Source of the DNA: Gordonia effusa NBRC 100432
GTDB lineage: Bacteria; Actinomycetota; Actinomycetes; Mycobacteriales; Mycobacteriaceae
Reading direction: 5' to 3'
Length of the DNA: 64,000 bases
Assembly: GCF_000241305.1 (NCBI RefSeq)
Contig: NZ_BAEH01000106.1
Span: forward strand, 1-64,000
Position numbers and translations under genes: made by a program. Positions 1 through 64,000 of this stretch are shown here, piece after piece (the first letter of the stretch is position 1; every line of letters starts with the position of its first letter). The notes beneath the pieces were generated by a model, which was not told the DNA's origin, searched no databases, and saw nothing but the letters and a program-made list of their open reading frames with translations.

Positions 1-1
1 C

Positions 2-1204
2 AAGACCGTCACCGCTCGATTCGTCATCGGCGCCGTCGGCGGTATCGAGATCCCGCGGCTACCCGACGTCCCCGACATCGAGTCGTTCGAGGGCAAGTTC
101 ATGCACTCGTCGCAGTGGGACCATGACTACAAGCTGGAAGGCAAGAAGGTCGCGGTTATCGGCACCGGCGCCTCGGCGCTGCAGCTGATTCCAGAAGTCG
201 CCAAGATGGCCGGGCACCTGACCGTGTTCCAGCGTCGTGGTATCTGGGCCGCGCCCAAGCCAGACTGGAAGGTCGGGCCATTCACCCAGTTCGTACTCAA
301 CCGGATCTTCCTGCGCAGGGTCATTCGGTTCGTCGCCGGAGGTGTCATCTCCATCGGCGTCGGCGGCGGCGTGCAGCTGGCCCAGCCATGGATGCTCCGG
401 TTCGCGACGGCCGTCGTGAAGCCCGTGCAGACTGCGTGGATCTGGGCAAATGTCGGCTTCGACCTTGACCTGGCGAAGCAGCTGACCCCCAATTACCCGC
501 TTGGCTGCAAGCGGCCTTCGGTGTCGAACAAATACTTCCCGACCTTCAAACGGCCCAACGTCAAGTTGGTGACCGAACCGCTCACCCGAGGTGACAAGAA
601 GGGCCTGGTCAGCGGCGAGAACAACCTGCACGAGTTCGATGCGATCATCTGCGCGACCGGATTCCAGGTCGCCGAAGCGGATTCGTTCGCACCATTCCGC
701 GTGGTCGGTGCCAACGGGATTGTTCTACACGAATTCTGGAAGGAGAACCGCCTGCAGGCATACCAGGGCGTGTCGATGCCGAACTTCCCGAACGCCTTCC
801 TCACCACTGGTCCGTACGGATACGCTCCGAGTAGTTACCACTCCTACATCGAAGCTGCCTGCGCCCACATCGTGCGCGCGATCGGTGAGGCGAACAAGCG
901 TGAGTCGACTCGCGTCGAGATCCGCCAGGAAATACACGACGAGTACTGGCACCGCTGCACCGCCAAGGTCGAGAAGACCGGTTACAAGTCGGTGTGCCAG
1001 TCGTCGAATACCTTCTACATCAACAGCCAGGGTGACTCGGCGCTGGTGCGCCCAGAAGGCCAGTTCACGATGTGGTGGGAGAACCGCTTCTACGATAAGA
1101 ATGTCTACACCTATCAGAAGCAGCCTGCCGCCGTCGAAGCTCCGAAGCAGCCGGCGAAGAAGGCGCAGCCGAAGAAGAAGGAAGCGGTGAGTAGCGGAGC
1201 GTAG
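2..1204 (+). CDS. Flavin-containing / Baeyer-Villiger-type monooxygenase, 5' end outside window
   Basis: C-terminal part of an FAD/NADPH monooxygenase; the frame is open to the window edge, so the first Rossmann motif is missing. Seen: the canonical Baeyer-Villiger fingerprint FxGxxxHxxxWD (F at 86-88, H at 104-106, W at 116-118), the second nucleotide motif GTGASA just after it, and ATGF near the end of the domain. The last 30 residues are a Lys/Ala/Pro tail (QPAKKAQPKKKE). It is a paralogue of the FMO at 33257-34918, which also ends in a Lys/Ala-rich tail. In this family the enzyme inserts oxygen next to a ketone or oxidises a soft nucleophile; the substrate is unknown. A strong terminator follows. 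Confidence 0.9.
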   Translation, partial: KTVTARFVIGAVGGIEIPRLPDVPDIESFEGKFMHSSQWDHDYKLEGKKVAVIGTGASALQLIPEVAKMAGHLTVFQRRGIWAAPKPDWKVGPFTQFVLNRIFLRRVIRFVAGGVISIGVGGGVQLAQPWMLRFATAVVKPVQTAWIWANVGFDLDLAKQLTPNYPLGCKRPSVSNKYFPTFKRPNVKLVTEPLTRGDKKGLVSGENNLHEFDAIICATGFQVAEADSFAPFRVVGANGIVLHEFWKENRLQAYQGVSMPNFPNAFLTTGPYGYAPSSYHSYIEAACAHIVRAIGEANKRESTRVEIRQEIHDEYWHRCTAKVEKTGYKSVCQSSNTFYINSQGDSALVRPEGQFTMWWENRFYDKNVYTYQKQPAAVEAPKQPAKKAQPKKKEAVSSGA

Positions 1205-1232
1205 TCCGCCGCTAACACCCCGCAGCAATAAC

Positions 1233-1270
1233 TGCGATGCGGGAGTCCTCTCCTGGACTCCCGCATCGCA
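1233..1270 (+). terminator. Rho-independent terminator after the first monooxygenase
   Basis: A perfect 16-bp stem (1233-1248 with 1255-1270) with the six-base loop tctcct, followed by tttgttt. It lies 28 bases after the monooxygenase stop and ends that transcript before the convergent lipase. Confidence 0.85.
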
Positions 1271-1330
1271 TTTGTTTATTGGGGTCTCTTTAGCGACCAC
1301 GTTGTTCGGTGATCGCAAAGCCGGTTCAGG

Positions 1331-2557
1331 CTACCTCAAGATATCCGCTAGAAATTTCTCTACGTCTGGAAGTGCCGCGTACATTGCCCCAGAGTGGTCA
1401 CGCAGCGGATAAATATGTATTTGAACCGGCTGTCGACGCAACTTTAGCCGAAGATACAAGGCGAGTACCAGTGTAATCGGAACATCGACGTCAAGTAACC
1501 CATGGCCCAAGAATATCGGCCGGTCGTAGCCCTTTACCGGAACACTCATATATTCGGCGAGCGCCTTCCGAATACCAGGGATCGACAATACTGGCGCAGC
1601 GAAGATCTTACACAATCGCTGTCCGCGAATACGCTTTCGCATTGCCGGATAACACAGTTTCTGCGCCTGTTCGACAATATGATGGCCGTGCGGTGAAAGA
1701 ATCTTCTCAACCTGTAAATCCGGACGCGATTCGATGAATGCGGCCAGCAGGAAACATGCATACGCACTGAACTGAGTCGGCAGCGGTATCGGTGGCAATG
1801 CCGGTCCGCCGAGCAGCATGAAGTATTCCGAATAGGCCGGTGTACCGGTAGCGACGACGCCGCGATACTCCAGACCCGATCCACTACATAATTCTGTCGC
1901 AAGTCGCGCACTATTCAATGCCGCGGCAGCGCCCTGAGACTGGCCCACGATGGCCCACCGTTTCGCGACCCGCACATCATCGGCCTCTTCGGCGAGCCCA
2001 TGCAGCGCCTTCACCGAATCAACGATTGAATGCGCGGTCACTCGTCCATTCAGATAGCTCAACATACCCGGTGTCCCAAGGCCGACATAGTCGGTGGCTA
2101 CGACGGCGTAGCCACAACTCAGCCAATGGGATAGATAATCGGAATCTCGTTGCAAACGCGGTTGGGCCGACGGCGTACAGAAGTCGGCCAGCCCGACGGT
2201 ACCGTGCGCCCAGGCCAGGACCGGCCAGCCGTCGTGCGGTGCCGCGCCGTCGGGCAAAAACACCGCGCCGGTACTGGTGGCTACCTGCCCGTGCTGATTC
2301 ATCGTCGAGTAATGAATGCGATAAGCCGACCCGGTCCCGTCGATCCACAATGCCGAGGCCAGCGGCACATAGCCAATGAGAGCGCCGGTATCAGCTGGTA
2401 GCGACCCCGCGTAGTCGCGGACATCCATTCCTGACCATTCGGGCGGTCCGGCCGGCGAGACCACCAGGCGCACCGTATTGGTGATCGTCTGTCTCAGTGC
2501 CGAAATGGCACTAGCCTCCGCACCCGCGACCGCGCGCGACATCCCCTGCTCAGACAT
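1331..2557 (-). CDS. Secretory-lipase-family alpha/beta hydrolase, no signal peptide
   Basis: 408-residue serine hydrolase of the LIP/secretory lipase family, predicted to cleave lipid esters. The nucleophile motif GQSQG has its Ser near residue 207. The AWAHGTVG segment likely forms the oxyanion region, and LDVDVP and RDHSG near the end fit the Asp and His of the triad. It is clearly paralogous to the lipase at 29429-30640 (shared blocks AWAHGTVGL, DYVGLGTPG/DYAGLGTPG, YLNGRV, GVVATGTP). Unlike that protein it has no recognisable signal peptide, so it may be cytoplasmic or exported another way. The ATG at 2557 is chosen over 2581 because AAGGGGGAA lies at proper distance. No palindromic operator was seen upstream. 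Confidence 0.85.
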   Translation of the reverse strand: MSEQGMSRAVAGAEASAISALRQTITNTVRLVVSPAGPPEWSGMDVRDYAGSLPADTGALIGYVPLASALWIDGTGSAYRIHYSTMNQHGQVATSTGAVFLPDGAAPHDGWPVLAWAHGTVGLADFCTPSAQPRLQRDSDYLSHWLSCGYAVVATDYVGLGTPGMLSYLNGRVTAHSIVDSVKALHGLAEEADDVRVAKRWAIVGQSQGAAAALNSARLATELCSGSGLEYRGVVATGTPAYSEYFMLLGGPALPPIPLPTQFSAYACFLLAAFIESRPDLQVEKILSPHGHHIVEQAQKLCYPAMRKRIRGQRLCKIFAAPVLSIPGIRKALAEYMSVPVKGYDRPIFLGHGLLDVDVPITLVLALYLRLKLRRQPVQIHIYPLRDHSGAMYAALPDVEKFLADILR

Positions 2558-2617
2558 CACAGTTCCCCCTTGACCGGACATTCCTGGACGACATGATGCG
2601 CGACGTCGACGAGGCGA

Positions 2618-2827
2618 CTACTTCTGACGCAAACGCCGAATGGCGACGGCTTCGATTGCCGATGCGATAGCTGGATCAAGCCTTCTCATGGTCAACGCTT
2701 CGCGAAGCCGGCGGAAGTATTCATGCTCACTTATCCCGAATTGGATAAGTATATCTTCGTTACTTCCGCCGCCGTAAGGAAACCATCGTCGGGCGAAGTC
2801 GATGAGTTCGTCAGCATAGTCGGTCAT
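2618..2827 (-). CDS. Small DUF3263-like protein
   Basis: 69 residues. The pattern FARRWFPYGGG...IQFGISEHEYFRRLREAL resembles the actinobacterial DUF3263 fold (FERQWW...F.LS..RYYQ.LN.L), a short helical, probably DNA-binding-like module of unknown role. Its ATG overlaps the stop of the preceding membrane gene by four bases (ATGA), so the two are translationally coupled. It lies between the AarF kinase and the lipase on the same strand, so all four may be one transcript. The family assignment is from memory of the motif and is moderate. Confidence 0.6.
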   Translation of the reverse strand: MTDYADELIDFARRWFPYGGGSNEDILIQFGISEHEYFRRLREALTMRRLDPAIASAIEAVAIRRLRQK

Positions 2828-3081
2828 CGCTGATCCCGACTCGAATATCCGCCCGGTACGAGATTCTTCACATAGCGCCCCGCACCACCGATGGATTTAT
2901 CCGTCAATCCGTATAACGCCACACCAAGCTGCATGCCTGAGATGCACACGACTCCTAAGACAAGCGCCAGGGCAGTAAGCAAGACGCGGAAGCAGTTCAG
3001 TACTCCCAGCGCGCCTCGCAACAGCTGACTGGCTAGTCGAATCACAATATTGCCGGGTCTCGACTGAATGTGGTCAACCAT
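2824..3081 (-). CDS. Small single-pass membrane protein
   Basis: 85 residues with one long hydrophobic stretch (about residues 28-58, LNCFRVLLTALALVLG and onward) that would span the membrane once or as a hairpin, followed by a basic C-terminus. A ggag motif lies about ten bases before the ATG. It is coupled by a four-base overlap to the DUF3263-like gene and starts 34 bases after the AarF kinase stop. I recognise no family; coding is supported by the coupling, the membrane segment and the lack of a competing frame. Confidence 0.55.
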   Translation of the reverse strand: MVDHIQSRPGNIVIRLASQLLRGALGVLNCFRVLLTALALVLGVVCISGMQLGVALYGLTDKSIGGAGRYVKNLVPGGYSSRDQR

Positions 3082-3115
3082 GGTGTTTCATCTCCGTCGG
3101 TCGAGCTAACTTTAT

Positions 3116-4465
3116 TTAGCTGCTGGCCACTGCGTAGCCTGACAGCCACCTCTCCAGAAGAGGCCGATACTCCACTGTCACGCCTAGTTGTGCGCATATA
3201 CCGATTATCCCGGCGCCAACACGGCCGAGCATCGGAAACTGTTCGGTGTCGTTATCCGGCAGAGAGAACGCTAATGCGTTCGACACCGACATGTTTTCAA
3301 CTTTCATCGCGCGGCCGACATAGTCCTGCAGAAGATCTCGAGACACATGGATACTCCCGGTCTTGAGCTGCTCGATCAATGGACCCCAGATACGTAGCGG
3401 AGGGCCATAGTCGATCGGCGCGTTCGGTTTGAGGAACTTTTCACGTCTGAGCACTTCGACAACGCCATCGTAATCCTCATTGAGGCCAAGGCGGACCAGT
3501 TCGCCGAAATACTCTGGAAACCCACCGGGTATCTCTATCGAAGCGCCGAAGTCGATGATTCCGAGTCGGCCGTCCGACAGGAGCTGGAAGTTACCCGGGT
3601 GCGGATCGCAGTGTACGAGACCGAATCTTTCCGGAGAACTCAGCGCGAACTCAATAAGAAGATTGCCCGCTCGGTTTCGCTCATCTTCAGTACCCGACTG
3701 GATCAGCTTGGTGAGCGAGGTACCTTCCATCCACTCGGACACCATCACCCGCGGAGAACTCGCGACCAGCCTCGGTACGAAAAATTTGGGGTCGTTCGGT
3801 GTCAGGGCTTTAGCAAATCTGCGTTGATAATCCGATTCGATACGGTAGTCAAGCTCGTCTGCGGTACTGGCGATGAACTCGTCGATCATGCCTTTGAAGT
3901 TGTAGCCCGGCAATAGCGCGCTAAAGGCCCCGGAGAACATCTGGAACATCTTTAGATCAGCCATGAGTGACTCTTCGGCGCCAGGGTACTGCACCTTCAC
4001 CGCGACTTCGCGACCGTCAGACCACACGGCTCTATGCACCTGGCCGATACTCGCCGCGGCAATCGGTTGGTCGTCGAATCGCTCGAACCGCGTGCGCCAT
4101 TTGCTACCAAGCTGCTGCGTGAGCATACGATGGGTCGACGACACTGACATTGGCGGTGCGCCGGCTTGCAGGCGTGACAACGCATCTCGGTACTGCCCCA
4201 TAAACCGGTCAGGCACTGCGGCTTCGGCCACGCTAAGCGCCTGGCCAACCTTCATCGCTCCACCCTTGAGCTCGCCGAGGACAGTGAAGACCTGCTCGGC
4301 TGCCTCGTTGATCAAGGCATCGTCGAGCTCAAAATCCCCATCCTCGGCGCGCTTGAGTACTTTCGCCCCCAACGAGGTGGCGCGTTGCACCATGATCGCC
4401 ATCGGAAGCCTCGCGACTTTCGCGGATCGGGTCAGTCCTTTGATTCTGCTGCCAGTGCTGGCCAT
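3116..4465 (-). CDS. AarF/ABC1/UbiB-family atypical kinase (paralogue 1)
   Basis: 449-residue member of the ABC1 (UbiB/COQ8) atypical kinase-like family, linked in other organisms to isoprenoid quinone or lipid homeostasis. Seen: the KxGQ motif (KVGQ, near residue 77), the Ala-rich loop AAASIGQVH, the VAVKVQYPG lysine strand, the HCDPHPGNF catalytic loop and IDFG. It is the first of three paralogues in the window (also 14750-16198 and 30752-32119) and has fully canonical motifs. The ATG at 4465 is preferred over an upstream GTG at 4474 because GAAGGTG lies 8-9 bases before it. No CTGTCTSAGACAG operator was seen in its leader. Confidence 0.88.
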   Translation of the reverse strand: MASTGSRIKGLTRSAKVARLPMAIMVQRATSLGAKVLKRAEDGDFELDDALINEAAEQVFTVLGELKGGAMKVGQALSVAEAAVPDRFMGQYRDALSRLQAGAPPMSVSSTHRMLTQQLGSKWRTRFERFDDQPIAAASIGQVHRAVWSDGREVAVKVQYPGAEESLMADLKMFQMFSGAFSALLPGYNFKGMIDEFIASTADELDYRIESDYQRRFAKALTPNDPKFFVPRLVASSPRVMVSEWMEGTSLTKLIQSGTEDERNRAGNLLIEFALSSPERFGLVHCDPHPGNFQLLSDGRLGIIDFGASIEIPGGFPEYFGELVRLGLNEDYDGVVEVLRREKFLKPNAPIDYGPPLRIWGPLIEQLKTGSIHVSRDLLQDYVGRAMKVENMSVSNALAFSLPDNDTEQFPMLGRVGAGIIGICAQLGVTVEYRPLLERWLSGYAVASS

Positions 4466-4518
4466 GTAGATCACCTTCAGTACAAAAGTAGTAGTTGTGG
4501 CGCCTAAGTCGAATCGGC

Positions 4519-5175
4519 TTATCGCCGGCTGCGTTTTAGCCGCTTCTGCGCTTCAGCACGCACCTCGGGCATCAACTCGGGTTCAGCGATCAGCTTTTCC
4601 AGGTTCTCGGCAGACGCCGAGTTGCCGAAGAAGTCGCGGATCGTGACCTGATGAGCAGGTCGGTGCACTATCTCGACGGAATCGTCCACCCGAATGGGAC
4701 CGGGCGTAATAACACGAAGGTACGCTCCTACATCCCCGCGCTGGGCAAAACGGCGCACCCACTTGGCTTCACCTGCCCAGCGGGCGAAAACGATGCACGG
4801 TATCCGCGGAAGGGTCACTTCCATTTGCACGCCGCCGGAAAAGTTCCAGCGCTCGCCAATTACAGCGTCGGAAACGGCGATATCGCGAATGCGCAGGTTC
4901 TCGCCGAACCAGCCATGACTGAGTTTCCGGCCAAGTTCACCCTCCCAGCGCTCTGCTTCAGAAGATGAATACGCGTAAACGGCGCGCACCAGGCCGCCGT
5001 GGTCACGCGTATTGCTGACCTTGTCGCCCTGTAGCCCGAACTCGGTTACGGATACTTCGCCAGTGACTGGTCTCTTATCGATCGATGTTCTACCGAATGG
5101 ACCGACGATCGGGCGCTCTTCATGGAGGATGCAGACCGCCTCGACGGTCCCCACCATTGCTTGCGCCGCGGTCAT
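4519..5175 (-). CDS. MOSC domain-containing protein
   Basis: 218 residues of the MOSC (molybdenum-cofactor sulfurase C-terminal / YiiM-like) family. Seen: GLQGDKVSNTRDHGG, the WFGENL block and PRIPC with the conserved Cys that is the likely sulfur or metal ligand. These proteins handle sulfur-bearing molybdenum cofactor or act as Mo-dependent reductases of N-hydroxylated compounds; the substrate is not predictable here. The start overlaps the stop of the SRPBCC gene (TAATG), so translation is coupled and both are expressed from the operator-bearing promoter near 5700. Confidence 0.85.
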   Translation of the reverse strand: MTAAQAMVGTVEAVCILHEERPIVGPFGRTSIDKRPVTGEVSVTEFGLQGDKVSNTRDHGGLVRAVYAYSSSEAERWEGELGRKLSHGWFGENLRIRDIAVSDAVIGERWNFSGGVQMEVTLPRIPCIVFARWAGEAKWVRRFAQRGDVGAYLRVITPGPIRVDDSVEIVHRPAHQVTIRDFFGNSASAENLEKLIAEPELMPEVRAEAQKRLKRSRR

Positions 5176-5660
5176 TAGCGAGTGCGCCAGAGTCCGAACG
5201 TCCAGCCGATCTTGACGACCAGCGAGAAGATCGGTGCGGCGATTGCGTTCACTAGATGCAATTGAACGTTAGGGAAGAACTTGGGCGCGAGTGCAAAGGT
5301 GTAGGTGAGCGCGCTTCGCTGCGGCCCCAAGTCTTCGACCTCCAGCTTTTCCGCGATCGCACGGGCGCCGGGAACCGGAACCTCGCCGATGTAGAAGGCG
5401 AGTTCCTTGTTCTTCTCGTACCGCGTCACAAACTCGTTGCTGAGCAGGAATGGCCCTAGCGAAAGGCGACGGCGGGCACCCGGACCATTGGGTTCCGAGT
5501 TCTGCCACTTTGCCGATATCACGGGCATCCACTCAAACGATTCGACCAGCTCCCACAGCCGTTCGGCTGGCACCGGAAACTCGGCGTGACCGCGAGCAAC
5601 GATAGGGGCGTTCTGGTAGAAGTCTGACGAAGCGTCGACTTCCTCCGGACGAAAAGGCAT
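5175..5660 (-). CDS. SRPBCC (polyketide cyclase/START-like) family protein
   Basis: 161 residues with the SRPBCC pattern: an early VPAERLWELVESFEWMP helix-strand, a mid strand with RLSLGPF, and a C-terminal long helix rich in Val/Ile. The fold binds hydrophobic ligands in a deep pocket and suits a lipid, polyketide or steroid-like ligand. The start has AAGGGGA six to seven bases upstream. The operator palindrome at 5695-5707 lies 35 bases before the start. It is first in a two-gene operon with the MOSC gene. Three other START-like or lipid-linked small proteins occur in the same island. Confidence 0.75.
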   Translation of the reverse strand: MPFRPEEVDASSDFYQNAPIVARGHAEFPVPAERLWELVESFEWMPVISAKWQNSEPNGPGARRRLSLGPFLLSNEFVTRYEKNKELAFYIGEVPVPGARAIAEKLEVEDLGPQRSALTYTFALAPKFFPNVQLHLVNAIAAPIFSLVVKIGWTFGLWRTR

Positions 5661-5694
5661 GTACGTCCCCTTCCGGGAAGTTACGTGTGTACTG

Positions 5695-5707
5695 CTGTGT
5701 CAGACAG
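5695..5707. promoter_or_regulatory. CTGTCTSAGACAG operator, site 1
   Basis: CTGTGTCAGACAG, 12 of 13 matches to the island's palindrome, 35 bases upstream of the SRPBCC-MOSC operon. Confidence 0.75.
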
Positions 5708-5711
5708 ATTA

Positions 5712-6332
5712 TCAGACCGTGCGGGCGAGCGAGTCCAATCGCGCGATATCTCCGACGTCGCCGGTGTAGTCCAATTCGACGTTGTTTCGTCCGAGTGCGT
5801 GCAGCAGCAGCTCGGAGGGTTCCCCCTGCAGTCGTACCGTCGAGGAACGGAACGGCTTCGCGATGAATCGCAACCCGCCGCGCACGACCACCACCACTCG
5901 CACCGGCGATCGTCGGTAGGTGAACAGGCCAACTGGCAAGAACAGCGATAACCAGCGCTGTTCACCAGCGGTGAGTTGTCGCGGTCGCCACCCCTCCCGC
6001 GCGCGTCGGACGTCTTCGTGGTGAACGAACATCTCCATTCCGTTGACCAACGCCTCGGCCCAGCTCATCGGCGACCACCATGGTGCCCCACCGGCCAGTT
6101 TCGCGAGCATCACGTCCCAGTCCTGGGTTGCGATTCGGTTCTGCACCTTCCTGGTGCGCCCCGCGAATATCGGCAGGAGGATTCCAGCGGCCGAGTCAGG
6201 GCGACGTTCCCGCAGCAGCAGGTGTGCCGCTAAATCGCGCACGGTCCATCCATCGCACATGGTCGGAGCGTCGGGGCCGACCTCCCTCATCGTTGCTACC
6301 AACGCAGCGCGTTCTCTACTTGCGAAGCTCAT
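5712..6332 (-). CDS. TIGR03085-family metal-binding (DinB/MDMPI-like) protein
   Basis: 206 residues. N-terminal DGWTVRDLAAHL carries the metal-ligand His typical of the DinB/mycothiol-dependent maleylpyruvate isomerase fold, and EMFVHHEDVRRA supplies a second His pair; both match the actinobacterial TIGR03085 family. Members are thought to be thiol-dependent (mycothiol) transferases or isomerases, but most are uncharacterised. Operator site 2 (6367-6379) lies 35 bases upstream, suggesting it is regulated with the Mce and FMO genes. It is a single-gene transcript, with site 1 immediately downstream. Confidence 0.8.
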   Translation of the reverse strand: MSFASRERAALVATMREVGPDAPTMCDGWTVRDLAAHLLLRERRPDSAAGILLPIFAGRTRKVQNRIATQDWDVMLAKLAGGAPWWSPMSWAEALVNGMEMFVHHEDVRRAREGWRPRQLTAGEQRWLSLFLPVGLFTYRRSPVRVVVVVRGGLRFIAKPFRSSTVRLQGEPSELLLHALGRNNVELDYTGDVGDIARLDSLARTV

Positions 6333-6366
6333 GCCAACCTTCGTCCTCTCATCGAACAGCGGTGGT

Positions 6367-6379
6367 CTATCTCAGACAG
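6367..6379. promoter_or_regulatory. CTGTCTSAGACAG operator, site 2
   Basis: CTATCTCAGACAG, 12 of 13, 35 bases upstream of the TIGR03085 gene. Confidence 0.75.
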
Positions 6380-6468
6380 TGAGGGTAATGCACGACAAGC
6401 CGTCCCTCTGGAAATCCGCCGATCATCACACACGGAAACTATTTCAGATAACTTCGCCATTTGAAAGC

Positions 6469-6481
6469 CTGTCTCAGTCAG
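6469..6481. promoter_or_regulatory. CTGTCTSAGACAG operator, site 3
   Basis: CTGTCTCAGTCAG, 12 of 13, 110 bases upstream of the DoxX-like gene. A possible -10 (TACTGT, 6489-6494) follows, so the site would lie between -35 and -10. Confidence 0.65.
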
Positions 6482-6590
6482 TGCGTGCTACTGTCGGTTC
6501 ACCGGCGCGGCGAGGAAGACCTAGCCCTTTTAGGCCGGGCCCCTGGTCCCTATCGACCTGGACGAATGCGAAACGAGGTGGGCAAACCCT

Positions 6591-7037
6591 ATGGGTAAGC
6601 GTAAACGGAGGCGGCAGGCTGCGAGCCAGTCCCTCATTGCCGGTAAGACTCCGAAACATCCAGTGGTCATCCACAGCTATCCGCCCGACAGCCTAAAGGC
6701 CAGGTTGTTTGGTCTGGGTCTTGCGAGCACGGGAGCGGCGCATTTCACCGCACCCAAAGCGTTCGACCCGCTGACTGCCAAGGCATTTCCTGTGAAGACC
6801 CGACGCTGGACGTATCGAAACGGTCTGACCGAATTGGCACTAGGGCTGGCCATCACCTCGCGTCACACTCGTCCGTTAGGAACCGTGGGCCTTGCCGCTT
6901 ACACGGCATTTCTCGCCGGCAGGCATAACAAGGCGGCCAACACGCCGCCAACGCCTCCTGCCGTCGAGGTTTCGACGACAGCGCCTGAGACAACATTCAA
7001 CGAGATTGATCAGGAACAGACGGGGGTCGCGACTTAA
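6591..7037 (+). CDS. DoxX-like small membrane protein
   Basis: 148 residues. After a basic N-terminus come two hydrophobic stretches (LFGLGLASTGAAHF near residue 40; LGTVGLAAYTAFLAG near 100) separated by a loop containing FPVKTRRWTYRNGLTE. The layout resembles short DoxX-like membrane proteins of mycobacteria that share the TGAAHF...P..F motif. The C-terminus is Thr/Pro-rich. No enzymatic residues are evident. It is followed without a gap by the methyltransferase (TAA then GTG), and operator site 3 lies upstream. The family call is moderate. Confidence 0.6.
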   Translation: MGKRKRRRQAASQSLIAGKTPKHPVVIHSYPPDSLKARLFGLGLASTGAAHFTAPKAFDPLTAKAFPVKTRRWTYRNGLTELALGLAITSRHTRPLGTVGLAAYTAFLAGRHNKAANTPPTPPAVEVSTTAPETTFNEIDQEQTGVAT

Positions 7038-7682
7038 GTGACTACTACACAACAGCGTGGATTCAACGGGCTCATCACCCGGTTCTTCGACGTAGCCGCA
7101 ATGGCATACGACTTCGGAGCACTGCAACGAGTCATGTATAAACCGCCACACGACGACGTACTGGCTCAGCTTCGTAAGCACGGGGTTGGCAGCGTCGCCG
7201 ACATTGGCTGCGGCACGGGTATCTTCACCACTCGTATCCAGCAGGAACTCGGACTCGACAGCGTGTACGGCATCGATGCCTCGCGAGGCATGCTCGCCCG
7301 AGGCCGTGCGCGCACCGACAAGGTCGACTGGCGCGAAGGCCCAGCCGAAGCGCTACCTCTGCCAGATGCCTCGGTCGACGCGGTGATCACCACTACCGCG
7401 TTCCACTTCTTCGACCAGCCCAAGGCTCTCGCCGAATACAACCGAGTCCTCAAGCCCAACGGCATAATCGCGATCTCCGCGATCAACCCGAAGGGACTGT
7501 TGGCTAAGCCCATGCAAATGGTTACGCTGCTGCCGATAATTCCAGCGCATGCCGCTTCACCAGCACAGATGCGCGACATGATCACAGCCAAAGGCTTCGA
7601 TATTGTCGAGCAGCGGTCGATCAAACGTCCGCTCTACAGCCGCCTCGTGCCCGATGTCTTGACTGTCGCCAGACTTCGGTAA
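7038..7682 (+). CDS. Class I SAM-dependent methyltransferase
   Basis: 214 residues of the Methyltransf_11 type. Motif I (VADIGCGTG) is near residue 51, the acidic ribose ligand follows in YGIDASRG, and a DASVDAVITTTAFHFF post-motif sits near 115. It likely methylates a small hydrophobic molecule. The start is GTG, directly after the stop of the upstream DoxX-like gene (taagtg), so coupling is expected. The C-terminus ends early compared with many family members, but no frameshift is visible. A perfect terminator hairpin lies 18 bases downstream. Confidence 0.85.
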   Translation: MTTTQQRGFNGLITRFFDVAAMAYDFGALQRVMYKPPHDDVLAQLRKHGVGSVADIGCGTGIFTTRIQQELGLDSVYGIDASRGMLARGRARTDKVDWREGPAEALPLPDASVDAVITTTAFHFFDQPKALAEYNRVLKPNGIIAISAINPKGLLAKPMQMVTLLPIIPAHAASPAQMRDMITAKGFDIVEQRSIKRPLYSRLVPDVLTVARLR

Positions 7683-7700
7683 GCACCAGGCAACAAAGAA

Positions 7701-7737
7701 ATGAGGGGAAAGACCGCCACGGTCTTTCCCCTCATTT
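7701..7737 (+). terminator. Terminator after the methyltransferase
   Basis: A perfect 17-bp stem (7701-7717 with 7721-7737), loop cca, with T-rich sequence after. It could act in both directions. Confidence 0.85.
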
Positions 7738-7810
7738 TGTATTGCGCCATATCGGTCAAAAGATGGCCGACCTACCTGTCGATAGAAGGGCGTCGGGCCT
7801 GTCGGTAGAT

Positions 7811-7856
7811 ACGGTAATGGGGAGAAGGACCTACCTGTCCTTCTCCCCATTACCGT
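7811..7856. repeat. 20-bp perfect inverted repeat in the convergent gap
   Basis: The arms 7811-7830 and 7837-7856 are exact complements around the loop ctacct. There is no T-tract on the plus side. The gap 7683-8110 between the methyltransferase and the convergent SRPBCC gene holds this and the preceding terminator; the rest shows no gene. The loop word acctacctgtc also occurs once about 57 bases earlier. Confidence 0.7.
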
Positions 7857-8110
7857 GCTGAGCGGGCGACTACCCTCTCCGCAAAGTGCGTACACCCCTC
7901 GACGGACGCACTACAGCTACCCCACGACCCTCTTCCATTCGGCCAGTGATCATATGCAGGTTTCGCAATCCCACCGCTATTGAGTTCGGCCGACGTGGAA
8001 GGTCGCTTAACACTTCCAACGCATGCAGAACCCAAGCTGACTCACACAGACTTACCGGCCTTATCGACGACCTGGAGGTCGGGCGCTGCTCGCATTGGAC
8101 CGTCACGACG

Positions 8111-8770
8111 TCACACCCTTGTCTCGAGACCGCGGATTCCGGCCTTCATAAACGGCCGGATAAACGGAGCCGCCAACTTCAGCGGAAGTATCCCGCCGAA
8201 CTTCGGCTGAGCGGCAATAGTCCAAGTCACGGTCGTCCCCGAACCTGTCGGCGTCAGTACATACTCCTCGGCGAAGGATTTGATGACGATCGGTACCGAG
8301 GTCCGAGTGCCCTGAACCGTCAGGCGCTGGTTCTCATCCCACCGAGTGACTTCTTCGGCTGCCGCGACCAGTTTGCCGTCGAAGAGCCGGGCCGCGCCCA
8401 CTCCGCGCGAATCACTCGTGTACCGGATCCCGTCGATCAACGGGATCCAAGAGAACACCCCATTGCTGTTGAGAGCGGCCCACACCTTATCTGGTGTGTG
8501 ATTGAAGGTTCGTTCGGACGATACGACGAATGACGCCTTGGTCGCGAAGAAATCGTCGACTTCTGAAGCTGGCACCGGCTTGAGTAAGCTGCCACCGCCG
8601 TTCAGTACTTGCTTCGCCCATTTTCTCAATAGGTAAAGTGCGAGAAGGCCGGCCAGACCGCCCAGAACGACTACAACAACACCGACGATGATTAAAGCCG
8701 TCATCACCTGTACCCCTTTTCTTGATCTTAAATCGAATGCCCGGCCGAGCAATCGCGTTATGGTTGTCAT
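8111..8770 (-). CDS. Membrane-anchored SRPBCC family protein
   Basis: 219 residues. One N-terminal transmembrane helix (about 24-48, ALIIVGVVVVVLGGLAGLLA) is followed by an SRPBCC/START-like domain (about 70-210) containing HTPDKVWAALNSNGVFSWIP and a C-terminal amphipathic helix. This predicts a ligand-binding domain tethered at the membrane. GGAGG lies six bases before the ATG at 8770, which decides this start over an internal Met at residue 23. It differs from the soluble SRPBCC at 5175-5660 and is transcribed alone. No operator palindrome was found upstream. Confidence 0.75.
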   Translation of the reverse strand: MTTITRLLGRAFDLRSRKGVQVMTALIIVGVVVVVLGGLAGLLALYLLRKWAKQVLNGGGSLLKPVPASEVDDFFATKASFVVSSERTFNHTPDKVWAALNSNGVFSWIPLIDGIRYTSDSRGVGAARLFDGKLVAAAEEVTRWDENQRLTVQGTRTSVPIVIKSFAEEYVLTPTGSGTTVTWTIAAQPKFGGILPLKLAAPFIRPFMKAGIRGLETRV

Positions 8771-8869
8771 CTTGACCTCCAGGTATATAGCGAGCCGCGT
8801 CTACCGCATGGGTCGCCTAGCGGCTGTGAATAGGGCTCGGCGGATACGGCACACATATGGTTGAGAGTT

Positions 8870-9109
8870 CTACGCATCCACGAACTCCGATTGGGAACTT
8901 GCGTCATTGAGGGGCGGGTCCGACGATCTGCCACCACCGCCCGGAATACTCGAATATCGGTAGTTATCGAGAAGGTAAAAACGGCTAAGAACTGCTCCGG
9001 CGCGCATGATCACGACGTCAAGCTGCGGCTTTCCGGGGAGCGAACCTACTGCACGCGGAGACCACGCCTGCCCGGTACTCACCGAGGCATTGTTGGTCGC
9101 CGTTGCCAT
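8870..9109 (-). CDS. Hypothetical 79-residue protein
   Basis: The frame is open from 9205, but the ATG at 9109 is preferred because AAGGGAG lies five bases upstream. The protein has a Ser/Thr/Ala N-terminus (MATATNNASVSTGQ), a short central hydrophobic segment (LDVVIMRAGAVLSRFYLL) and a Gly/Ser/Pro-rich, likely disordered end. I recognise no family. It is divergent from the CocE operon and could share the operator-bearing region 9253-9317. Coding is supported mainly by the ribosome binding site. Confidence 0.45.
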   Translation of the reverse strand: MATATNNASVSTGQAWSPRAVGSLPGKPQLDVVIMRAGAVLSRFYLLDNYRYSSIPGGGGRSSDPPLNDASSQSEFVDA

Positions 9110-9252
9110 CGCGTCTCCCTTGCATTCGGCGGTCTGAGCTTGCGGTTCCGTACGACTCGATCGACTGACCTGTGCGTCGCGCGGTATCCGTTTCCTGGCT
9201 GTCAAGGCGCGCTTCCCGGTGCGGAAAGCGCGCCATCACCGATGAAGTTACA

Positions 9253-9265
9253 CCGTCTGGGACAG
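9253..9265. promoter_or_regulatory. CTGTCTSAGACAG operator, site 4
   Basis: CCGTCTGGGACAG, 11 of 13. It lies 40 bases before site 5 in the CocE promoter. A GGGACA/TATCGG pair with 17 bases between them could be -35/-10. A hairpin with GGCGCGCTT arms lies just before it at 9206-9234. Confidence 0.55.
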
Positions 9266-9304
9266 TGACGGAAGTCTGGACTATCGGCGCCGCAGTGACC
9301 TATG

Positions 9305-9317
9305 CTGTCTGAGACAG
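9305..9317. promoter_or_regulatory. CTGTCTSAGACAG operator, site 5 (perfect)
   Basis: CTGTCTGAGACAG, 13 of 13. It overlaps the first in-frame ATG (9302) of the CocE frame, which argues that translation begins further down at 9371. Confidence 0.85.
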
Positions 9318-9370
9318 TATGCCTTGGACTCGACCCCGGTCGGAGTCCCGAAGGAGAGGAGCCGACCGAA

Positions 9371-11305
9371 ATGACCCAACCGGAGTCACCACCGGCCGAT
9401 ACGCAAGCAAATGTCTCGCCGACCACGCGGTTCGACATCGGTCCGCGGCAGTACCCGCACCGGCACGTGGACCGCGGAGCGGCGATCCGTCTCAGCGACG
9501 GAACCGTACTATCCGCCGACATCACCCGACCGGCAACCGCGCGCGGCAAGCCAGTAGAAGGCCCTCTTCCCACGGTCGTGACATTCACCCCGTACAACAA
9601 GATGGCCATCTCACGAGGCGCCCCGCTGTTCGATCTCGCCGACCGAGTAGGTCCGCTGGTCAGCCGCGTTATCGGGCCTACCACCACCGGTCGCGCGGGG
9701 CCACGCGAGTTGATCAGAGCGCTCGGCGGCGGCGGTACCGACGTATTGCGGGCGAGCCAAACCCTGGTCTCGCGCGGCTACGCCTACGTCATGATCGACG
9801 TGCGTGGCACCGGATCGTCGACGGGCATCATGGAGATGTTCAGCGAGCGCGAGCAGCAGGACTCGATCGAGGCGCTTGAGTGGGTTCGCAATCAGCCGTG
9901 GTGTAACGGTGACCTCGCGCTATCCGGAATCTCCTACAGCGCGATCGTTGCGCTGCAAGCCGCTGGCAACCAGCCGGAGGGATTGAAGGCGGTGTTTGCG
10001 GTTGAGGGGTCCGCAGACGTCGCCAAGGATTGGATCCAGACCGGCGGCGCGCAATCGGTGTTCACTATCGGCTGGCTCGCGGTCGTCAACTTCGCGAAGT
10101 GGGCACCGTCGATCCCCGCTCTGTTGCGAGCCGGAGTCGCCAGCAAGTTCATCGGGGATCGGTTCCGCAGTCCGTTGACGATGCTCGGCACCATCCTGGG
10201 CATGGCGGTGAAAGAAGATCACATCGAGAGCTTCTACAACGCCGACGCGGAGAAGCGGCCACCGAAGATCGAGGACATCAAAGCCGCCACCTGGATTCAC
10301 GGCGGTTGGCACGACATCTTCGCACGATCGAACACCGAGATGTTCGAGCGGCTCAGCCTCGCTAAGGGCCAAAAGCAGCTGGTCATCGACGATGCGTACC
10401 ACCTGAACCCAGGTGCGGGCTTCGGTACCGACGATCATCCGCAGCGGCTCAACGAGCTTCAGTGCGCATTCTTCGATCGCTGGCTTCAGCACCAGGAGAA
10501 CGGCATCGATTCGTACGGTCCGGTCACACTTCGCGAGCTCGGCACCGGAGATTGGCTGACCCAGTCGGCATTCCCACACCCACAGGCGCAAGTCGAACGT
10601 TGGTATCTCTCCGGGGAGTCCAGCGGCGCAGCTCGCCACGCTGCCATCGACGGATCGCTCGGACCTGCGAAGACACCCGGAGCAGTTCAGTTCGAGCTTC
10701 CCCGGCGAGGAATCAGCTTCTTTTCCTACGCGACGAACGTGACCGCGATGGGTGCGCTCTCGATGCTGGGTTCGGGGTGGTTCTCCGATAACCGCTCCTC
10801 CGAAGCCAGCTCGGTGTCGTTCACCAGCAAACCGCTGACCAGCGACCTCCAGCTGTCCGGCTATCTCAATTTGCATCTGCGTGTCTTGGCACATGGCACC
10901 GAAGCATTCTGGGCAGTCACCGTGTGTGACGTCGCGCCCGACGGCAGCTCGGCAGTGGTCACCGCCGGTGCCCTGCGCTCGACGCGACGTGCGGTCGACG
11001 AGATCGCGAGCCTGCGTGTCAACGGCCAGCTGGTCCGACCCGAACACCCGCTTACCGAGCTGTCGCTGCTGCCGGTGATTCCGGACGAACCCCACGATCT
11101 GGATATCGAACTCAATGCCACGGCCGCGTTCTTACCCGCCGGCCATCGGTTGCGGGTAGCGGTCACCCGTACCAGCTGGCCGCGCCACCTGCTCGGCCCC
11201 AAGGTGAACAAGTACATCAAGGGCCAGGCGATCGTGCTCGATCCAGAACATCCAAGCTGGCTCAGCTTCCACGCTGTCCCAGAAACCGGAGAGAAGGTCT
11301 CGTGA
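9371..11305 (+). CDS. CocE/NonD-family alpha/beta hydrolase
   Basis: 644-residue serine hydrolase of the CocE / X-Pro dipeptidyl-peptidase (S15) class, which cleaves esters or amides. Seen: VRGTGSSTG near residue 145, the nucleophile motif GISYSA (Ser about 188; the family norm is GxSYxG, so the last Gly is Ala here), HGGWHD near 300, and a C-terminal jelly-roll-like domain with LRVAVTRTSWPRH. The start at 9371 is chosen because the upstream ATG (9302) lies inside operator site 5 and aaggagagg precedes 9371. It heads a five-gene operon with three SDRs and a Ddn-like protein; its stop overlaps the next start by four bases. Confidence 0.88.
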   Translation: MTQPESPPADTQANVSPTTRFDIGPRQYPHRHVDRGAAIRLSDGTVLSADITRPATARGKPVEGPLPTVVTFTPYNKMAISRGAPLFDLADRVGPLVSRVIGPTTTGRAGPRELIRALGGGGTDVLRASQTLVSRGYAYVMIDVRGTGSSTGIMEMFSEREQQDSIEALEWVRNQPWCNGDLALSGISYSAIVALQAAGNQPEGLKAVFAVEGSADVAKDWIQTGGAQSVFTIGWLAVVNFAKWAPSIPALLRAGVASKFIGDRFRSPLTMLGTILGMAVKEDHIESFYNADAEKRPPKIEDIKAATWIHGGWHDIFARSNTEMFERLSLAKGQKQLVIDDAYHLNPGAGFGTDDHPQRLNELQCAFFDRWLQHQENGIDSYGPVTLRELGTGDWLTQSAFPHPQAQVERWYLSGESSGAARHAAIDGSLGPAKTPGAVQFELPRRGISFFSYATNVTAMGALSMLGSGWFSDNRSSEASSVSFTSKPLTSDLQLSGYLNLHLRVLAHGTEAFWAVTVCDVAPDGSSAVVTAGALRSTRRAVDEIASLRVNGQLVRPEHPLTELSLLPVIPDEPHDLDIELNATAAFLPAGHRLRVAVTRTSWPRHLLGPKVNKYIKGQAIVLDPEHPSWLSFHAVPETGEKVS

Positions 11306-12210
11306 AGACAGCGATAGTTACCGGTGCCGCATCGGGCATCGGCATGGGTTATGCGACCGTCCTGGCCGAGCGTGGCTTCTACGTCCTCGTCACCGACATC
11401 GATCAGATCGGTGCCGAAAGAGTAGCCGCGGAACTCAACGGCCGTGGCGGGTCACTCGTGGAAGCGCGCAAACTCGACGTCACCGACGCCGCCGCGGTCG
11501 CCAAGGTGGTCAACGACGTCAAACGTGAGCACGGCCGACTCGACATGATCTTCAACAACGCGGGCATCGGAATCGGTGGTCCGACCGAAGAACTCGAGGT
11601 CGCGCACTGGCAAAAGGCTGGCGACGTGATGATCATGGGCGTCGCCTACGGCGTGGACGCCGCGTATCGAATCATGGTCGAGCAGGGCTTTGGTCATATC
11701 GTCAACACCGCGTCGATGGCCGGCATGGTGCCGCTGGCATTCATGGCGCCGTACAACATGGCGAAACACGCCGTCGTCGGCATGAGCCTTTCGCTTCGTG
11801 GTGAAGCAGCCGCACACGGCGTCAAAGTCACCTGTGTATGCCCTATTGCGGTGAACACCAATATCGTCCGGAACCTCAACTCCGGACTTGGCGAAACCGA
11901 CGAGATAAACATCGCGCGCAAGGGATACGACCTGGTTGAGCCTCTCTCCAAGTTCGTTCCCGAGTTCATCATCGCAAGTCCGGTCGGCCACGCCCGCGCG
12001 GTCCTCAAGGGCTGCGATCGAAACCGGGCGCTCGTGATTAAGCCGTGGTTCGGCCGGCAAGCGTGGTGGATGCAACGAGCATTCCCCCTCCTCACGGTGC
12101 GGGTTAGTTCGATTTACACGCGGCTCGCGATTCTTTTACGCAAACCCGCGGTCAACCTTGGGAAAGCGGTACTTCGCGTCCCAGACCAAGAAAAGGAGAT
12201 CGCTCAGTGA
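11302..12210 (+). CDS. Short-chain dehydrogenase/reductase (SDR 1)
   Basis: 302-residue classical SDR, an NAD(P)-dependent alcohol/ketone oxidoreductase. Seen: TGAASGIG cofactor motif at residue 7, NNAG near 90, the catalytic Ser in NTASMAG and YNMAK (Tyr/Lys) near 153-157. It has a C-terminal extension of about 50 residues beyond a minimal SDR, hydrophobic and basic, which may associate with membranes. The GTG start overlaps the CocE stop (GTGA), and its own stop overlaps the next gene by four bases. It shares the operator-controlled promoter at 9253-9317. Confidence 0.9.
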   Translation: MKTAIVTGAASGIGMGYATVLAERGFYVLVTDIDQIGAERVAAELNGRGGSLVEARKLDVTDAAAVAKVVNDVKREHGRLDMIFNNAGIGIGGPTEELEVAHWQKAGDVMIMGVAYGVDAAYRIMVEQGFGHIVNTASMAGMVPLAFMAPYNMAKHAVVGMSLSLRGEAAAHGVKVTCVCPIAVNTNIVRNLNSGLGETDEINIARKGYDLVEPLSKFVPEFIIASPVGHARAVLKGCDRNRALVIKPWFGRQAWWMQRAFPLLTVRVSSIYTRLAILLRKPAVNLGKAVLRVPDQEKEIAQ

Positions 12211-12662
12211 GCGTAATTTCGACAGTATGGGACAACGGTCATCGAATTGGAGCTCAGCTCCTTAATATCGTTACCGGTCCACTATTCCGGTTTGGCCAAA
12301 AGATCGGGTACACCACCACATTGCATGTCAAGTGGGTTGAGTTATACACAATCGGCCGTAAGACCGGACTTCGCCGGAAATCGATCATGCCGAGCGTTTT
12401 GCACACTAACGACCGGTTTGTGCTCGTACCTACCTATGGCGGCCACACGAAGTCGCCGGGCTGGGTGCACAACATCAAGGCGAAGCCCGAGATCGAGGTG
12501 GCCATGGACGGGAAAATCGTTCCGATGCGCGGCCACATCGCTACCGATCAAGAGCGCGAAGAAATCTGGACCAAATTAGTAATCCGCAGCCTGGGCATCT
12601 ATGCCGTACTCCAGGCAATTACCAATCGCCACGTGCAACTAGTCATCCTGGAAAGGATCTAA
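12207..12662 (+). CDS. F420-type nitroreductase-family (Ddn-like) oxidoreductase
   Basis: 151 residues of the deazaflavin (F420)-dependent nitroreductase family (PF04075-like). Seen: TIGRKTGLRRKSIMPS (the TxGRKSG.PR pattern), VPTYGGHTKSPGWVHN (ASxGG...PxWyhNL) and the ANPEVEV-like KAKPEIEVAMDG. Members such as Ddn of M. tuberculosis reduce quinones or enones with F420H2. The start is GTG, overlapping the previous stop by four bases. Placement between SDRs suggests reduction of a double bond or quinone in the same pathway as the ketone/alcohol steps; that is inference. Confidence 0.88.
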   Translation: MSVISTVWDNGHRIGAQLLNIVTGPLFRFGQKIGYTTTLHVKWVELYTIGRKTGLRRKSIMPSVLHTNDRFVLVPTYGGHTKSPGWVHNIKAKPEIEVAMDGKIVPMRGHIATDQEREEIWTKLVIRSLGIYAVLQAITNRHVQLVILERI

Positions 12663-12667
12663 CTCTC

Positions 12668-13627
12668 ATGACAAGCAAAATTCGAAACCCCCGGTTTGTA
12701 ATAATTACCGGCGCGGGCAGCGGGATCGGGCGGGCAACCGCGCTACGGTTCGGCAAAGCAGGGTCCGAGGTTCTCTGTACCGACATCAATGCGGAAACCT
12801 CTGCCGAGACCGCCGCGATGATCATCGCCGCCGGCGGAAAGGCCAGATCAGAACGTCTGGACGTCACCGACGACGACGCGTGGCAAGCTCTAGCGAAGCG
12901 GCTTCGTGATGAGGGTCAACTCATTGAATTACTCGTCAACAACGCTGGTGTTGGCGTGGTGGGCGCTTTCTTGGCGCACTCGAAAGATGACTGGGATCGC
13001 CAGATCAACGTCAACCTCAACGGTGTCGTGAACGGCTGCCGGGCGGTCGCCCCCTTGATGGTGGAGGCCCGGCACGGCCATATCGTCAACATCGCATCAG
13101 TCGCCGCCTACACACCTTTCGGCATGATGCCGTCGTACTGCGTCTCCAAGGCATCGGTTCGCATGTTCAGCGAATGCCTGCGTCTGGAACTCGCGCCGCA
13201 TAACGTCGGCGTGAGCGCGATCTGCCCGGGCGCTGTTGCGACAAATATCGTTAAGAACTCCGAGTTCCACGGCGACGTCGGCATCGAAGATATGGACCAT
13301 AAGAAGGAAGTTGCTGGCGAAGTCGCTGTCAAGTACGGCCAGATCTTCCGCTCGCCGAACCGCATTGCGTGGGCCATTGAGCGTGCCGCACGACGCAACC
13401 AGGCTGTTGTGCCGGTCCGTCCCGAAGCTTGGTTGGGCTATCTCGCGCACCGCGCCTCGCCGACGCTGATGCGCATAGTTATCGGCCAAGCAACACCAGC
13501 ACGTCTGAAGTTCGCCGGCAATCTTGCCGATCGTCTCGTCCTCCGCAAGGCGACGGAAATATTAGGTCCCATCTTCGCTCCCGAGGCCTTTGCCGAAGAG
13601 CCGACCCCAGCCAAGTCAGGAAAGTAG
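12668..13627 (+). CDS. Short-chain dehydrogenase/reductase (SDR 2)
   Basis: 319-residue classical SDR. TGAGSGIGRAT cofactor motif near residue 15, DVTDDDAW, NNAG near 96, IASVAAYTPFG with the catalytic Ser, and YCVSK near 158-162. It closely resembles the next gene (shared DAWQALAK, VNLxGVVNGCRA, MVExxHGxIVNI, FSECLR), so the two look like a tandem duplication that has diverged. The C-terminus again extends past the core fold. It starts five bases after the Ddn-like stop, in the CocE operon. Confidence 0.9.
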   Translation: MTSKIRNPRFVIITGAGSGIGRATALRFGKAGSEVLCTDINAETSAETAAMIIAAGGKARSERLDVTDDDAWQALAKRLRDEGQLIELLVNNAGVGVVGAFLAHSKDDWDRQINVNLNGVVNGCRAVAPLMVEARHGHIVNIASVAAYTPFGMMPSYCVSKASVRMFSECLRLELAPHNVGVSAICPGAVATNIVKNSEFHGDVGIEDMDHKKEVAGEVAVKYGQIFRSPNRIAWAIERAARRNQAVVPVRPEAWLGYLAHRASPTLMRIVIGQATPARLKFAGNLADRLVLRKATEILGPIFAPEAFAEEPTPAKSGK

Positions 13628-13635
13628 GTCTACCC

Positions 13636-14574
13636 ATGTTCGGAAAAGGTATTAGTAATCCCCGGCTCGTACTTATCACCGGAGCCGGCAGCGGTATCGG
13701 CCGTGCGACTTCGCTGCGATTCGCGAAGAAGGGCGCGACGATTCTGTCGACCGATATCAACGTCGAATCAGCCGAAGAAACCGTCAAGCTGATCGAGGCG
13801 AAAGGCGGCCGAGCCTTCTCATACAAGCTCGATGTCACCGACAACGACGCGTGGCAGGCACTGGCCAAGCAGGTCGAATCGGAACACGGCACCCCCGATG
13901 TCATCGTGAACAACGCTGGCATGGGTATCGGCGGCGGATTCCTTGAGCACACCAAGGAAGACTGGGATTTCCAGATGGCGGTCAACCTCGACGGCGTTGT
14001 CAACGGATGTCGTGCATTCGCCCCGTTGATGGTGGAGAAGAAGCACGGACAGATCGTCAACATCTCCTCCGGTCTCGCATTCATCCCGTTCGCTCTGACG
14101 CCTTCGTACTGCGTCTCGAAGACCGCGGTACGTATGTTCAGTGAATGCCTCCGCCAGGAGCTTGCGCCGCACAAGGTCGGCGTCACGGCGATCTGTCCGG
14201 GAGTTGCGGCCACCAAGCTGCTCACCTCGGGCAAGGTCGTCTCGAAAACCGGATTTGACGAAGACGTCCAAGATCGGGCGCAGGCCGTCGTCGGCCGGTT
14301 CGTCGAAAAGATTGGCCCCTATTTCGCATCCCCCGACTACATCGCGCGTGGGATCGTGCGAGCCACCAAGTACAACGGCGGCGTCATCCCAGTTCGCCCT
14401 GAGTCGTGGCTCGGCTACTGGATCAGCCGGATCGCGCCTGGCGCCGTTCGACTGGTCTCTGGTCAGTTGACCCCCAGCCGCGCGAACGCGGTCGCCGGTG
14501 TTGGCCACAAGATTGCCGGGGACGCCGTCGTCGACCGGGTCCTCAACGTGGCCGAGACGGTCACCGGGTCGTAG
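13636..14574 (+). CDS. Short-chain dehydrogenase/reductase (SDR 3)
   Basis: 312-residue classical SDR and paralogue of the preceding gene. TGAGSGIGRAT motif near 14, NNAG near 94, ISSGLAF with catalytic Ser near 144 and YCVSK near 157-161. The frame is open upstream into the preceding gene, but ATG 13636, nine bases after that gene's stop and with GGAAAG upstream, is the sensible start. It is last in the CocE operon, followed by a strong terminator at 14611-14644. Substrate unknown; a large hydrophobic alcohol or ketone fits the context. Confidence 0.9.
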   Translation: MFGKGISNPRLVLITGAGSGIGRATSLRFAKKGATILSTDINVESAEETVKLIEAKGGRAFSYKLDVTDNDAWQALAKQVESEHGTPDVIVNNAGMGIGGGFLEHTKEDWDFQMAVNLDGVVNGCRAFAPLMVEKKHGQIVNISSGLAFIPFALTPSYCVSKTAVRMFSECLRQELAPHKVGVTAICPGVAATKLLTSGKVVSKTGFDEDVQDRAQAVVGRFVEKIGPYFASPDYIARGIVRATKYNGGVIPVRPESWLGYWISRIAPGAVRLVSGQLTPSRANAVAGVGHKIAGDAVVDRVLNVAETVTGS

Positions 14575-14610
14575 CACTCGATCGCACCACAGCAATCACA
14601 ACTGAATACG

Positions 14611-14644
14611 AGGCTCCCCAGGTCCGTTCGGACTTGGGGAGCCT
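14611..14644 (+). terminator. Terminator of the CocE-SDR operon
   Basis: A 15-bp stem (14611-14625 with 14630-14644) with one G-T wobble, loop gttc, then ttt. Confidence 0.85.
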
Positions 14645-14749
14645 TTCATTCCCAGCCTGGTCAACCGTCCCAGAAGGTTAGTTCAAAACACCAAATCACT
14701 GCATACCGCCTGGTACCGTGTTCTAACTGGATATAGCCAAAGGAGTCCA

Positions 14750-16198
14750 ATGTCCACTCAGCAACGTGACGGTGGCCGGGTACTGCGCGTGTTGCGTGAC
14801 TTCAACCCCAACGATGGTGCCCCGCGACGGACCGCCAAAGTTGCGAAGATTCCTGCGGCATTCGCTGGTCGTCGTGCGGTTGGCGTCGTTAAACGGGCCT
14901 CCGGGCAGTCTGCCGACGACGTTCAGCGCGAGATTCACGAGCGCACGGCTCAGCACATTTTCGAAGTGCTCGGTTCGCTCCGAGGCGTCGCGGCAAAGGT
15001 CGGGCAGATCCTCTCATTGTTCGATCGCGTGTTGCCACCCGAACTGTCTGAGGCGTACGGCAGTGCCCTCGCACAACTTCAAGAAGGGGCGCCGACGATG
15101 CTGCCGGGCCTCGTAGACGAAATGCTTCGGACACACCTCGGACCGAACTGGCACGACAAATTCCTCGAATTCGACATGGCCCATCCCAAAGCGGCGTCGA
15201 TCGGCCAAGTCCATAAGGCTGTTTGGCATGACGGCCGCCAAGTCGCGGTGAAGATCCAGTACCCCGGCGCCCAGCGTGCGATCGAGGCCGATCTGGCACA
15301 GCTGCGGCTTCTCTCGTTCGCGGTGGGCGCAATGATGCCGGGACTCGAAATGAGAGCCGTCGTCGACGAAATTTGTGACCGTATTTCCGAAGAACTCGAT
15401 TACGCCCACGAAGCCCAGAATCAAAGACTCTTCGCGACTGTATATGCTGACGACCCGGACGTTCTGATACCGCAAGTTGTCGAGCAAGCCGGCGATGTAC
15501 TGATAACTGAGTGGATCGGAGGCACTTCGTTATCGTCAATTATCGAGCGCGGTGCCACGCAGAATGAACGCAATCGGATCGGTATGCAAATCATCCGCTT
15601 TAATATGTGGAGCCAGCATCGCTGCGGAATTCTCTACGGCGACGCCCACCCCGGCAACTATCGGATCCAACCCGATGGTCGGCTAGGTGTCGTGGACTTC
15701 GGCGCTTGTGCACCACTCCCCGAGAACTTCACCGCGATGACAGTTGATGCGATGGATGCGCTGCTCAACGGCGACATCGGAGACCTCGGTGCGATGATTC
15801 ATCGTTGGGGGTTTCTCACCGAAGGCCGTGAACTTGACCTCTCCGCTCTTAGTCAGGTGCTACAGCCGTACTTGGAGCCGATGGTCGATCCAGATTTCGC
15901 GGTTGATCAAGCGTGGGTCCAGCAACGCCTCATCGAGGCGATCGATCCCAAGTTATCTAATGTATTTCGACAGACAACCTTCTCTCCGGACTTAATCGCT
16001 GGCGCGCGCATGGCACTGGGAACCATCGGGCTGCTTATAAAACTCGACCCGGTGATCCACGCACCCGACCTGGCCATCGAATGGATACCTGAACTCGGAC
16101 CGGTTGTCGCCCGCGCCAGAGCGCGGCGTCGACGCGAAACCTCGCCGGTCCGTGAACACTTGACCGTGCTCGCCGGTGGCGGGCAATTAACGCAGTAG
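14750..16198 (+). CDS. AarF/ABC1/UbiB-family atypical kinase (paralogue 2)
   Basis: 482 residues. Motifs in order: KVGQ near residue 83, PKAASIGQVH (the Ala-rich loop is one Ala shorter than in the other two copies), VAVKIQYPG, GDAHPGNY (Ala in place of the Pro of DPHPGN) and VDFGAC. The start has AAAGGAG seven bases upstream. It is transcribed alone between the CocE operon terminator and the convergent XRE gene; no operator palindrome was seen in its leader. Family knowledge points to isoprenoid/quinone or lipid homeostasis. The substitutions may reflect specialisation among the three copies. Confidence 0.87.
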   Translation: MSTQQRDGGRVLRVLRDFNPNDGAPRRTAKVAKIPAAFAGRRAVGVVKRASGQSADDVQREIHERTAQHIFEVLGSLRGVAAKVGQILSLFDRVLPPELSEAYGSALAQLQEGAPTMLPGLVDEMLRTHLGPNWHDKFLEFDMAHPKAASIGQVHKAVWHDGRQVAVKIQYPGAQRAIEADLAQLRLLSFAVGAMMPGLEMRAVVDEICDRISEELDYAHEAQNQRLFATVYADDPDVLIPQVVEQAGDVLITEWIGGTSLSSIIERGATQNERNRIGMQIIRFNMWSQHRCGILYGDAHPGNYRIQPDGRLGVVDFGACAPLPENFTAMTVDAMDALLNGDIGDLGAMIHRWGFLTEGRELDLSALSQVLQPYLEPMVDPDFAVDQAWVQQRLIEAIDPKLSNVFRQTTFSPDLIAGARMALGTIGLLIKLDPVIHAPDLAIEWIPELGPVVARARARRRRETSPVREHLTVLAGGGQLTQ

Positions 16199-16212
16199 CA
16201 CGGACCAGACGG

Positions 16213-16653
16213 TCAAGCACTAATTCGTGCCGGGCGGTTGTGCTCGTGAAGTATCTGAATGAGGCTAACCACTACATTTCGCTGAGCTAGCGGAAGGTCG
16301 GCGATCGCCGACGCCAACCGGTAGCACTCGACATTGTGGACAACTCGTGCCCTGCTAACTCGTTCGGCTGGCGATATATCGGCATGCTGCATTTGGAAGC
16401 GCACGGTGAAATAGGCAATATCGACGTCGAATGCGTCGGCGAGCGCGCTGACCGCCTTGAGGCTCGGCTCATTCGCGATGCCGTTTCGGAGCTGAGACAG
16501 ATAAGACTCTTTGACGGCCCGCCGGTTGGGAGCTATTCGCCGGGCTATCTCGGTGGCAGTCACCGGAGAACCGTCGTAGCGAAACGTATTGTCGAATAGT
16601 TCAGCAAGTAGACATGCGAACGTCGGATGAGATCGAAGCGTCGAACTAGACAT
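16213..16653 (-). CDS. XRE-family helix-turn-helix regulator
   Basis: 146 residues. An N-terminal helix-turn-helix spans about 30-90 (TATEIARRI...VKESYLSQLRNGIANEPSLKAVSALADAFDV), followed by a helical C-terminal part. The ATG at 16653 has GGGGAG seven bases upstream and is preferred over a TTG at 16680. It lies just past the end of the leftward Mce operon and could be read through from it, or have its own promoter. It is a second regulator candidate for the region, but no CTGTCTSAGACAG site lies near it. Confidence 0.75.
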   Translation of the reverse strand: MSSSTLRSHPTFACLLAELFDNTFRYDGSPVTATEIARRIAPNRRAVKESYLSQLRNGIANEPSLKAVSALADAFDVDIAYFTVRFQMQHADISPAERVSRARVVHNVECYRLASAIADLPLAQRNVVVSLIQILHEHNRPARISA

Positions 16654-16716
16654 ATCTGTACTCCCCGGGATCTCGACCAACGGATGAACTGCGCAAATAT
16701 GCGCGCCGCGCGCGGA

Positions 16717-16751
16717 GGGGGTCCGAGCCGCCCGAAGCGACTTGGACCCCC
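16717..16751 (-). terminator. Possible Mce-operon terminator
   Basis: An 11-bp stem (16717-16727 with 16741-16751, one G-T pair) with a 13-base loop, six bases after the Mce-associated gene stop. There is no U-tract, so it may only be partial termination. Confidence 0.45.
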
Positions 16752-16756
16752 AACCG

Positions 16757-17692
16757 TCACGGTGTGGGCGCGGGAGCCGGAGTAGTTGCCGCCGGCGCCC
16801 CTGGCACAGGAATACCGGTGTTGTTCTCCGGGCTCTGTACGGTTTGGTCAGCGGCTTGATTCATTCCAAAGACCTTCCAGACACCCTTGTCTTGCATAAG
16901 GTCGACGTACATCGCCGTGGCAACCGGTGTCTCCTTGGTCAGCTTTATCGACTGAACTTTCTGATCAACCAGCGCGAGTACCCGGATCGTCGTGTCTGTC
17001 TGCGACGAAATCGCGGCCTGACTAATCTTGCCGGTTATCTTCAGTTGGGAAGCCTTGATAACTTCGCCGATACCGCTCTGCACCGGCTGGTACGAATCAC
17101 GGAACGCCCCGGTTGAACGCTCGGTCATCTGCTTGAACCACGGATCAAGATTCGTGTAGTCGATATTATTGGCCGTGAAAAGAAAATCTTTCGCGGCGGC
17201 CAACGCGGCGGACCGATTCTGTTCCGTTTGGCGTTGCGCCGCGACTGTTCCCTCCAGATCGCTATTCCGATCGGATTCCTGCCAGTACAGGTAGCCGAGG
17301 ACAGACACGGCAACCAAGAACGCCACACCGAGCGCTACGAGTCCCAGGAAGGGGACGCGCACACCCTGTTCGGCCCACCGCGATGCCCGGGAATCGCCGT
17401 CAGACTTTCCGCGACCACGTCCCGATCGACCGACAGGACGAGCGGACTTCGCACTCTGTTTCGTCGATCCGACGGACTCGTCTTCGTCCTCGTCGGCGGC
17501 CGAGCCACCGTTCGCCTTCTTTGCAGAATCGGTTTCCACTTCTTCAGTCGGTCTCTCCTTGGCGACCGCGGACTCCTTCGCCCCGCTGTCGCCATCACCA
17601 ACTGTCCCACTAGTCACATCGGACGCATCCGTAGGAGTAGGCGATACGACCTCGCTGTCATCGACTGCTTCAGGCGTATTTCCTGTACCCAT
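16757..17692 (-). CDS. Mce-associated membrane protein
   Basis: 311 residues. A roughly 110-residue N-terminus rich in Ser, Glu, Asp and Lys is followed by one transmembrane helix (about 113-137) and a periplasmic-side domain (about 150-290) with the KDFLFTANNIDYTNLD pattern common to Mce-associated (Mam) proteins, then a Pro/Ala tail. Such proteins are thought to stabilise or regulate Mce complexes. ATG 17692 has AAGAAGGG eight bases upstream and is chosen over TTG 17722. It is last in the Mce operon. The charged N-terminus is unusually long. Confidence 0.8.
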   Translation of the reverse strand: MGTGNTPEAVDDSEVVSPTPTDASDVTSGTVGDGDSGAKESAVAKERPTEEVETDSAKKANGGSAADEDEDESVGSTKQSAKSARPVGRSGRGRGKSDGDSRASRWAEQGVRVPFLGLVALGVAFLVAVSVLGYLYWQESDRNSDLEGTVAAQRQTEQNRSAALAAAKDFLFTANNIDYTNLDPWFKQMTERSTGAFRDSYQPVQSGIGEVIKASQLKITGKISQAAISSQTDTTIRVLALVDQKVQSIKLTKETPVATAMYVDLMQDKGVWKVFGMNQAADQTVQSPENNTGIPVPGAPAATTPAPAPTP

Positions 17693-17722
17693 TTTTCTCA
17701 CCCTTCTTTCGAATGCCCACAA

Positions 17723-18673
17723 TTACCGCGGGATGTTTATTAGTAGGCGCATACCCTTCCCGTTCGGAAATGCAGCCAGCATTGCGTCCATCGCCTTGTT
17801 TACATCAATCTTGATGGTGTGGATGGGATCTAGAAGAATTGGCTGAATGATATCCAGAATTGGAGCTACGTCCGCAACGAGCAGCTCAATATAGCCAATA
17901 ATCCGGTGGACCATATCGTGGTAGGGAATAATTTTCACACCACGACTCGAGTCAACAATCTGGATGGCATCATCAATGATTCCGGGAATCTCCGGAAGAA
18001 ACATCGCAGCGAGCCGCTGAGCGGCCTCTTTCGCCAGCTCTGGTCCACGATCCGACTCAGTCGTGGCACCTGCGATCAGAGAGAGTGCGCGGCCCACAAG
18101 TTCTTTGTTCTGCCGAACGGTGGTCGCGAAAAGGCTCGCGGCCCGAACCATACGTGCGATATTGGGCTGAACTCCCGCGACCGAATCCGAGGCACCCTTC
18201 AAGATGTTGTTTATATCCTCTGGATATACCTGGTCGAACATGTCGTTCAGACCGTTAAGGGCACCGGTAATAGTTATCGGTCGGGTCACTCGATTGGCCG
18301 CAATCTTGGCACCGTCTGAATAGAATGGACCTTTAGTCGTGCGTGGACCGAAGTTGATATATTGCTCGCCCACAGCTGACAAGTTGGCGACAGATATTTC
18401 CGAGTCGAGTGGAATCTGATAAGCCGCATCCACTTCGAGCTCGGCAATCACATTGCCCGAGCCCTCCTTTAGCGAGGTAACCTTGCCGATCTGCAGACCG
18501 TTAATAGTCACCGGCGACGTCTCCATGAGACCACCCGAGTTCGGTAGTTCCACAGTAAGGTTGAATGACCTTTGCGTCGGCCGATACTCAAACACACCAA
18601 GTGTTAAATAGACAACACCGCATAGCGCTAGTGTCACCATCGCGATCGACGACAGCAGTATTTTACTTCTCAT
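17723..18673 (-). CDS. mceF: MceF, MlaD/Mce-domain lipid-import subunit
   Basis: 316 residues. N-terminal transmembrane segment (about 7-27), then an MlaD/Mce domain (about 35-115) with NSGGLMETSPVTINGLQIGKV, and a long helical region to the end. It forms part of the hexameric Mce channel that carries lipids across the periplasm to YrbE. Its ATG overlaps the MceE stop by four bases. It is shorter than many mycobacterial MceF proteins and lacks a Pro-rich tail. Identity as F rests on position after the lipoprotein MceE. Confidence 0.9.
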   Translation of the reverse strand: MRSKILLSSIAMVTLALCGVVYLTLGVFEYRPTQRSFNLTVELPNSGGLMETSPVTINGLQIGKVTSLKEGSGNVIAELEVDAAYQIPLDSEISVANLSAVGEQYINFGPRTTKGPFYSDGAKIAANRVTRPITITGALNGLNDMFDQVYPEDINNILKGASDSVAGVQPNIARMVRAASLFATTVRQNKELVGRALSLIAGATTESDRGPELAKEAAQRLAAMFLPEIPGIIDDAIQIVDSSRGVKIIPYHDMVHRIIGYIELLVADVAPILDIIQPILLDPIHTIKIDVNKAMDAMLAAFPNGKGMRLLINIPR

Positions 18674-19803
18674 CTGACAAACCCCAACATCTTCAGGACT
18701 GGAAGAAGTCGATTGCGGAATGCTTGGTCGTTAGCTGCCACGATCTTCGCGTCGCGCTTCGGATCTCCGGTTAGAGCACTTTTTGGCGTTTCAGGCCGAA
18801 TATCGGTAATGATCACGTTGGGGCGACCTTGTCCGGACAAAAATGGAACAATCTTGTTCTGCAAGACTGCCGCCACGGCCGACATAGTTCGCGGAATCTC
18901 ATCCGGCGCGAGCATAATCGACTGAATTACCGGGGTCCACACGCCAAGGAACGTGGTAATCACAGCGTTGCGGGACGGCCCTGCTTGGGTACCCCACTTC
19001 GCAATATCCCGAATACCCTCCACCAAATACATAACACTCGGAAATACGCTTTGAACTACCTTCAGCAAGACTGGAGCTCGCTGGAAGAGCAACTGCCACA
19101 CGTCATCCGCTCTTCCAGCATCAGCAATCAGCGCCTCTGCGCGGTTCAGAATATGGCTCAGCTTGTCATTGGACTCGGCGACACGGTGAAGTGCCACGGT
19201 GCCATTGACAATAAACTTCTTGAATTCACCAGCGTCCGCCGGAACCGCGCTGTTTACGTTCGTCAGGAAGCTCTGAATGAACGGGATCGAGCCACCGTTG
19301 ACCCAGCCGACGACGGTCATCACATAATCTTCAACGGCATCAGCCGGCTTCGACTGCGCTAGTGGAATGGTATCTCCATCGTGCAGTAATCGCCCAGAAC
19401 TCTTGGTCGGAATGGTCAGGCCAATGAAGGTGTCACCAAAGACCGTGTGCTGACGCACGTCAACCGTGGTTTCCACCGGGAGTTCCACATTATTCTTGAT
19501 GTTCAGAATAGCCGTGGCCCGGTAATAGGCTTGATGATCCGGCTCCGCGTTAGGGATATGCGCATTCGGCACAGCTCGAACATCCACGGAGTTCACCATC
19601 CCGACCGTTGCACCGTTCAGCTCGACGCGTGTGCGCAGTGGCAGGTTCAGAACACTTTCGAACTCGACCTTGATCTCGTACGTGTCGCCATCGATACGCG
19701 CGCCCGGCAACGGCAAATCGAGAGGTCGAATGGAACAGCCGACCAGTGCGCATCCCGCTAACACAAGCGCAACGCACATATTCACAACTCGCCGCGCGGT
19801 CAT
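18670..19803 (-). CDS. mceE: MceE, Mce-family lipoprotein
   Basis: 377 residues. Lipoprotein signal with two overlapping lipobox candidates, LAGC (Cys18) and LVGC (Cys23); the second is the likelier lipidated Cys. The Mce domain (about 42-125) contains RVELNGATVGMV and GDTFIGL. MceE/LprN-type lipoproteins anchor the Mce channel. Four-base overlaps with both neighbours show coupled translation. The fifth position in the A-F order matches other mce operons. Confidence 0.92.
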   Translation of the reverse strand: MTARRVVNMCVALVLAGCALVGCSIRPLDLPLPGARIDGDTYEIKVEFESVLNLPLRTRVELNGATVGMVNSVDVRAVPNAHIPNAEPDHQAYYRATAILNIKNNVELPVETTVDVRQHTVFGDTFIGLTIPTKSSGRLLHDGDTIPLAQSKPADAVEDYVMTVVGWVNGGSIPFIQSFLTNVNSAVPADAGEFKKFIVNGTVALHRVAESNDKLSHILNRAEALIADAGRADDVWQLLFQRAPVLLKVVQSVFPSVMYLVEGIRDIAKWGTQAGPSRNAVITTFLGVWTPVIQSIMLAPDEIPRTMSAVAAVLQNKIVPFLSGQGRPNVIITDIRPETPKSALTGDPKRDAKIVAANDQAFRNRLLPVLKMLGFVR

Positions 19804-20933
19804 CCTTCCGTCCCCACCGCAGCAAGAACCAGCTGGACGATCCCGAGATCCATCTTGTCTCCTGACTTAAAGTCGCGCATACAGGTCGGAACGTTCAGGC
19901 GAAGAGGCTCCAGTCCGCAAATATGCGTAACTAGCTCTGGATCGACCCGGAACTTGGGTGGGCGATACTGAAGTCTTCCGGACTTGATATCCGTATCGAA
20001 CATCTTCAGCAGGTTCTGAGCGGCTGGAGGGATCTGCTTGAGGATGTCCACTACACGAGGAACGTCCGACAGAACTCCATGAAGAATCGGCCACGCCCAG
20101 TCAACTAGCCTAATTAGCGTGGGACCATACTTATACGCAAGATTAGCGATCGGCGATATCCAGTGCGAAATATCGTTGATAATACCGATGACATCGGGTG
20201 TAACTCGTCTGGCGATATTCAGACCGTCGGTCAGAGCCGAAACAGCAAATGAAATTGCGTTGCTTCCGTTATCCAATCCCTTACTGATTTGTCCCACATT
20301 ATCGAGCACCTGCCGCAGGACGAAGTTTGCCGCCGATGCGGTATCGCCGAGAATTCCGGAGATATTTCGAATTGCCCCATTTAGGTTCTTGGAACTACCT
20401 TTGATTTGCGTCGCCAGCACAAAGAGCGCGCGACTTACTTCGTCAGGGGCAGCGTCTTGATCAGAGGAATCAGGCGCTTTTCCGGTAATATCATTCGAAA
20501 GCTTGGTAATCGCTCTCATTGACTCGGTGAATCCGACCGGAGTTTTAGTGCGCTCGATAGGAATACACTTGCTGGTGTCAAATGTTGAGCCGCCGGTATA
20601 TGCCGGAGTCAATTCTACGTGACGATCAGTGACAATCGAACTCGTGATTGTCACCGCACCGAGCTCGGCTGGCAAAGTGGCGTCACGGTCGACCGTCATC
20701 TCCACCTTTACGTGGTTGTCTACCGTTTCAATACGCTCCACATTGCCAACGTGGATACCCAGCATCGTAACCTTGTTGCCGGGGTACAGCCCGACGGCAT
20801 CGCGAAATATTCCGCAGACCGATACCGGCCCGTGTTTGCTGTCGTAGTATTGCTTTCCCGATACCCCGACCGCAACAACCATTGCAACCGTCACGATACC
20901 TACAATCGTGGCCAGAAGTCTCTTCTGTGTCAT
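19800..20933 (-). CDS. mceD: MceD, Mce-domain lipid-import subunit
   Basis: 377 residues. The frame is open up to 21029 inside mceC, but ATG 20933 with AAGGGG upstream, ten bases after the MceC stop, gives the expected start with a transmembrane segment at 5-25. The Mce domain has YPGNKVTMLGIHVGNV, and a long C-terminal helical region follows. Its stop overlaps the MceE start by four bases. Composition here is clearly AT-richer than the housekeeping region further right. Confidence 0.9.
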   Translation of the reverse strand: MTQKRLLATIVGIVTVAMVVAVGVSGKQYYDSKHGPVSVCGIFRDAVGLYPGNKVTMLGIHVGNVERIETVDNHVKVEMTVDRDATLPAELGAVTITSSIVTDRHVELTPAYTGGSTFDTSKCIPIERTKTPVGFTESMRAITKLSNDITGKAPDSSDQDAAPDEVSRALFVLATQIKGSSKNLNGAIRNISGILGDTASAANFVLRQVLDNVGQISKGLDNGSNAISFAVSALTDGLNIARRVTPDVIGIINDISHWISPIANLAYKYGPTLIRLVDWAWPILHGVLSDVPRVVDILKQIPPAAQNLLKMFDTDIKSGRLQYRPPKFRVDPELVTHICGLEPLRLNVPTCMRDFKSGDKMDLGIVQLVLAAVGTEG

Positions 20934-20943
20934 ATCAAGCCCC

Positions 20944-21948
20944 TTAACAACCCGGCCGACCAGTGGGACACAACGGCGTACCAGTGATAGTCGTGTTGGA
21001 GTCGTCCACGGTGAAGTACGGATTCTCACTGTTACCGGCGAACCACCTCAACAATGGCTCGAGTTCTTTTGAAACAAAGTCCAGCTCTTTCTTATGTTTC
21101 AAGAGCTCTACGACGGACTTATCTATCATGTCGAAGCCTTGAAAGAGCGGTTCTTCAATAAGCTGGTCGTAGAGGTGAATGGGAACCGTGATCGCGTCGA
21201 ACAGCCGCCGAACCTGTGACACGACGACGACAATTCCTTCGCGCCTCTGCGCCACTTCTCGATAAACCTCAAGTATCTGATCGCCGGCCGCGCGAATACG
21301 TTCCATTTTGCCCATTACTACATCGAGATACGTTGTACTCACTCGCAACGCGCGCGCGAGTTGTTGCTTTCGCTGGTACACGATGGCCGAAAGTTTATTG
21401 ACCTGACCCAGCAGAATATTGAAGTCGTTCGGCCTATTTTCGAACGCGCCGGCCAGTTTAGATATCGACTTACGCAGCTTGGACGCATCCAGTTTCATCA
21501 ATGCTGGTGTAGCGACTTCCAGCGCGGATGACAGGTCGTAAGGGGTGCTTGTGTACTCGCGAGGGATCAACTTCCCGTCTGCCGTCCCTTTGCCCGCCGG
21601 TTTGACATCGAAATAGCGGCCGCCGATCGGCGTCAGCAGCTTGATGACCACGTGAGTTTCTTCGCCCAGCCGAACTTTCCCGTCTACTGAGAACTCGATT
21701 TCAACGTGATCGCGGACAAGTTTGATCCCACGGACACTGCCGACAGGAATTCCGGCGATTCTGACTTCGTCACCCACCCGGGCATCGCCCGAAGAGTTGA
21801 ACTCGGCTCGGTAGACCTTCTCACCAAACGGAATGACTGCCGTACCGGCTGCTACCAGCAGTGCGACGATGGTCACCAGTAGGGCGACGATACCCACCCG
21901 CAGTTCGAAGCGGTTTTGTGCCTGCGCTGCTCTCGATTTCATTGGCAC
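20944..21948 (-). CDS. mceC: MceC, Mce-domain lipid-import subunit
   Basis: 334 residues. Basic N-terminus, transmembrane helix about 20-42, Mce domain with RVGDEVRIAGIPVGSV and GGRYFDV, then coiled-coil-like helices (KLRKSISKLAG and on). It overlaps the end of mceB by ten bases. It is a channel subunit of the Mce transporter. The ending NSENPYFTVDDSNT carries a Cys-containing C-terminus, as seen in some MceC proteins. Confidence 0.9.
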   Translation of the reverse strand: MPMKSRAAQAQNRFELRVGIVALLVTIVALLVAAGTAVIPFGEKVYRAEFNSSGDARVGDEVRIAGIPVGSVRGIKLVRDHVEIEFSVDGKVRLGEETHVVIKLLTPIGGRYFDVKPAGKGTADGKLIPREYTSTPYDLSSALEVATPALMKLDASKLRKSISKLAGAFENRPNDFNILLGQVNKLSAIVYQRKQQLARALRVSTTYLDVVMGKMERIRAAGDQILEVYREVAQRREGIVVVVSQVRRLFDAITVPIHLYDQLIEEPLFQGFDMIDKSVVELLKHKKELDFVSKELEPLLRWFAGNSENPYFTVDDSNTTITGTPLCPTGRPGC

Positions 21949-22943
21949 GCCTTCATCCGCTCGGTCCCAATGAGGATGGTCATAGGTATCGGGAGTTGGG
22001 TGAGGCAGTTCAATTTCTTCCCGGCATCTGGTGTAAGGAATAGCCCGCTAATCGTTTTCACAACGAGTGGAATTGCCGCCAGGCTTTGCCGCACGATCGT
22101 CACTGCCACGGCTGGGACATAACGGTTGTACAACCGTTCAAATCCCGCGAAGTTGTCGTAGTAGATTGCCAGAACTCCGTCAAGCCAAGGCATCAGGAGC
22201 TTCAGGCCGGGAACACCGTTGTCAACGAGATCTCTGAGCAAATCCAGTCTGCCGTGGACGGTCTTGACGAGGTCTAGCGCCTGTCCAAGCAACTTATCAA
22301 TGAGTGGCGCCTTGCCGTCGAACTTGGCGACTATCGCATCCATATTGTCTGCGATTGCGTTAACGAGCGGGATCTGATTGCCTGCGACTCCGATGATCGT
22401 GTTGAGATCGTCCATTACCGGCCCCAGTCCCCGGCCGTCTCCGGACATGACGAGAAGTAGATTCTCCAGGAACTTGTCGACAGTGCCGCTCGATATAGTG
22501 TCGAAAATCGGACGCACGGCATCGAACAGCTCCGAGATGTCGAACGATGACTGTGTGCGCTCGATCGGTATCACCGATCCAGGTTGTAAGACGGATCCCG
22601 GCCGGTCCTTCTGCAGCAGGGCAAGGTAACGCTGGCCCACGAGGGACTGGAAGAGTACAGCGGCTTGCGTGTTGTCGTAGACCGTCTGGTCATCGCGAAC
22701 GCTGAACGAAACTTTCGCGACCGTACCGTCTAGGACGATATCGGTAACCTTACCCACCTGAACTCCGGCCATCCGGACATCTGCACCTTTGGTAAGCCCC
22801 GACACATCACCGATCATCGCGGTGAATCCGGACACCTTTCCCTTGACCGGAGTCTGCAATGCGGTCCAGAGCAACGCACCCATTAATAAGATGACGACAC
22901 CAGCGATTCCCAGTTTAAGAATTGAGCCTCTAAGTGAATTCAT
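21939..22943 (-). CDS. mceB: MceB, Mce-domain lipid-import subunit
   Basis: 334 residues. Transmembrane helix about 9-29 and Mce domain about 37-115 with LTKGADVRMAGVQVGKV and GQRYLAL. The helical C-terminal part ends with two Cys. Overlaps of 5 to 10 bases with mceA and mceC indicate a tightly coupled operon. In this family it forms one protomer of the hetero-hexameric lipid tunnel. Confidence 0.92.
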   Translation of the reverse strand: MNSLRGSILKLGIAGVVILLMGALLWTALQTPVKGKVSGFTAMIGDVSGLTKGADVRMAGVQVGKVTDIVLDGTVAKVSFSVRDDQTVYDNTQAAVLFQSLVGQRYLALLQKDRPGSVLQPGSVIPIERTQSSFDISELFDAVRPIFDTISSGTVDKFLENLLLVMSGDGRGLGPVMDDLNTIIGVAGNQIPLVNAIADNMDAIVAKFDGKAPLIDKLLGQALDLVKTVHGRLDLLRDLVDNGVPGLKLLMPWLDGVLAIYYDNFAGFERLYNRYVPAVAVTIVRQSLAAIPLVVKTISGLFLTPDAGKKLNCLTQLPIPMTILIGTERMKACQ

Positions 22944-23986
22944 CGCGAACCCCCAATCGCTGCCGGATCGCCGGCAAGATAGGGCATACTGGCCAAAATC
23001 ACTTGAAGCTTCATCGAGACTGTGCCATTCGAGTTCTTAACAAAGGTCTTGTCGATCCGATCAATCAGTTTCGGCACTCCTCGATAGAATCCATTTGCAC
23101 CTCTGAACGCGATTCCGACAGGCTCGCCGATACTGATGATGGCATCAATAATCTTCGTGACGTTGTCTCCGCCTCGGCGGAAGATCGACCCGGCATCACC
23201 GATGATCATGCCGATGAACTTAACCACCGCATCGATATTGTCCGGCTGGTTCAGCAGATGATTGATCTTAGGTGCGAGCGTTCGGTAGCCTCCCAAGGCT
23301 TCGGCGAGAAGCCGCGCCCCCTCCGTCACCATGCCGTCGGCCATATCGATAATGGGTCGGGGGTCTTGCTCTATCAGCGTCTTGTTCCCGACCTTGGTCT
23401 GCCCGAGTTCAATCGCGGTACGGATGATATTCGCTATTCCGGCACTGCCGCCTTCGAACATGAATGTGTCCGCCAGCGTCCCAGCGTTGTCAGTCTTGAC
23501 TCTGCCAAGTGTCGTCGTAATCTTGCGAAAGATGGACGTCACAGTGACGGTCTTACTGTCGGCCGGCAGCGTGATGGTTCCGTTCTCGGCGAGTTGGGGC
23601 CCGGGGGCACCTCGATAGAACAATTCGACCGACGACATACCCAGTGTATTCGACGAAACGAACCGTGCCTGGATATTGGTTGCGATGTTCTTGGACGCAT
23701 ACGGCTCGATACCGATGACCAGCCGCTGGCTTGTCGCGCCTTTCGTTTCGACTTCCACTACCTGACCGATCTTTAGACCATTCATTTTGACATCGGAGCC
23801 CGCCACGATGCCCTCACCCAACTGCTGCGCTTCAACCGTGAACTCGAAGCGAGGGGTGAAATTTCCGCGGGCATAGGAAGAAAAGGCCACGGCTATTATC
23901 GCCAGGACAGCGACGCCGACAAGTCCGACAACGTACATCTGACGCGTACTGATACCCCGCCCCGATGGATCTTCATACTGACTCAT
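22940..23986 (-). CDS. mceA: MceA, Mce-domain lipid-import subunit
   Basis: 348 residues. Transmembrane helix about 17-38 and Mce domain about 46-130 with GIVAGSDVKMNGLKIGQV and TLGMSSVELFY. It is first of the six Mce proteins, directly after the second YrbE permease (three bases between the genes), and overlaps mceB by four bases. No RGD-type invasion motif was noticed. The substrate class cannot be read from sequence; neighbouring FMO, SDR and esterase genes make a sterol- or fatty-acid-like lipid plausible. Confidence 0.92.
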   Translation of the reverse strand: MSQYEDPSGRGISTRQMYVVGLVGVAVLAIIAVAFSSYARGNFTPRFEFTVEAQQLGEGIVAGSDVKMNGLKIGQVVEVETKGATSQRLVIGIEPYASKNIATNIQARFVSSNTLGMSSVELFYRGAPGPQLAENGTITLPADSKTVTVTSIFRKITTTLGRVKTDNAGTLADTFMFEGGSAGIANIIRTAIELGQTKVGNKTLIEQDPRPIIDMADGMVTEGARLLAEALGGYRTLAPKINHLLNQPDNIDAVVKFIGMIIGDAGSIFRRGGDNVTKIIDAIISIGEPVGIAFRGANGFYRGVPKLIDRIDKTFVKNSNGTVSMKLQVILASMPYLAGDPAAIGGSR

Positions 23987-23989
23987 ACC

Positions 23990-24853
23990 TCACCCCGTCA
24001 CTCTGATATCGCCGGTCAGACCCCACAGCGTTAACGTCAACATCATGTCCACCACCACCACCAGCACCAAGCTGGCCCGAATTGCCCGTCCCGATGCCAC
24101 ACCAACACCCTCGGGTCCACCATTTGCGTAGAACCCGAAATATGAATGGATAAGGATAACCATCACGACGAAGACAACGGCCTTGATCAAAGACAAGAAG
24201 ATGTCACTAGGCGCCAGAAATGCTTGAAAATAGTGGTTATACGTGCCGCCGGATTGGCCGTGGATAACTTTGATGAAGAACGATGTAGCAAAGTAGCTGC
24301 AGGCCAGGGTCGTAAGGTAGACCGGCACGATGATCAGGATTCCGGCCAGTACGCGCGTCGTGACGACGAACGGGATAGGACGGACCGCGGTAGCTTCGAG
24401 TGCATCGATCTCTTCCGAGATCCGCATCGCGCCGACCTCGGCGGTGATTCGACAGCCCGCCTGTGAGGCAAATCCGATGGCGGCGATAAGCGGTGCGAGT
24501 TCACGGGTGTTCGCGAACGACGAGATGAAACCGACCAGCGGCCCCATTCCCAACATGTCGAGGACTCTGAAGGCCTCGATACCGATCACCGCGCCGGTCA
24601 TGATGCCCATGAATACGACGACGCCAACGGTGCCGCCACCCACGATCAGCTTTCCATTGCCGAAACCGATGTCGATGAATACTCGACCGGTTTCCCTGCG
24701 GTATCGAGAGATCGTCAGTGGAATCGCTTTGAGTGCCAAGTAGGCGAAATTGAGCTGGTGTCCGAGTCGCAAGACCGGGCTCGACGTCGCGAGCATTGCT
24801 TTTTCGATATGCCGGGTACCCAGCGGCCGGTACTTAGACGGTTCCAATGTCAT
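23990..24853 (-). CDS. yrbEB: YrbE/MlaE-family permease B
   Basis: 287-residue MlaE/YrbE permease with five to six hydrophobic spans. The family signature ASQAGCRITAEVGAMRISEEIDALE lies mid-protein, where the EExDAL segment is the coupling helix contacting the MceG/MkI ATPase (not encoded in this window). Its ATG overlaps the stop of permease A by four bases. It pairs with permease A to form the inner-membrane lipid import pore. Confidence 0.93.
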   Translation of the reverse strand: MTLEPSKYRPLGTRHIEKAMLATSSPVLRLGHQLNFAYLALKAIPLTISRYRRETGRVFIDIGFGNGKLIVGGGTVGVVVFMGIMTGAVIGIEAFRVLDMLGMGPLVGFISSFANTRELAPLIAAIGFASQAGCRITAEVGAMRISEEIDALEATAVRPIPFVVTTRVLAGILIIVPVYLTTLACSYFATSFFIKVIHGQSGGTYNHYFQAFLAPSDIFLSLIKAVVFVVMVILIHSYFGFYANGGPEGVGVASGRAIRASLVLVVVVDMMLTLTLWGLTGDIRVTG

Positions 24854-25722
24854 AAGAGTTGCTCCGGAATCCAGATCGACAATAGCTGGGTAATCAGAAG
24901 GTTCGCCGCGAATGTCGACATAACCCCGATAACGACCGCAGCGTTCACACCGTCGGCCACGCCTTTAGGTCCGCCCTTGGCTTCAAAGCCCCGTTGGCTT
25001 GCGACGAAAACCACCACCACCCCGAAGACGATCGTCTTTCCGATCGCGATAATCAGATCCTGGGTTGACGCGAATGCGGCGAACGAGTTGAAGAAGGCGC
25101 CTGGCACGCCGCCCTGCAAGAGCGTCGTGACGTAGATGGTCGACATTCCAACGAAGATGATCAGAATGCACAGCAGAGGCCCCACCAGGAGCATCGCCGC
25201 TATGCGGGGAGCGACCATTCGATAGTTGGGATTAATACCCATCGTTCGGATGGCATCAATCTCTTCCCGAATCTTGCGAGCTCCAAGGTCTGCGGCGACT
25301 GCGGCGCCAACGGCGCCACCGAGCAAGATTCCGGCAACCATCGGCGCTCCCTGCCGAATAACGCCAAGACCGCCTGCGGCTCCCGCCTGCGAAGTCGCCC
25401 CCACCTGTGCGGCAAGCGCGCCAACCTGAACCTGGACGATCACTCCGAATGGAATCGCGATCAGGACCGCGGGGAATATCGAGACACTCATCATGAACCA
25501 CGCCTGGATGAGCGTTTCTCGCCACGGGTGCTTCAGCCTGACGATGTCGCCCACCAAACCTGCAGTGGTGTCGATGACGAGCAAGACCAGCCGACCGAGG
25601 GTGCCAACGGAGGTGATTATCGTTCGTTTCACCCAATCGAAAAGCAGGAAGGGCAAACGCAGCAGTAGCTGGGGAAGATTTCGGCCAACTGTCTGGGGCG
25701 GTTCTAAAGTATCAACGCTCAC
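24850..25722 (-). CDS. yrbEA: YrbE/MlaE-family permease A
   Basis: 290-residue permease with the coupling helix DLGARKIREEIDAIRTMGINP and five to six membrane spans. Two starts are possible: ATG 25737 or GTG 25722. GTG is preferred because it makes a four-base GTGA overlap with the upstream gene, as seen at most junctions of this operon, and has a weak GGGTGG before it. With permease B it forms the Mce transporter core; the ATPase must be supplied from elsewhere in the genome. Confidence 0.9.
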   Translation of the reverse strand: MSVDTLEPPQTVGRNLPQLLLRLPFLLFDWVKRTIITSVGTLGRLVLLVIDTTAGLVGDIVRLKHPWRETLIQAWFMMSVSIFPAVLIAIPFGVIVQVQVGALAAQVGATSQAGAAGGLGVIRQGAPMVAGILLGGAVGAAVAADLGARKIREEIDAIRTMGINPNYRMVAPRIAAMLLVGPLLCILIIFVGMSTIYVTTLLQGGVPGAFFNSFAAFASTQDLIIAIGKTIVFGVVVVFVASQRGFEAKGGPKGVADGVNAAVVIGVMSTFAANLLITQLLSIWIPEQLL

Positions 25723-26351
25723 CTGGGCGCCACCCATCGCTGAACCACGGTGTAAACACTCTTCACTCCCCCTCTGACAAGTGTCAGTTTCGACTTGGTC
25801 AACACCACCGAGACTCCCCCGCCAGACCCGGCGAAGTCAGTGCCGCCGGCAGCGCCGGAGGCTCTGATCGGCGTGGCATCGACCAGAATCAGACCCTTGA
25901 AATAGGCCCCACCACCCTTGGCCTTGCACACCGAGTACTTAATCTCCGGCGTTCGTCCAACAATCATTCCTTGGTCCCACTGATCGCACTGCGCGTTCTG
26001 ATCAGCCCACCAGCCGTAGTTACTCCCGCCATGCATCGTGTACATATCGGGCCGCTCGCTGAGCGGCGCGGCTGTGTAACCAGCCCCTTCCGGCAGCGGC
26101 GCGGGCACTGGCGGAATCGTCACTGCGGGCGCCGCGGAACTCGATGGTTTCGGCCGCTTCTTTGAACTTGGTGGTGCTTTCGACGTCGACTCCCCAGCGA
26201 CGACGATCACAGGTGGTGGCGAACCGCGATTCGCCGAGAACCACCACACCAACGACATACCGAGGCCCACAACCACCAACAGCGCTACCGCCGCGCGCAC
26301 AACCGATGACCGACCACCGTTTTGCTCGGTCTCGGGCCGCGGGAACTCCAT
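25719..26351 (-). CDS. Exported/membrane-anchored protein leading the Mce operon
   Basis: 210 residues. One N-terminal transmembrane anchor (about 18-40), a Ser/Pro/Lys low-complexity linker (about 50-90), then a compact extracytoplasmic domain with several Trp, Gly and two Cys (CDQWDQ and SVCKAKG) that may form a disulfide. I recognise no family. It is the first gene of the operon, 39 bases from operator site 6, and its stop overlaps yrbEA. A gene in this position is not part of the usual yrbE-mce layout, so an accessory role in substrate capture or complex assembly is a guess. Confidence 0.75.
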   Translation of the reverse strand: MEFPRPETEQNGGRSSVVRAAVALLVVVGLGMSLVWWFSANRGSPPPVIVVAGESTSKAPPSSKKRPKPSSSAAPAVTIPPVPAPLPEGAGYTAAPLSERPDMYTMHGGSNYGWWADQNAQCDQWDQGMIVGRTPEIKYSVCKAKGGGAYFKGLILVDATPIRASGAAGGTDFAGSGGGVSVVLTKSKLTLVRGGVKSVYTVVQRWVAPR

Positions 26352-26389
26352 GCGCTAGGTCCTCCTCTCATCCGTACGCGCTGACCTCA

Positions 26390-26402
26390 GTGTCTGTGAC
26401 AG
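26390..26402. promoter_or_regulatory. CTGTCTSAGACAG operator, site 6 (Mce side)
   Basis: GTGTCTGTGACAG, 11 of 13, 39 bases upstream of the first gene of the Mce operon. Confidence 0.65.
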
Positions 26403-26485
26403 TGTGTCGATTACTGTGGCGAACGTCGCATTCAGTCCTGTACTGTAGCGCACACCATACCCCAGATCCGTACTGGCGGGTAGCC

Positions 26486-26498
26486 CTGGCTGAGACAG
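26486..26498. promoter_or_regulatory. CTGTCTSAGACAG operator, site 7 (MmpL side)
   Basis: CTGGCTGAGACAG, 12 of 13, 37 bases upstream of the lipoprotein-MmpL operon. With site 6 it brackets the divergent promoter region 26352-26534. Confidence 0.75.
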
Positions 26499-26534
26499 TG
26501 GGGCTGGGGCCATCGTTAGAGGAAAGAGGAGCAA

Positions 26535-27050
26535 ATGCGCAGGGTGCGAAACATCCCGGTTATCGCGGCGGCAGCACTGGTTGTCACGTTAAGTGCGTGC
26601 GGGTCCAACGTGGAGAACTCGCCTGAGACAATCCAGGTGACACAGAATTCCGCGACCTCGTCAAAGGCCGGCGACCCGACGGGAACACCTCCCGTGCCGA
26701 CCGCGGCGGAGCTGGAGAAGCAGATGCGCTCGGTCCTCAAGCGCGGCCTCCCCGACAAAGAGCGACTCGATCTGATCGAGGACGGCAACGCGTTCAAGTC
26801 CAACATTCCCGACCTGTTCAAGGCGATGGACGAGAATCCGGGCGCGAAATACGGAATCAAAGACCCCGTCGAGGAACAGGGTGACGGCACTCTCACCGCA
26901 ACATTCTGGCTCCAAAAGGACGGAACCGAAGCTTCCGAACGCACCGCTCAGGTCATCTTCATCGCACAGGATGGCAAATGGCGAGTCAGCAAGAATGACG
27001 TATGCGCCATTCTTCAGATGGCCGATTACAAGTCCAAGGCCTGCGAATAA
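26535..27050 (+). CDS. MTB12-like lipoprotein
   Basis: 171 residues. Lipoprotein signal with LSAC (Cys22) and a Ser/Thr linker, then VPTAAELEKQM...LKRGLP...LIEDGN and a C-terminal VIFIAQDGKWRVSKNDVCAILQMA. These match the layout of the low-molecular-weight antigen MTB12/CFP-2 domain (VPTAAQL ... GGWMLSR). It is a small surface-exposed domain of unknown function. The MmpL gene follows 22 bases later on the same transcript, suggesting a periplasmic partner. Operator site 7 lies upstream. Confidence 0.7.
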   Translation: MRRVRNIPVIAAAALVVTLSACGSNVENSPETIQVTQNSATSSKAGDPTGTPPVPTAAELEKQMRSVLKRGLPDKERLDLIEDGNAFKSNIPDLFKAMDENPGAKYGIKDPVEEQGDGTLTATFWLQKDGTEASERTAQVIFIAQDGKWRVSKNDVCAILQMADYKSKACE

Positions 27051-27072
27051 ATAAGGAGCGGTGACGCGTTAA

Positions 27073-29241
27073 ATGTTCGCCAAGATAGGCCGAAGGGCGT
27101 ACGACTTCCGATTCATCGTAATTGTGGTGTTCGTCCTGGCAATGGGGGGTCTTGGCCTCTACGGCAAAGACTATACGCAGCACCTGAGTCAGGAAGGGTG
27201 GTTCGACGACACAAGTCAATCAGTTGCGGGTTCAGAGCTTACCGACAGCACATTTGGGCGCGATACCGATGCCGACGTTATCGCGCTCTATACCGCACCC
27301 GAGGGTAAGTCGGTCAACGACCCAGAAATAGCCGCACGCGGTAAAGCGCTCTACTCAAGCCTGGTCAAGGACAATCCAACCACCGTCAAGAGATCGGATA
27401 GCTACTGGGACAGCAGTTTCGCAGCGAAACGGTTATCGCATGGCGATAGACAGGTCTACGCCAGCATCGGCCTGCAAGGTGACGGTGGAACCGAAACGCT
27501 GAAGTATTACGATGAAATCAAGGATAAGCTCGCCATTGATGGCCTGCAATTGCAAATCGCGGGCCTAATCCCCGTCGCCGACGCTATGCAGTCGGGAATG
27601 GACGAAGACGTCAAGCGAATGGAAATCATCGCGCTGCCCCTGGTGGCGTTGCTGCTTTTCATCGTCTTCGGCGGTGCAGTGGCAGCCTCCTTGCCTGTGC
27701 TCATTGGTGGGCTCAGCATTCTCGGTTCTACCGGCATCGTGCGTATGATCATGCATTTCACCGACGTGAATGTCTTCGCAAGTTCAGTGATCACGCTAAT
27801 CGGCCTCGGGCTCGCGATCGATTACGGATTGTTTACCGTCAGTCGTTTCAGAGAAGAGATAGCCGAGGGCGCGTCTACCGCGGATGCTGTTCGGGTGACA
27901 GTTGCAACGGCAGGCAGAACCATCGTGTTCTCGGCCACAATTATCGTCGCGTGCCTCGGCGGGTTGCTCATCTTCCCGCAAGGGTTCTTGAAGTCAGTGG
28001 CCTACGGCGCGATCGCTACCGTAGTTCTCGCCGCGATTCTTTCGATCACCGTACTGCCCGCGATTCTCGGAATCCTCGGGGCCAAGGTCGATAGCCTCGG
28101 CTTCAAGTGGCTGCGTAGGACAAAGACGGCAGAAGAGATCGATGCGGGCCTGTGGTCACGTCTGGCCAATTGGTCGATGAAACGTCCAGTACTGGTCGCC
28201 GTGCCGATCATCCTGGTCCTCGCAGGTCTGATCATTCCGTTCTTCAACGTCCAGTTCGGCGGCTTGAGCGAAAAGTACCTCGCACCAGACAATCCGGCGC
28301 GAGTGGCGCAAGAGAAATACGATGCGCTGTTCCCTGGAGAGCGTACCGAGCCGTTGAAGTTGGTCGTGGTGGGAACCAGTGACAATAAGGTCGTCACCGC
28401 GATCCGGCGGGCTGCGAGTTTCGAGCCTGGACACGAGCAAGATCGGCAGCTCCGGACCGGGCTCGCCGCCGAGTTCAAGGTAGCGAAGACACAGCCGGAG
28501 AAAGGCGTGACACTCTTCACCGCGGGGTTGAAGAATCGAGAAGACCCGACCTCGGTTGACGCTGTTCTCAAGGGTCTGCGCAAGCTGGCCCCGCCGGACG
28601 GAGTGCAAATCCTGATCGCTGGAACTCCCGCACTCGAACGCGACAGCATCAACGGCCTCATCGATCGGCTGCCGCTACTGCTCGTAATCCTGGGCGTGGC
28701 ATCGTTCATTCTGATGTTCCTCGCGTTCGGGTCGTTCGTGCTGCCGATCAAGGCAATATTGATCAGCATTCTGAGTTTGACCGCCACGCTGGGCGTGATT
28801 ACGTGGATCTTCTATGACGGACACGGAGCAGATCTCCTCAATTTCACTCCGTCGCCGTTGATGTTCGCGGTGTTGATCATAATCGTGACGATCGTTTTCG
28901 GGCTATCCACCGACTACGAGATATTCCTGATGTCACGAATGGCCGAGAGACGAAGAGCGGGTTATGACACCCCCGAGTGTATTCGGTACGGAATCGCCCA
29001 CACAGGTGGAATCATTACGGCTGCCGCATTGATTCTCATCGTCGTGACCGGTGCGTTCGGTTTGTCCAATATCGTGATGATGAAATACATCGCATATGGA
29101 ATGATCGCCGCATTGATTCTCGATGCCACCATCATCCGAATGATGCTGGTCCCCGCGGTGATGCGAATTCTCGGCGACTGGTGCTGGTGGTCGCCGAAAT
29201 GGGCTAAGAAAGTGTACGCAAAAGTCGGACTCGAGGAGTAG
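27073..29241 (+). CDS. MmpL-family RND lipid transporter
   Basis: 722-residue MMPL transporter with the 1+5 / 1+5 helix layout: TM1 about 15-33, a periplasmic loop to 180, TM2-6 about 185-345, TM7 about 372-392, a second loop to 525, and TM8-12 to the end. The proton-relay pairs lie in GLAIDYGLF and GLSTDYEIF. It has no long cytoplasmic C-terminal tail, unlike MmpL3. It exports lipids or glycolipids driven by protons. Lying divergent from an Mce importer with matching operators, it suggests co-ordinated import and export of envelope lipids. There is no MmpS; a 46-residue membrane peptide follows instead. Confidence 0.92.
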   Translation: MFAKIGRRAYDFRFIVIVVFVLAMGGLGLYGKDYTQHLSQEGWFDDTSQSVAGSELTDSTFGRDTDADVIALYTAPEGKSVNDPEIAARGKALYSSLVKDNPTTVKRSDSYWDSSFAAKRLSHGDRQVYASIGLQGDGGTETLKYYDEIKDKLAIDGLQLQIAGLIPVADAMQSGMDEDVKRMEIIALPLVALLLFIVFGGAVAASLPVLIGGLSILGSTGIVRMIMHFTDVNVFASSVITLIGLGLAIDYGLFTVSRFREEIAEGASTADAVRVTVATAGRTIVFSATIIVACLGGLLIFPQGFLKSVAYGAIATVVLAAILSITVLPAILGILGAKVDSLGFKWLRRTKTAEEIDAGLWSRLANWSMKRPVLVAVPIILVLAGLIIPFFNVQFGGLSEKYLAPDNPARVAQEKYDALFPGERTEPLKLVVVGTSDNKVVTAIRRAASFEPGHEQDRQLRTGLAAEFKVAKTQPEKGVTLFTAGLKNREDPTSVDAVLKGLRKLAPPDGVQILIAGTPALERDSINGLIDRLPLLLVILGVASFILMFLAFGSFVLPIKAILISILSLTATLGVITWIFYDGHGADLLNFTPSPLMFAVLIIIVTIVFGLSTDYEIFLMSRMAERRRAGYDTPECIRYGIAHTGGIITAAALILIVVTGAFGLSNIVMMKYIAYGMIAALILDATIIRMMLVPAVMRILGDWCWWSPKWAKKVYAKVGLEE

Positions 29242-29246
29242 CTGTG

Positions 29247-29387
29247 ATGGAGCCATGGGGCGTGGACGATCGATCCGCGATCGAACCGGAGGCAGAGCCA
29301 CCGACACGTGGCGGCTTAGTAATTGTGTCGCTATTCGCGGTACTAATTGTTGCTGCGCTTACCACCATGGTGACGCTCTGTTTGTAG
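29247..29387 (+). CDS. 46-residue single-pass membrane microprotein
   Basis: Starts ATG 29247 with GAGGAG eight bases upstream, five bases after the MmpL stop. An acidic N-terminus (MEPWGVDD and on) is followed by a transmembrane helix of about 22 residues (LVIVSLFAVLIVAALTT) and ends TLCL. Co-translation with MmpL and the membrane helix suggest a small transporter subunit or regulator, but it is not recognisably MmpS. The coding call rests on the ribosome site, spacing and the clear helix. The stop lies in an 8-bp inverted repeat (29377-29384 with 29405-29412). Confidence 0.6.
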   Translation: MEPWGVDDRSAIEPEAEPPTRGGLVIVSLFAVLIVAALTTMVTLCL

Positions 29388-29428
29388 TAGCGTAGGCAGG
29401 CAAACAAACAGAATCGGGGGTTCTGAAA

Positions 29429-30640
29429 ATGCCTACACACGCAATACTTCGGCGATGCTCCATTGTCGCAATCGCAATATCGGTGGCGCTAGTTCATTTC
29501 ACGTCACCGGCCTCCGCCCAGACCCGACCAGATTGGTCGGGTCTGGACGCGAGGAATTATCATGATTCCATTCCGGCCGGCGGCACTTTAATCAAACAAG
29601 TGCCGCTCGACGCCGAGCTGTCACTCCCAGCCGCAAGCGCAGCCTACCGCCTGCTGTACTCCACGAAGAATCAACGCGGGCCCGCGGTCAGCACCGCCGC
29701 GCTGTTCTTACCAAAGGGCGAACCTCCCGCCGGAGGATGGCCGATCATCGCCTGGGCGCACGGCACCGTCGGACTTGGCGACAACTGCACGCCGTCGGCA
29801 CAGCCGGTCAACGAACGCCAGGTCTTCTACTTCTCCCATTGGCTCAAGCGCGGCTACGCGGTCCTCGGCACCGACTACGCCGGCCTGGGCACCCCGGGAC
29901 TAATGAGCTATCTGAACGGCAGGGTCGAAGCGCATAACCTCGTCGACTCCGTCAAAGCATCGCAGCAGATGAACCTGCCACTCTCGCGTAAGTGGGCTTT
30001 GGTCGGTCAGTCACAGGGTGCCGGAGCCGCAATGAACGGTGCCCGATACGCGACTGAATTCGGTCCGGAGCTGGACTATCGAGGCGTCGTCGCAACCGGC
30101 ACGCCGGCGAATGTTGAACTGTTCCTCCTTTTCGGCGCCCCGTTTGTGCCGCCAATCCCGGTCACTAAAGCGTTGACGGCATACCTGATCTACATCATTG
30201 CCGGCTTCCGAGATGCCCGACCAGATCTACGAGTCAACAGCATCCTCAGTCCGCTCGGGCTGCGGCTGGCCGACAAGGCCGAGAAGATGTGCCTGTCCGA
30301 CTTCGAAGACTACTTGGCCGGCAACGGCATCCTGTCCGGGTTTCTGGCCGCCCACAGCCTCGGCTCCCTGTTCAGCTGGCCGGTCATCACCCTTCCGAAC
30401 ATTTACGGGGCGTTGCGTGACTATATGCGGACGCCTGGCGAGGGCTACAACCGTCCGATCTTCCTCGGCCACGGGCTTTTCGATATCGACGTACCTATAA
30501 CTCTGCCAGCGTCGCTGGTCGCCGAACTTACGCTGCACCGACAACCATTCCAACTGCACCTTTACGCCTCAGACCACCGAGGGACGGTCTACCAGGCGGC
30601 CAACGATGCAGCGGTGTTCATGAAGGCGATTATGCGGTAG
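29429..30640 (+). CDS. Secreted lipase (LIP family)
   Basis: 403 residues. Sec signal peptide with hydrophobic core about 11-25 and cleavage after ASA (residue 30). The alpha/beta hydrolase domain has AWAHGTVGL, the nucleophile GQSQG, and FDIDVP and SDHRG for the Asp/His. It is a paralogue of the lipase at 1331-2557 but exported, so it may release fatty acids or alcohols from extracellular esters for the nearby Mce importer. GGGGG lies eight bases before the start. No operator palindrome was found upstream. Confidence 0.88.
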   Translation: MPTHAILRRCSIVAIAISVALVHFTSPASAQTRPDWSGLDARNYHDSIPAGGTLIKQVPLDAELSLPAASAAYRLLYSTKNQRGPAVSTAALFLPKGEPPAGGWPIIAWAHGTVGLGDNCTPSAQPVNERQVFYFSHWLKRGYAVLGTDYAGLGTPGLMSYLNGRVEAHNLVDSVKASQQMNLPLSRKWALVGQSQGAGAAMNGARYATEFGPELDYRGVVATGTPANVELFLLFGAPFVPPIPVTKALTAYLIYIIAGFRDARPDLRVNSILSPLGLRLADKAEKMCLSDFEDYLAGNGILSGFLAAHSLGSLFSWPVITLPNIYGALRDYMRTPGEGYNRPIFLGHGLFDIDVPITLPASLVAELTLHRQPFQLHLYASDHRGTVYQAANDAAVFMKAIMR

Positions 30641-30697
30641 CCGACAGAGTCGCGAGAACGTCTGCACTACGGCTACGCACCAGGCTCTTTAGCACGC

Positions 30698-30732
30698 TAT
30701 AATCCCTTCGAGATACGAAATCTCAAGGGATT
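30698..30732 (+). promoter_or_regulatory. Consensus -10 fused to an inverted repeat before the third AarF gene
   Basis: TATAAT (30698-30703) overlaps the left arm of a 13-bp inverted repeat with a single-C bulge (30701-30714 with 30720-30732, loop acgaa). It could be a repressor site on the promoter or a 5'-leader hairpin. No clear -35 was found. Confidence 0.5.
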
Positions 30733-30751
30733 TAGCGTTAGGAAGTTCCCG

Positions 30752-32119
30752 GTGGTTAAGCACACGCCAGGCCAAAAACAGCTTCGACACGGGAAATACT
30801 CTCGCTCGGCAAAACTCGCGACATTGCCCGCGTCCTACGCGGGGCGCAGACTGGCGGGCGTGGGCCGGGTTGTCCTCGGACGCTCACGCGAGGAAGTGGC
30901 ACGCGACATCGAGATGCGCACCGCTCAACACTTCTTCGACGTACTCGGCGAACTCAAGGGCGGTGCTCTCAAGCTCGCGCAGATCTTGGCAGCGGTGTAC
31001 CCCGCGTTATTCGACGATCTGGGCTCCGACTATCGCGACGCCCTTGATCGACTTCTCGCGTCGGCTCCGCCGATGCTGCCCGGTGCCGTCCACGGGGTGC
31101 TCGCCGGGGACCTCGGCGTTGATTGGCGCGACAATTTCCGCAGTTTCGATGACCGGCGAGCCGCCGCCGCATCTATCGGTCAGGTCCATCACGCGATCTG
31201 GCATGACGGCCGAGAGGTGGCGGTCAAGGTCCAGTACCCCGGTATCCGGGGAGTGATCGAAGACGACCTGACTGCAATTCGACGACTATCCGCCCTGATG
31301 TACGCGGTCTTCCCCAATACCGATCCTGCGGCGATTATCGACGAGTTATCCGCCTGTGTTCGCGAAGAACTCGACTATGCCCGCGAGGCCGAGAACCAGC
31401 GAGCTTTCGCGCACGCTTACCGCGACGACCCGGATTTCCTTGTGCCGCAGGTCGTTGCGCAATACGAGAACACCTTGATAACCGAATGGCTCGACGGGAC
31501 TCCGCTGAATCACACGATTCGGCACAGCACTCAGATCGAACGCGACCGGGTGGGAGTCCAGCTCGTGAGGTTCAGTTTTTCCGGACCTCAGCGGTGCGGC
31601 CTGCTTTACGCAGACCCCCACCCGGCGAACTTCCTGGTGACATCTGACGGGCGCCTCGGCGTCATCGACTTCGGTGCCTGCGCGCGACTGTCGGATGAAA
31701 GCATGGCGATGCTTCACGACTTGTCACTGTTCATCGACGGAACCGACCCGGCAGCACTCGAGTCACGACTCCGCGAATATCGAATCATCCTGTCGGACAC
31801 CGACATTGATGAAATCGCCGATAAACTCAAGACGGTATTCGAGCCACTCGCCAGCGACTCATTCACCTACACGAACGACTGGCTTCGTGGACAGGCCAAA
31901 GTCTTCGCATCGCCTCAATTGGACAATGTCGTCCGACAACTGGCACTGCCACCCGAACTCGCTGTCGGCCTACGCGTCGCGATGGCATGCGCCGGGCTCA
32001 TCTGCCAGTTGAATGCTCATGGGCACTTCCGCGATGAGATCGACCATCTCCTCCCCGGCTTCAACGCGGCTTTCTCAGCACGGACCGCGGTCGAGCCTGA
32101 CCGGGGTCAAGTCAGTTGA
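30752..32119 (+). CDS. AarF/ABC1/UbiB-family kinase-like protein (paralogue 3)
   Basis: 455 residues. AAASIGQVH, VAVKVQYPG, IDFGAC and the catalytic-loop region ADPHPANF are present. The normally invariant KxGQ is KLAQ (residues 74-77), and the DPHPGN Gly is Ala. KxGQ occupies the active site in ABC1 proteins, so this copy may have altered activity. The start is GTG with AGGAAG at good spacing. Its 3' end overlaps the convergent hydrolase by eight bases. It is the only paralogue of the three with a changed KxGQ. Confidence 0.87.
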   Translation: MVKHTPGQKQLRHGKYSRSAKLATLPASYAGRRLAGVGRVVLGRSREEVARDIEMRTAQHFFDVLGELKGGALKLAQILAAVYPALFDDLGSDYRDALDRLLASAPPMLPGAVHGVLAGDLGVDWRDNFRSFDDRRAAAASIGQVHHAIWHDGREVAVKVQYPGIRGVIEDDLTAIRRLSALMYAVFPNTDPAAIIDELSACVREELDYAREAENQRAFAHAYRDDPDFLVPQVVAQYENTLITEWLDGTPLNHTIRHSTQIERDRVGVQLVRFSFSGPQRCGLLYADPHPANFLVTSDGRLGVIDFGACARLSDESMAMLHDLSLFIDGTDPAALESRLREYRIILSDTDIDEIADKLKTVFEPLASDSFTYTNDWLRGQAKVFASPQLDNVVRQLALPPELAVGLRVAMACAGLICQLNAHGHFRDEIDHLLPGFNAAFSARTAVEPDRGQVS

Positions 32120-33188
32120 CGCTGGCCGTGTCACTCTTCTCTGCCGGTTCGTCGTCGAAGTATTCGACGTAATTGGCGCTACGCAGCACCTCTTTGTTGA
32201 ACGCACCGATTTCGCGAACCGCCGCACGCGCGTCGGACAAGATGTCTGACCCCGCCTGATGCACATGGATCGCGCGATCCCAGATCTGGAACTGCATCGG
32301 CGCACCGGCCTCGCCGTAGCGCTTCGCCACCTGCTCGGCATCCGGCAGGAAGACCTCGGTAGATCCGACCTGGATCAGAGCCGGGGGCATACCGGTGCAG
32401 TCGTGGTTCACCGACGACCACATCGGGTCCAACTCGCCATCGATGAGATACCCCTGCCTGCTCAGGAACTCGAACACACTGGCCGGCAGAATCGGGTCCC
32501 GTCGAACATTGGGATGAGCGTTTCGGATCTTCCAGTCGAGGTCGGCCCACGGCGAGATCGAGACGATCCCACCCGGCACTGGCAACCCTTCTTCTTTCGC
32601 GGCCAATGCCACCCGGAATACCAAGCCACCGCCGGCGGAGTCACCGGCGAAAACCACCCGCTTCGGGTCGAACCCAAGGTTCAACAGATGCCGATATGCC
32701 TCAACTCCGTCAGCAAGAGTCTCGACGAAATGATGCGGCAACTGTCGATAGTCGACGTTGAACACCGGCATTTCGCTGGCTTTGCCGATCTTGGCGACGA
32801 GCCGTCGGTGCGTATTCAGTCCGCATGAGGCAAAACCGCCACCGTGGAAGTAAAGAATTGCCGAATCCCGGCGCTCCAGCGGATCTCCCTGCTGCTTATT
32901 CCACACCCACTCAGCCCGGAAGCGCCCGAAATCAGTCAGCCGACGTCGAGTGCCCCGCGGCGGCACGAGGAGGGCGGCTGGCGCGTCGGTCGTGCTCGAG
33001 ATCGCGAATAGCGCTTTGGGAAACAGCCCGTATTTACCCAGTGTGATTCCGGTCTTGGCGAGGAGATCAAGGACCGGAAGTGCGGTCCTCGGACCGAACA
33101 CATTGGCCAACTTGGTAAGAACGCTTGCGCGGTTTACCTCCTCGACCTGCACCGACGACCCGAATACCGCTGTTCCAACCTGCTTCAT
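32112..33188 (-). CDS. HSL-family (LipR-like) alpha/beta hydrolase
   Basis: 358 residues of the hormone-sensitive-lipase family (alpha/beta hydrolase fold-3). HGGGF oxyanion motif at 115-119, nucleophile GDSAGG (Ser184) and a C-terminal AIHVHQAG fitting the catalytic His. It acts on short acyl or acetyl esters, including lactone/ester products of Baeyer-Villiger oxidation. GGAGG lies five bases before the ATG. It is divergent from the FMO with one shared operator (33203-33215). In M. tuberculosis the mymA FMO also neighbours a LipR hydrolase, a comparison from memory. Confidence 0.88.
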   Translation of the reverse strand: MKQVGTAVFGSSVQVEEVNRASVLTKLANVFGPRTALPVLDLLAKTGITLGKYGLFPKALFAISSTTDAPAALLVPPRGTRRRLTDFGRFRAEWVWNKQQGDPLERRDSAILYFHGGGFASCGLNTHRRLVAKIGKASEMPVFNVDYRQLPHHFVETLADGVEAYRHLLNLGFDPKRVVFAGDSAGGGLVFRVALAAKEEGLPVPGGIVSISPWADLDWKIRNAHPNVRRDPILPASVFEFLSRQGYLIDGELDPMWSSVNHDCTGMPPALIQVGSTEVFLPDAEQVAKRYGEAGAPMQFQIWDRAIHVHQAGSDILSDARAAVREIGAFNKEVLRSANYVEYFDDEPAEKSDTASVN

Positions 33189-33202
33189 TGCATCCTCCGC
33201 TT

Positions 33203-33215
33203 CTGTCTGGGACAG
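33203..33215. promoter_or_regulatory. CTGTCTSAGACAG operator, site 8
   Basis: CTGTCTGGGACAG, 12 of 13, in the 68-base divergent gap between the hydrolase and the FMO. TATAAC (33216-33221) for the FMO abuts the site, and TATACT on the other strand overlaps it, so one site could control both promoters. Confidence 0.8.
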
Positions 33216-33256
33216 TATAACTGTAACTCAGAAAACGCCACGCGCGGAGGGATAAC

Positions 33257-34918
33257 ATGACAACGACGGTCAACGATAAGAAACGCCCGACCCCGAAGGA
33301 CGCACCAGGTGGCGATCCGCAGGGCCCGGCAGCCCCTGACTATCAGGTGGCCATCATCGGAGCGGGGCCTGGCGGCATCGCTACCGGGGTGAAGCTCAGC
33401 AAAGCGGGGATCAACGACTACGTGATCATCGAGCGATCGGACAACTTCGGCGGTAGCTGGCAGTTGAACCAGTATCCGGGGATCGCGGTCGACATTCCAG
33501 GTGTCGCTTACCAGTTCGGCTTCGCGCGTAAGCATGACTGGTCGCGGCTATTTCCCTTTGGCCCGGAGGTCAAGCAGTACCACCAAGACGTCGCGCGCGA
33601 ATACGGGTTGTATGAGCACGCCATGTTCAACACAGATGTAGAGCGGGAAATCTGGGACGACGCGGGACACTACTGGAAGCTACATACTTCGTCCGGCAAG
33701 GTTGTCACCGCTCGCTTCGTTATCAGCGCGGTTGGCGCGTTCGTCCGGCCCAAGGCTGAGAATATCCCCGGAGTTTCCAAATTCAAGGGAAAGATTCAGC
33801 GCCCGACGAGCTGGGACTACTCGTGGGATCTCACCGGGAAAAAGGTCGCCGTCATCGGTACCGGTGCCAGCGCGGTCCAGATCATTCCGGCCATCGCCAA
33901 AGACGTTGGCAGCCTTTCGGTATTCCAGCGGACCCCCGTGTGGTGCGCACCAATCAAGCCCGACGGTCCGATGCCCAAGGCAGCGCAAGGTGTCTTGAAG
34001 ATTCCAGGCTTGGTCGGGGCCGGTGAAAGCGTGGCGCTCGTCGTCATCGACCTTGCGCTTCGCGCGGCGGTATCGGTACCTCTCGCGATCGTGAAGCCAG
34101 TTCTGACGGCCTTTGACAAGGTAGCGATCAAGGGATACGCCGCATTCCTGAAGTTGTTTATTCGCGACGCTGAGACCGCCAAGAAGCTGACTCCGAATTA
34201 CGGCGTCATCGCCAAGCGTCCGACGATGTCCAACGGATACCTGCAGGCGTTCAACCGCAGCAACGTCTCTTTGATTACCGACCCCATCGAGACGGTCACC
34301 GCCAAAGGCATCAAGACGCGCGATGGCGTCGAGCATGACTTCGACATGATTGTCCTGGCTACCGGCTACGACGTCTTCTCCGATCCCGAGACCTACCTCA
34401 CGGGGTCGATCGTCGGCCGTGAGGGATTCGACCTCGGCGAGTTCTACACCAAGGAGGGGATGCAGGCATACCAGAGCGCGTCGGTGCATGGCATTCCAAA
34501 CCGGTGGATGCTCGTTGGCCCTTACTCGTGGACCGGCAGCGGATGGCACGCATTCGTCGAAATGACGGCCGATCATGCCATTCGTGCGATCACCGAGGCA
34601 AAGCGCCGAGATGCCACGTTGGTCGAAGTTCATCGCGCGGCGGCGGACGCGTACCACAAGAAGATTCTGCACAACAACCGTGCGATCAACTTCTACCTGG
34701 CAGATCTGAACGCGCACGTGCCCACGTACTACCGGAACTCGCACGGTCATAGCACCTACATCCGCCCGTCGGGCTTCTTCGAAGCCAGCCGGGGCAACCG
34801 GAAGTTCCCGTACAGCGATTACAGCTGGGAAAAGGTCCCAGCCAAGGCTGCCGCTCCAAAAGACAGCGGCAAAGCCGCTGGAGCAGCGCCGGCGTTGAGC
34901 CAGGTCAGCGCGAAGTAG
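33257..34918 (+). CDS. Flavin-containing monooxygenase with altered Baeyer-Villiger fingerprint
   Basis: 553-residue FAD/NADPH monooxygenase. FAD motif GAGPGG at 35-40, GGSWQLNQYPG near 65-75, fingerprint region 176-187, NADPH motif GTGASA at 201-206, and ATGYD near 372. In the fingerprint the usual His is Arg (F176-x-G178-xxx-R182-xxx-W186-D187). The C-terminus is Ala/Lys-rich. It is a paralogue of the partial FMO at the window start, which keeps the His. GGAGGG lies six bases before the ATG, and operator site 8 is immediately upstream. Substrate unknown. Confidence 0.92.
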   Translation: MTTTVNDKKRPTPKDAPGGDPQGPAAPDYQVAIIGAGPGGIATGVKLSKAGINDYVIIERSDNFGGSWQLNQYPGIAVDIPGVAYQFGFARKHDWSRLFPFGPEVKQYHQDVAREYGLYEHAMFNTDVEREIWDDAGHYWKLHTSSGKVVTARFVISAVGAFVRPKAENIPGVSKFKGKIQRPTSWDYSWDLTGKKVAVIGTGASAVQIIPAIAKDVGSLSVFQRTPVWCAPIKPDGPMPKAAQGVLKIPGLVGAGESVALVVIDLALRAAVSVPLAIVKPVLTAFDKVAIKGYAAFLKLFIRDAETAKKLTPNYGVIAKRPTMSNGYLQAFNRSNVSLITDPIETVTAKGIKTRDGVEHDFDMIVLATGYDVFSDPETYLTGSIVGREGFDLGEFYTKEGMQAYQSASVHGIPNRWMLVGPYSWTGSGWHAFVEMTADHAIRAITEAKRRDATLVEVHRAAADAYHKKILHNNRAINFYLADLNAHVPTYYRNSHGHSTYIRPSGFFEASRGNRKFPYSDYSWEKVPAKAAAPKDSGKAAGAAPALSQVSAK

Positions 34919-34934
34919 AATTCGTCAAAACCAA

Positions 34935-34964
34935 ACCGCCTCGGTCCTGATGGGCCGAGGCGGT
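34935..34964 (+). terminator. Terminator of the FMO gene
   Basis: A 13-bp stem (34935-34947 with 34952-34964) with one wobble pair, loop tgat, then cttgtgttg. Confidence 0.75.
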
Positions 34965-34999
34965 CTTGTGTTGTGGGCCGCATACGCAGAGAAACAAAA

Positions 35000-35032
35000 C
35001 GCCCGGGAGCATCCTAAGGATGCTCCCGGGCG
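35000..35032 (-). terminator. Terminator of the GntR gene
   Basis: A near-perfect palindrome with 16-base arms (35000-35015 with 35017-35032). On the minus strand it is followed by TTTTGTTT, 23 bases after the regulator's stop. Confidence 0.85.
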
Positions 35033-35054
35033 TCGAAGATGTCTTCCAGACTGG

Positions 35055-35846
35055 TCAAGCAGTCGCGAAGTCGATAGCCACTTCCTCGTCCACCTGCTCG
35101 GCGGGCAGTACGATCTCGTCGAACTTCGACAGGACCCGCTGGTGGTAAAGCCCGAGTAGATCGTCGAACAACGCGAGTTGGGCGTCCGAGGGAGCGCTAC
35201 CGGAATCCCAGACAGCCGCCATCGCACGCCACATGAGTACATGCAGGTCGGGCGACACCGCGAAGTAGGCCGCGACTGCTTCTGGAACAGAAAGTATCGT
35301 CGCGCCGATCGAGTTGAGCGTCGCCCGTTGGAACGCCTGCCCGGTGGTGCCCATGATTCGACGGATCAGAGCGAGTTCCAAGGACAGAATCGCCACGTGG
35401 TCAGGTTCTTCGGCGCGCGCGAGAGCTTCCAGCCGATCAACGTCGTCGTGCAGGTCACCCTGGCGCAGCGACCCCTCGTCGCACATCGCCGTATAAGCCA
35501 GGAACGCGTCGGCGAGAATCTGCCGCTGGCTCTCGACCATCTCCTCGAACATCTCGCTAGCGATCCCCGGCGACGCGGTCACCGACAATTGGAAAAGACG
35601 GCAGTACACTTCCATGCCGCCGTCGACCCGGACATCGCGCACAACAAATCCCTTGGCGCGCTTGGCGTCCACGAAGCCCTGCGATTCCAAACGGCCGAGC
35701 ACGAGTTGTGCCGTTGCGCGGTTGATCTCGAATTCTTCGGCCACTTGCCGAACGGACGGCATGAGCGTCGTTGGCGCATATTCCCCGGTAACTACGCGAC
35801 GCGCCAGCATGTCCGCCACATCTACGACTACAGTGCGAGCGTCCAT
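35055..35846 (-). CDS. GntR/FadR-like transcriptional regulator, candidate controller of the island
   Basis: 263 residues. N-terminal winged helix (about 10-75) with ADMLARRVVTGEYAP, SVRQVAEEFEINRATAQLVLGRLESQGFV, then an all-helical FCD-like effector domain (about 95-240). ATG 35846 (GGAAAGG eight bases upstream) is preferred over ATG 35891, which lies inside operator site 9. GntR/FadR proteins sense acyl-CoAs or carboxylates; Mce1R of M. tuberculosis is of this type. Its promoter carries a site and it lies at the edge of the operator cluster, so autoregulation and control of the island are inferred. Confidence 0.85.
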   Translation of the reverse strand: MDARTVVVDVADMLARRVVTGEYAPTTLMPSVRQVAEEFEINRATAQLVLGRLESQGFVDAKRAKGFVVRDVRVDGGMEVYCRLFQLSVTASPGIASEMFEEMVESQRQILADAFLAYTAMCDEGSLRQGDLHDDVDRLEALARAEEPDHVAILSLELALIRRIMGTTGQAFQRATLNSIGATILSVPEAVAAYFAVSPDLHVLMWRAMAAVWDSGSAPSDAQLALFDDLLGLYHQRVLSKFDEIVLPAEQVDEEVAIDFATA

Positions 35847-35887
35847 TACCACAGCCTTTCCGTAGGTGGTCAATGATCTGGGGTCTT

Positions 35888-35900
35888 GCATCTCAGACAG
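35888..35900. promoter_or_regulatory. CTGTCTSAGACAG operator, site 9 (regulator promoter)
   Basis: GCATCTCAGACAG, 10 of 13: one half-site is intact and the other degenerate. It lies 42 bases upstream of the GntR start, consistent with weak autoregulation. Confidence 0.55.
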
Positions 35901-36010
35901 TACACCCGGTATAGGCAGGCAGCCACTCTAAAACCGAACATTTGCACCAATATGTGGGCAGATTCACTCACGTTTGGAACGCCTGTACCAGCGACAACCG
36001 GCCGGAGAAC

Positions 36011-36046
36011 CTGACTGAGACAGTAGCTGGACGGGTGCCCTATAGT
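36011..36046 (+). promoter_or_regulatory. Operator site 10 with promoter of the DUF1990 gene
   Basis: The operator CTGACTGAGACAG (36011-36023, 12 of 13) covers a possible -35 (GAGACA). TATAGT (36041-36046) follows after an 18-base spacer. The ATG is six bases further, so the mRNA is probably leaderless. Confidence 0.7.
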
Positions 36047-36052
36047 TGATTC

Positions 36053-36601
36053 ATGGAAACCGCCGAACAGTTGTCATCCGAAGTCGTCAAGCAACTGGAC
36101 GCCGATGCATTCACCTACTCCGAGGTCGGAGCCACCGCAGCGGGCCGGGAAATGCCTGTGGACTACCACCATCTACAAGCAGCGGCCATTATCGGCAGCG
36201 GAGACGAATACTTTAGACAAGCCCGCGAAGCGTTGCTGTCGTGGCAGGTGCAGCTTCGATCCGGTATCCGGGTCGCATCGTCGTCGCCGACCATCGCGGC
36301 CGGCACGGTCGCCCGACTCACCATTGGCGTGGGCCCTATCGGCATGAAGGCGCCGGTGCGAGTGATAGATGTGCTCGACGAGCCGCGCCATGTCGCCTTC
36401 ACTTACGGAACGTTGCCGGGCCATCCGGAAAGCGGTGAAGAACTCTTCGGTCTCCGGCAGTTCGACGACGGACTCATCGAGTTCGAAGTTCGCGCCTTTT
36501 CCCGACACCAGTCGGTCTTGACCAAATTGGGCGGTCCGGCAGGTCAGATCGCCCAGAAACTGATCACCAAGCGATACCTCGCCGCGCTGAAGAATCTGTA
36601 G
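36053..36601 (+). CDS. DUF1990 (UPF0548) family protein
   Basis: 182 residues. The family pattern is visible: an early Y..VGAT region, a mid FRQAREALLSWQVQ segment, and the C-terminal GTLPGHPESGEELF followed by FSRHQS. Function is unknown; the fold is SRPBCC-like and may bind a hydrophobic ligand. There is no ribosome binding site, but the ATG sits at the expected transcription start (leaderless). Its last 38 bases overlap the convergent mannosyltransferase. Operator site 10 ties it to the Mce/FMO regulon. Confidence 0.82.
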   Translation: METAEQLSSEVVKQLDADAFTYSEVGATAAGREMPVDYHHLQAAAIIGSGDEYFRQAREALLSWQVQLRSGIRVASSSPTIAAGTVARLTIGVGPIGMKAPVRVIDVLDEPRHVAFTYGTLPGHPESGEELFGLRQFDDGLIEFEVRAFSRHQSVLTKLGGPAGQIAQKLITKRYLAALKNL

Positions 36602-37919
36602 CGCGCTTACCCGACGACGTTCTACACACGACGATCGTCGCGACCGCGACTGCGATAAAGACACAGTTGTATGGGTCTACGGTGAACCACCGCAACCAGG
36701 TGATGCCGTTCTTGAAGAACAAACCGGTCAGAAACGATTCCGGCACTGTTTGATTGACAAGCCACATCGAGAACGCGAAATGCTCGCGCCAGGCGAATGA
36801 CGCCAGGAAGCCACCGGCCAACGCGATCGCGGCCAGTATTCGCCTTGGCCAGGACAGCGCGGCGTCGAAGACCAGATTGATGCCGAAGACGGCCAGCGGT
36901 ACAAACCACACCCAGTGGTGTCCCCAGGACATCGGTGAGACGACGCACGAGGTCATCCCCACCAGCACCAGAGCCAGCAACTCCTGCCCACGACGATGTG
37001 CGAGCACGGCGGCATACATCCCGAGGATGAGCGCGGCGAGCGCCGTGGCCAACCACAACAGCACATTCGGCGAGTCCGTGCCGATGAGATTGGCCAGCGC
37101 GCCACGGGCGGACTGATTGCCCGTGGTTTGCGGCATTCCCACCCGGTTCGAGTCGAACATGGTCTGCGTCCAGAACTTCCAGGATTCGCTGGGGAAGATC
37201 ACAAAGCCGACGACTATCGTCGCGGCGAATCCCGCAATTACACCGAACGCCGCCCGCCAGCGTCGAAGCAGAACCAGATAGAGCACGAATATCAGCGGAG
37301 TCAGCTTTATTCCGGCGGCGAAACCTGTTGCGACGCCGGACAACCTCGGCTCGGCCGCCTCACTCGTCGCACTGCCTCGTTGAGCAGATGGCATGCGCCG
37401 CAACAGGTCCGCGAGAATGAGCAACATCAGAAAAACGTTGATCTGTCCGTACCAGACCGTCGTACGCACCGGCTCAAGCAATAACATCACGGAGACCAGA
37501 GAAAGCGCGACGATCCTCAAACGCCAATTCACTTGGTGCCCAAGGCTTTTGAAGCCAAACATGATGACCAGGTACAGGGCGACCAAGATGGCAACCGACC
37601 AAACGATCCGCGCGGCTTCGAATGACATCAACGCGAACGGGATGAACACGATCATCGAGATCGGCGCGTAGGTGTAATCCATCTGCCCGAGAAGCTTTGC
37701 CTCGTAGAGATTCCCACCGTCGAGGACGGTCCGCGCCCCGGCGCGGTACACGTCGAGGTCGAGTTGATAGTCGAAAAGCCCCCACAGCGGTTTCGAGAAC
37801 GGGATGATGACGTCTTGCAGCCACCACGCCAGCAGGCCAACACATACGAATGCGACGACGGCTTTGGGCGAAGTGAGGCGCCGTACCGGCGGGGTTCTCG
37901 ATATGTGGTCGGTCGTCAC
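36564..37919 (-). CDS. GT87-family polyprenyl-phosphomannose mannosyltransferase
   Basis: 451-residue polytopic protein (about ten helices) of the GT87/DUF2029 family. These transfer mannose from polyprenyl-phosphate-mannose to lipomannan/lipoarabinomannan or related glycolipids on the outer face of the membrane. Seen: the Asp-rich first loop YQLDLDVYRAGA, GQINVFLMLL in the middle, and GHHWVWFVPL later. The GTG at 37919 is chosen because the open frame upstream runs into the aminotransferase; it begins 38 bases after that stop. The 3' ends of this gene and DUF1990 overlap. Confidence 0.85.
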   Translation of the reverse strand: MTTDHISRTPPVRRLTSPKAVVAFVCVGLLAWWLQDVIIPFSKPLWGLFDYQLDLDVYRAGARTVLDGGNLYEAKLLGQMDYTYAPISMIVFIPFALMSFEAARIVWSVAILVALYLVIMFGFKSLGHQVNWRLRIVALSLVSVMLLLEPVRTTVWYGQINVFLMLLILADLLRRMPSAQRGSATSEAAEPRLSGVATGFAAGIKLTPLIFVLYLVLLRRWRAAFGVIAGFAATIVVGFVIFPSESWKFWTQTMFDSNRVGMPQTTGNQSARGALANLIGTDSPNVLLWLATALAALILGMYAAVLAHRRGQELLALVLVGMTSCVVSPMSWGHHWVWFVPLAVFGINLVFDAALSWPRRILAAIALAGGFLASFAWREHFAFSMWLVNQTVPESFLTGLFFKNGITWLRWFTVDPYNCVFIAVAVATIVVCRTSSGKRATDSSARRGIAW

Positions 37920-37956
37920 ATCAAAATTGTCGGCTATGCACGCGCAGATCTGGCGA

Positions 37957-39237
<1,281 letters not shown>

Positions 39238-39292
39238 TCAGGGCCTCTCGCAAGCGAAGACACAGTGCAGCGGTGGTGGGAGTAGAGATAGG

Positions 39293-39378
39293 GGACCCCG
39301 CGCACCCGAGAGAGCCCGTTGACCCTTGCTGCCTTCCGGCCCTGGGGGAGTTCACAGGATGCACGCCGCGCGGGATCC
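39293..39378 (-). ncRNA. ffs: Signal recognition particle RNA (4.5S)
   Basis: On the minus strand the conserved SRP Alu-less hairpin is clear: CUGUGAACUCCCCCAGGGCC, then the GGAAGGCAGCAAGGGU tip motif that binds Ffh. The ends GGAUCCCGCGC and GCGCGGGGUCC pair over 11 bp, including one G-U. The 86-base length fits small bacterial SRP RNA. Exact ends are estimated from the pairing. Confidence 0.9.
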
Positions 39379-39478
39379 GTTTAGCAGTGTAGACGGTAGA
39401 CCTGAGACCGCTTACGCGGTGGGGTCCGACGTGGCCGTTTTGGGTTCCGACACCTTGGGCGGTTATCATTCCCAGGTT

Positions 39479-39566
39479 GGAGGATTCGCCTAGTGGCCTA
39501 TGGCGCTCGCCTGGAACGCGGGTTGGGTTAACGCCCTCAGGGGTTCAAATCCCCTATCCTCCGCCA
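39479..39566 (+). tRNA. tRNA-Ser (anticodon GGA)
   Basis: Acceptor arms GGAGGAT and ATCCTCC pair, the anticodon loop reads CTGGAAC, and a long variable arm of type II tRNA and the T-arm GGGGTTCAAATCCCC are present. The 3' CCA is encoded. A possible -10 (TATCAT) lies at 39464-39469. Confidence 0.95.
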
Positions 39567-39633
39567 GATGAAACGCCCGTTCACCTTGCCCGGTAGCGGG
39601 TGTTTCTCATTTCGATGAGTCAAGATAGCTTTC

Positions 39634-40284
39634 ATGATTCGACAATCAACCGGATTCGCCCTGTTCGGTTCTCTGCTCGCACTACTCGGTGCCGCCGCAA
39701 TCCAAGGCCAATCGGCCAACGTATTCGCCACCTACGTGATTGTCGGCGGCAGCGATCTCGGCGACTGGAGCTATCTGGAGGTCGCCGCTGGCGGCGCGAT
39801 TCTGGGCCTATTGGTCGGCGCTACGCTGTGGCTGGTCGGCTTGCGGACGGTCGGCGCGACGCACAATCGGATCGCCCGTGTCACGGCGGCAGGCCTACTC
39901 GGCACCGCCATCGGCATGTCTCCCACCCTGGTTCTCGTCGGCGGCGCATTCAACGACGCGACCTGGGCCCGCGACGCTCCGATCTTTGTGGTCTATCCGG
40001 TGAGTGCGGTTCTGGCATATGTGCTCTCACTCGCCGCGGTGTTCGCCGTCCTTCGGATTGTCGGCGATGAGTCCGCAACGGCGACCACCAAAGCAACCGC
40101 GGCGCTGCTTCCGGTCGGCGGCGTCATCGCAACCTTGGCCGGCGTCGGCGCCGCCTACCGATTCGACTATTCGACCACCACCCCAACATGGATCGTGGTG
40201 TTAGTTCTCGTGATCATGGTGCTCGCCGCGACGTTCGCGACAGGTCGGGCAATAGGTATGCGCGGTACCCAGCAATCTGCCTAA
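39634..40284 (+). CDS. Hypothetical polytopic membrane protein
   Basis: 216 residues with about five to six hydrophobic helices (near 8-25, 48-68, 82-105, 120-142, 155-172, 184-205) and short polar loops, ending RGTQQSA. I recognise no family. Its stop overlaps the convergent HtaA-like gene by four bases. There is no clear ribosome binding site before ATG 39634; the start is placed by the hydrophobic N-terminus. It lies just downstream of the tRNA. Confidence 0.65.
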   Translation: MIRQSTGFALFGSLLALLGAAAIQGQSANVFATYVIVGGSDLGDWSYLEVAAGGAILGLLVGATLWLVGLRTVGATHNRIARVTAAGLLGTAIGMSPTLVLVGGAFNDATWARDAPIFVVYPVSAVLAYVLSLAAVFAVLRIVGDESATATTKATAALLPVGGVIATLAGVGAAYRFDYSTTTPTWIVVLVLVIMVLAATFATGRAIGMRGTQQSA

Positions 40285-41345
40285 GACCGCAACGTCAGCG
40301 GTGATGCCGCTCCGGTGCTCAACAACGCCAACGCCTCGGGCCGGATACCCGGACGGAACCGTACCGACGCCGAGGTGATCTCGCCATCAGCGGTCAGACC
40401 GCGCAGGTCGACGTCGGCGATATCGATGCGACGCAGAGCATCGGTTCCATTCATATTCGTCGTCGAGGTTCGCATACTCAACACGCCTCGACCGCCGCGC
40501 ACGACGATCTGCGGGTCGGCCATCGCGAACTCGAGAAGGTGGAACCGCGTGTATGCGACGACCGTGCCGCGGTATCGGAGAACTCCGTTCCCGCCACGAA
40601 TCTTCTTGTCGCGCAATGAGAAGGTTAGCTTTCCATCGTCGCCAACGCTGGCGCCGTCCGATGCCGCCAAGCCTCCCTGCGCGGTCTTGGTCATCCGCTG
40701 ATGGAAAGTCGGCGAGTAGGCCCAGACCAGATTGCGCGGCGCCGGCTTAGGCGTGTTGGGTCCGGCCGCGGTGCTGTAATTGATTGGTACATACCGCTCT
40801 TGCGCGGCATTATCCGCACCCGCTGCTCCGTAGGTGTAGACCCCGAAACGTGCATTGGCCGGGATCCCCTTCGGCGTGGTGGTCCTTATCCGCGCGACGA
40901 ACGAGCCGTCGGCGTTCAGCCGAACCCATTGCTGCCGAATGGTGCGATTCATGTCGAACGGAGCGCTGGGAACCCTCGCCAGCGCCGCCGGCGAAAGGGC
41001 CCATTTCACCGCCGAACGCGTTGCCGCACGCGATGATTCGGGCGCACCTTTGGACGGTTGCCAAAGCGGCGCGAACGCACCGAACGCGATGAAGGTGCCA
41101 TGCGGAACGCCCGGCGGAACTGGAACGGGCAGACCAAACTTGTTGGCATCGGGATTGAATCCGTGACCACGAACGACGAGTTCGTCACCTGGATGAATCT
41201 GCGTTCGACCGATCGGTGTCTTACCGTCAGCGGCAAGTACCGCGATGTGCGCGGCCTGCGTAGCGGGTGCGGCCGAAACCACCGCTGGTGCTACACCCAC
41301 CAGTCCGACCAGCACACCAAGGACTGCTACCACCGAACGTCTCAT
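40281..41345 (-). CDS. Exported protein with HtaA-like (haem-binding) domain
   Basis: 354 residues. Sec signal peptide (core about 6-20, cleavage near 25), an N-terminal Ig-like region (TQIHPGDELVVRGHGFNPDA) and a C-terminal domain (about 205-345) with WAYSPTFHQRM, LRYRGTVVAYTRFHLLEF and ADPQIVVRGGRGVLSM. The latter resembles the HtaA domain that captures haem at the surface of corynebacteria. Typical Tyr/His haem ligands cannot be assigned with certainty. There is no C-terminal membrane anchor and no visible iron box. It is alone on its strand between unrelated genes. Confidence 0.55.
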   Translation of the reverse strand: MRRSVVAVLGVLVGLVGVAPAVVSAAPATQAAHIAVLAADGKTPIGRTQIHPGDELVVRGHGFNPDANKFGLPVPVPPGVPHGTFIAFGAFAPLWQPSKGAPESSRAATRSAVKWALSPAALARVPSAPFDMNRTIRQQWVRLNADGSFVARIRTTTPKGIPANARFGVYTYGAAGADNAAQERYVPINYSTAAGPNTPKPAPRNLVWAYSPTFHQRMTKTAQGGLAASDGASVGDDGKLTFSLRDKKIRGGNGVLRYRGTVVAYTRFHLLEFAMADPQIVVRGGRGVLSMRTSTTNMNGTDALRRIDIADVDLRGLTADGEITSASVRFRPGIRPEALALLSTGAASPLTLRS

Positions 41346-41401
41346 ACGCGGAGCCTAGCCTTACCTGCCCGTGGGGAGGAAGGGACTATGGTCCCGCGTG
41401 C

Positions 41402-42460
41402 TCACTCCGCGATTCGGTTGCCCTGGTCATCCCAGTGCTCGGCGACCTTCTTACTCGGCTGCACTCGCGGCGGTTCCCCCGGCATCTTGGGATAGCTGGG
41501 CGGATAGGGCATATCGCCGAGCCCGTTAGCCTCGTCGCGCTGCACCATTTCCAAGAGCGCTTCGATTCCCGTTGCCGCGGAATCGATTTCGGCCCACGGA
41601 TCGCCGCGCTTCTCGACCAGCGAGGGAACAGTCGCGATCGTGCAATCGCGCGGATCGACGTCGACCAGTTCGTCCCAGGTCACCGGCGTCGACACCATCG
41701 CGGTGGGGGTCCGCCGCGCCGAATACGGCGACGCCATCGTCCGGTCGCGGGCGTTCTGGTTGAAGTCGATGAAGATCCGACTACCCCGCTCCTCCTTCCA
41801 CCACGACGTGGTGATGCGCTCGGGATCTCGACGCTCGAGCTCGCGTGCCAGTGCGATCACGCTGCGCCGGGTCGCGATGAAATCCCACCGAGGCTCGATC
41901 GGCACGTACACATGGATACCGCGACTACCCGACGTCTTAGCGAATCCGGTGAACCCCAACTCGGTGAGCAAGGGGTTCAGAACGTCGACGGCAACGCGGC
42001 GAACATCCTCGAAATCCGTACCGGGAGAAGGGTCCAGGTCGATCCGAAGCTGATTCGGGTGGTCATTGTCGGGCTGCACGGTCGGCCAGGTGTGAAATGT
42101 GAACGTCCCCAAATTCGCCGCCCACACGACATCGGCCGGAACTCGCGGTCGGATAGCGTCACCGGTACGTCCCGACGGGAACGTAATCCGGGTGGACTCA
42201 ACATGTTCCGGCCGCTTCTTCGCGATGTGCTTCTGATAGATCTGCTCGCCTTCGACTCCGTCCGGGAATCGCTGCAAGAAAGTCGGACGATCACGCAGTG
42301 CGGCCATCAACGGCCCTGCCAGTGCCATCTGCCGGTAATAGCCGACCAAATCCCTTTTGCGGCCACCGTTTTCACCGAGTTCGGGAAAATAGATCTTGTC
42401 CGGGTTGCTCATTCGCACCGAGATGCCGTCGACGTCGAGCTGTTCGGCGGGGGTAGCCAT
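41402..42460 (-). CDS. LigD-type polymerase/primase domain protein
   Basis: 352-residue stand-alone archaeo-eukaryotic-primase-type polymerase related to the LigD polymerase module of bacterial NHEJ. Seen: SNPDKIYFPELG, the catalytic acidic pair in RIDLDPSPG, KTSGSRGIHVYVPI and the C-terminal FNQNARDRTMASPYS. It probably corresponds to Rv3730c. It fills gaps with dNTPs or rNTPs during end joining or short-patch repair. Its ATG shares a base with the stop of the ligase gene (TGATG), so the two are co-translated. Confidence 0.9.
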   Translation of the reverse strand: MATPAEQLDVDGISVRMSNPDKIYFPELGENGGRKRDLVGYYRQMALAGPLMAALRDRPTFLQRFPDGVEGEQIYQKHIAKKRPEHVESTRITFPSGRTGDAIRPRVPADVVWAANLGTFTFHTWPTVQPDNDHPNQLRIDLDPSPGTDFEDVRRVAVDVLNPLLTELGFTGFAKTSGSRGIHVYVPIEPRWDFIATRRSVIALARELERRDPERITTSWWKEERGSRIFIDFNQNARDRTMASPYSARRTPTAMVSTPVTWDELVDVDPRDCTIATVPSLVEKRGDPWAEIDSAATGIEALLEMVQRDEANGLGDMPYPPSYPKMPGEPPRVQPSKKVAEHWDDQGNRIAE

Positions 42461-43509
42461 CAGGAGGTTCCTTCCAACACATCATGGAGGTCATAGGTCA
42501 GAGGCACTTCCAGTTGGTCGTAGCCGCAACTTTCGGGTTCGCGGTCCGGACGCCAGCGAAGGAATTTGACGGTATGCCTAAACCGATGACTTTCCATTTG
42601 GTCATAGGCGAATTCGGCGACGAGTTCGGGGCGGATCGGAATCCACTCCCCGGTAGCCGACGACCGCCACCGGTTAACCTCACCCGGTGCCGTTTTCTCC
42701 GGGTCGAGTCGCATCGGCTCGAATTGTTCTTGCAACTCAACACGTTTCGCGTCGCTGAAGGCCGCCGATCCACCGACCATCCGCAACTCGCCGTCCTGGT
42801 AGAGCCCCAGCAACATCGACCCGAGTCCGGTTCCACTCTTATGTACGCGGTATCCGATCACAACACAGTCAGCGGTCCGTTTGTGCTTGACCTTCAACAT
42901 CTCTCGCTTACCCGGCAGATACGGGCTACCCACCGGCTTGGCCACCACACCGTCGAGGCCGGCTCCCTCGAACGCGGAGAACCACTCGGTCGCCCGCTCC
43001 GGATCGGCGGTGACCCTACTGACCCGCAATGTTGACGAACTGTCGGTCGAACCGATGGCATCGAGCAATGCCGCGCGTCGCACGGAGAACGGCTCGCCGG
43101 TCACGTCTGTCGTTCCGAGCGCCAGCGCGTCGAAGCCGATGAAGATGGCCGGTGTGGTTTCGGCGAGCATATTCACCCGGGACTCAGCGGGATGAATGCG
43201 CTGCGACAACGAGTCCCAGTCGAGCCGATGAACACTGCCGACCTGTGCCGGCACTCCGATCTCGCCGTCGACCACTACCTTCTCTGGCAACTGTTCCCTG
43301 GCCGCCGCGACTACCTCTGGAAAGTACCGGGCCAAATCCTTGCCGCTGCGCGAACCGATGAAGACCTCGCCGCCATCACGGAAGATCAATGCGCGAAAGC
43401 CATCCCATTTCGGCTCGTAGGAATAGGCCGGTTCGTCGGGTTGTGCGGGTACTTTGGCCACGGCTTTGGCGAGCATCGGTGCTACGGGCGGCATTACGGG
43501 GAGATCCAC
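42460..43509 (-). CDS. ligC: ATP-dependent DNA ligase LigC
   Basis: 349 residues. Adenylation motif I EPKWDGFRAL (active Lys near residue 34), motif III FIGFDALAL, motif IV DGVVAKP near 215 and motif V LKVKHKRTADCVV, followed by an OB-fold region. This matches the stand-alone LigC class (Rv3731), without polymerase or nuclease modules. GTG 43509 with AAGGA eight bases upstream is preferred to ATG 43494 or the longer frame. It is coupled to the polymerase gene, and the promoter is divergent from gluQ with only 33 bases between. Confidence 0.92.
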   Translation of the reverse strand: MDLPVMPPVAPMLAKAVAKVPAQPDEPAYSYEPKWDGFRALIFRDGGEVFIGSRSGKDLARYFPEVVAAAREQLPEKVVVDGEIGVPAQVGSVHRLDWDSLSQRIHPAESRVNMLAETTPAIFIGFDALALGTTDVTGEPFSVRRAALLDAIGSTDSSSTLRVSRVTADPERATEWFSAFEGAGLDGVVAKPVGSPYLPGKREMLKVKHKRTADCVVIGYRVHKSGTGLGSMLLGLYQDGELRMVGGSAAFSDAKRVELQEQFEPMRLDPEKTAPGEVNRWRSSATGEWIPIRPELVAEFAYDQMESHRFRHTVKFLRWRPDREPESCGYDQLEVPLTYDLHDVLEGTS

Positions 43510-43542
43510 GCTTACTATCCTTGCACTTGTAGGGTCGAGGCA

Positions 43543-44475
43543 ATGGATACTTCCCGGGTGCGCCACGGTTTGTCTGTCCCGTCGCCTGCCGGCCGCTTCG
43601 CTCCTTCACCGTCGGGCGACCTGCATATCGGCAACCTGCGGACAGCACTGCTCGCGTGGCTATTCGCCCGGACCACCAACCGCCGCTTCCTGCTCCGAAT
43701 GGAAGACCTCGACCGCACCGCCATTGGTTCGGACCAACGACAGATCGACGATCTGCACTCCCTCGGTCTCGACTGGGAACCGCCGGTGACCTATCAGACG
43801 ACGCGGCTGCCCATCTACGACGATGTCGTCGCGCGATTGACCACCGATGATCGCACCTTCGAATGCTTCTGCACTCGCAGGGAGATCCTCGATGCGCCGA
43901 CCGCGCCACACGCTCCACCCGGCGCCTACCCGGGAACCTGCGCGAATCTCACCGTGGCACAACGGAATGAACGACGCGAAGTGCGTCCGCCGGCGATCCG
44001 GCTCCGCTCCGACGTCACCGAATTCACCATTTCCGATGAATTACACGGCGAATACGCCGGAGCCGTCGATGATTTCGTGATTCGCCGCAACGACGGCACC
44101 CCCGCCTACAACCTCGCGGTCGTGGTCGACGACGCCGCGTTCGGCATAGACCAAGTAGTTCGCGGCGACGACTTGATCTCGTCGGCGCCGCGACAAGCCT
44201 ATCTCGCATCGCTCTTAGGCCATCGGCCACCGACCTACGTACATGTGCCGATGGTGTTGAACGCCAAGGGAATTCGATTGTCCAAACGAGACGGCGCCGT
44301 CACCTTGGCCGACCTGCGCGACGCCGGCACTCCGACCACGAAGGTTCTCGCCGCCATCTGGCAGTCCTTAGGTATGGCGCGACCGGGAGATGACGCGCTG
44401 TCACCGTCTGACGCGGTCTCGCGTTTCGACCCAAGCCGCCTTCCCCGCGGCCCCTGGATCTTCGACGGCGTTTGA
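43543..44475 (+). CDS. gluQ: Glutamyl-Q tRNA(Asp) synthetase
   Basis: 310 residues, a truncated GluRS paralogue without the anticodon-binding domain. It attaches glutamate to queuosine at position 34 of tRNA-Asp. Seen: RFAPSPSGDLHIGN (HIGH motif), a zinc site with CFCTRRE and YPGTC, and IRLSKRDGA (KMSKS equivalent). The frame is open to 43192, overlapping ligC, but ATG 43543 gives the expected N-terminus and has AGGG/GAGG upstream. It faces tgt, which makes the queuosine base, so the two belong to one modification pathway. Confidence 0.9.
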   Translation: MDTSRVRHGLSVPSPAGRFAPSPSGDLHIGNLRTALLAWLFARTTNRRFLLRMEDLDRTAIGSDQRQIDDLHSLGLDWEPPVTYQTTRLPIYDDVVARLTTDDRTFECFCTRREILDAPTAPHAPPGAYPGTCANLTVAQRNERREVRPPAIRLRSDVTEFTISDELHGEYAGAVDDFVIRRNDGTPAYNLAVVVDDAAFGIDQVVRGDDLISSAPRQAYLASLLGHRPPTYVHVPMVLNAKGIRLSKRDGAVTLADLRDAGTPTTKVLAAIWQSLGMARPGDDALSPSDAVSRFDPSRLPRGPWIFDGV

Positions 44476-44492
44476 CCTGCGAAACCGGCCCG

Positions 44493-45770
44493 CTACGGCG
44501 TTTTCCCCGCGTAGTACCTACCCAGGAACGCGTCTCGGTACTCGAAGTAGTCGCCGTTCTCGATCGCCCGACGAGCGCCGTCGACCATGTTGATCACGAA
44601 GGACACGTTGTGCAACGTCGCGAGTGTCGCCGCCAGCCCTTCTTTGGCCTTAAAGAGGTGATGCAGGTAGGCCCGCGAGTATTGCGAGGTGTAGTTCTCG
44701 ATCTCCGGATCCAACGACCCAAAGTCGGTGCGGAACCGGGCGTTAGTGATGTTGTAGCGGCCGTCGAGGGAGTAGATCGCACCATTGCGGGCAACTCTCG
44801 TCGGCGATACACAGTCGAAGGTGTCGGCACCATTCTCAATGGCGGTAAAGATATCGTCGGGCTCGCTAATGCCGAGAAGATGTTTTGGTTTGTCTTGCGG
44901 CAGTTCGGAATTCACCCACCCGACGATCGTGCCCAGATTCTGCTTCTCCAGCGCGCCGCCAATCCCGAAGCCGCCGAAGCCTTTTCCGCCATCGGCCACA
45001 TCTTGTTCCGACATCGCGGTGAGGTCGCGTGCGGCTTTTCGGCGCAGGTCCTCGTACTGCGCGCCCTGGATGACTCCCCACAACGACTGCTGCGGCCGAT
45101 GTGCCCGCTCGGCCGACAGGCGGTTGTGCTCAGCGAGGCAACGAATCGCCCAGAGTCGAGTTCGCTCCAGCGAATTCTCTTGATAGCCACGGGTATTCAT
45201 CAAAGTTGTCAACTCGTCGAAGCCGAAGATGATGTCGGCGCCCAGGCCGTGCTGTATACGCATCGACAATTCCGGTGTGAAACGATGCGCCGAACCGTCA
45301 AGGTGAGATTTGAAGGTCACCCCGTCGTCGTCGACGCGGGCAAGTCGCTCACGACCTTCGGCGATCTTGCCATCATCCTGCTGCCCCGACACGTCCATCG
45401 AGATGACCTTCTTGAACCCGGCGCCCAGCGACATAACCTGAAAGCCGCCGCTGTCGGTGTAGGTCGGGCCCGCCCAATTCATGAACGCACCGAGGCCGCC
45501 CGCTTGGTCGATGATGTCGTAACCCGGTTGCAGGTATAGGTGATACGCATTCGCGAGGACCGCCTGCGCGCCGAGCGACGCAACGGCTTCGGGCAACACC
45601 GTCTTCACGGTCGCCTTGGTTCCCACCGGCACAAAGGCCGGCGTGGCGATCTCACCGTGCGGCGTCGAGATGACTCCGGTACGGCCCAGCGTCCCCGGGA
45701 GTGAGGTGCCATAGGTGAAACCGGGCCTATTGCCGTCTTGTTGTTCAGCAGGAGCAGTCACGGCCAGCAT
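44493..45770 (-). CDS. tgt: tRNA-guanine(34) transglycosylase
   Basis: 425 residues. It exchanges G34 in tRNA Asp/Asn/His/Tyr for a queuosine precursor. Seen: TDSGGFQVMSLG (catalytic Asp region), FGFDELT, GGLAVGE-like GFGGFGIGGALEKQ, a nucleophile-region DTFDCVSPTRVARNGAIY, and a C-terminal zinc site with CTC-like residues reduced or diverged. Genes for de novo precursor synthesis are not in the window, so the cell may salvage queuine. It is convergent with gluQ, 17 bases apart. Confidence 0.9.
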   Translation of the reverse strand: MLAVTAPAEQQDGNRPGFTYGTSLPGTLGRTGVISTPHGEIATPAFVPVGTKATVKTVLPEAVASLGAQAVLANAYHLYLQPGYDIIDQAGGLGAFMNWAGPTYTDSGGFQVMSLGAGFKKVISMDVSGQQDDGKIAEGRERLARVDDDGVTFKSHLDGSAHRFTPELSMRIQHGLGADIIFGFDELTTLMNTRGYQENSLERTRLWAIRCLAEHNRLSAERAHRPQQSLWGVIQGAQYEDLRRKAARDLTAMSEQDVADGGKGFGGFGIGGALEKQNLGTIVGWVNSELPQDKPKHLLGISEPDDIFTAIENGADTFDCVSPTRVARNGAIYSLDGRYNITNARFRTDFGSLDPEIENYTSQYSRAYLHHLFKAKEGLAATLATLHNVSFVINMVDGARRAIENGDYFEYRDAFLGRYYAGKTP

Positions 45771-45830
45771 CTTCCCAGGTAATCCGCCCGATCCCCAAAC
45801 TCGGCGCCGCGCTTCGTTATCCTTGACCCC

Positions 45831-46289
45831 ATGTCACGCGTCGCGAAATTCCTGTCCTCGGCCCTCGCCGTCGGTGCCCTCTGCGTTGTCGCCGCTGGAT
45901 GCGGTAGCGAGGAGCAGGCCACCGATTCGTCGACGACGACGTCGGCCCCCTCGGCTCAGACCACGACGTCGAGTACTGCTGCCAGCACCGTCGGGGGTCG
46001 TAAACCCGCACCGCCACCATCGTCGATCCCGGCTGAGCGACAGACGCCAGTTGTCGCGGGCGCTCAATGCGGTCTGACCAAGGGGCCCGATGGGGCCTTG
46101 ACCATCGTCATCCTCGACGGAAAGGTCACCTGCGATACCGCCAAGAAGATCGCGGGTGAATACGGGCCCAAGATCGCTACCGGTACCAACCAGACCGTGT
46201 CGGGCTGGGACTGCGGCCCAACCCAAACCGCCGGTGTGCTGGCCAAATGCGTGAAGGGTGACGACGCGTTCGGCCTAGTCGCCAAATAG
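45831..46289 (+). CDS. Putative lipoprotein
   Basis: 152 residues. Lipoprotein signal with AAGC (Cys24), a Ser/Thr/Pro linker to about 80, then a small domain with three further Cys (AQCGLTKG, VTCDTAKKI, WDCGPT, AKCVKG) likely forming disulfides. The VTCDTAKKIAGEY pattern is common in small actinobacterial secreted proteins of unknown function. It is divergent from tgt and followed by the MerR promoter. Confidence 0.7.
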   Translation: MSRVAKFLSSALAVGALCVVAAGCGSEEQATDSSTTTSAPSAQTTTSSTAASTVGGRKPAPPPSSIPAERQTPVVAGAQCGLTKGPDGALTIVILDGKVTCDTAKKIAGEYGPKIATGTNQTVSGWDCGPTQTAGVLAKCVKGDDAFGLVAK

Positions 46290-46292
46290 GTC

Positions 46293-46314
46293 TTGACCCT
46301 CACGCGACGTGAGG
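46293..46314 (+). promoter_or_regulatory. MerR-type operator/promoter
   Basis: TTGACC (-35, 46293-46298) overlaps the inverted repeat CCTCACG-cga-CGTGAGG (46298-46314). This is the long-spacer arrangement bound by TipAL/Mta-type MerR activators, 17 bases before the MerR start. The -10 is weak. Confidence 0.7.
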
Positions 46315-46330
46315 CTCGAAGGTGGTCGTC

Positions 46331-47122
46331 GTGAGTGAAACGAAAGCCCGCACCGTTGGCGATGTCGCCAAGCTGACCGGCGTGAGCGTTCGCGCATTGC
46401 ACCACTACGACGAGATCGGTCTGGTGGCGCCGTCGGGACGCAGCGCATCTGGCTACCGGCTCTACGCCGACGCCGACGTCGAACGCCTATTACAGGTGCT
46501 CACCTATCGTGAACTGGGTTTTCCGCTCGAGCAGATTTCGACCCTGCTCGACGATCCGTCCGCCGATGCGATGACACATCTGCGACGTCAGCATGAGTTG
46601 CTGCAGCAGAGGATCGGTCACTTGCAACACATGGTCGGCGCAGTGGAGAAGATGATGAACAGCAAGAAGATCGGGGTCAATCTGACCACCGAAGAACAGG
46701 CCGAGATCTTCGGCGATAACTGGCCCGGCGACGAATACGCCGCCGAGGCCGAACAGCGTTGGGGTGACACCGACGCGTGGAAGCAAAGTCAACAGCGCTC
46801 GGCCAACTACACCAAGCAGGATTGGCAGCGGCTCAAAGATGAGAGCGATGCCCTGCTCGCCCGGATGGCTAATGCGTTTCGGTCCGGCGTGGAGCCCGGA
46901 ACGGACGAGGCCAACGCGATCGCCCAGGCGCATCGCGCGAGCATCGACGCTCACTACGACTGCAGTTATGAAATGCAATGGTGTTTGGCGCAAATGTATC
47001 TCGCCGACGAGCGCTTCACTCGCTACTACGACGATCAGGCTCCTGGGTTGGCCCAATGGGTACACGACGTCGTCGTCGCCAACGCGCGTTCTCACGGCGC
47101 GACCGAAGCGAAGTGGAGTTAA
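46331..47122 (+). CDS. MerR-family TipAL-like regulator
   Basis: 263 residues. N-terminal MerR winged helix (VGDVAKLTGVSVRALHHYDEIGL..., residues 9-75), a coiled-coil dimer helix (about 78-115), and a TipAS-like antibiotic-recognition domain (about 130-255) with WKQSQQRSANYTKQDWQ and ending DDQAPGLAQWVHD. Such proteins sense hydrophobic or thiopeptide compounds and activate their own promoter. GTG 46331 has GAAGG eight bases upstream. The palindromic operator directly upstream fits autoregulation. No obvious efflux target gene is adjacent. Confidence 0.88.
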   Translation: MSETKARTVGDVAKLTGVSVRALHHYDEIGLVAPSGRSASGYRLYADADVERLLQVLTYRELGFPLEQISTLLDDPSADAMTHLRRQHELLQQRIGHLQHMVGAVEKMMNSKKIGVNLTTEEQAEIFGDNWPGDEYAAEAEQRWGDTDAWKQSQQRSANYTKQDWQRLKDESDALLARMANAFRSGVEPGTDEANAIAQAHRASIDAHYDCSYEMQWCLAQMYLADERFTRYYDDQAPGLAQWVHDVVVANARSHGATEAKWS

Positions 47123-47151
47123 CACCTAACCTGTTCGTAGTCGATGCGGTT

Positions 47152-47183
47152 CGGCGCGGTCACTTGATACGGTGACCGCGCCG
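47152..47183 (+). terminator. Terminator of the MerR gene
   Basis: A 12-bp GC-rich stem (47152-47163 with 47172-47183) with an eight-base loop, followed shortly by cttttcg. Confidence 0.75.
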
Positions 47184-47215
47184 GACTTTTCGTCCGACGG
47201 CGAAAGGGCGATCCC

Positions 47216-48973
47216 ATGACATCGACATCCGACGATCCGACGGAAAACGTTGGCGAAGCCGATGATTCGGAATTGACGAAGGATTCGACGTCGACCGCCG
47301 CGGATTCACCGCCATCGCGCGGAGAACGCTTGGCGTCGTGGTGGTCCCGGCACATCCGCCGGTATTCCTATGGCGGACTCGTCGGAGCGCTGCTACTCCT
47401 GTGGGCGTCAGCCACCCCGTCGCTCCTGCCGCGCGGCTGGTTCTTCCAGGGCGCGGTCAGCGGCGGTTCTGCGGCAATCGGTTACGCGGTCGGGGCGTTC
47501 TTGACCTGGCTGGCGCGATTTATGGTGTCGCGCAAGGAACCTTGGCCCACTCCGTCACCGAAGTGGTGGACCGGACTAGGCGTCATCGGGCTCGCGATGA
47601 CGGCGTTCATGATGTACTGGTTCGCGCGATGGCAGGACGAGTTGCGAGACCTGATGGGTGTCGACCATCTGAGCTGGACCGCCTATCCGCTGGTGGTCAT
47701 CGTCGCGCTGATTGTCTTCGTCATCCTGATGAGCCTGGGGCAGGCGTGGGCATCGGGTCTTAAGTGGCTGGTCCGTCAGCTCAATCGTGTTGCGCCGCCG
47801 CGCGTTTCCGCCGTCGTCGGCGCGGCGATCGTCGTCGTGCTGACGATCTTCATCGTCAATGGTGTCTTCGCGAACTATGCGATGCAAGCCTTGAACTCCT
47901 CGTTCGCCGCCGCCAACAATGAGACCAAGGCCGACAGCGCACCGCCGACGTCGGCGCTGCGCTCGGGTGGCCCAGGATCATTGGTCACGTGGGATTCACT
48001 GGGCCGCGAGGGTCGCGTCTTCGTATCCAAAGGACCTACCGTGCAGCAACTTTCGGAGTTCAATGGGCTGCCCGCGATCGAGCCGATCCGCGCGTACGCC
48101 GGACTCGATTCGGCCGACGATGTGAATCAGGCCGCCGACCTTGCCGTGAAAGAACTCGAGCGGACAAATGCGTTCAGCCGCAAGATAATCGCGGTCGGCG
48201 GAACAACGGGCAGTGGGTGGATCAACAAGTCGATGGTCGATTCGCTGGAGTACATGTACAACGGCGACGTCGCGACGGTGTCGATCCAATACTCCTTCCT
48301 GCCGAGCTGGTTGTCGTTCATCGTCGATAGTGAACGCGCACGCAAAGCCGGTATCGCGATCTTCGAGGCGGTCAGCGAAAAGGTACGGGCCATTCCCGAA
48401 GCGGAGCGACCCAAACTCGTCATCTTCGGCGAAAGTCTCGGATCCTTTTCGGGCGAAGCACCTTTCGGCTCCATCCCGACCATCGCGGCGCGCACCGACG
48501 GCGCACTGTTCTCGGGCCCGACCTTCAACAATCAGCTCTGGCTGGACACCACCGAGAATCGCGAAGCTGGCTCACCCGAAGTGAAGCCGATATTCAACGG
48601 CGGCAAGCAAGTTCGCTTCATCGCCGACCAAAAAGACCTGGCGCGGCCCGACGCTCCGTGGCCGGGCAATCGAATCGTGTACCTACAGCACGCATCCGAC
48701 CCGATTACCTGGTGGAATCCTGGTCTGCTGTTCAGCGAGCCGGATTGGCTGAAAGAGCAACGGGGCTCGGATGTGCTGGGCTCGACGCGCTGGATCCCGG
48801 TCGTGTCATTCCTGCAGCTTTCGGCCGACATGGCGGTCGCGGTGAATGTGCCCGACGGACACGGCCATCACTACCTCAGTGCGGTTCCGTATGCCTGGGC
48901 ACAGATTCTGCAGCCACCGGGGTGGACGCCAGAGAAGACCAAAAAGCTGGAACCGCTGCTGACTCGCGACTGA
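47216..48973 (+). CDS. Membrane alpha/beta-hydrolase (Abhydrolase_9 family)
   Basis: 585 residues. An acidic 45-residue N-terminus, then four to five membrane helices (about 52-70, 80-102, 125-145, 160-180, 203-223), then an extracytoplasmic alpha/beta hydrolase domain with VGGTTGSGW, the nucleophile GESLGS (Ser407) and a C-terminal GHGHHY. This matches the PF10081/PF15420 family (Rv1069c-like), mostly uncharacterised. AAAGGG lies seven bases before the ATG. It stands alone between the MerR terminator and a large hairpin. Confidence 0.87.
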   Translation: MTSTSDDPTENVGEADDSELTKDSTSTAADSPPSRGERLASWWSRHIRRYSYGGLVGALLLLWASATPSLLPRGWFFQGAVSGGSAAIGYAVGAFLTWLARFMVSRKEPWPTPSPKWWTGLGVIGLAMTAFMMYWFARWQDELRDLMGVDHLSWTAYPLVVIVALIVFVILMSLGQAWASGLKWLVRQLNRVAPPRVSAVVGAAIVVVLTIFIVNGVFANYAMQALNSSFAAANNETKADSAPPTSALRSGGPGSLVTWDSLGREGRVFVSKGPTVQQLSEFNGLPAIEPIRAYAGLDSADDVNQAADLAVKELERTNAFSRKIIAVGGTTGSGWINKSMVDSLEYMYNGDVATVSIQYSFLPSWLSFIVDSERARKAGIAIFEAVSEKVRAIPEAERPKLVIFGESLGSFSGEAPFGSIPTIAARTDGALFSGPTFNNQLWLDTTENREAGSPEVKPIFNGGKQVRFIADQKDLARPDAPWPGNRIVYLQHASDPITWWNPGLLFSEPDWLKEQRGSDVLGSTRWIPVVSFLQLSADMAVAVNVPDGHGHHYLSAVPYAWAQILQPPGWTPEKTKKLEPLLTRD

Positions 48974-48993
48974 GCGCCTCCGCGCCGGGAATT

Positions 48994-49052
48994 TCGTCCG
49001 AATAGGTACTCAGCAAGGGCATATTGCCCCAGGCGGGCATCTATTCGGACGA
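48994..49052. terminator. Large nested hairpin between convergent genes
   Basis: 12-bp outer arms (48994-49005 with 49041-49052) enclose a 35-base loop with an inner hairpin GGGCA-tat-TGCCC. Rightward reading is followed by tttt. It is probably a bidirectional terminator between the membrane hydrolase and murF. Confidence 0.55.
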
Positions 49053-49085
49053 TTTTCACCGAAGCCGGACGAACTCCCGCGCGGG

Positions 49086-50405
49086 TCAGCTCCCCAGCAG
49101 CGCGACGACGCGCTCCAGCGCCGCCACCCGACTTCCCTTGACCAACACCGCATCCGACGCCCCGACGTCGCCTAACGCGTCGGCCGCAGCTTCGACGTCG
49201 ACGACATGCGTCACGCCATCGCCGTAGTCCGGCTCAGCCACCGCGACCACGTCGATGCCCAAACTCTCTGCCAACGCGGCGATTTCACGGTGTGCGGCTG
49301 GCGCGGACGGGCCCAACTCGGCCATCGTGCCCAACACCGCCACCCGACGTCGCGCGTCCAGCCGGGCAAGTGATCGTAGTGCCGCGGCCATCGACGTCGG
49401 GTTCGCGTTGTACGCGTCGTTAATGACAGTGAGGCCCGAATCCAATGTCAGCAGTTCCATGCGCAGCCCCGACAGCGCCGCACCGGCCAGACCCGCGACG
49501 ATCGCCTCGACGCTTACGCCGAGCCCACCGCCGGCCGCCGCGGCGGCCAATGCGTTAGGCACCTGATGCTCGCCACGCGCACCCAACGCCACCGGTGCAG
49601 ATCCCCACGGAGTGTGCAGCACGAACGATGCGCGTAATTGCTCGTCGAGTACCACGTCGGAGGCGAAAACATCTACGCCACTTGATAATCCGTAGGTCAA
49701 CACTCGCGCCGACGTACGCGATCGCATCGCCAGCACATTCGGATCGTCGGCGTTGAGAACGGCGATGCCGTCGTCGGGCAGCGCGGCGATCAACTCACCC
49801 TTCGTCTGCGCGACGGCCTCGATCGAACCGAATAGTTCGAGATGGACACCTTCGACGCGGGTCAGCACTCCGACGTCGGGTTCGGCGATGTCACACAATG
49901 TCGCGATATGTCCGATGCCGCGAGCGCCCATCTCCAAGACGACGGCCTCGGTGTCGTCGGGTGCTCCAAGCAGCGTCAGAGGCAGTCCCAGCTCGTTGTT
50001 GAACGACTTCTCGCTGGCCGCGGTGCGATATGTCGAGGCAAGTACGCCAGAGAGCAGATCCTTTGTCGATGTCTTCCCGACCGACCCGGTGATGCCGACG
50101 ACGCGGCCTGGGAGCCGACGTCGCGCAGCCCGTCCGACGTCGGCAAGCGCCACCGCGGTGTCCGGAACCCGGATAGCGGCAACACCCGGCGCGGCGTCGA
50201 CATCCTTACTGGTCAGATAGGCCGTCGCGCCTGCGGCAACGGCCATCGGAATGAAGTCGTGGCCGTCCCGCTCGGCGACGATCGGCACGAACAACTGCCC
50301 CGGCGCCAAGACGCGGGAGTCGATCGCGGCCGAGGTGACCGTGGTGTCGGGGCCGATCAGTTCTCCGCCGGTTGCCGCTGCAATGTCGCTCGCCGTGAAA
50401 TGCAC
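49086..50405 (-). CDS. murF: UDP-MurNAc-tripeptide-D-Ala-D-Ala ligase
   Basis: 439 residues of the Mur ligase family. N-terminal UDP-binding domain (1-100), P-loop GITGSVGKTSTKD near 105-117, LEMGARGIGHI near 158, and a C-terminal domain with VINDAYNANPTSM near 325, the MurF signature. It adds D-Ala-D-Ala to the peptidoglycan precursor. The gene lies outside any division-wall cluster and is divergent from ddl, which makes its substrate, 70 bases apart. Whether a second murF exists elsewhere cannot be seen. The GTG start is as read. Confidence 0.9.
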   Translation of the reverse strand: MHFTASDIAAATGGELIGPDTTVTSAAIDSRVLAPGQLFVPIVAERDGHDFIPMAVAAGATAYLTSKDVDAAPGVAAIRVPDTAVALADVGRAARRRLPGRVVGITGSVGKTSTKDLLSGVLASTYRTAASEKSFNNELGLPLTLLGAPDDTEAVVLEMGARGIGHIATLCDIAEPDVGVLTRVEGVHLELFGSIEAVAQTKGELIAALPDDGIAVLNADDPNVLAMRSRTSARVLTYGLSSGVDVFASDVVLDEQLRASFVLHTPWGSAPVALGARGEHQVPNALAAAAAGGGLGVSVEAIVAGLAGAALSGLRMELLTLDSGLTVINDAYNANPTSMAAALRSLARLDARRRVAVLGTMAELGPSAPAAHREIAALAESLGIDVVAVAEPDYGDGVTHVVDVEAAADALGDVGASDAVLVKGSRVAALERVVALLGS

Positions 50406-50475
50406 CCTTCAACGCTACAAGGTGGCCTAACCCGCGCCGGGTGGCCGTCACCGCCACGCCGTATCGTGATGACTC

Positions 50476-51600
50476 ATGACCTCTGACCCGACGGCCGCCA
50501 GCTCTGCTTCCGGCCCTCTCCTGCGCCTGGTCGTTCTGTTCGGCGGCGTGTCTGCCGAACACGATGTTTCGTGTGTGACCGCGGCACACGTGCTGGCCGC
50601 TGCTGATCGTTCGAAATACGACATCGTCCCGGTCGGCATCACCCGCGATGGCGGGTGGTTCCGGCAGGACAAGGCGATCGCGGCTCTCGCGGATAACGTC
50701 GATCTCCCCAATTCCCTTGCTCCCGAGGGAACCGAGGTAGATCCGATCGACATCCTGCGCGGCGAGTCGTCGACTCAGCAGACGGTGGTGCTGCCGTTGC
50801 TTCATGGCCCGCATGGCGAGGACGGCACTATCCAGGGCATGCTCGAGCTGTTGAAGTTGCCCTACGCCGGGTCCGGGGTACTCGGCTCGGCCGTCTGCAT
50901 GGACAAGGCGATGGCCAAGGATGTCACCGCTCACTACGGCATTCCGCAGTGCCGCTGGATGCAATTCCGCGATGGCGTCGACGATGCGCGCGAGATCGTC
51001 GGCAAGGTGGAAGAAGAACTTGGTCTACCCGTGTTCGTCAAACCGGCGAATATGGGCTCTTCTGTCGGAATTACCAAGGCGCACAATAGAACTGAACTCG
51101 ACGCGGCGATCAATCTGGCTCTGCGCTACGACGACGTGCTGGTCATCGAGGAATCGGTGACCGCGCGGGAGATTGAGGTAGCGGTTCTGGGCAACGCGCT
51201 TCCCGAGGTATCGCTACCCGGTGAGATTCTGCCGGGCAGCGAGTTCTACGACTACGAAGACAAATACGTAACGGGCGCAGCCCAATTGGTCATCCCGGCC
51301 GAACTATCCACTGCCGATACCGACGCCGTTCGCGAACTCGCCGTGCGCGCCTTCACCGCGATGCGGTGCGGTGGCCTCGCGCGCGTCGACTTCTTCTATG
51401 AAGAGTCCCGGGCCGACGGTGAGCCGGGGCGAGGCTGGCTCCTCAACGAAATCAACACCATGCCCGGATTCACCCCGGCGTCAATGTATCCCAAGATGTG
51501 GGAAGCGTCGGGTCTGAGCTACGCCGACCTCATCGATCAGATCGTCGCGTTAGCTCTCGAAACCTATCAGCGCAGGTCAGGTTTCTCCACCGCGCACTGA
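50476..51600 (+). CDS. ddl: D-alanine-D-alanine ligase
   Basis: 374 residues, ATP-grasp. LFGGVSAEHDVS at the start, HGPHGEDGTIQG near 115, VKPANMGSSVGI near 190, the omega loop FYDYEDKYVTGAA with the Lys-Tyr pair that marks D-Ala:D-Ala (not D-Lac) ligases, and NEINTMPGFTPASMYPKMW. Divergent from murF, so supply and use of D-Ala-D-Ala are encoded side by side. Its stop lies inside a small palindrome shared with the convergent DUF1059 gene. Confidence 0.93.
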   Translation: MTSDPTAASSASGPLLRLVVLFGGVSAEHDVSCVTAAHVLAAADRSKYDIVPVGITRDGGWFRQDKAIAALADNVDLPNSLAPEGTEVDPIDILRGESSTQQTVVLPLLHGPHGEDGTIQGMLELLKLPYAGSGVLGSAVCMDKAMAKDVTAHYGIPQCRWMQFRDGVDDAREIVGKVEEELGLPVFVKPANMGSSVGITKAHNRTELDAAINLALRYDDVLVIEESVTAREIEVAVLGNALPEVSLPGEILPGSEFYDYEDKYVTGAAQLVIPAELSTADTDAVRELAVRAFTAMRCGGLARVDFFYEESRADGEPGRGWLLNEINTMPGFTPASMYPKMWEASGLSYADLIDQIVALALETYQRRSGFSTAH

Positions 51601-51608
51601 CAAGCCTG

Positions 51609-51758
51609 TCAGTAAGCCATGAATAGGATCTCGTCGCGCGTGTAGTCGTGGTCTGGGTGGTTCTCTTTCAGGTGCCCACGCACCGATTCCACCAACTCGT
51701 CTTCGGTCGCACCTTTGATCTGCTCACCGCACGGGCACGTCAGTCGGGTCTTCGCCAT
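51609..51758 (-). CDS. DUF1059-family small protein
   Basis: 49 residues: MAKTRLTCPCGEQIKGATEDE at the N-terminus, then ELVESV, HLKENHPDHDY and ending LFMAY. This is the DUF1059 pattern, with Cys8/Cys10 and downstream His residues forming a likely zinc site. GGAGG lies six bases before the ATG. The gene is too short for most ORF callers. The palindrome ACTGACA-agcc-TGTCAGT (51596-51613) spans its stop and the ddl stop. Function unknown. Confidence 0.8.
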   Translation of the reverse strand: MAKTRLTCPCGEQIKGATEDELVESVRGHLKENHPDHDYTRDEILFMAY

Positions 51759-51858
51759 TTTCGGCCTCCTCGTATTCGCGGATACTTATCTCATCCATAG
51801 AAGCATCCCCAGAAGTGACGTACGCAACAAGCCCTCACCGCTTACCTCTGCGTCACGG

Positions 51859-52602
51859 TCAGGCGAGGCCGCCGTTGGCGAATATGGTCTGACCGTTCAC
51901 CCAGCGCGCCGGTCCGGCCAGGAATGCCACCGCCTCGGCGATATCCGCGGGGGCGCCGAGGCGCTCCAGGGGTGTCGCGGCGGCGAGTCCCGCGATGACC
52001 TCCTCACTCTTGCCATCGAGGAACAGCGGCGTCGCCGTCGGCCCCGGTGCGACCGTGTTGACAGTGATGTCCCGCCCCCTCAGTTCCCGCGCCAGGATCA
52101 GCGTCATCGATTCCACGGCGGCCTTACTCGCAACGTAGGGACCGTATTGCGGGAACTGGGTACGGGTCACCGAAGTCGAAAAGTTGATGATCGCCCCTCC
52201 CCGACGTACCCGCCGCGCGGCCAACTGCGAGACCACGAAGGTGCCGCGGACGTTAGTACGCATGACCTTGTCGAAGTCTGCGAGGTCGTAGTCGGCGATC
52301 GCCCCCAACACCATCACCCCGGCCGTGTTCACCACCACGTCGAGCCCGCCGAACCGGGTTTCGACGTCATCGAAGGCGGTGGCCATCGCCGCCTCATCCG
52401 CGACATCACCGCCGACCGCGATGGCCTGACCACCAGCCTGGGCGACGCACTCGACCACTGCGTCAGCCCTGGCCTTGTTACCGGAGTAGTGAACTGCGAC
52501 TGCGATGCCGTCTATCACGAGCCGTTCGATGACGGCCGCTCCAATCCCGCCAGAGCCGCCAGTCACCAGTGCCACACGCGGCTTCTCGATAAGATCGTCC
52601 AT
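51859..52602 (-). CDS. Short-chain dehydrogenase/reductase
   Basis: 247-residue classical SDR of the 3-oxoacyl-ACP-reductase-like type. TGGSGGIGAA near residue 15, NTAG near 90, a catalytic Ser in NFSTSVTR, YVASK near 156-160, and a C-terminus WVNGQTIFANGG. ATG 52602 with TAGGAGA eight bases upstream is chosen over the longer frame, which would run into the TetR gene. It probably forms an operon with that regulator, 47 bases upstream. Confidence 0.87.
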   Translation of the reverse strand: MDDLIEKPRVALVTGGSGGIGAAVIERLVIDGIAVAVHYSGNKARADAVVECVAQAGGQAIAVGGDVADEAAMATAFDDVETRFGGLDVVVNTAGVMVLGAIADYDLADFDKVMRTNVRGTFVVSQLAARRVRRGGAIINFSTSVTRTQFPQYGPYVASKAAVESMTLILARELRGRDITVNTVAPGPTATPLFLDGKSEEVIAGLAAATPLERLGAPADIAEAVAFLAGPARWVNGQTIFANGGLA

Positions 52603-52649
52603 AAAAAATCTCCTAACATTCTCTCGGTAACTCGTTGCGCGACAAGGTG

Positions 52650-53324
52650 TTAGCCGTCGCGTTCCATGCGGCTGAGCCACTCGTCGAAGAGTGCCGCCTC
52701 GGCAGGGGTAAATACCCGGGACGCCGGTAACCCAGCACGCAGGGTGATGGCCGCGCCAGCTGCTGGATTCGGAGGGCTCACCGCATCGGGATCAATGAGA
52801 ATGCCGCGTAAGGTGGCTTCGCGCACCACGTCCGACGTTCCGACATATACCTCGCTCCGCAGCAACAGACCCAGCGCGAAGCCGCTGTTGGCCGCCATCA
52901 CCACCTGAGCCGCTTCGGTCGGGGTTACACACAGCCGGCCCTGCACGGCAAGACGCTGTGTAATCTGCGCCAATAGCCCCAATGCTTCGGCGAACGCCGC
53001 TGGCCGGCGGGTGAGCGCACCGCCGAACACCAGTCGGTAGGCATTCGGATTCTCCTGCGCGAAGGCGGTATGGGCATCCCATCCCGTGCGCAGGTCATCC
53101 AGCGGGTCCGCCGACCCAGCAGCGGCACGCTTGCCGGCCAGGTATTTCTCCCAGCTCTCGTCGGCCACTGCCGACAACAGTCCATCTTTGTCGCCGAAGT
53201 GTCGATAGAGGACGGGCTGAGTGACTCCTGCGGCCTCGCACACCGCACGTGTCGACATGTCGCCGGTCGGCGACGCCGCCAACAGTTCAGCCGCGCGGGC
53301 CAGTATCACTGCTCTCGAATCCAC
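52650..53324 (-). CDS. TetR-family repressor
   Basis: 224 residues. Helix-turn-helix at about 8-52 (ARAAELLAASPTGDMSTRAVCEAAGVTQPVLYRHFGDKDGLL), then an all-helical ligand domain. GTG 53324 is preferred to the upstream ATG because the protein then begins at the first helix, as usual in the family. It likely controls itself and the SDR downstream. It is divergent from the Lcp-like gene, and the 185-base gap holds an inverted repeat, so it is one candidate regulator of that gene. Confidence 0.82.
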   Translation of the reverse strand: MDSRAVILARAAELLAASPTGDMSTRAVCEAAGVTQPVLYRHFGDKDGLLSAVADESWEKYLAGKRAAAGSADPLDDLRTGWDAHTAFAQENPNAYRLVFGGALTRRPAAFAEALGLLAQITQRLAVQGRLCVTPTEAAQVVMAANSGFALGLLLRSEVYVGTSDVVREATLRGILIDPDAVSPPNPAAGAAITLRAGLPASRVFTPAEAALFDEWLSRMERDG

Positions 53325-53450
53325 GTATCGACGATAACAGCTCAGCGATAGCATTGAAAGCGCCTTGGCATACCGCTGCTACGCGGCCGCGCGCGCACCC
53401 TCCGAATCTGCCAACTCAACCCCACTCGAAAGCCAAGTGTGCTTTCATCT

Positions 53451-53487
53451 GAGATACGAAGATACAAACTGCGTACGTATGTATCTC
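53451..53487. promoter_or_regulatory. Inverted repeat upstream of the Lcp-like gene
   Basis: GAGATAC (53451-53457) and GTATCTC (53481-53487), 23 bases apart, with a further gatac inside the spacer. A possible TetR operator, 23 bases before the Lcp-like start. Confidence 0.4.
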
Positions 53488-53509
53488 TGTCGGGTGAGAG
53501 GAAGATTTG

Positions 53510-54742
53510 ATGGACTGCGCTGGAATGAGCAGAAGAGACGCTCTGAAAGTGGGCGGCGGCGGAATGTTGGCGGCGGCCGGCGCGATGTCGCTGGCCGCGA
53601 AGCCTGCCCGCGCCGAACCATGGTCGTGGTCTCCCAAAGGCTCGGTCGCGCGTACTGGCTACGGCACAGATCCGCGCACGATCTGGGATCCGGAGGCGGA
53701 CAAGGTGATCGCCGACGTCATCGAGCATCACAACGTTCCCAAGATCAATCTGGCCCTACGAGACTGGGTACAGAATGATCAGAAACTACCGAGCGGTTTG
53801 CCAAATGAATTGCGTGACTTCATCGAGTACGCGCGGTTATTGCCTGAGTGGACCGATAATCGAAAACTAGCCGACGGCTTCCAGTACAACAAAAAGCACG
53901 GCACGGTCATTTCAGTGCTCTACGCTTTTGCGAGCGGCATGATGTCCACCGTTATACCCCATGAGGCCCGCGCGGTGTATTACTCGCAAGGCGGGAAATA
54001 CTTCAAAGACCGCATCGCCAAGACCGCGAAACTCGGCTACGACATCGGCACGGTGAACGCATATGGCCCCAAGGGACAAATGACCGTCACCTGTGTGAAG
54101 ACCAGAATGATCCACGCCGCGGTTCGGCACCTGTTGCCACAGGCACCTCACTGGCCCAAGAATGCCGTACCGATCAGCCAGGAAGACCTGATGGTGACCT
54201 GGCACAGTCTGCCCACGACAATCATGCAGCGGTTGATCAAATGGGGCGTCCCAACGCCGGCGAACGAATCCGCCGGATATCTGCATACCTGGCAGGTATG
54301 TGCGCATCTACTCGGCATCCGCGACGAATACATCCCCGCGACCTGGAAAGACGCTAACGCACAGTCGAAAAAGATTCTCGATCCGGTACTCGCGCCGACA
54401 CCTGAGGGCACCGTCCTCGCAAAGAATCTTCTCGACCTCGGCGCCGACCTTGATCTCACGATGCTATCTGCCCCAATCCTCGGCGCGTTTACCCGTTTCA
54501 TACTCGGCGACAAGATCGCGAATTGGATTGAGATTCCGCGTGAACCAGTCTGGAGCCCGTTACTCGAAGTCGCGTGGGGCCCCTACATCGGGGTTCGCGA
54601 AGGGATTCTCAAGGTCGCGCCACCGATCGATAACGCTTACTGGATGTTCGACGAATTCTTGCGCCAGTTCGTCCTGTGGTACATGTCGGAATTGCGCATG
54701 CCGATCAGCATTCAGATTCCGACCACTAATCGCAAATTCTAG
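53510..54742 (+). CDS. Tat-exported Lcp-like / MpaB-family haem oxygenase (DUF2236)
   Basis: 410 residues. Twin-arginine signal (SRRDAL, Arg8-Arg9, cleavage after ARA near 35), then an all-helical DUF2236 domain. TCVKTRMIHAAVRHLL fits the Lys/Arg/Thr-containing helix near the haem of latex-clearing proteins, and TWHSLP could carry the axial His. Lcp enzymes oxidatively cleave poly(cis-1,4-isoprene); related MpaB proteins oxidise prenyl chains. ATG 53510 (GAGGAAG upstream) is chosen over TTG 53507. It is flanked by TetR genes on both sides, as lcp genes often are. Confidence 0.75.
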   Translation: MDCAGMSRRDALKVGGGGMLAAAGAMSLAAKPARAEPWSWSPKGSVARTGYGTDPRTIWDPEADKVIADVIEHHNVPKINLALRDWVQNDQKLPSGLPNELRDFIEYARLLPEWTDNRKLADGFQYNKKHGTVISVLYAFASGMMSTVIPHEARAVYYSQGGKYFKDRIAKTAKLGYDIGTVNAYGPKGQMTVTCVKTRMIHAAVRHLLPQAPHWPKNAVPISQEDLMVTWHSLPTTIMQRLIKWGVPTPANESAGYLHTWQVCAHLLGIRDEYIPATWKDANAQSKKILDPVLAPTPEGTVLAKNLLDLGADLDLTMLSAPILGAFTRFILGDKIANWIEIPREPVWSPLLEVAWGPYIGVREGILKVAPPIDNAYWMFDEFLRQFVLWYMSELRMPISIQIPTTNRKF

Positions 54743-54759
54743 AAGAAGGAGAAGTAATA

Positions 54760-54837
54760 ATGGATTTCTGGATCATCGCACTTCAGGATCTCCTCAATAG
54801 GCTAGATGTCGGCTCGTCCGGCTACGGCCCCTGGTAA
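54760..54837 (+). CDS. 25-residue micro-ORF after the Lcp-like gene
   Basis: Reads MDFWIIALQDLLNRLDVG followed by SSGYGPW, then TAA. It begins 17 bases after the oxygenase stop with a strong AAGGAGA eight bases upstream. It has an amphipathic N-terminal helix and an aromatic/Gly tail. The strong ribosome site and same strand suggest real translation. I recognise no family; a small partner protein or modified-peptide precursor are both only possibilities. Confidence 0.4.
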   Translation: MDFWIIALQDLLNRLDVGSSGYGPW

Positions 54838-54949
54838 ACCCAGTACGTCGCCGAGTGTCGAAACCGGCCATCGTGAGCTGGCACGCCGGGCCAGGTGGTA
54901 TACACCGTGATAGCGGGGTGAACATCTGACCGGGCAACTAGGAGAACTC

Positions 54950-55627
54950 ATGGATGGCTCAGTACCCGCCGGCGAGCGCGTTCCTGGATCCGCGGGATTG
55001 CTGGCCCGTGTACTCACCGAGGCGATGGAACAACCAGACACCAGCGACGACATCCGAGTCCGGATTCTCGACGCGGCACGAGATCAGTTCAGCACGATCG
55101 GTATCCGGCATTCGACAATGGACGACGTCGCACGACGGGCCAGGGTTGCTCGAATCACGGTGTACCGCCGCTTCCCCACCAAGGACGCACTTGTCGAGGA
55201 GGTGACGCTGCGCGAATTCCGCGACTACTTCGACCAGTTTCTGGTCGACATTCGCGAAGCTACGACAGTCGCCGACCGAGTCGTGGTCGGCTTTGTGAGT
55301 TCGCTAAGCGTAATGCGACGAAACCCGTTGCTACGCGGCCTTTTAGCGGTAGAAGCAGATCTGCTGACCAGTTCGATGATCGGCGACGGCGGACATATGG
55401 TCGCGGTTGTCCGGCAGTTTGTGGCGGGCCAGCTCCGTCAGGAACAATTGGCCGGAAACATTTCCGGCGATGTGGATACCGATGTCGTCGCCGAAATGAT
55501 GGTGCGGGTAACCGCATCCTTCTTGGCGATACCCAGCCGAGTCATCGACACCGACGATGACGCCCAGATGGCCGACGTCGCGCGGTGGGTGCTGGTACCG
55601 CTACTCAACGCGCGGGCGACGGATTGA
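54950..55627 (+). CDS. TetR-family regulator
   Basis: 225 residues. A 30-residue leader, then the helix-turn-helix (about 35-80: ARDQFSTIGIRHSTMDDVARRARVARITVYRRFPTKDALVEE) and a helical ligand domain. AGGAGA lies five to six bases before the ATG. It is downstream of the Lcp-like gene on the same strand with its own possible promoter (TATACA near 54900). lcp genes of other actinobacteria are commonly controlled by an adjacent TetR protein. Its 3' end overlaps the convergent LysR gene by 23 bases. Confidence 0.82.
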   Translation: MDGSVPAGERVPGSAGLLARVLTEAMEQPDTSDDIRVRILDAARDQFSTIGIRHSTMDDVARRARVARITVYRRFPTKDALVEEVTLREFRDYFDQFLVDIREATTVADRVVVGFVSSLSVMRRNPLLRGLLAVEADLLTSSMIGDGGHMVAVVRQFVAGQLRQEQLAGNISGDVDTDVVAEMMVRVTASFLAIPSRVIDTDDDAQMADVARWVLVPLLNARATD

Positions 55628-56537
55628 CCGCCTCGGCTGACAGCCCAACTTGTTCCAATTCACTTGCAGCCCAACGTAATTGGCCGCACGTCGCTGCCAA
55701 TGCCGGCTGTCGACCACTACCTCGTCGATAGGCGACGCGAGTCTGCCGGTGGATCGGCAGTGGAGTCAGCACCACGCCGTTGGGGATTTCGACGACACCC
55801 AACTGCGGAACCAGTGCAACACTTCCGGTCGCGGCGACCAAGCGCAACACCGCATCGAAGTCGTCAACACGATGCGTCACCGTCGGCTCGAATCCGCTTG
55901 CCTGACAACTACGTACGGCCATTGTGTGGCATAGGGTTCCGGGATTACCCACGATCCAGCGACCCTTCGCATGCGCGCGAATGATTTCCGCGGGCTCGAC
56001 AGTCGGCGTAGTCGTCGAGGCGAAGAACACCACCTCGTCGAGCAGCGGCTCGGCGTCGATCCCCGAGCCCAGCGTCGACGGCACGTTGTCGTATTCGTGG
56101 ATGAGCGCGACATCAAGCAGGTTGCCGCGCAACATATCCGGTGCCGCCGAGGGGTCCACTTCTCGTACGGCAACCGAAAGGTCGGGATGCGAGCGCGCGA
56201 GCGCAGCGATCGCGGGCACGATGAGCGAGGTGAAAGCCGTCGTGAAGGCTCCGAGCCGAACTTGCCCGGTGAGTACCGAATCGTCGGCGAGAGCGGCCTG
56301 CGCGCGTTCCAGTTCCGCGAGAACAGCTTCGGCGTGTTCAGCCAGTAACAAGCCCCGCGGAGTCAACGCGACCCGACGCCCGGTACGAACCAGCAGGGTA
56401 CGACCCGTTTCCCGTTCAAGCGCCGAAAGTTGCTGCGACACCGCGGACGGCGTGTAGGACAAGCTCTGCGCAACCGCAGCGATAGTGCCTCGGTGATTCA
56501 GTTCTCGCAGCAGTCGGAGTTTGCGTACATCAAGCAT
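55605..56537 (-). CDS. LysR-family transcriptional regulator
   Basis: 310 residues. N-terminal winged helix (1-60: LRLLRELNHRGTIAAVAQSLSYTPSAVSQQLSALE) and a periplasmic-binding-protein-like effector domain (about 90-295). It is divergent from the DapA-like gene, the usual layout for a LysR regulator and its target. The two direct repeats TACGTTAA (56548-56571) lie 11 to 34 bases before its start and may be its binding boxes. Confidence 0.88.
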   Translation of the reverse strand: MLDVRKLRLLRELNHRGTIAAVAQSLSYTPSAVSQQLSALERETGRTLLVRTGRRVALTPRGLLLAEHAEAVLAELERAQAALADDSVLTGQVRLGAFTTAFTSLIVPAIAALARSHPDLSVAVREVDPSAAPDMLRGNLLDVALIHEYDNVPSTLGSGIDAEPLLDEVVFFASTTTPTVEPAEIIRAHAKGRWIVGNPGTLCHTMAVRSCQASGFEPTVTHRVDDFDAVLRLVAATGSVALVPQLGVVEIPNGVVLTPLPIHRQTRVAYRRGSGRQPALAATCGQLRWAASELEQVGLSAEAVNPSPAR

Positions 56538-56547
56538 AAGCTGAGGT

Positions 56548-56571
56548 TACGTTAAATTGTGGATACGTTAA
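56548..56571. repeat. Direct repeats TACGTTAA in the LysR/DapA-like gap
   Basis: Two identical octamers at 56548-56555 and 56564-56571, 16 bases apart, in the 70-base divergent promoter. A likely regulator site. Confidence 0.5.
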
Positions 56572-56607
56572 CTAGACCTACGTGATAATTCGGGTGACGC
56601 TGTAGTC

Positions 56608-57507
56608 ATGCTGTTCAGACCCGCGGGCATCTACGTTCCCCTCATCACCCCCTTCGACGACACCGGCGCGCTTGCGGCCGACGACCTACGACGATTGGCT
56701 CATCACGTACTCGACAGCGGTGCCGCCGGAATTGTGGCATTGGGGACGACAGCCGAGTCGGCGGCCCTGACGTCCGACGAGCGCTGCCTCGTCGTCGAGA
56801 TATGTGGCCAGGTGTGCGCCGAACACGATTCCCCGCTGATCGTCGGCGCCGGTACGAATGACACCTACGGCACGCAGGCGATAATCCAATCCCTAGCCGG
56901 CACCGGGGACATCGCCGCGGTCCTCACCGTCGTCCCGTATTACACACGCCCGTCCGAAGACGGCGTGGTCGCGCATTTCGAACATCTCGCACGCCACAGC
57001 CCGCTGCCGCTGATCACCTACAACGTGCCCTACCGAACAGGTCAAACGCTCGGATCAACCGCTATCCTGCGCATTGCGCAGCATCCCAACATTATTGGCG
57101 TCAAACAGTCGGTAGGGTCAGTCGACACCGATACCGCACAACTCATCGCACGTGCACCACAAGGCTTTTCAATTCTCGCCGGCGAAGACACCCTGGTATC
57201 ACCGCTCCTCGCGATGGGCGCGCACGGCGCCATCCTCGCCACCGCTAATGTCTATCCCGGTGAATTCGTCGAGCTACATCGGTTGTGGCGCAACGGAAAT
57301 ATCGACGACGCACGAGCACTTGGCAGCCGCCTCGTCACACCGGCCCACGCTCTGATGTCCACGCCGAATCCCACCATGATCAAAGCGGCCCTCCATGCAC
57401 GCGGCTCGATATCGAGCGCGGCGGTTCGCCTCCCACTACTACCGGTGCGGGAACCTTCCTCGGCAGTCGACGAGATACCTAACACCGCCATCGAACTCGT
57501 CGGATAA
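56608..57507 (+). CDS. Dihydrodipicolinate-synthase-family aldolase
   Basis: 299 residues, a TIM-barrel Schiff-base aldolase of the DapA/NAL family. GTTAES near 46 (the family has GTTGE), YNVPYRTG near 137-144 with the catalytic Tyr (the usual Ser of YNVPSRTG is Tyr), and the Schiff-base Lys in GVKQSVGS near 165. Presence of the Arg suits a carboxylate-bearing electrophile. True lysine-pathway dapA normally sits with dapB or recA-region genes, so this may be a catabolic family member controlled by the divergent LysR regulator. Confidence 0.85.
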   Translation: MLFRPAGIYVPLITPFDDTGALAADDLRRLAHHVLDSGAAGIVALGTTAESAALTSDERCLVVEICGQVCAEHDSPLIVGAGTNDTYGTQAIIQSLAGTGDIAAVLTVVPYYTRPSEDGVVAHFEHLARHSPLPLITYNVPYRTGQTLGSTAILRIAQHPNIIGVKQSVGSVDTDTAQLIARAPQGFSILAGEDTLVSPLLAMGAHGAILATANVYPGEFVELHRLWRNGNIDDARALGSRLVTPAHALMSTPNPTMIKAALHARGSISSAAVRLPLLPVREPSSAVDEIPNTAIELVG

Positions 57508-57650
57508 CCGCATCAGCGAGCCACCGGTCTCGAACCACTATCCATTCGATCAGCCGACACTCCGCTGGGAAACACCATCTCCTGCCGATAAGGTTCGTGA
57601 GCATTGCGTCAACGATGACGCGCACGCACGGTGACGAGTGGAAGGACCCC

Positions 57651-58550
57651 ATGTCCGCCAAGGCTTTTCGGACAGCATTGTTGACTATCGCGGTGGCTAC
57701 GGGAATTTCACTCGTTGCAGGTGGCGCGACTACCTTCGCAGCTCCGCCGGCGGACGGGGGTTTAGCTCCATGCGGAAAGAATGCGGTGGGCCTGCAGAAT
57801 CAGATCTACTTCGGCACCAAGGTCGTCAAAATGCCTCGACCGTACGCATCGGATTTCTCCCGCCCCGACAATGTCAACTTCTGCAACTACAACGTCGGGC
57901 GAGGGCACCTTCGGTTCGGCCACAACGGACTCGACCTTGCTATCCCATCCAATAAGCAGGGCGTCAACAATGCCGAGATTATCTCCCGAATCGCCTTCAC
58001 CAAGGGACTCCGATCGACGGTCCGGGTCAACGGCGACCGCATCAGGGGTCTTAACGGAACCGTCGGCTGGGGAGTCGCTTCTCGAACGCTGGAATACCCG
58101 CAGTTGCAGGTCGCGTGGTTCTTCTACAACGACACCGACTCCAATCTGGGCAAACTCACCAGCCAGTTGAAGCCGATCGCGGAACATATCGCCGGTGGCC
58201 TCCCCAAGGGCTTTTTCGCGATGATCAAGACCGAGAACAACCTGATCCCGCGCGTGGTGCAACTACCGATGTCTCTGCTCGACAGCAGCCACGACTACTC
58301 GGTGACCGCGACCCGATCCAAGACGACATTCTCCATCGACGGCAAAACCGTAGCCGACTTCGCGATGGTCCTGTCCAACACCGTCCACGTCATCGGCTAT
58401 GACAAGCCGGTACCGCTCGTCTTCCAAACCTGGCTCGACAGCAACTACTGGTTCCCATACCCGACAGCGCAGGCAAACCGCACCGGCCACGCGTACCGGT
58501 TGGAGCGGTTCGCCGAGGGGCCGATCGCGTCCACACCGACACGGTTCTAA
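57651..58550 (+). CDS. Secreted hypothetical protein, jelly-roll-like
   Basis: 299 residues. Sec signal peptide (core about 8-25, cleavage near TFA, residue 29). The mature part has alternating beta-type sequence, with ISRIAFTKGLRSTVRVNG and YSVTATRSKTTFSIDGKTV, resembling laminarinase/concanavalin-like sandwich folds (GH16), but I cannot find the GH16 ExDxE catalytic motif. So it may be a non-catalytic binding protein. ATG 57651 has GGAAGGA upstream; the longer frame from 57597 has no support. Confidence 0.65.
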   Translation: MSAKAFRTALLTIAVATGISLVAGGATTFAAPPADGGLAPCGKNAVGLQNQIYFGTKVVKMPRPYASDFSRPDNVNFCNYNVGRGHLRFGHNGLDLAIPSNKQGVNNAEIISRIAFTKGLRSTVRVNGDRIRGLNGTVGWGVASRTLEYPQLQVAWFFYNDTDSNLGKLTSQLKPIAEHIAGGLPKGFFAMIKTENNLIPRVVQLPMSLLDSSHDYSVTATRSKTTFSIDGKTVADFAMVLSNTVHVIGYDKPVPLVFQTWLDSNYWFPYPTAQANRTGHAYRLERFAEGPIASTPTRF

Positions 58551-58645
58551 ACACGGCATCTAAAACCGCTAGGTAATGACCTGATACTTGAGCTGATAAC
58601 GGACGTACGATCGAGGCGCGACAATTTCCAACGGAGGTGGCGAGG

Positions 58646-59032
58646 ATGGATGACGACGATCCGGACGCAGTCGCGAACGACGACGAACGACTTCCGACAA
58701 CGCCAGCCAGCTCACAAACCGCCCAATGCGTGGGAGTGTTCCGCACAGAGATGACTCCGGGCAACCGAACCAGCCCGGCGGGGCTGGCAGCGATCCGCCG
58801 GACGGCGCAGCTCACCCAGACCGAATTGGCGCGGCGGATGGGGATCAAACAGGCGGCGGTTTCCGGGCTCGAAGCGCGCGAAGATCTCCTTCTCTCCACG
58901 TTGGCCAACTATCTGACGGCCGCTGGCGCCACCGACGTCCGGATCAGTGCCCGGCTCGGCGCCACCGACATCGAAGTCTGCCTCCGGGCGCAACCGGAGA
59001 CAGCAGAGCGGCTAGGCCAGCACCACTCGTAA
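58646..59032 (+). CDS. XRE-family helix-turn-helix protein
   Basis: 128 residues. An acidic, likely disordered 45-residue N-terminus and then a helix-turn-helix (TQTELARRMGIKQAAVSGLEARED, about 60-85) with a short C-terminal strand pair. The layout resembles antitoxin-type HigA/XRE proteins, but no toxin gene is adjacent. GGAGG lies eight bases before ATG 58646. It overlaps the convergent XRE-cupin gene by 21 bases. Confidence 0.72.
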   Translation: MDDDDPDAVANDDERLPTTPASSQTAQCVGVFRTEMTPGNRTSPAGLAAIRRTAQLTQTELARRMGIKQAAVSGLEAREDLLLSTLANYLTAAGATDVRISARLGATDIEVCLRAQPETAERLGQHHS

Positions 59033-59566
59033 GAACGTCGCGATCTGCGCGCCCGTGTTCACATACGCATACTCTTGTGCGCTGCTGTAGATGCGATGCC
59101 CGCCGAGACCTAGATCTACATGCCCCGATTCCAGTTCCAGCACAATTGATCCACCGGTCACGAAGACCATTTCGTGCCACTCCTGCGGATCGGGCTCGGC
59201 GTCGTAACGATCACCGGGGCCAAGACTCCACCACCACAGTTGACCTTCGGTCTGCGCGGGTGCGCTCCCGAGCAATGTCGCGTGACTGGCGGGATCGCTT
59301 CCGCGCCACATCAATTCGTCGATCTTCTCGCGAGTCGCACTCGGCGCGATGACCAGGCTGACGAAGGTCGTACCCAGCGCTTCGGCCAAAGTGTCGAGCG
59401 CGGACAGGCTCACATTCGCCTGCCCCGCTTCCAGGTTGATGATCGTTCGACGACTGACGCCAGCGGTGTCGGCGAGTTCTTGCTGACTGAGCCCGGCGTC
59501 GCCACGCAACCTACGAACGTTGAGGCCGACGTGCGCGAGGACCTCGGGTGGATTGTCGTCGGGCAT
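59012..59566 (-). CDS. XRE-cupin regulator
   Basis: 184 residues. N-terminal XRE domain (about 10-70: NVRRLRGDAGLSQQELADTAGVSRRTIINLEAGQANVS) plus a C-terminal cupin (about 100-180: EWHEMVFVTGGSIVLELESG) that would sense a small molecule. It is divergent from the EamA exporter across a gap with two identical-architecture operators, the common arrangement where such a regulator controls its exporter neighbour. Confidence 0.87.
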   Translation of the reverse strand: MPDDNPPEVLAHVGLNVRRLRGDAGLSQQELADTAGVSRRTIINLEAGQANVSLSALDTLAEALGTTFVSLVIAPSATREKIDELMWRGSDPASHATLLGSAPAQTEGQLWWWSLGPGDRYDAEPDPQEWHEMVFVTGGSIVLELESGHVDLGLGGHRIYSSAQEYAYVNTGAQIATFLRVVLA

Positions 59567-59636
59567 ACGCCTAACCCTATCGGCCGACGCACTCTATGTT
59601 GCGTGCCATCACGGATGTAAGCCAACTCACTCGGAA

Positions 59637-59652
59637 GTGCATTTATTTGCAC
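59637..59652. promoter_or_regulatory. GTGCA-N6-TGCAC operator, copy 1
   Basis: GTGCA-tttatt-TGCAC. Its right arm overlaps TTGCAC (59647-59652), a -35 placed 18 bases before the EamA -10 TAGAGT (59671-59676). Confidence 0.65.
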
Positions 59653-59676
59653 ATTCTTAGCGTTTGAGCCTAGAGT

Positions 59677-59692
59677 GTGCAGAATGCTGCAC
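59677..59692. promoter_or_regulatory. GTGCA-N6-TGCAC operator, copy 2
   Basis: GTGCA-gaatgc-TGCAC, 40 bases from copy 1. It covers the transcription start and the ATG of the EamA gene. Confidence 0.65.
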
Positions 59693-60634
59693 ATTGCCCG
59701 TTCGCGGCTTCATCGCCTTCCAGTCACGCCACCGGAGTTGTCACTCATCGTGATCACCGTGGTGTGGGGGTCGACGTTCGTGGTGATCGCCAAGGCGATG
59801 GCATATAGCGGCCCACTGTTCTTCATCGGTGTCCGATTCCTGGCGGCTGCCTCAATCGCCGCACTGGTATTTCACCGGACCCTGTCCACGATCACCAGAA
59901 CCGATCTTGTCGCGGGTGTCTCCATCGGTGTCACGATGACGATCGGGTACGGCCTGCAAACCTACGGCCTCCAAACCGTTGATGCCAGCACGTCCGCGTT
60001 CATCACCGCTCTTTATGTGCCGCTCGTACCCCTGCTGATGTGGGCGGTCTTCCGCAAGACCCCAAAAGCCATGACACTGTTGGGAATTGGGCTCGCATTC
60101 GCAGGACTGATCTTGCTGGCCGGTCCTTCCGCAGCAGGTATCCACCTGGGTCATGGTGAGATCGCCACCCTCCTGGGAGCTATCGCGATGGCCGCGGAGA
60201 TCATTCTGATCGGCACGTTCGCCGGCCGGGCGAATCTCGGACGCGTGACCATCATCCAACTCTTCGTCGCGGGTTCGGTGGCACTGATGGCCATGCCGGT
60301 CGTCGGCGAATCGGTTCCCGCCTTCTCGTGGTGGTGGCTCGGACCTGCCCTAGCCATGGGCGCGGCCAGCTGCCTGATCCAGTTGACGATGAACTGGGCT
60401 CAGCGCACCGTGTCGCCGACCCGCGCGACCATCATCTACACCGGCGAACCGGTGTGGGGAGCGATCTTCGGTCGGCTCGCCGGAGACCGACTCGGGCCGC
60501 TCGCGCTCGTCGGAGCGACTCTCATCGTCGCCGGCGTCCTGGTCAGCGAGTTGAAGCTGCGGCGAAAGTCGGAGATCGTTCAAGGCCCGCCAGCCACTGC
60601 GATGGTCGAGCGATCCGTAGCGCCGGTGCCATGA
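59684..60634 (+). CDS. EamA-family drug/metabolite exporter
   Basis: 316 residues with ten hydrophobic helices in two EamA halves (VVWGSTFVVIAKA early; YTGEPVWGAIFGRLAGDRLG in the second half). It exports small metabolites or amino-acid-like compounds. ATG 59684 is seven bases after TAGAGT, so the mRNA is probably leaderless; the GTG at 59675 would precede the transcription start. Operators flank this promoter, and the divergent XRE-cupin protein is the likely regulator. Confidence 0.85.
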   Translation: MLHIARSRLHRLPVTPPELSLIVITVVWGSTFVVIAKAMAYSGPLFFIGVRFLAAASIAALVFHRTLSTITRTDLVAGVSIGVTMTIGYGLQTYGLQTVDASTSAFITALYVPLVPLLMWAVFRKTPKAMTLLGIGLAFAGLILLAGPSAAGIHLGHGEIATLLGAIAMAAEIILIGTFAGRANLGRVTIIQLFVAGSVALMAMPVVGESVPAFSWWWLGPALAMGAASCLIQLTMNWAQRTVSPTRATIIYTGEPVWGAIFGRLAGDRLGPLALVGATLIVAGVLVSELKLRRKSEIVQGPPATAMVERSVAPVP

Positions 60635-60702
60635 TCGGTCGTCTGGGTGTCCATGCGGCGATTCTGTCGCGCGGGCAATTCATAACTCGATAGCATCGGG
60701 CC

Positions 60703-61113
60703 GTGAGCCAGCCAACCGAGTCCGCGTCGAGTGCCGACCGGGTCACCCTTCGCGTGCTGGTCTATTCCGACAATGCCCGCACCCGCGGACAGGTGATCGG
60801 CGCGTTGGGTAACTCGCTGCATCCCGATCTTCCCGACCTCGATTATGTCGAGGTAGCTACCGAGCCGATGGTCTTTACTCAGCTCGACCTACACGCGATA
60901 GATATCGCGATACTCGACGGCGAGGCCACCCCCGCCGGCGGCATGGGCGTGGCCAAGCAGATACGCGACGAATACAACCCGTGTCCACCGCTCGTCGTGC
61001 TGGTCGCCCGGGAGGCCGACCGTTGGCTGGCGGATTGGTCCCGCGCGGATGCGACCGCACGACTACCTATCGACCCCATCGCGTTGTCGCGGACCCTGAT
61101 TGGACTGTTGTAG
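60703..61113 (+). CDS. Response-regulator-like protein (Rv3143 type)
   Basis: 136 residues, a stand-alone receiver-like domain. RVLVYSDNARTRGQV at the start (the usual Asp pair is SDN), AILDGEATPAGGMG with the phospho-acceptor-position Asp, and VAREADRW where the conserved Lys is Arg. It matches my memory of Rv3143, which precedes the nuo operon in M. tuberculosis; here nuoA is 2.4 kb away. Because acidic and Lys residues are changed, phosphorylation is doubtful. GTG start. Confidence 0.75.
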   Translation: MSQPTESASSADRVTLRVLVYSDNARTRGQVIGALGNSLHPDLPDLDYVEVATEPMVFTQLDLHAIDIAILDGEATPAGGMGVAKQIRDEYNPCPPLVVLVAREADRWLADWSRADATARLPIDPIALSRTLIGLL

Positions 61114-61131
61114 CGCGGGCGTCCCGTTCCG

Positions 61132-61371
61132 CTAGCCAACCATGGTTCGCGGACGCCGCGCGGGATTGGCTACGCGCGAAGCAATATGTTCGCTGACCGC
61201 CGCACAGCTTGGGCACAGCGCACCGTCGGCCGAGACCAGCCATCCGTTCTCGACGGCATGTGTTCTGGCCGCGCTAGCCGCACTGATGACGCGCGTGGTG
61301 AACGCACGCTCGCACATGTCACACGCGATGCGCCAACCAGAGAGCAGAGTCGATTCGATCGCGCTCAACAC
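61132..61371 (-). CDS. Small zinc-ribbon-like protein
   Basis: 79 residues. CDMC and CPSC pairs spaced for a zinc ribbon (ACDMCERAF, then LCPSCAAVSEH), with a basic C-terminus (RVANPARRPRT). The GTG at 61371 has AAGGAGA a few bases upstream and is preferred over the ATG 45 bases earlier. Probably nucleic-acid or protein binding; function unknown. Confidence 0.55.
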   Translation of the reverse strand: MLSAIESTLLSGWRIACDMCERAFTTRVISAASAARTHAVENGWLVSADGALCPSCAAVSEHIASRVANPARRPRTMVG

Positions 61372-61523
61372 ACCTTCTCCTTGTAGAACTCGGTTGTTAT
61401 CAGAACGGTCGGCCACGGCGCCCCGCCCTGCACGTTTCGCGCATGACGGGGCAACGCGGCCAAGGGGTTTCGAACGGATACTGCGTGATCACCTCCCCTC
61501 GTCCCTAGTAGCGGCAAACATCC

Positions 61524-61667
61524 TCAGGATGGATCGACAGCCTCGCCGACTAGGTCTTCGCGAAGCGTAACGGGGTACTCTTCGCGTTCATCTCGGTCGG
61601 TGACGTCCAGTCGCTGTTCCACCCAATCAGCGATGTCGGCTTCGAAAATACTTGTCGCAGTGAGCAT
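61524..61667 (-). CDS. 47-residue acidic protein downstream of hsp20
   Basis: Begins MLTATSIFEADIADWVEQRL, then an acidic segment DVTDRDEREEYPVTLRED and a GEAVDPS ending. GGAGG lies eight bases before the ATG. It starts 27 bases after the Hsp20 stop on the same strand, so it is probably in that heat-shock transcript. No family recognised. The gap 61372-61523 after it shows nothing else. Confidence 0.5.
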   Translation of the reverse strand: MLTATSIFEADIADWVEQRLDVTDRDEREEYPVTLREDLVGEAVDPS

Positions 61668-61694
61668 TTGAGCTGCCTCCTTCGCAGTCAGATG

Positions 61695-62138
61695 TCAACT
61701 CGAACCAGTAGTGATCTCCTGCTGGGAGCTGCCGGTAGCGATCTCGATCCGGCGCGGTTTAGCTCTTTCGGCGAGCGGAATCGTAACCGTGAGCACACCA
61801 TTGTCATAGTCCGCGGTGATCGCGGCGGAGTCCACCCCGTCGCCAAGTGTTATCTGACGACGGTATGCTCCCGAAAAGCGTTCGCTCGCAAGCCATTCGA
61901 CACCACTGTCAGATGGCGCGGTTCGCTGCGCGGACAACGTGAGTACGCCGTTGTCGACACTGACATCAATTGTCCCCGGGTCGGCGCCGGGCAGGTCTGC
62001 GATCAGCATGTAATGGTCTTCGACCTTGTATAGATCCAACGGCATGAAACGCGGAGTGCGTTGGGTACCGGCCACTGAACCGGTCATCAATCCACGAGCA
62101 AGCGCGTCAGCATCAGTGAACGGATCAAAACGAAGCAC
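61695..62138 (-). CDS. Hsp20/alpha-crystallin small heat-shock protein
   Basis: 147 residues. The alpha-crystallin domain (about 35-130) has LIADLPGADPGTIDVSVDNGVLTLSA and the conserved DNGVLTVTIPL near the end; short N- and C-terminal arms with a modified I-x-I (IEI). An ATP-independent holdase for unfolding proteins. GTG start with AGGAGG nine bases upstream. A CIRCE element 87 bases upstream predicts HrcA repression. A CTGCTCG/CGAGCAG hairpin lies in the 5' leader (62164-62188). Confidence 0.92.
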   Translation of the reverse strand: MLRFDPFTDADALARGLMTGSVAGTQRTPRFMPLDLYKVEDHYMLIADLPGADPGTIDVSVDNGVLTLSAQRTAPSDSGVEWLASERFSGAYRRQITLGDGVDSAAITADYDNGVLTVTIPLAERAKPRRIEIATGSSQQEITTGSS

Positions 62139-62224
62139 AGCTACTCACCTCCTGAATATCACCCTGCTCGCCACTCGTTGACGAGCAGCATATCGCTGTA
62201 CGACAACCAAATTACCCAACAGAT

Positions 62225-62251
62225 CTGGCACTCTCAAGACCCGAGTGCTAA
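62225..62251 (-). promoter_or_regulatory. CIRCE element (HrcA operator)
   Basis: On the minus strand TTAGCACTC-N9-GAGTGCCAG: the left arm is a perfect match to the CIRCE consensus and the right arm matches its first six bases. It lies 87-113 bases upstream of hsp20. Confidence 0.85.
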
Positions 62252-62384
62252 CTTTTTTGAAGATCTTGCGTCGGGGACAAATCGGCTCGACCGCGTGGAC
62301 ACCCACTGCCCCAACGTCTTTGGTGAGCCCGGGAGAGACCGGGTCAGGCACCGCGGTGCGAGGTCGGGGAAATATGGGTGACGA

Positions 62385-63350
62385 TCACCCGCCGACTCCC
62401 ACCCCGATAGCGAATTCATAGACCGCGGCGACTAGCTCATCCAAACCTGGCTGTTCGATGGGAAAGTGACCGGCGTTGGTCAACGTAACCGTGCTGACCT
62501 CGACCTTGCGGATCGGCCCGAGCAATGGTTCGGACAGGTCTGCCGGCGTCCAGCGATCGTCGGCTGGCTGAGTATGCAGCACTGGGCACACATCGAAATC
62601 CACCGGCTCGACGTCGGGCTGGTAGTGCATATAGCTGTCGAGGAATGCGACGCTCGCCCAGTTACCGGCGGAACTCTTGTCCCGATAGAAGACCTTCAAT
62701 GCCGCCGGATCGTTCACCAGCGTCCGCATCTTCGAGACGAGCCGCATCGGCACCCGCACCTTGCGCAACGGTGTCTTCGCGAGCGTCTTCAACGTCGGCG
62801 TCAGCCGCCCGGTGATCGGATCATGCGCGGTGTCGAGGGCGACACGTTTGTCCCGCTGGTCGAGGAAAGTCATGCCGACAATTCCCCGAACACCGCCGCG
62901 CGCGGCGACGTGGAATGTTTCCGCTCCGCCGGCGGACAGTCCGTACAAGATGATCGGGCGATCGTCACGCGCCAATTCCCGTTGGACGAGAGCTGAACCG
63001 ATGTCGACCCAATCGTCGTAGGTTACGACGCTGCCCGGCGCCACCGACGTCACGCCGAAGGTCGGCATGTCGACAGCAATCGTCTCCAACCCGCGATGTG
63101 CGAGTGGACGGCCCAGGATCATGCTCATTTGCCGACCGTTGGTGCCGACGCCGTGAAACAGAATCACCTTTACGGCAGCATCGGGATTTCGGTAGGTATC
63201 AAGGTGAATCGAGTGGCCTTGGTAGTCCCACCATTCCTCGGCGGGCTGATCGTCTTCCGGGATCTGATAGTCGGCCGGCAGAAACGACTGGATCTCACGC
63301 CACGCGCGCTGTGTCTGGTAAGTCACAGCGCCATTATGGCCCGCCGACAC
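62385..63350 (-). CDS. Alpha/beta hydrolase
   Basis: 321 residues. ILFHGVGTNGRQ near 64 (oxyanion region), GLSAGG near 138-143 with the nucleophile Ser, DDRWTPADLS carrying a likely Asp, and GHFPIEQPG with the catalytic His near 300. The Arg/His-rich core and DYQGHSIHLDTY start resemble lysophospholipase-like hydrolases. GTG 63326 is an alternative start. The gap to nuoA (63351-63497) shows no gene. Confidence 0.82.
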   Translation of the reverse strand: MSAGHNGAVTYQTQRAWREIQSFLPADYQIPEDDQPAEEWWDYQGHSIHLDTYRNPDAAVKVILFHGVGTNGRQMSMILGRPLAHRGLETIAVDMPTFGVTSVAPGSVVTYDDWVDIGSALVQRELARDDRPIILYGLSAGGAETFHVAARGGVRGIVGMTFLDQRDKRVALDTAHDPITGRLTPTLKTLAKTPLRKVRVPMRLVSKMRTLVNDPAALKVFYRDKSSAGNWASVAFLDSYMHYQPDVEPVDFDVCPVLHTQPADDRWTPADLSEPLLGPIRKVEVSTVTLTNAGHFPIEQPGLDELVAAVYEFAIGVGVGG

Positions 63351-63497
63351 CGGCGCTGCCCATAGGCGTTCGTGTCAACAAGCAAATCCAACACAGCATC
63401 CGCATCTCGTGAGTAGGGTGTGCGGTAGGTCACAAGCATGACGTCGGATGCGTCGGTCAGCTCAGCGCATCGAGACTAGCGGAGGGCTTGGCAGCAG

Positions 63498-63860
63498 ATG
63501 AACGCTTACGTTCCCATTCTCGTATTGGGCGCAATTGCACTGGCGTTTGCGGTCTTTTCGGTCTTCATCGCTTCCGCCGTCGGGCCAAAGCGGTACAACC
63601 GCGCGAAGTTGGAAGCCTACGAATGCGGGATCGAGCCGCTGCCGCCGACGGCCGGCTTTGTCCAACGGATCCCAGTGAAGTACTACCTCACCGCGATGTT
63701 GTTCATCATCTTCGACATCGAGATCGTCTTCCTCTATCCGTGGGCGGTCGCCTTCGATTCACTCGGCTGGTTCGGCTTGAGCGCCATGGCTTTGTTCATC
63801 GTCAACGTCTCGGTCGCCTACGCCTACGAGTGGCGGCGCGGCGGGCTGAGCTGGGACTAG
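63498..63860 (+). CDS. nuoA: NADH-quinone oxidoreductase subunit A
   Basis: 120 residues, three membrane helices (about 5-27, 62-82, 90-110). The conserved YECGIEP loop after helix 1 and FDIEIVFLYPWA in helix 2 define NuoA. A membrane-arm subunit of respiratory complex I. GGAGGG lies 12 bases before the ATG. It is the first gene of the nuo operon, which continues with nuoB. Confidence 0.96.
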   Translation: MNAYVPILVLGAIALAFAVFSVFIASAVGPKRYNRAKLEAYECGIEPLPPTAGFVQRIPVKYYLTAMLFIIFDIEIVFLYPWAVAFDSLGWFGLSAMALFIVNVSVAYAYEWRRGGLSWD

Positions 63861-63893
63861 TTACCGATCACGACCGGACAGACAGGAGCGCAC

Positions 63894-64000
63894 ATGGGCC
63901 TCGAAGAGAAACTGCCCAGCGGATTCCTGCTGAGTACTGTCGAGAGCCTTGCCGGCTATATGCGTAAGGGGTCGTTATGGCCGGCGACCTTCGGGCTGGC
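63894..64000 (+). CDS. nuoB: NADH-quinone oxidoreductase subunit B, cut by window end
   Basis: The first 35 residues are visible, starting [20 protein letters not shown] and continuing [13 protein letters not shown], the NuoB N-terminus preceding the Fe-S cluster N2 Cys residues. AGGAG lies six bases before the ATG, 33 bases after nuoA. The 3' part lies outside the window. Confidence 0.93.

Follow-up and report, generated by a model that had tools for sequence, protein, structure and literature searches.

In Mycobacterium tuberculosis, mce operons are governed by the GntR-type regulators Mce1R and Mce2R (Rv0165c and Rv0586). A comparable set of oxidative enzymes is encoded by the mymA operon, which comprises a Baeyer-Villiger monooxygenase, a lipase and an SDR and is controlled by the AraC-type regulator VirS; to our knowledge, this operon contains neither mce nor mmpL genes. 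We know of no substrate for most Mce importers and MmpL3 paralogues.

In a stretch of 64,000 nucleotides from Gordonia effusa NBRC 100432 (hereafter the window), the 13-letter palindrome CTGTCTSAGACAG stands in front of genes with predicted roles in lipid uptake, efflux and oxidation, and of a gntR gene (positions 5695-36023). Its sites, their clustering, their positions and their conservation before gntR are direct observations; on these sequence data we propose, with a probability of roughly 0.8, that the palindrome is the operator of this GntR, which would repress all targets and itself until released by a predicted lipid-derived ligand. As with Mce1R and Mce2R, a GntR-type regulator is linked to a mce operon, but the regulon proposed here adds an MmpL3 paralogue, monooxygenases, hydrolases and SDRs. 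The enzyme set resembles that of the mymA operon; the regulator here is GntR rather than AraC-type, and the island includes mce and mmpL genes. The open-access literature, the sole scope of our search, is consistent with the motif having been previously unnamed.

Predicted operator sites and targets in the island

A recount found each of the ten copies listed in the original prediction in its place and with its number of mismatches. The SRPBCC-MOSC gene starts 34 bp from CTGTGTCAGACAG (5695..5707, minus strand, one mismatch), with TAATCT in the -10 register in the same direction, and the TIGR03085 gene likewise starts 34 bp from its site (6367..6379, minus, one mismatch). The site at 6469..6481 (plus, one mismatch) is separated by 109 bp from a gene at 6591-7037, followed by a methyltransferase; 'DoxX-like' is the label given to this gene in the original prediction, and no matching Pfam family was found for it. 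Two operators precede the genes of a CocE/S15 hydrolase, three SDRs and an F420H2-dependent quinone reductase-like protein (9371..14574, plus): a perfect one (9305..9317, plus), 53 bp from the likely CocE start at 9371 and with TATGCT in the -10 register, and a second with two mismatches (9253..9265, plus).

The predicted lipid importer is encoded by a yrbE-mce operon (17723..26351, minus) comprising six Mce proteins, two YrbE permeases and a leading 210-aa gene, which starts 38 bp from its operator (26390..26402, minus, two mismatches); MlaD domains in all six Mce proteins and MlaE domains in both YrbE proteins score above cut-off. Another site (26486..26498, plus, one mismatch) lies 36 bp before the genes of a WKL-family lipoprotein and a 722-aa MmpL3 paralogue, a predicted exporter (26535..29241, plus). 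This paralogue aligns with positions 1-753 of the 992-position NCBIfam model for MmpL3, the trehalose monomycolate exporter, yet it is shorter, the C-terminal part being absent, and its 857 bits fall below the equivalog cut-off of 1400. The genome has a separate MmpL3-like gene on contig C116 (open frame of 1030 aa, 57% identical). Downstream of mmpL are encoded a secretory-lipase-family protein and an ABC1 kinase (29429..32119, plus). The site at 33203..33215 (no strand assigned, one mismatch) is shared by two divergent genes, those of an Abhydrolase_3-type hydrolase (32112..33188, minus; 14 bp away) and of FMO2, an FMO/Baeyer-Villiger-type monooxygenase whose nearest solved relative is cyclohexanone monooxygenase (33257..34918, plus; 41 bp away), with TATACT in the -10 register on the hydrolase side. 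The predicted autoregulatory operator of gntR (35888..35900, minus) has three mismatches, retains ACTGTCTGAGA and is 41 bp from the start, and a last site (36011..36023, plus, one mismatch) stands 29 bp from the DUF1990 start.

These measured gaps uphold the claim that the sites lie mostly 30-50 bases before start codons, and the T after the final G is indeed kept in nine of ten, the exception being an A at 5695. The flanks of the island sites are all unlike one another. A further site at 8037, absent from the original list, has at most two mismatches and lies between two convergent genes; it may be a chance occurrence.

Between 5600 and 36100, seven sites with at most one mismatch were counted against a mean of 0.05 (maximum 2) in 200 dinucleotide shuffles, and ten with at most two against 0.89 (maximum 4). 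With up to three mismatches, 21 sites compare with a mean of 9.3 and a maximum of 18, so that the three-mismatch class alone is mostly noise; when the whole window was shuffled, 4 of 100 shuffles reached 21 such sites. No site had been noticed in the housekeeping region; 36101-64000 indeed has none with at most one mismatch, and one with at most two, at 40277. Across the genome (4.70 Mb), the count of sites with no more than one mismatch is 12, against 9 for a reversed control. The total is therefore at chance level and was dropped as evidence for a regulon; the signal is in the clustering, seven of the 12 lying within 30.3 kb (binomial P 3.6e-13). The genome-wide scan proposed as a check thus favours the prediction through clustering and placement before genes, with an unremarkable total.

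Probable operators at distant monooxygenase genes

Baeyer-Villiger monooxygenases carry the fingerprint FxGxxxHxxxW. Four of the five Gordonia sites outside the island with at most one mismatch adjoin genes of this type, and among about 22 monooxygenase genes in the genome five have a site with zero or one mismatch, the best site of the other 17 having at least four. A perfect site at C76:421 is 43 bp from a monooxygenase N-terminal part (C76:1-377), which appears to belong to the Baeyer-Villiger-type gene cut at the contig start, whose C-terminal part opens the window (1..1204, plus); the site probably belongs to the island. Its assignment as a dnaX operator was dropped once the monooxygenase start had been found on its other side. 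The fingerprint is present in two genes on contig C75 and in the contig-start gene (FEGKFMHSSQW); in the C99 gene Y replaces F (YEGKVMHSAQW), and in FMO2 the His is missing. Going beyond the original prediction, the regulon likely includes these distant Baeyer-Villiger-type promoters.

The GntR regulator and its probable mode of action

The candidate binder is encoded at 35055..35846 (minus) and is 263 aa long when read from its conserved start, MDARTVV, with an N-terminal GntR winged-helix domain (PF00392, 45.8 bits, cut-off 27). The FadR subfamily is marked by a C-terminal domain of some 150-170 residues made up entirely of helices, and the predicted model (pLDDT 86) has such a domain, with helices from residues 72 to 255. 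Foldseek ranks the E. coli FadR-DNA complex 1hw1 first (E 4e-7, TM to target 0.68); the FadR entries among the matches listed have TM values of 0.38 to 0.72 at 12-17% identity. Pfam gave HTH families only and no curated FadR/FCD C-terminal domain, and the score against NCBIfam FadR TIGR02812 is 21.7 bits, below the cut-off of 249. On the model, the regulator is predicted to be FadR-like, sharing with that subfamily a winged helix, an all-helical C-terminal domain that would sense the ligand, and lipid-related targets. The operator differs: FadR operators are described as GT-N2/3-AC, their GT and AC standing 2-3 nt apart (PMC4494728), and HutC operators with 4 nt, whereas CTGT-CTSAG-ACAG has 5 nt (GT-N5-AC).

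A scan with the single GntR sequence found no relative, and orthologues were therefore searched by alignment; 123 loci matched, of which the best 80 (Nocardia, Antrihabitans) were used. In all of these best 80 of 123, ACTGTCTGGGACGT or a close variant precedes gntR, ending 22-62 bp before it and surrounded by variable DNA, and the operator columns CTGTCT and GACG are invariant between degenerate flanks. The divergent neighbour varies, being an ABC1 kinase at 45 of the same 80 loci and an amino-acid permease at locus L216; the site follows gntR, not the neighbouring gene. In a second family sample, partly overlapping with the first, ACTGTCTSRGAC occurs with at most one mismatch within 60 bp in 14 of 15 gntR loci. 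The gntR sites of two genomes (G063 and G066) end in CGT, and a 53% orthologue in G135 has no site within 300 bp. Because the operator follows gntR in all 80 loci, the original guess at the factor, the GntR encoded in the window, receives strong support, as it does from the proposed check of conservation, the site being kept upstream of orthologues in Nocardia and Antrihabitans. These alignments make the window's own GntR very likely the binder of the palindrome. The palindrome might instead be bound by a different factor, such as a TetR protein whose gene lies elsewhere, with gntR as one target among others: the 5-nt spacing departs from the FadR and HutC spacings described, and TetR genes adjoin two sites (C119 in the Gordonia genome and L209 in Nocardia). 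We regard this as improbable, given that gntR retains the site in all of the best 80 of 123 loci despite changing neighbours; in an unsystematic look, no second regulator gene was noticed as common to the 80.

Operators often overlap a -10-like element, a feature beyond the original prediction. In all of the best 80 of 123 gntR loci, TAnnCT overlaps the operator start; the Gordonia gntR operator, the weakest of the ten, reads TGTACT. With perfect palindromes scored in both directions, TA at -4 is present in 80/80 of these gntR loci, in 8 of 17 Gordonia site directions and in 16 of 34 directions; it is missing in 9 of the 17, or in 10 if C76:421 is scored towards the monooxygenase. The register is not unique, since TA recurs elsewhere in the 34 directions: immediately downstream of the site (13), at +15 (9) and at -2 (8). 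Probabilities calculated for TA at -4 assume that the sites are independent. Because of the overlap, seen at all 80 orthologous gntR loci and in about half of the other directions, GntR likely acts by repression. Activation by GntR from the same sites is unlikely, if slightly less so than a different binder: some sites lie far upstream (6469, at 109 bp, and 9253), but most are 14-54 bp before start codons, often over TAnnCT, a position from which activator binding should obstruct the polymerase.

Under repression by GntR, the island, the distant monooxygenase genes and gntR itself would stay repressed until the predicted lipid-derived ligand releases the protein. Mce proteins would then import a lipid, from which SDRs would form a ketone; Baeyer-Villiger monooxygenases would convert the ketone to an ester, hydrolases would cleave the ester, and the MmpL3 paralogue would export the product or a conjugate. 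The factor may serve one lipid class, as originally suggested, and the releasing ligand should derive from the imported lipid. By showing which importer and exporter may cooperate with which monooxygenases and hydrolases, the operators give a concrete pathway to test, and a clean operator would make the same pathway predictable in Nocardia and Antrihabitans.

Sites in relatives and in genomes lacking the regulator

The island persists in Antrihabitans, where sites stand at the FMO/SDR, gntR, WKL-MmpL/Mce and hydrolase promoters; seven strand-counted CTGTCTSRGACRK matches, all at 143-163 kb of one contig, compare with 1+1 in controls. In Nocardia inohanensis, yrbEA (76% identical) is preceded by a perfect site, and Nocardia sp. 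RYN_116 has a site before the hydrolase and none with at most one mismatch between WKL and yrbEA. Among 28 FMO2-like loci of Nocardia, six have a site with at most one mismatch upstream (control 0/28) and 22 do not, and many Nocardia showed a site at gntR alone. In twenty Nocardia regions hand-picked from the list of site-bearing loci, the site stands beside a window-gene homologue in 11 (L200, L204, L206-L208, L211-L216), one is ambiguous (L210) and eight have no such neighbour. Nine genomes yielded 80 strand-counted matches against 14 in the control, a comparison biased upward because they were chosen for having sites at their loci.

Conservation within the genus was impossible as a test: the other 58 genomes hold no close GntR, the best-scoring match being 31% identical, and they contain 9 exact sites against 10 in the control. 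Outside this set, Gordonia sp. CPCC 205333 has a GntR 86% identical to that of the window. Upstream of 29 distant GntR relatives, no half-palindrome with at most one mismatch was present. The strict pattern CTGTCTSRGACAG has no site in 7 of 13 gntR-bearing genomes, two more having only CTGTCTCGGACAG, and among 138 genomes that lack this GntR, 25 have at least one site; the regulator is therefore not tracked by the pattern's mere occurrence. On these comparisons, much of the regulon is lineage-specific. A wider proposal, which we advance tentatively and hold at somewhat below even odds, is that the regulator represents a new GntR class, combining a FadR-like fold with a wide GT-N5-AC operator, and serves as master switch of a portable pathway for lipid ketones. 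It would unite a Mce importer, ABC1 kinases, an MmpL3 paralogue, and a set of Baeyer-Villiger monooxygenases and hydrolases in one regulon, which would have entered Gordonia from a Nocardia- or Antrihabitans-type source and would include monooxygenase loci outside the island.

The exact palindrome is found in many genomes that lack this GntR, by chance or within repeats. In G186 (6/6), G249 (7/7) and G209 (3 of 12 places), all 16 copies fetched share flanks, with GTCAAC or GTCAGT before CTGTCTGAGACAG, in the manner of transposon ends; three copies in G034 share flanks mutually, as do three in G040. That the palindrome is itself an insertion-sequence end or other repeat, and not an operator, is nevertheless very improbable, and is already contradicted in the Gordonia island by unrelated flanks, degenerate sequence and positions before genes. 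Six copies of CTGTCTCGGACAG were also seen in genome G232.

Clustering of putative operator sites in the lipid island

The original prediction read ten 13-bp operator-like sites in the lipid-gene island (5695..36023), and all are present as given. Between 5600 and 36100, 7 sites match CTGTCTNAGACAG with at most one mismatch versus 0.05 on average over 200 dinucleotide-shuffled versions, and 10 with at most two mismatches versus 0.89. The number of sites in the whole Gordonia effusa genome (4.70 Mb, 133 contigs) is ordinary, with 12 at one mismatch or fewer versus 9 for the reversed pattern; their clustering is out of the ordinary, 7 of the 12 falling in 30.3 kb (P 3.6e-13). When an extra base is added to the motif and one mismatch is allowed (ACTGTCTSRGACRG), 9+14 strand matches are obtained versus 2+0 for the control. 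The remainder of the 137-kb contig has a single two-mismatch site (40277) and none with fewer mismatches. A further two-mismatch site, at 8037-8049 between two convergent genes, is probably due to chance.

Exact copies of the palindrome are at chance level in the genus (11 versus 10 for the control in 59 genomes, and 9 versus 10 without G. effusa). Three genomes without such a GntR (G186, G249 and G209) hold many exact copies, and all 16 fetched (L264-L279) are repeats with common flanks. In these genomes and in G034 and G040, which likewise lack this GntR (repeat copies L053, L054 and L056-L059), CTGTCTGAGACAG lies inside a repeated element, often preceded by GTCAAC; it is probably an insertion-sequence end, and such repeats are a trap for motif scans. 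Among the matches listed for the motif strings as text in the open-access literature there was no bacterial operator, and combinations of Mce, GntR, Nocardia and Baeyer-Villiger returned no such regulon among titles and abstract beginnings.

Conservation of the putative operator at gntR

The candidate binder is encoded by gntR (35055-35846, start set by alignment), whose orthologues in Nocardia and Antrihabitans share about 55-62% identity. Conservation of the sites upstream of orthologues, a check put forward with the prediction, was borne out, a match with three mismatches or fewer lying a short way upstream of gntR in 80/80 fetched loci. In the site-aligned loci, T at -4, A at -3, CTGTCT and GACG are identical throughout, three other site columns are conserved in 79/80, 76/80 and 79/80, and most flanking columns are variable. 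The neighbours of gntR vary, from an ABC1 kinase (the divergent neighbour in Nocardia, 45/80 loci) to an amino-acid permease (L216); since the neighbours change and the site stays, the site can be assigned to gntR. In several Nocardia species there are two GntR paralogues that share the operator but not the neighbours, e.g. L097/L131 in N. acidivorans and L123/L168 in N. jejuensis, and the permease of L216 adjoins one such paralogue.

A second sample of 151 family genomes, overlapping the first set in G. effusa and at least Antrihabitans sp. YC2-6, contains GntR in 13 genomes (15 loci). In 14 of these loci the half-palindrome ACTGTCTSRGAC, with one mismatch or none, stands no more than 60 bp from gntR; it is also present in G180, a further member of the Antrihabitans genus group, whose GntR is just 48% identical. 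The sole locus where it was not found at this threshold and distance is that of G135 (L283), whose 53% orthologue lies on the same strand as and 3' of an ABC1 kinase, without the operator. None of 29 distantly related GntR proteins of the genus has the half-palindrome upstream with at most one mismatch; the best match there has 2 mismatches, at one locus, and the best control match 3.

Across the 1.59 Mb flanking the 80 loci, some of which come from the same species, there are 35 sites with one mismatch or none versus 5 for the control. Antrihabitans sp. YC2-6 retains the island, with perfect sites in the FMO/SDR intergenic region, after gntR and at the hydrolase, one with a single mismatch between WKL-MmpL (WKL being a lipoprotein-family gene) and the predicted lipid importer operon yrbE-mce, and one with two mismatches at gntR; CTGTCTSRGACRK has no match in the rest of this genome. 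Nocardia inohanensis (G066) and Nocardia sp. RYN_116 (G063) retain gntR, ABC1, SDR, MmpL, WKL and yrbE-mce, several but not all of whose promoters have sites; in N. inohanensis the mce site separates the leading gene from yrbEA, and in Gordonia it precedes the leading gene. Loci resembling the monooxygenase gene FMO2 (33257-34918) have an upstream site with at most one mismatch in 6/28 cases in 59 Nocardia genomes, versus 0/28 for the reversed control. Site counts in nine genomes of the Nocardia/Antrihabitans set are biased, these having been picked for their sites. Counting against a conserved regulon, in the family sample CTGTCTSRGACAG is absent from 7 of the 13 gntR-bearing genomes, two more have CTGTCTCGGACAG only, and one or more such sites occur in 25 of the 138 genomes that lack this GntR. 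The recognisable regulon of many Nocardia is gntR alone.

Monooxygenases and other predicted target genes

The 23 monooxygenase-like rows of the G. effusa genome correspond to about 22 genes. Five have a site with 0-1 mismatch (two on contig C75, one on C99, FMO2 and a C76/C28 gene), versus at least 4 mismatches at the best site of the remaining 17; this bimodal split is strong evidence for a regulon defined by function. On C75, sites stand 46 and 54 bp ahead of a pair of monooxygenases that share 84% identity and both carry the Baeyer-Villiger fingerprint. The C99 site separates the conserved portions of a monooxygenase and a carboxylesterase that are divergently oriented, and the longest open frames of the two overlap it. 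A C119 site is flanked by a TetR gene and a dienelactone-hydrolase-type gene. A perfect site, C76:421, stands 43 bp before a monooxygenase running off the contig start. The pieces at the starts of C76 and C28 match successive stretches of one C99 protein at 82% and 79% identity; these pieces, within C76:1-420 and at window positions 1-1204, are probably one gene split over two contig starts, in which case C76:421 would be the island's first operator. The island probably continues on C76, adjoining dnaX.

Predicted targets include an Mce importer with MlaE and MlaD domains, an MmpL3 paralogue, SDRs, an F420-dependent reductase-like protein, Baeyer-Villiger-type monooxygenases, several hydrolases, SRPBCC proteins and ABC1 kinases. 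By family, this set fits a pathway in which a lipid would be imported by the Mce system, an alcohol oxidized to a ketone, oxygen inserted to give an ester and the ester finally cleaved. FMO2 is similar to Baeyer-Villiger monooxygenases, yet the histidine of the fingerprint is missing (FKGKIQRPTSWD). The MmpL3 paralogue (27073-29241, 722 aa) adjoins the mce operon and lacks the MmpL3 C-terminal part; a separate, longer MmpL3-like gene lies on C116. The island has three ABC1 (UbiB-like) kinases, at 3116-4474, 14750-16198 and 30752-32119.

Putative mode of action and origin

In the gntR promoters of 80/80 orthologues, the start of the operator overlaps with a -10-like element, TAnnCT, and a GTGCAG-like block (each base in 52-73/80) lies 17 bp further upstream; the Gordonia gntR operator reads TGTACT at this register. 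TA at the -4 register is found in 8/17 Gordonia site directions, or 7/17 with C76 scored towards the monooxygenase (binomial 4e-5), and in 16/34 Nocardia/Antrihabitans directions, where TA directly after the site is nearly as common (13/34). A protein sitting on these sites would lie over the -10 region and the likely start of transcription, which makes repression the probable mode of action. The predicted GntR model (pLDDT 86) finds its best structural matches among FadR structures, which makes an acyl-CoA or similar lipid a plausible ligand, but the identity is just 12-17%. The island operator, GT-N5-AC, differs in its 5-nt spacing from FadR-type operators (2-3 nt between GT and AC) and from HutC-type operators (4 nt), as described in PMC4494728.

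In 4-kb windows, G+C is 54-61% in the island and 60-64% in the remaining contig. GntR shares 86% identity with a Gordonia sp. CPCC 205333 protein, and the best-scoring match among 58 further genomes of the genus reaches 31%. The island MmpL is 72% identical to that of Antrihabitans versus 57% to the MmpL3-like gene of G. effusa itself. The lower G+C, the lack of a close GntR in these genus genomes and the nearness of MmpL to Antrihabitans suggest that the island was acquired from a Nocardia/Antrihabitans-type source.
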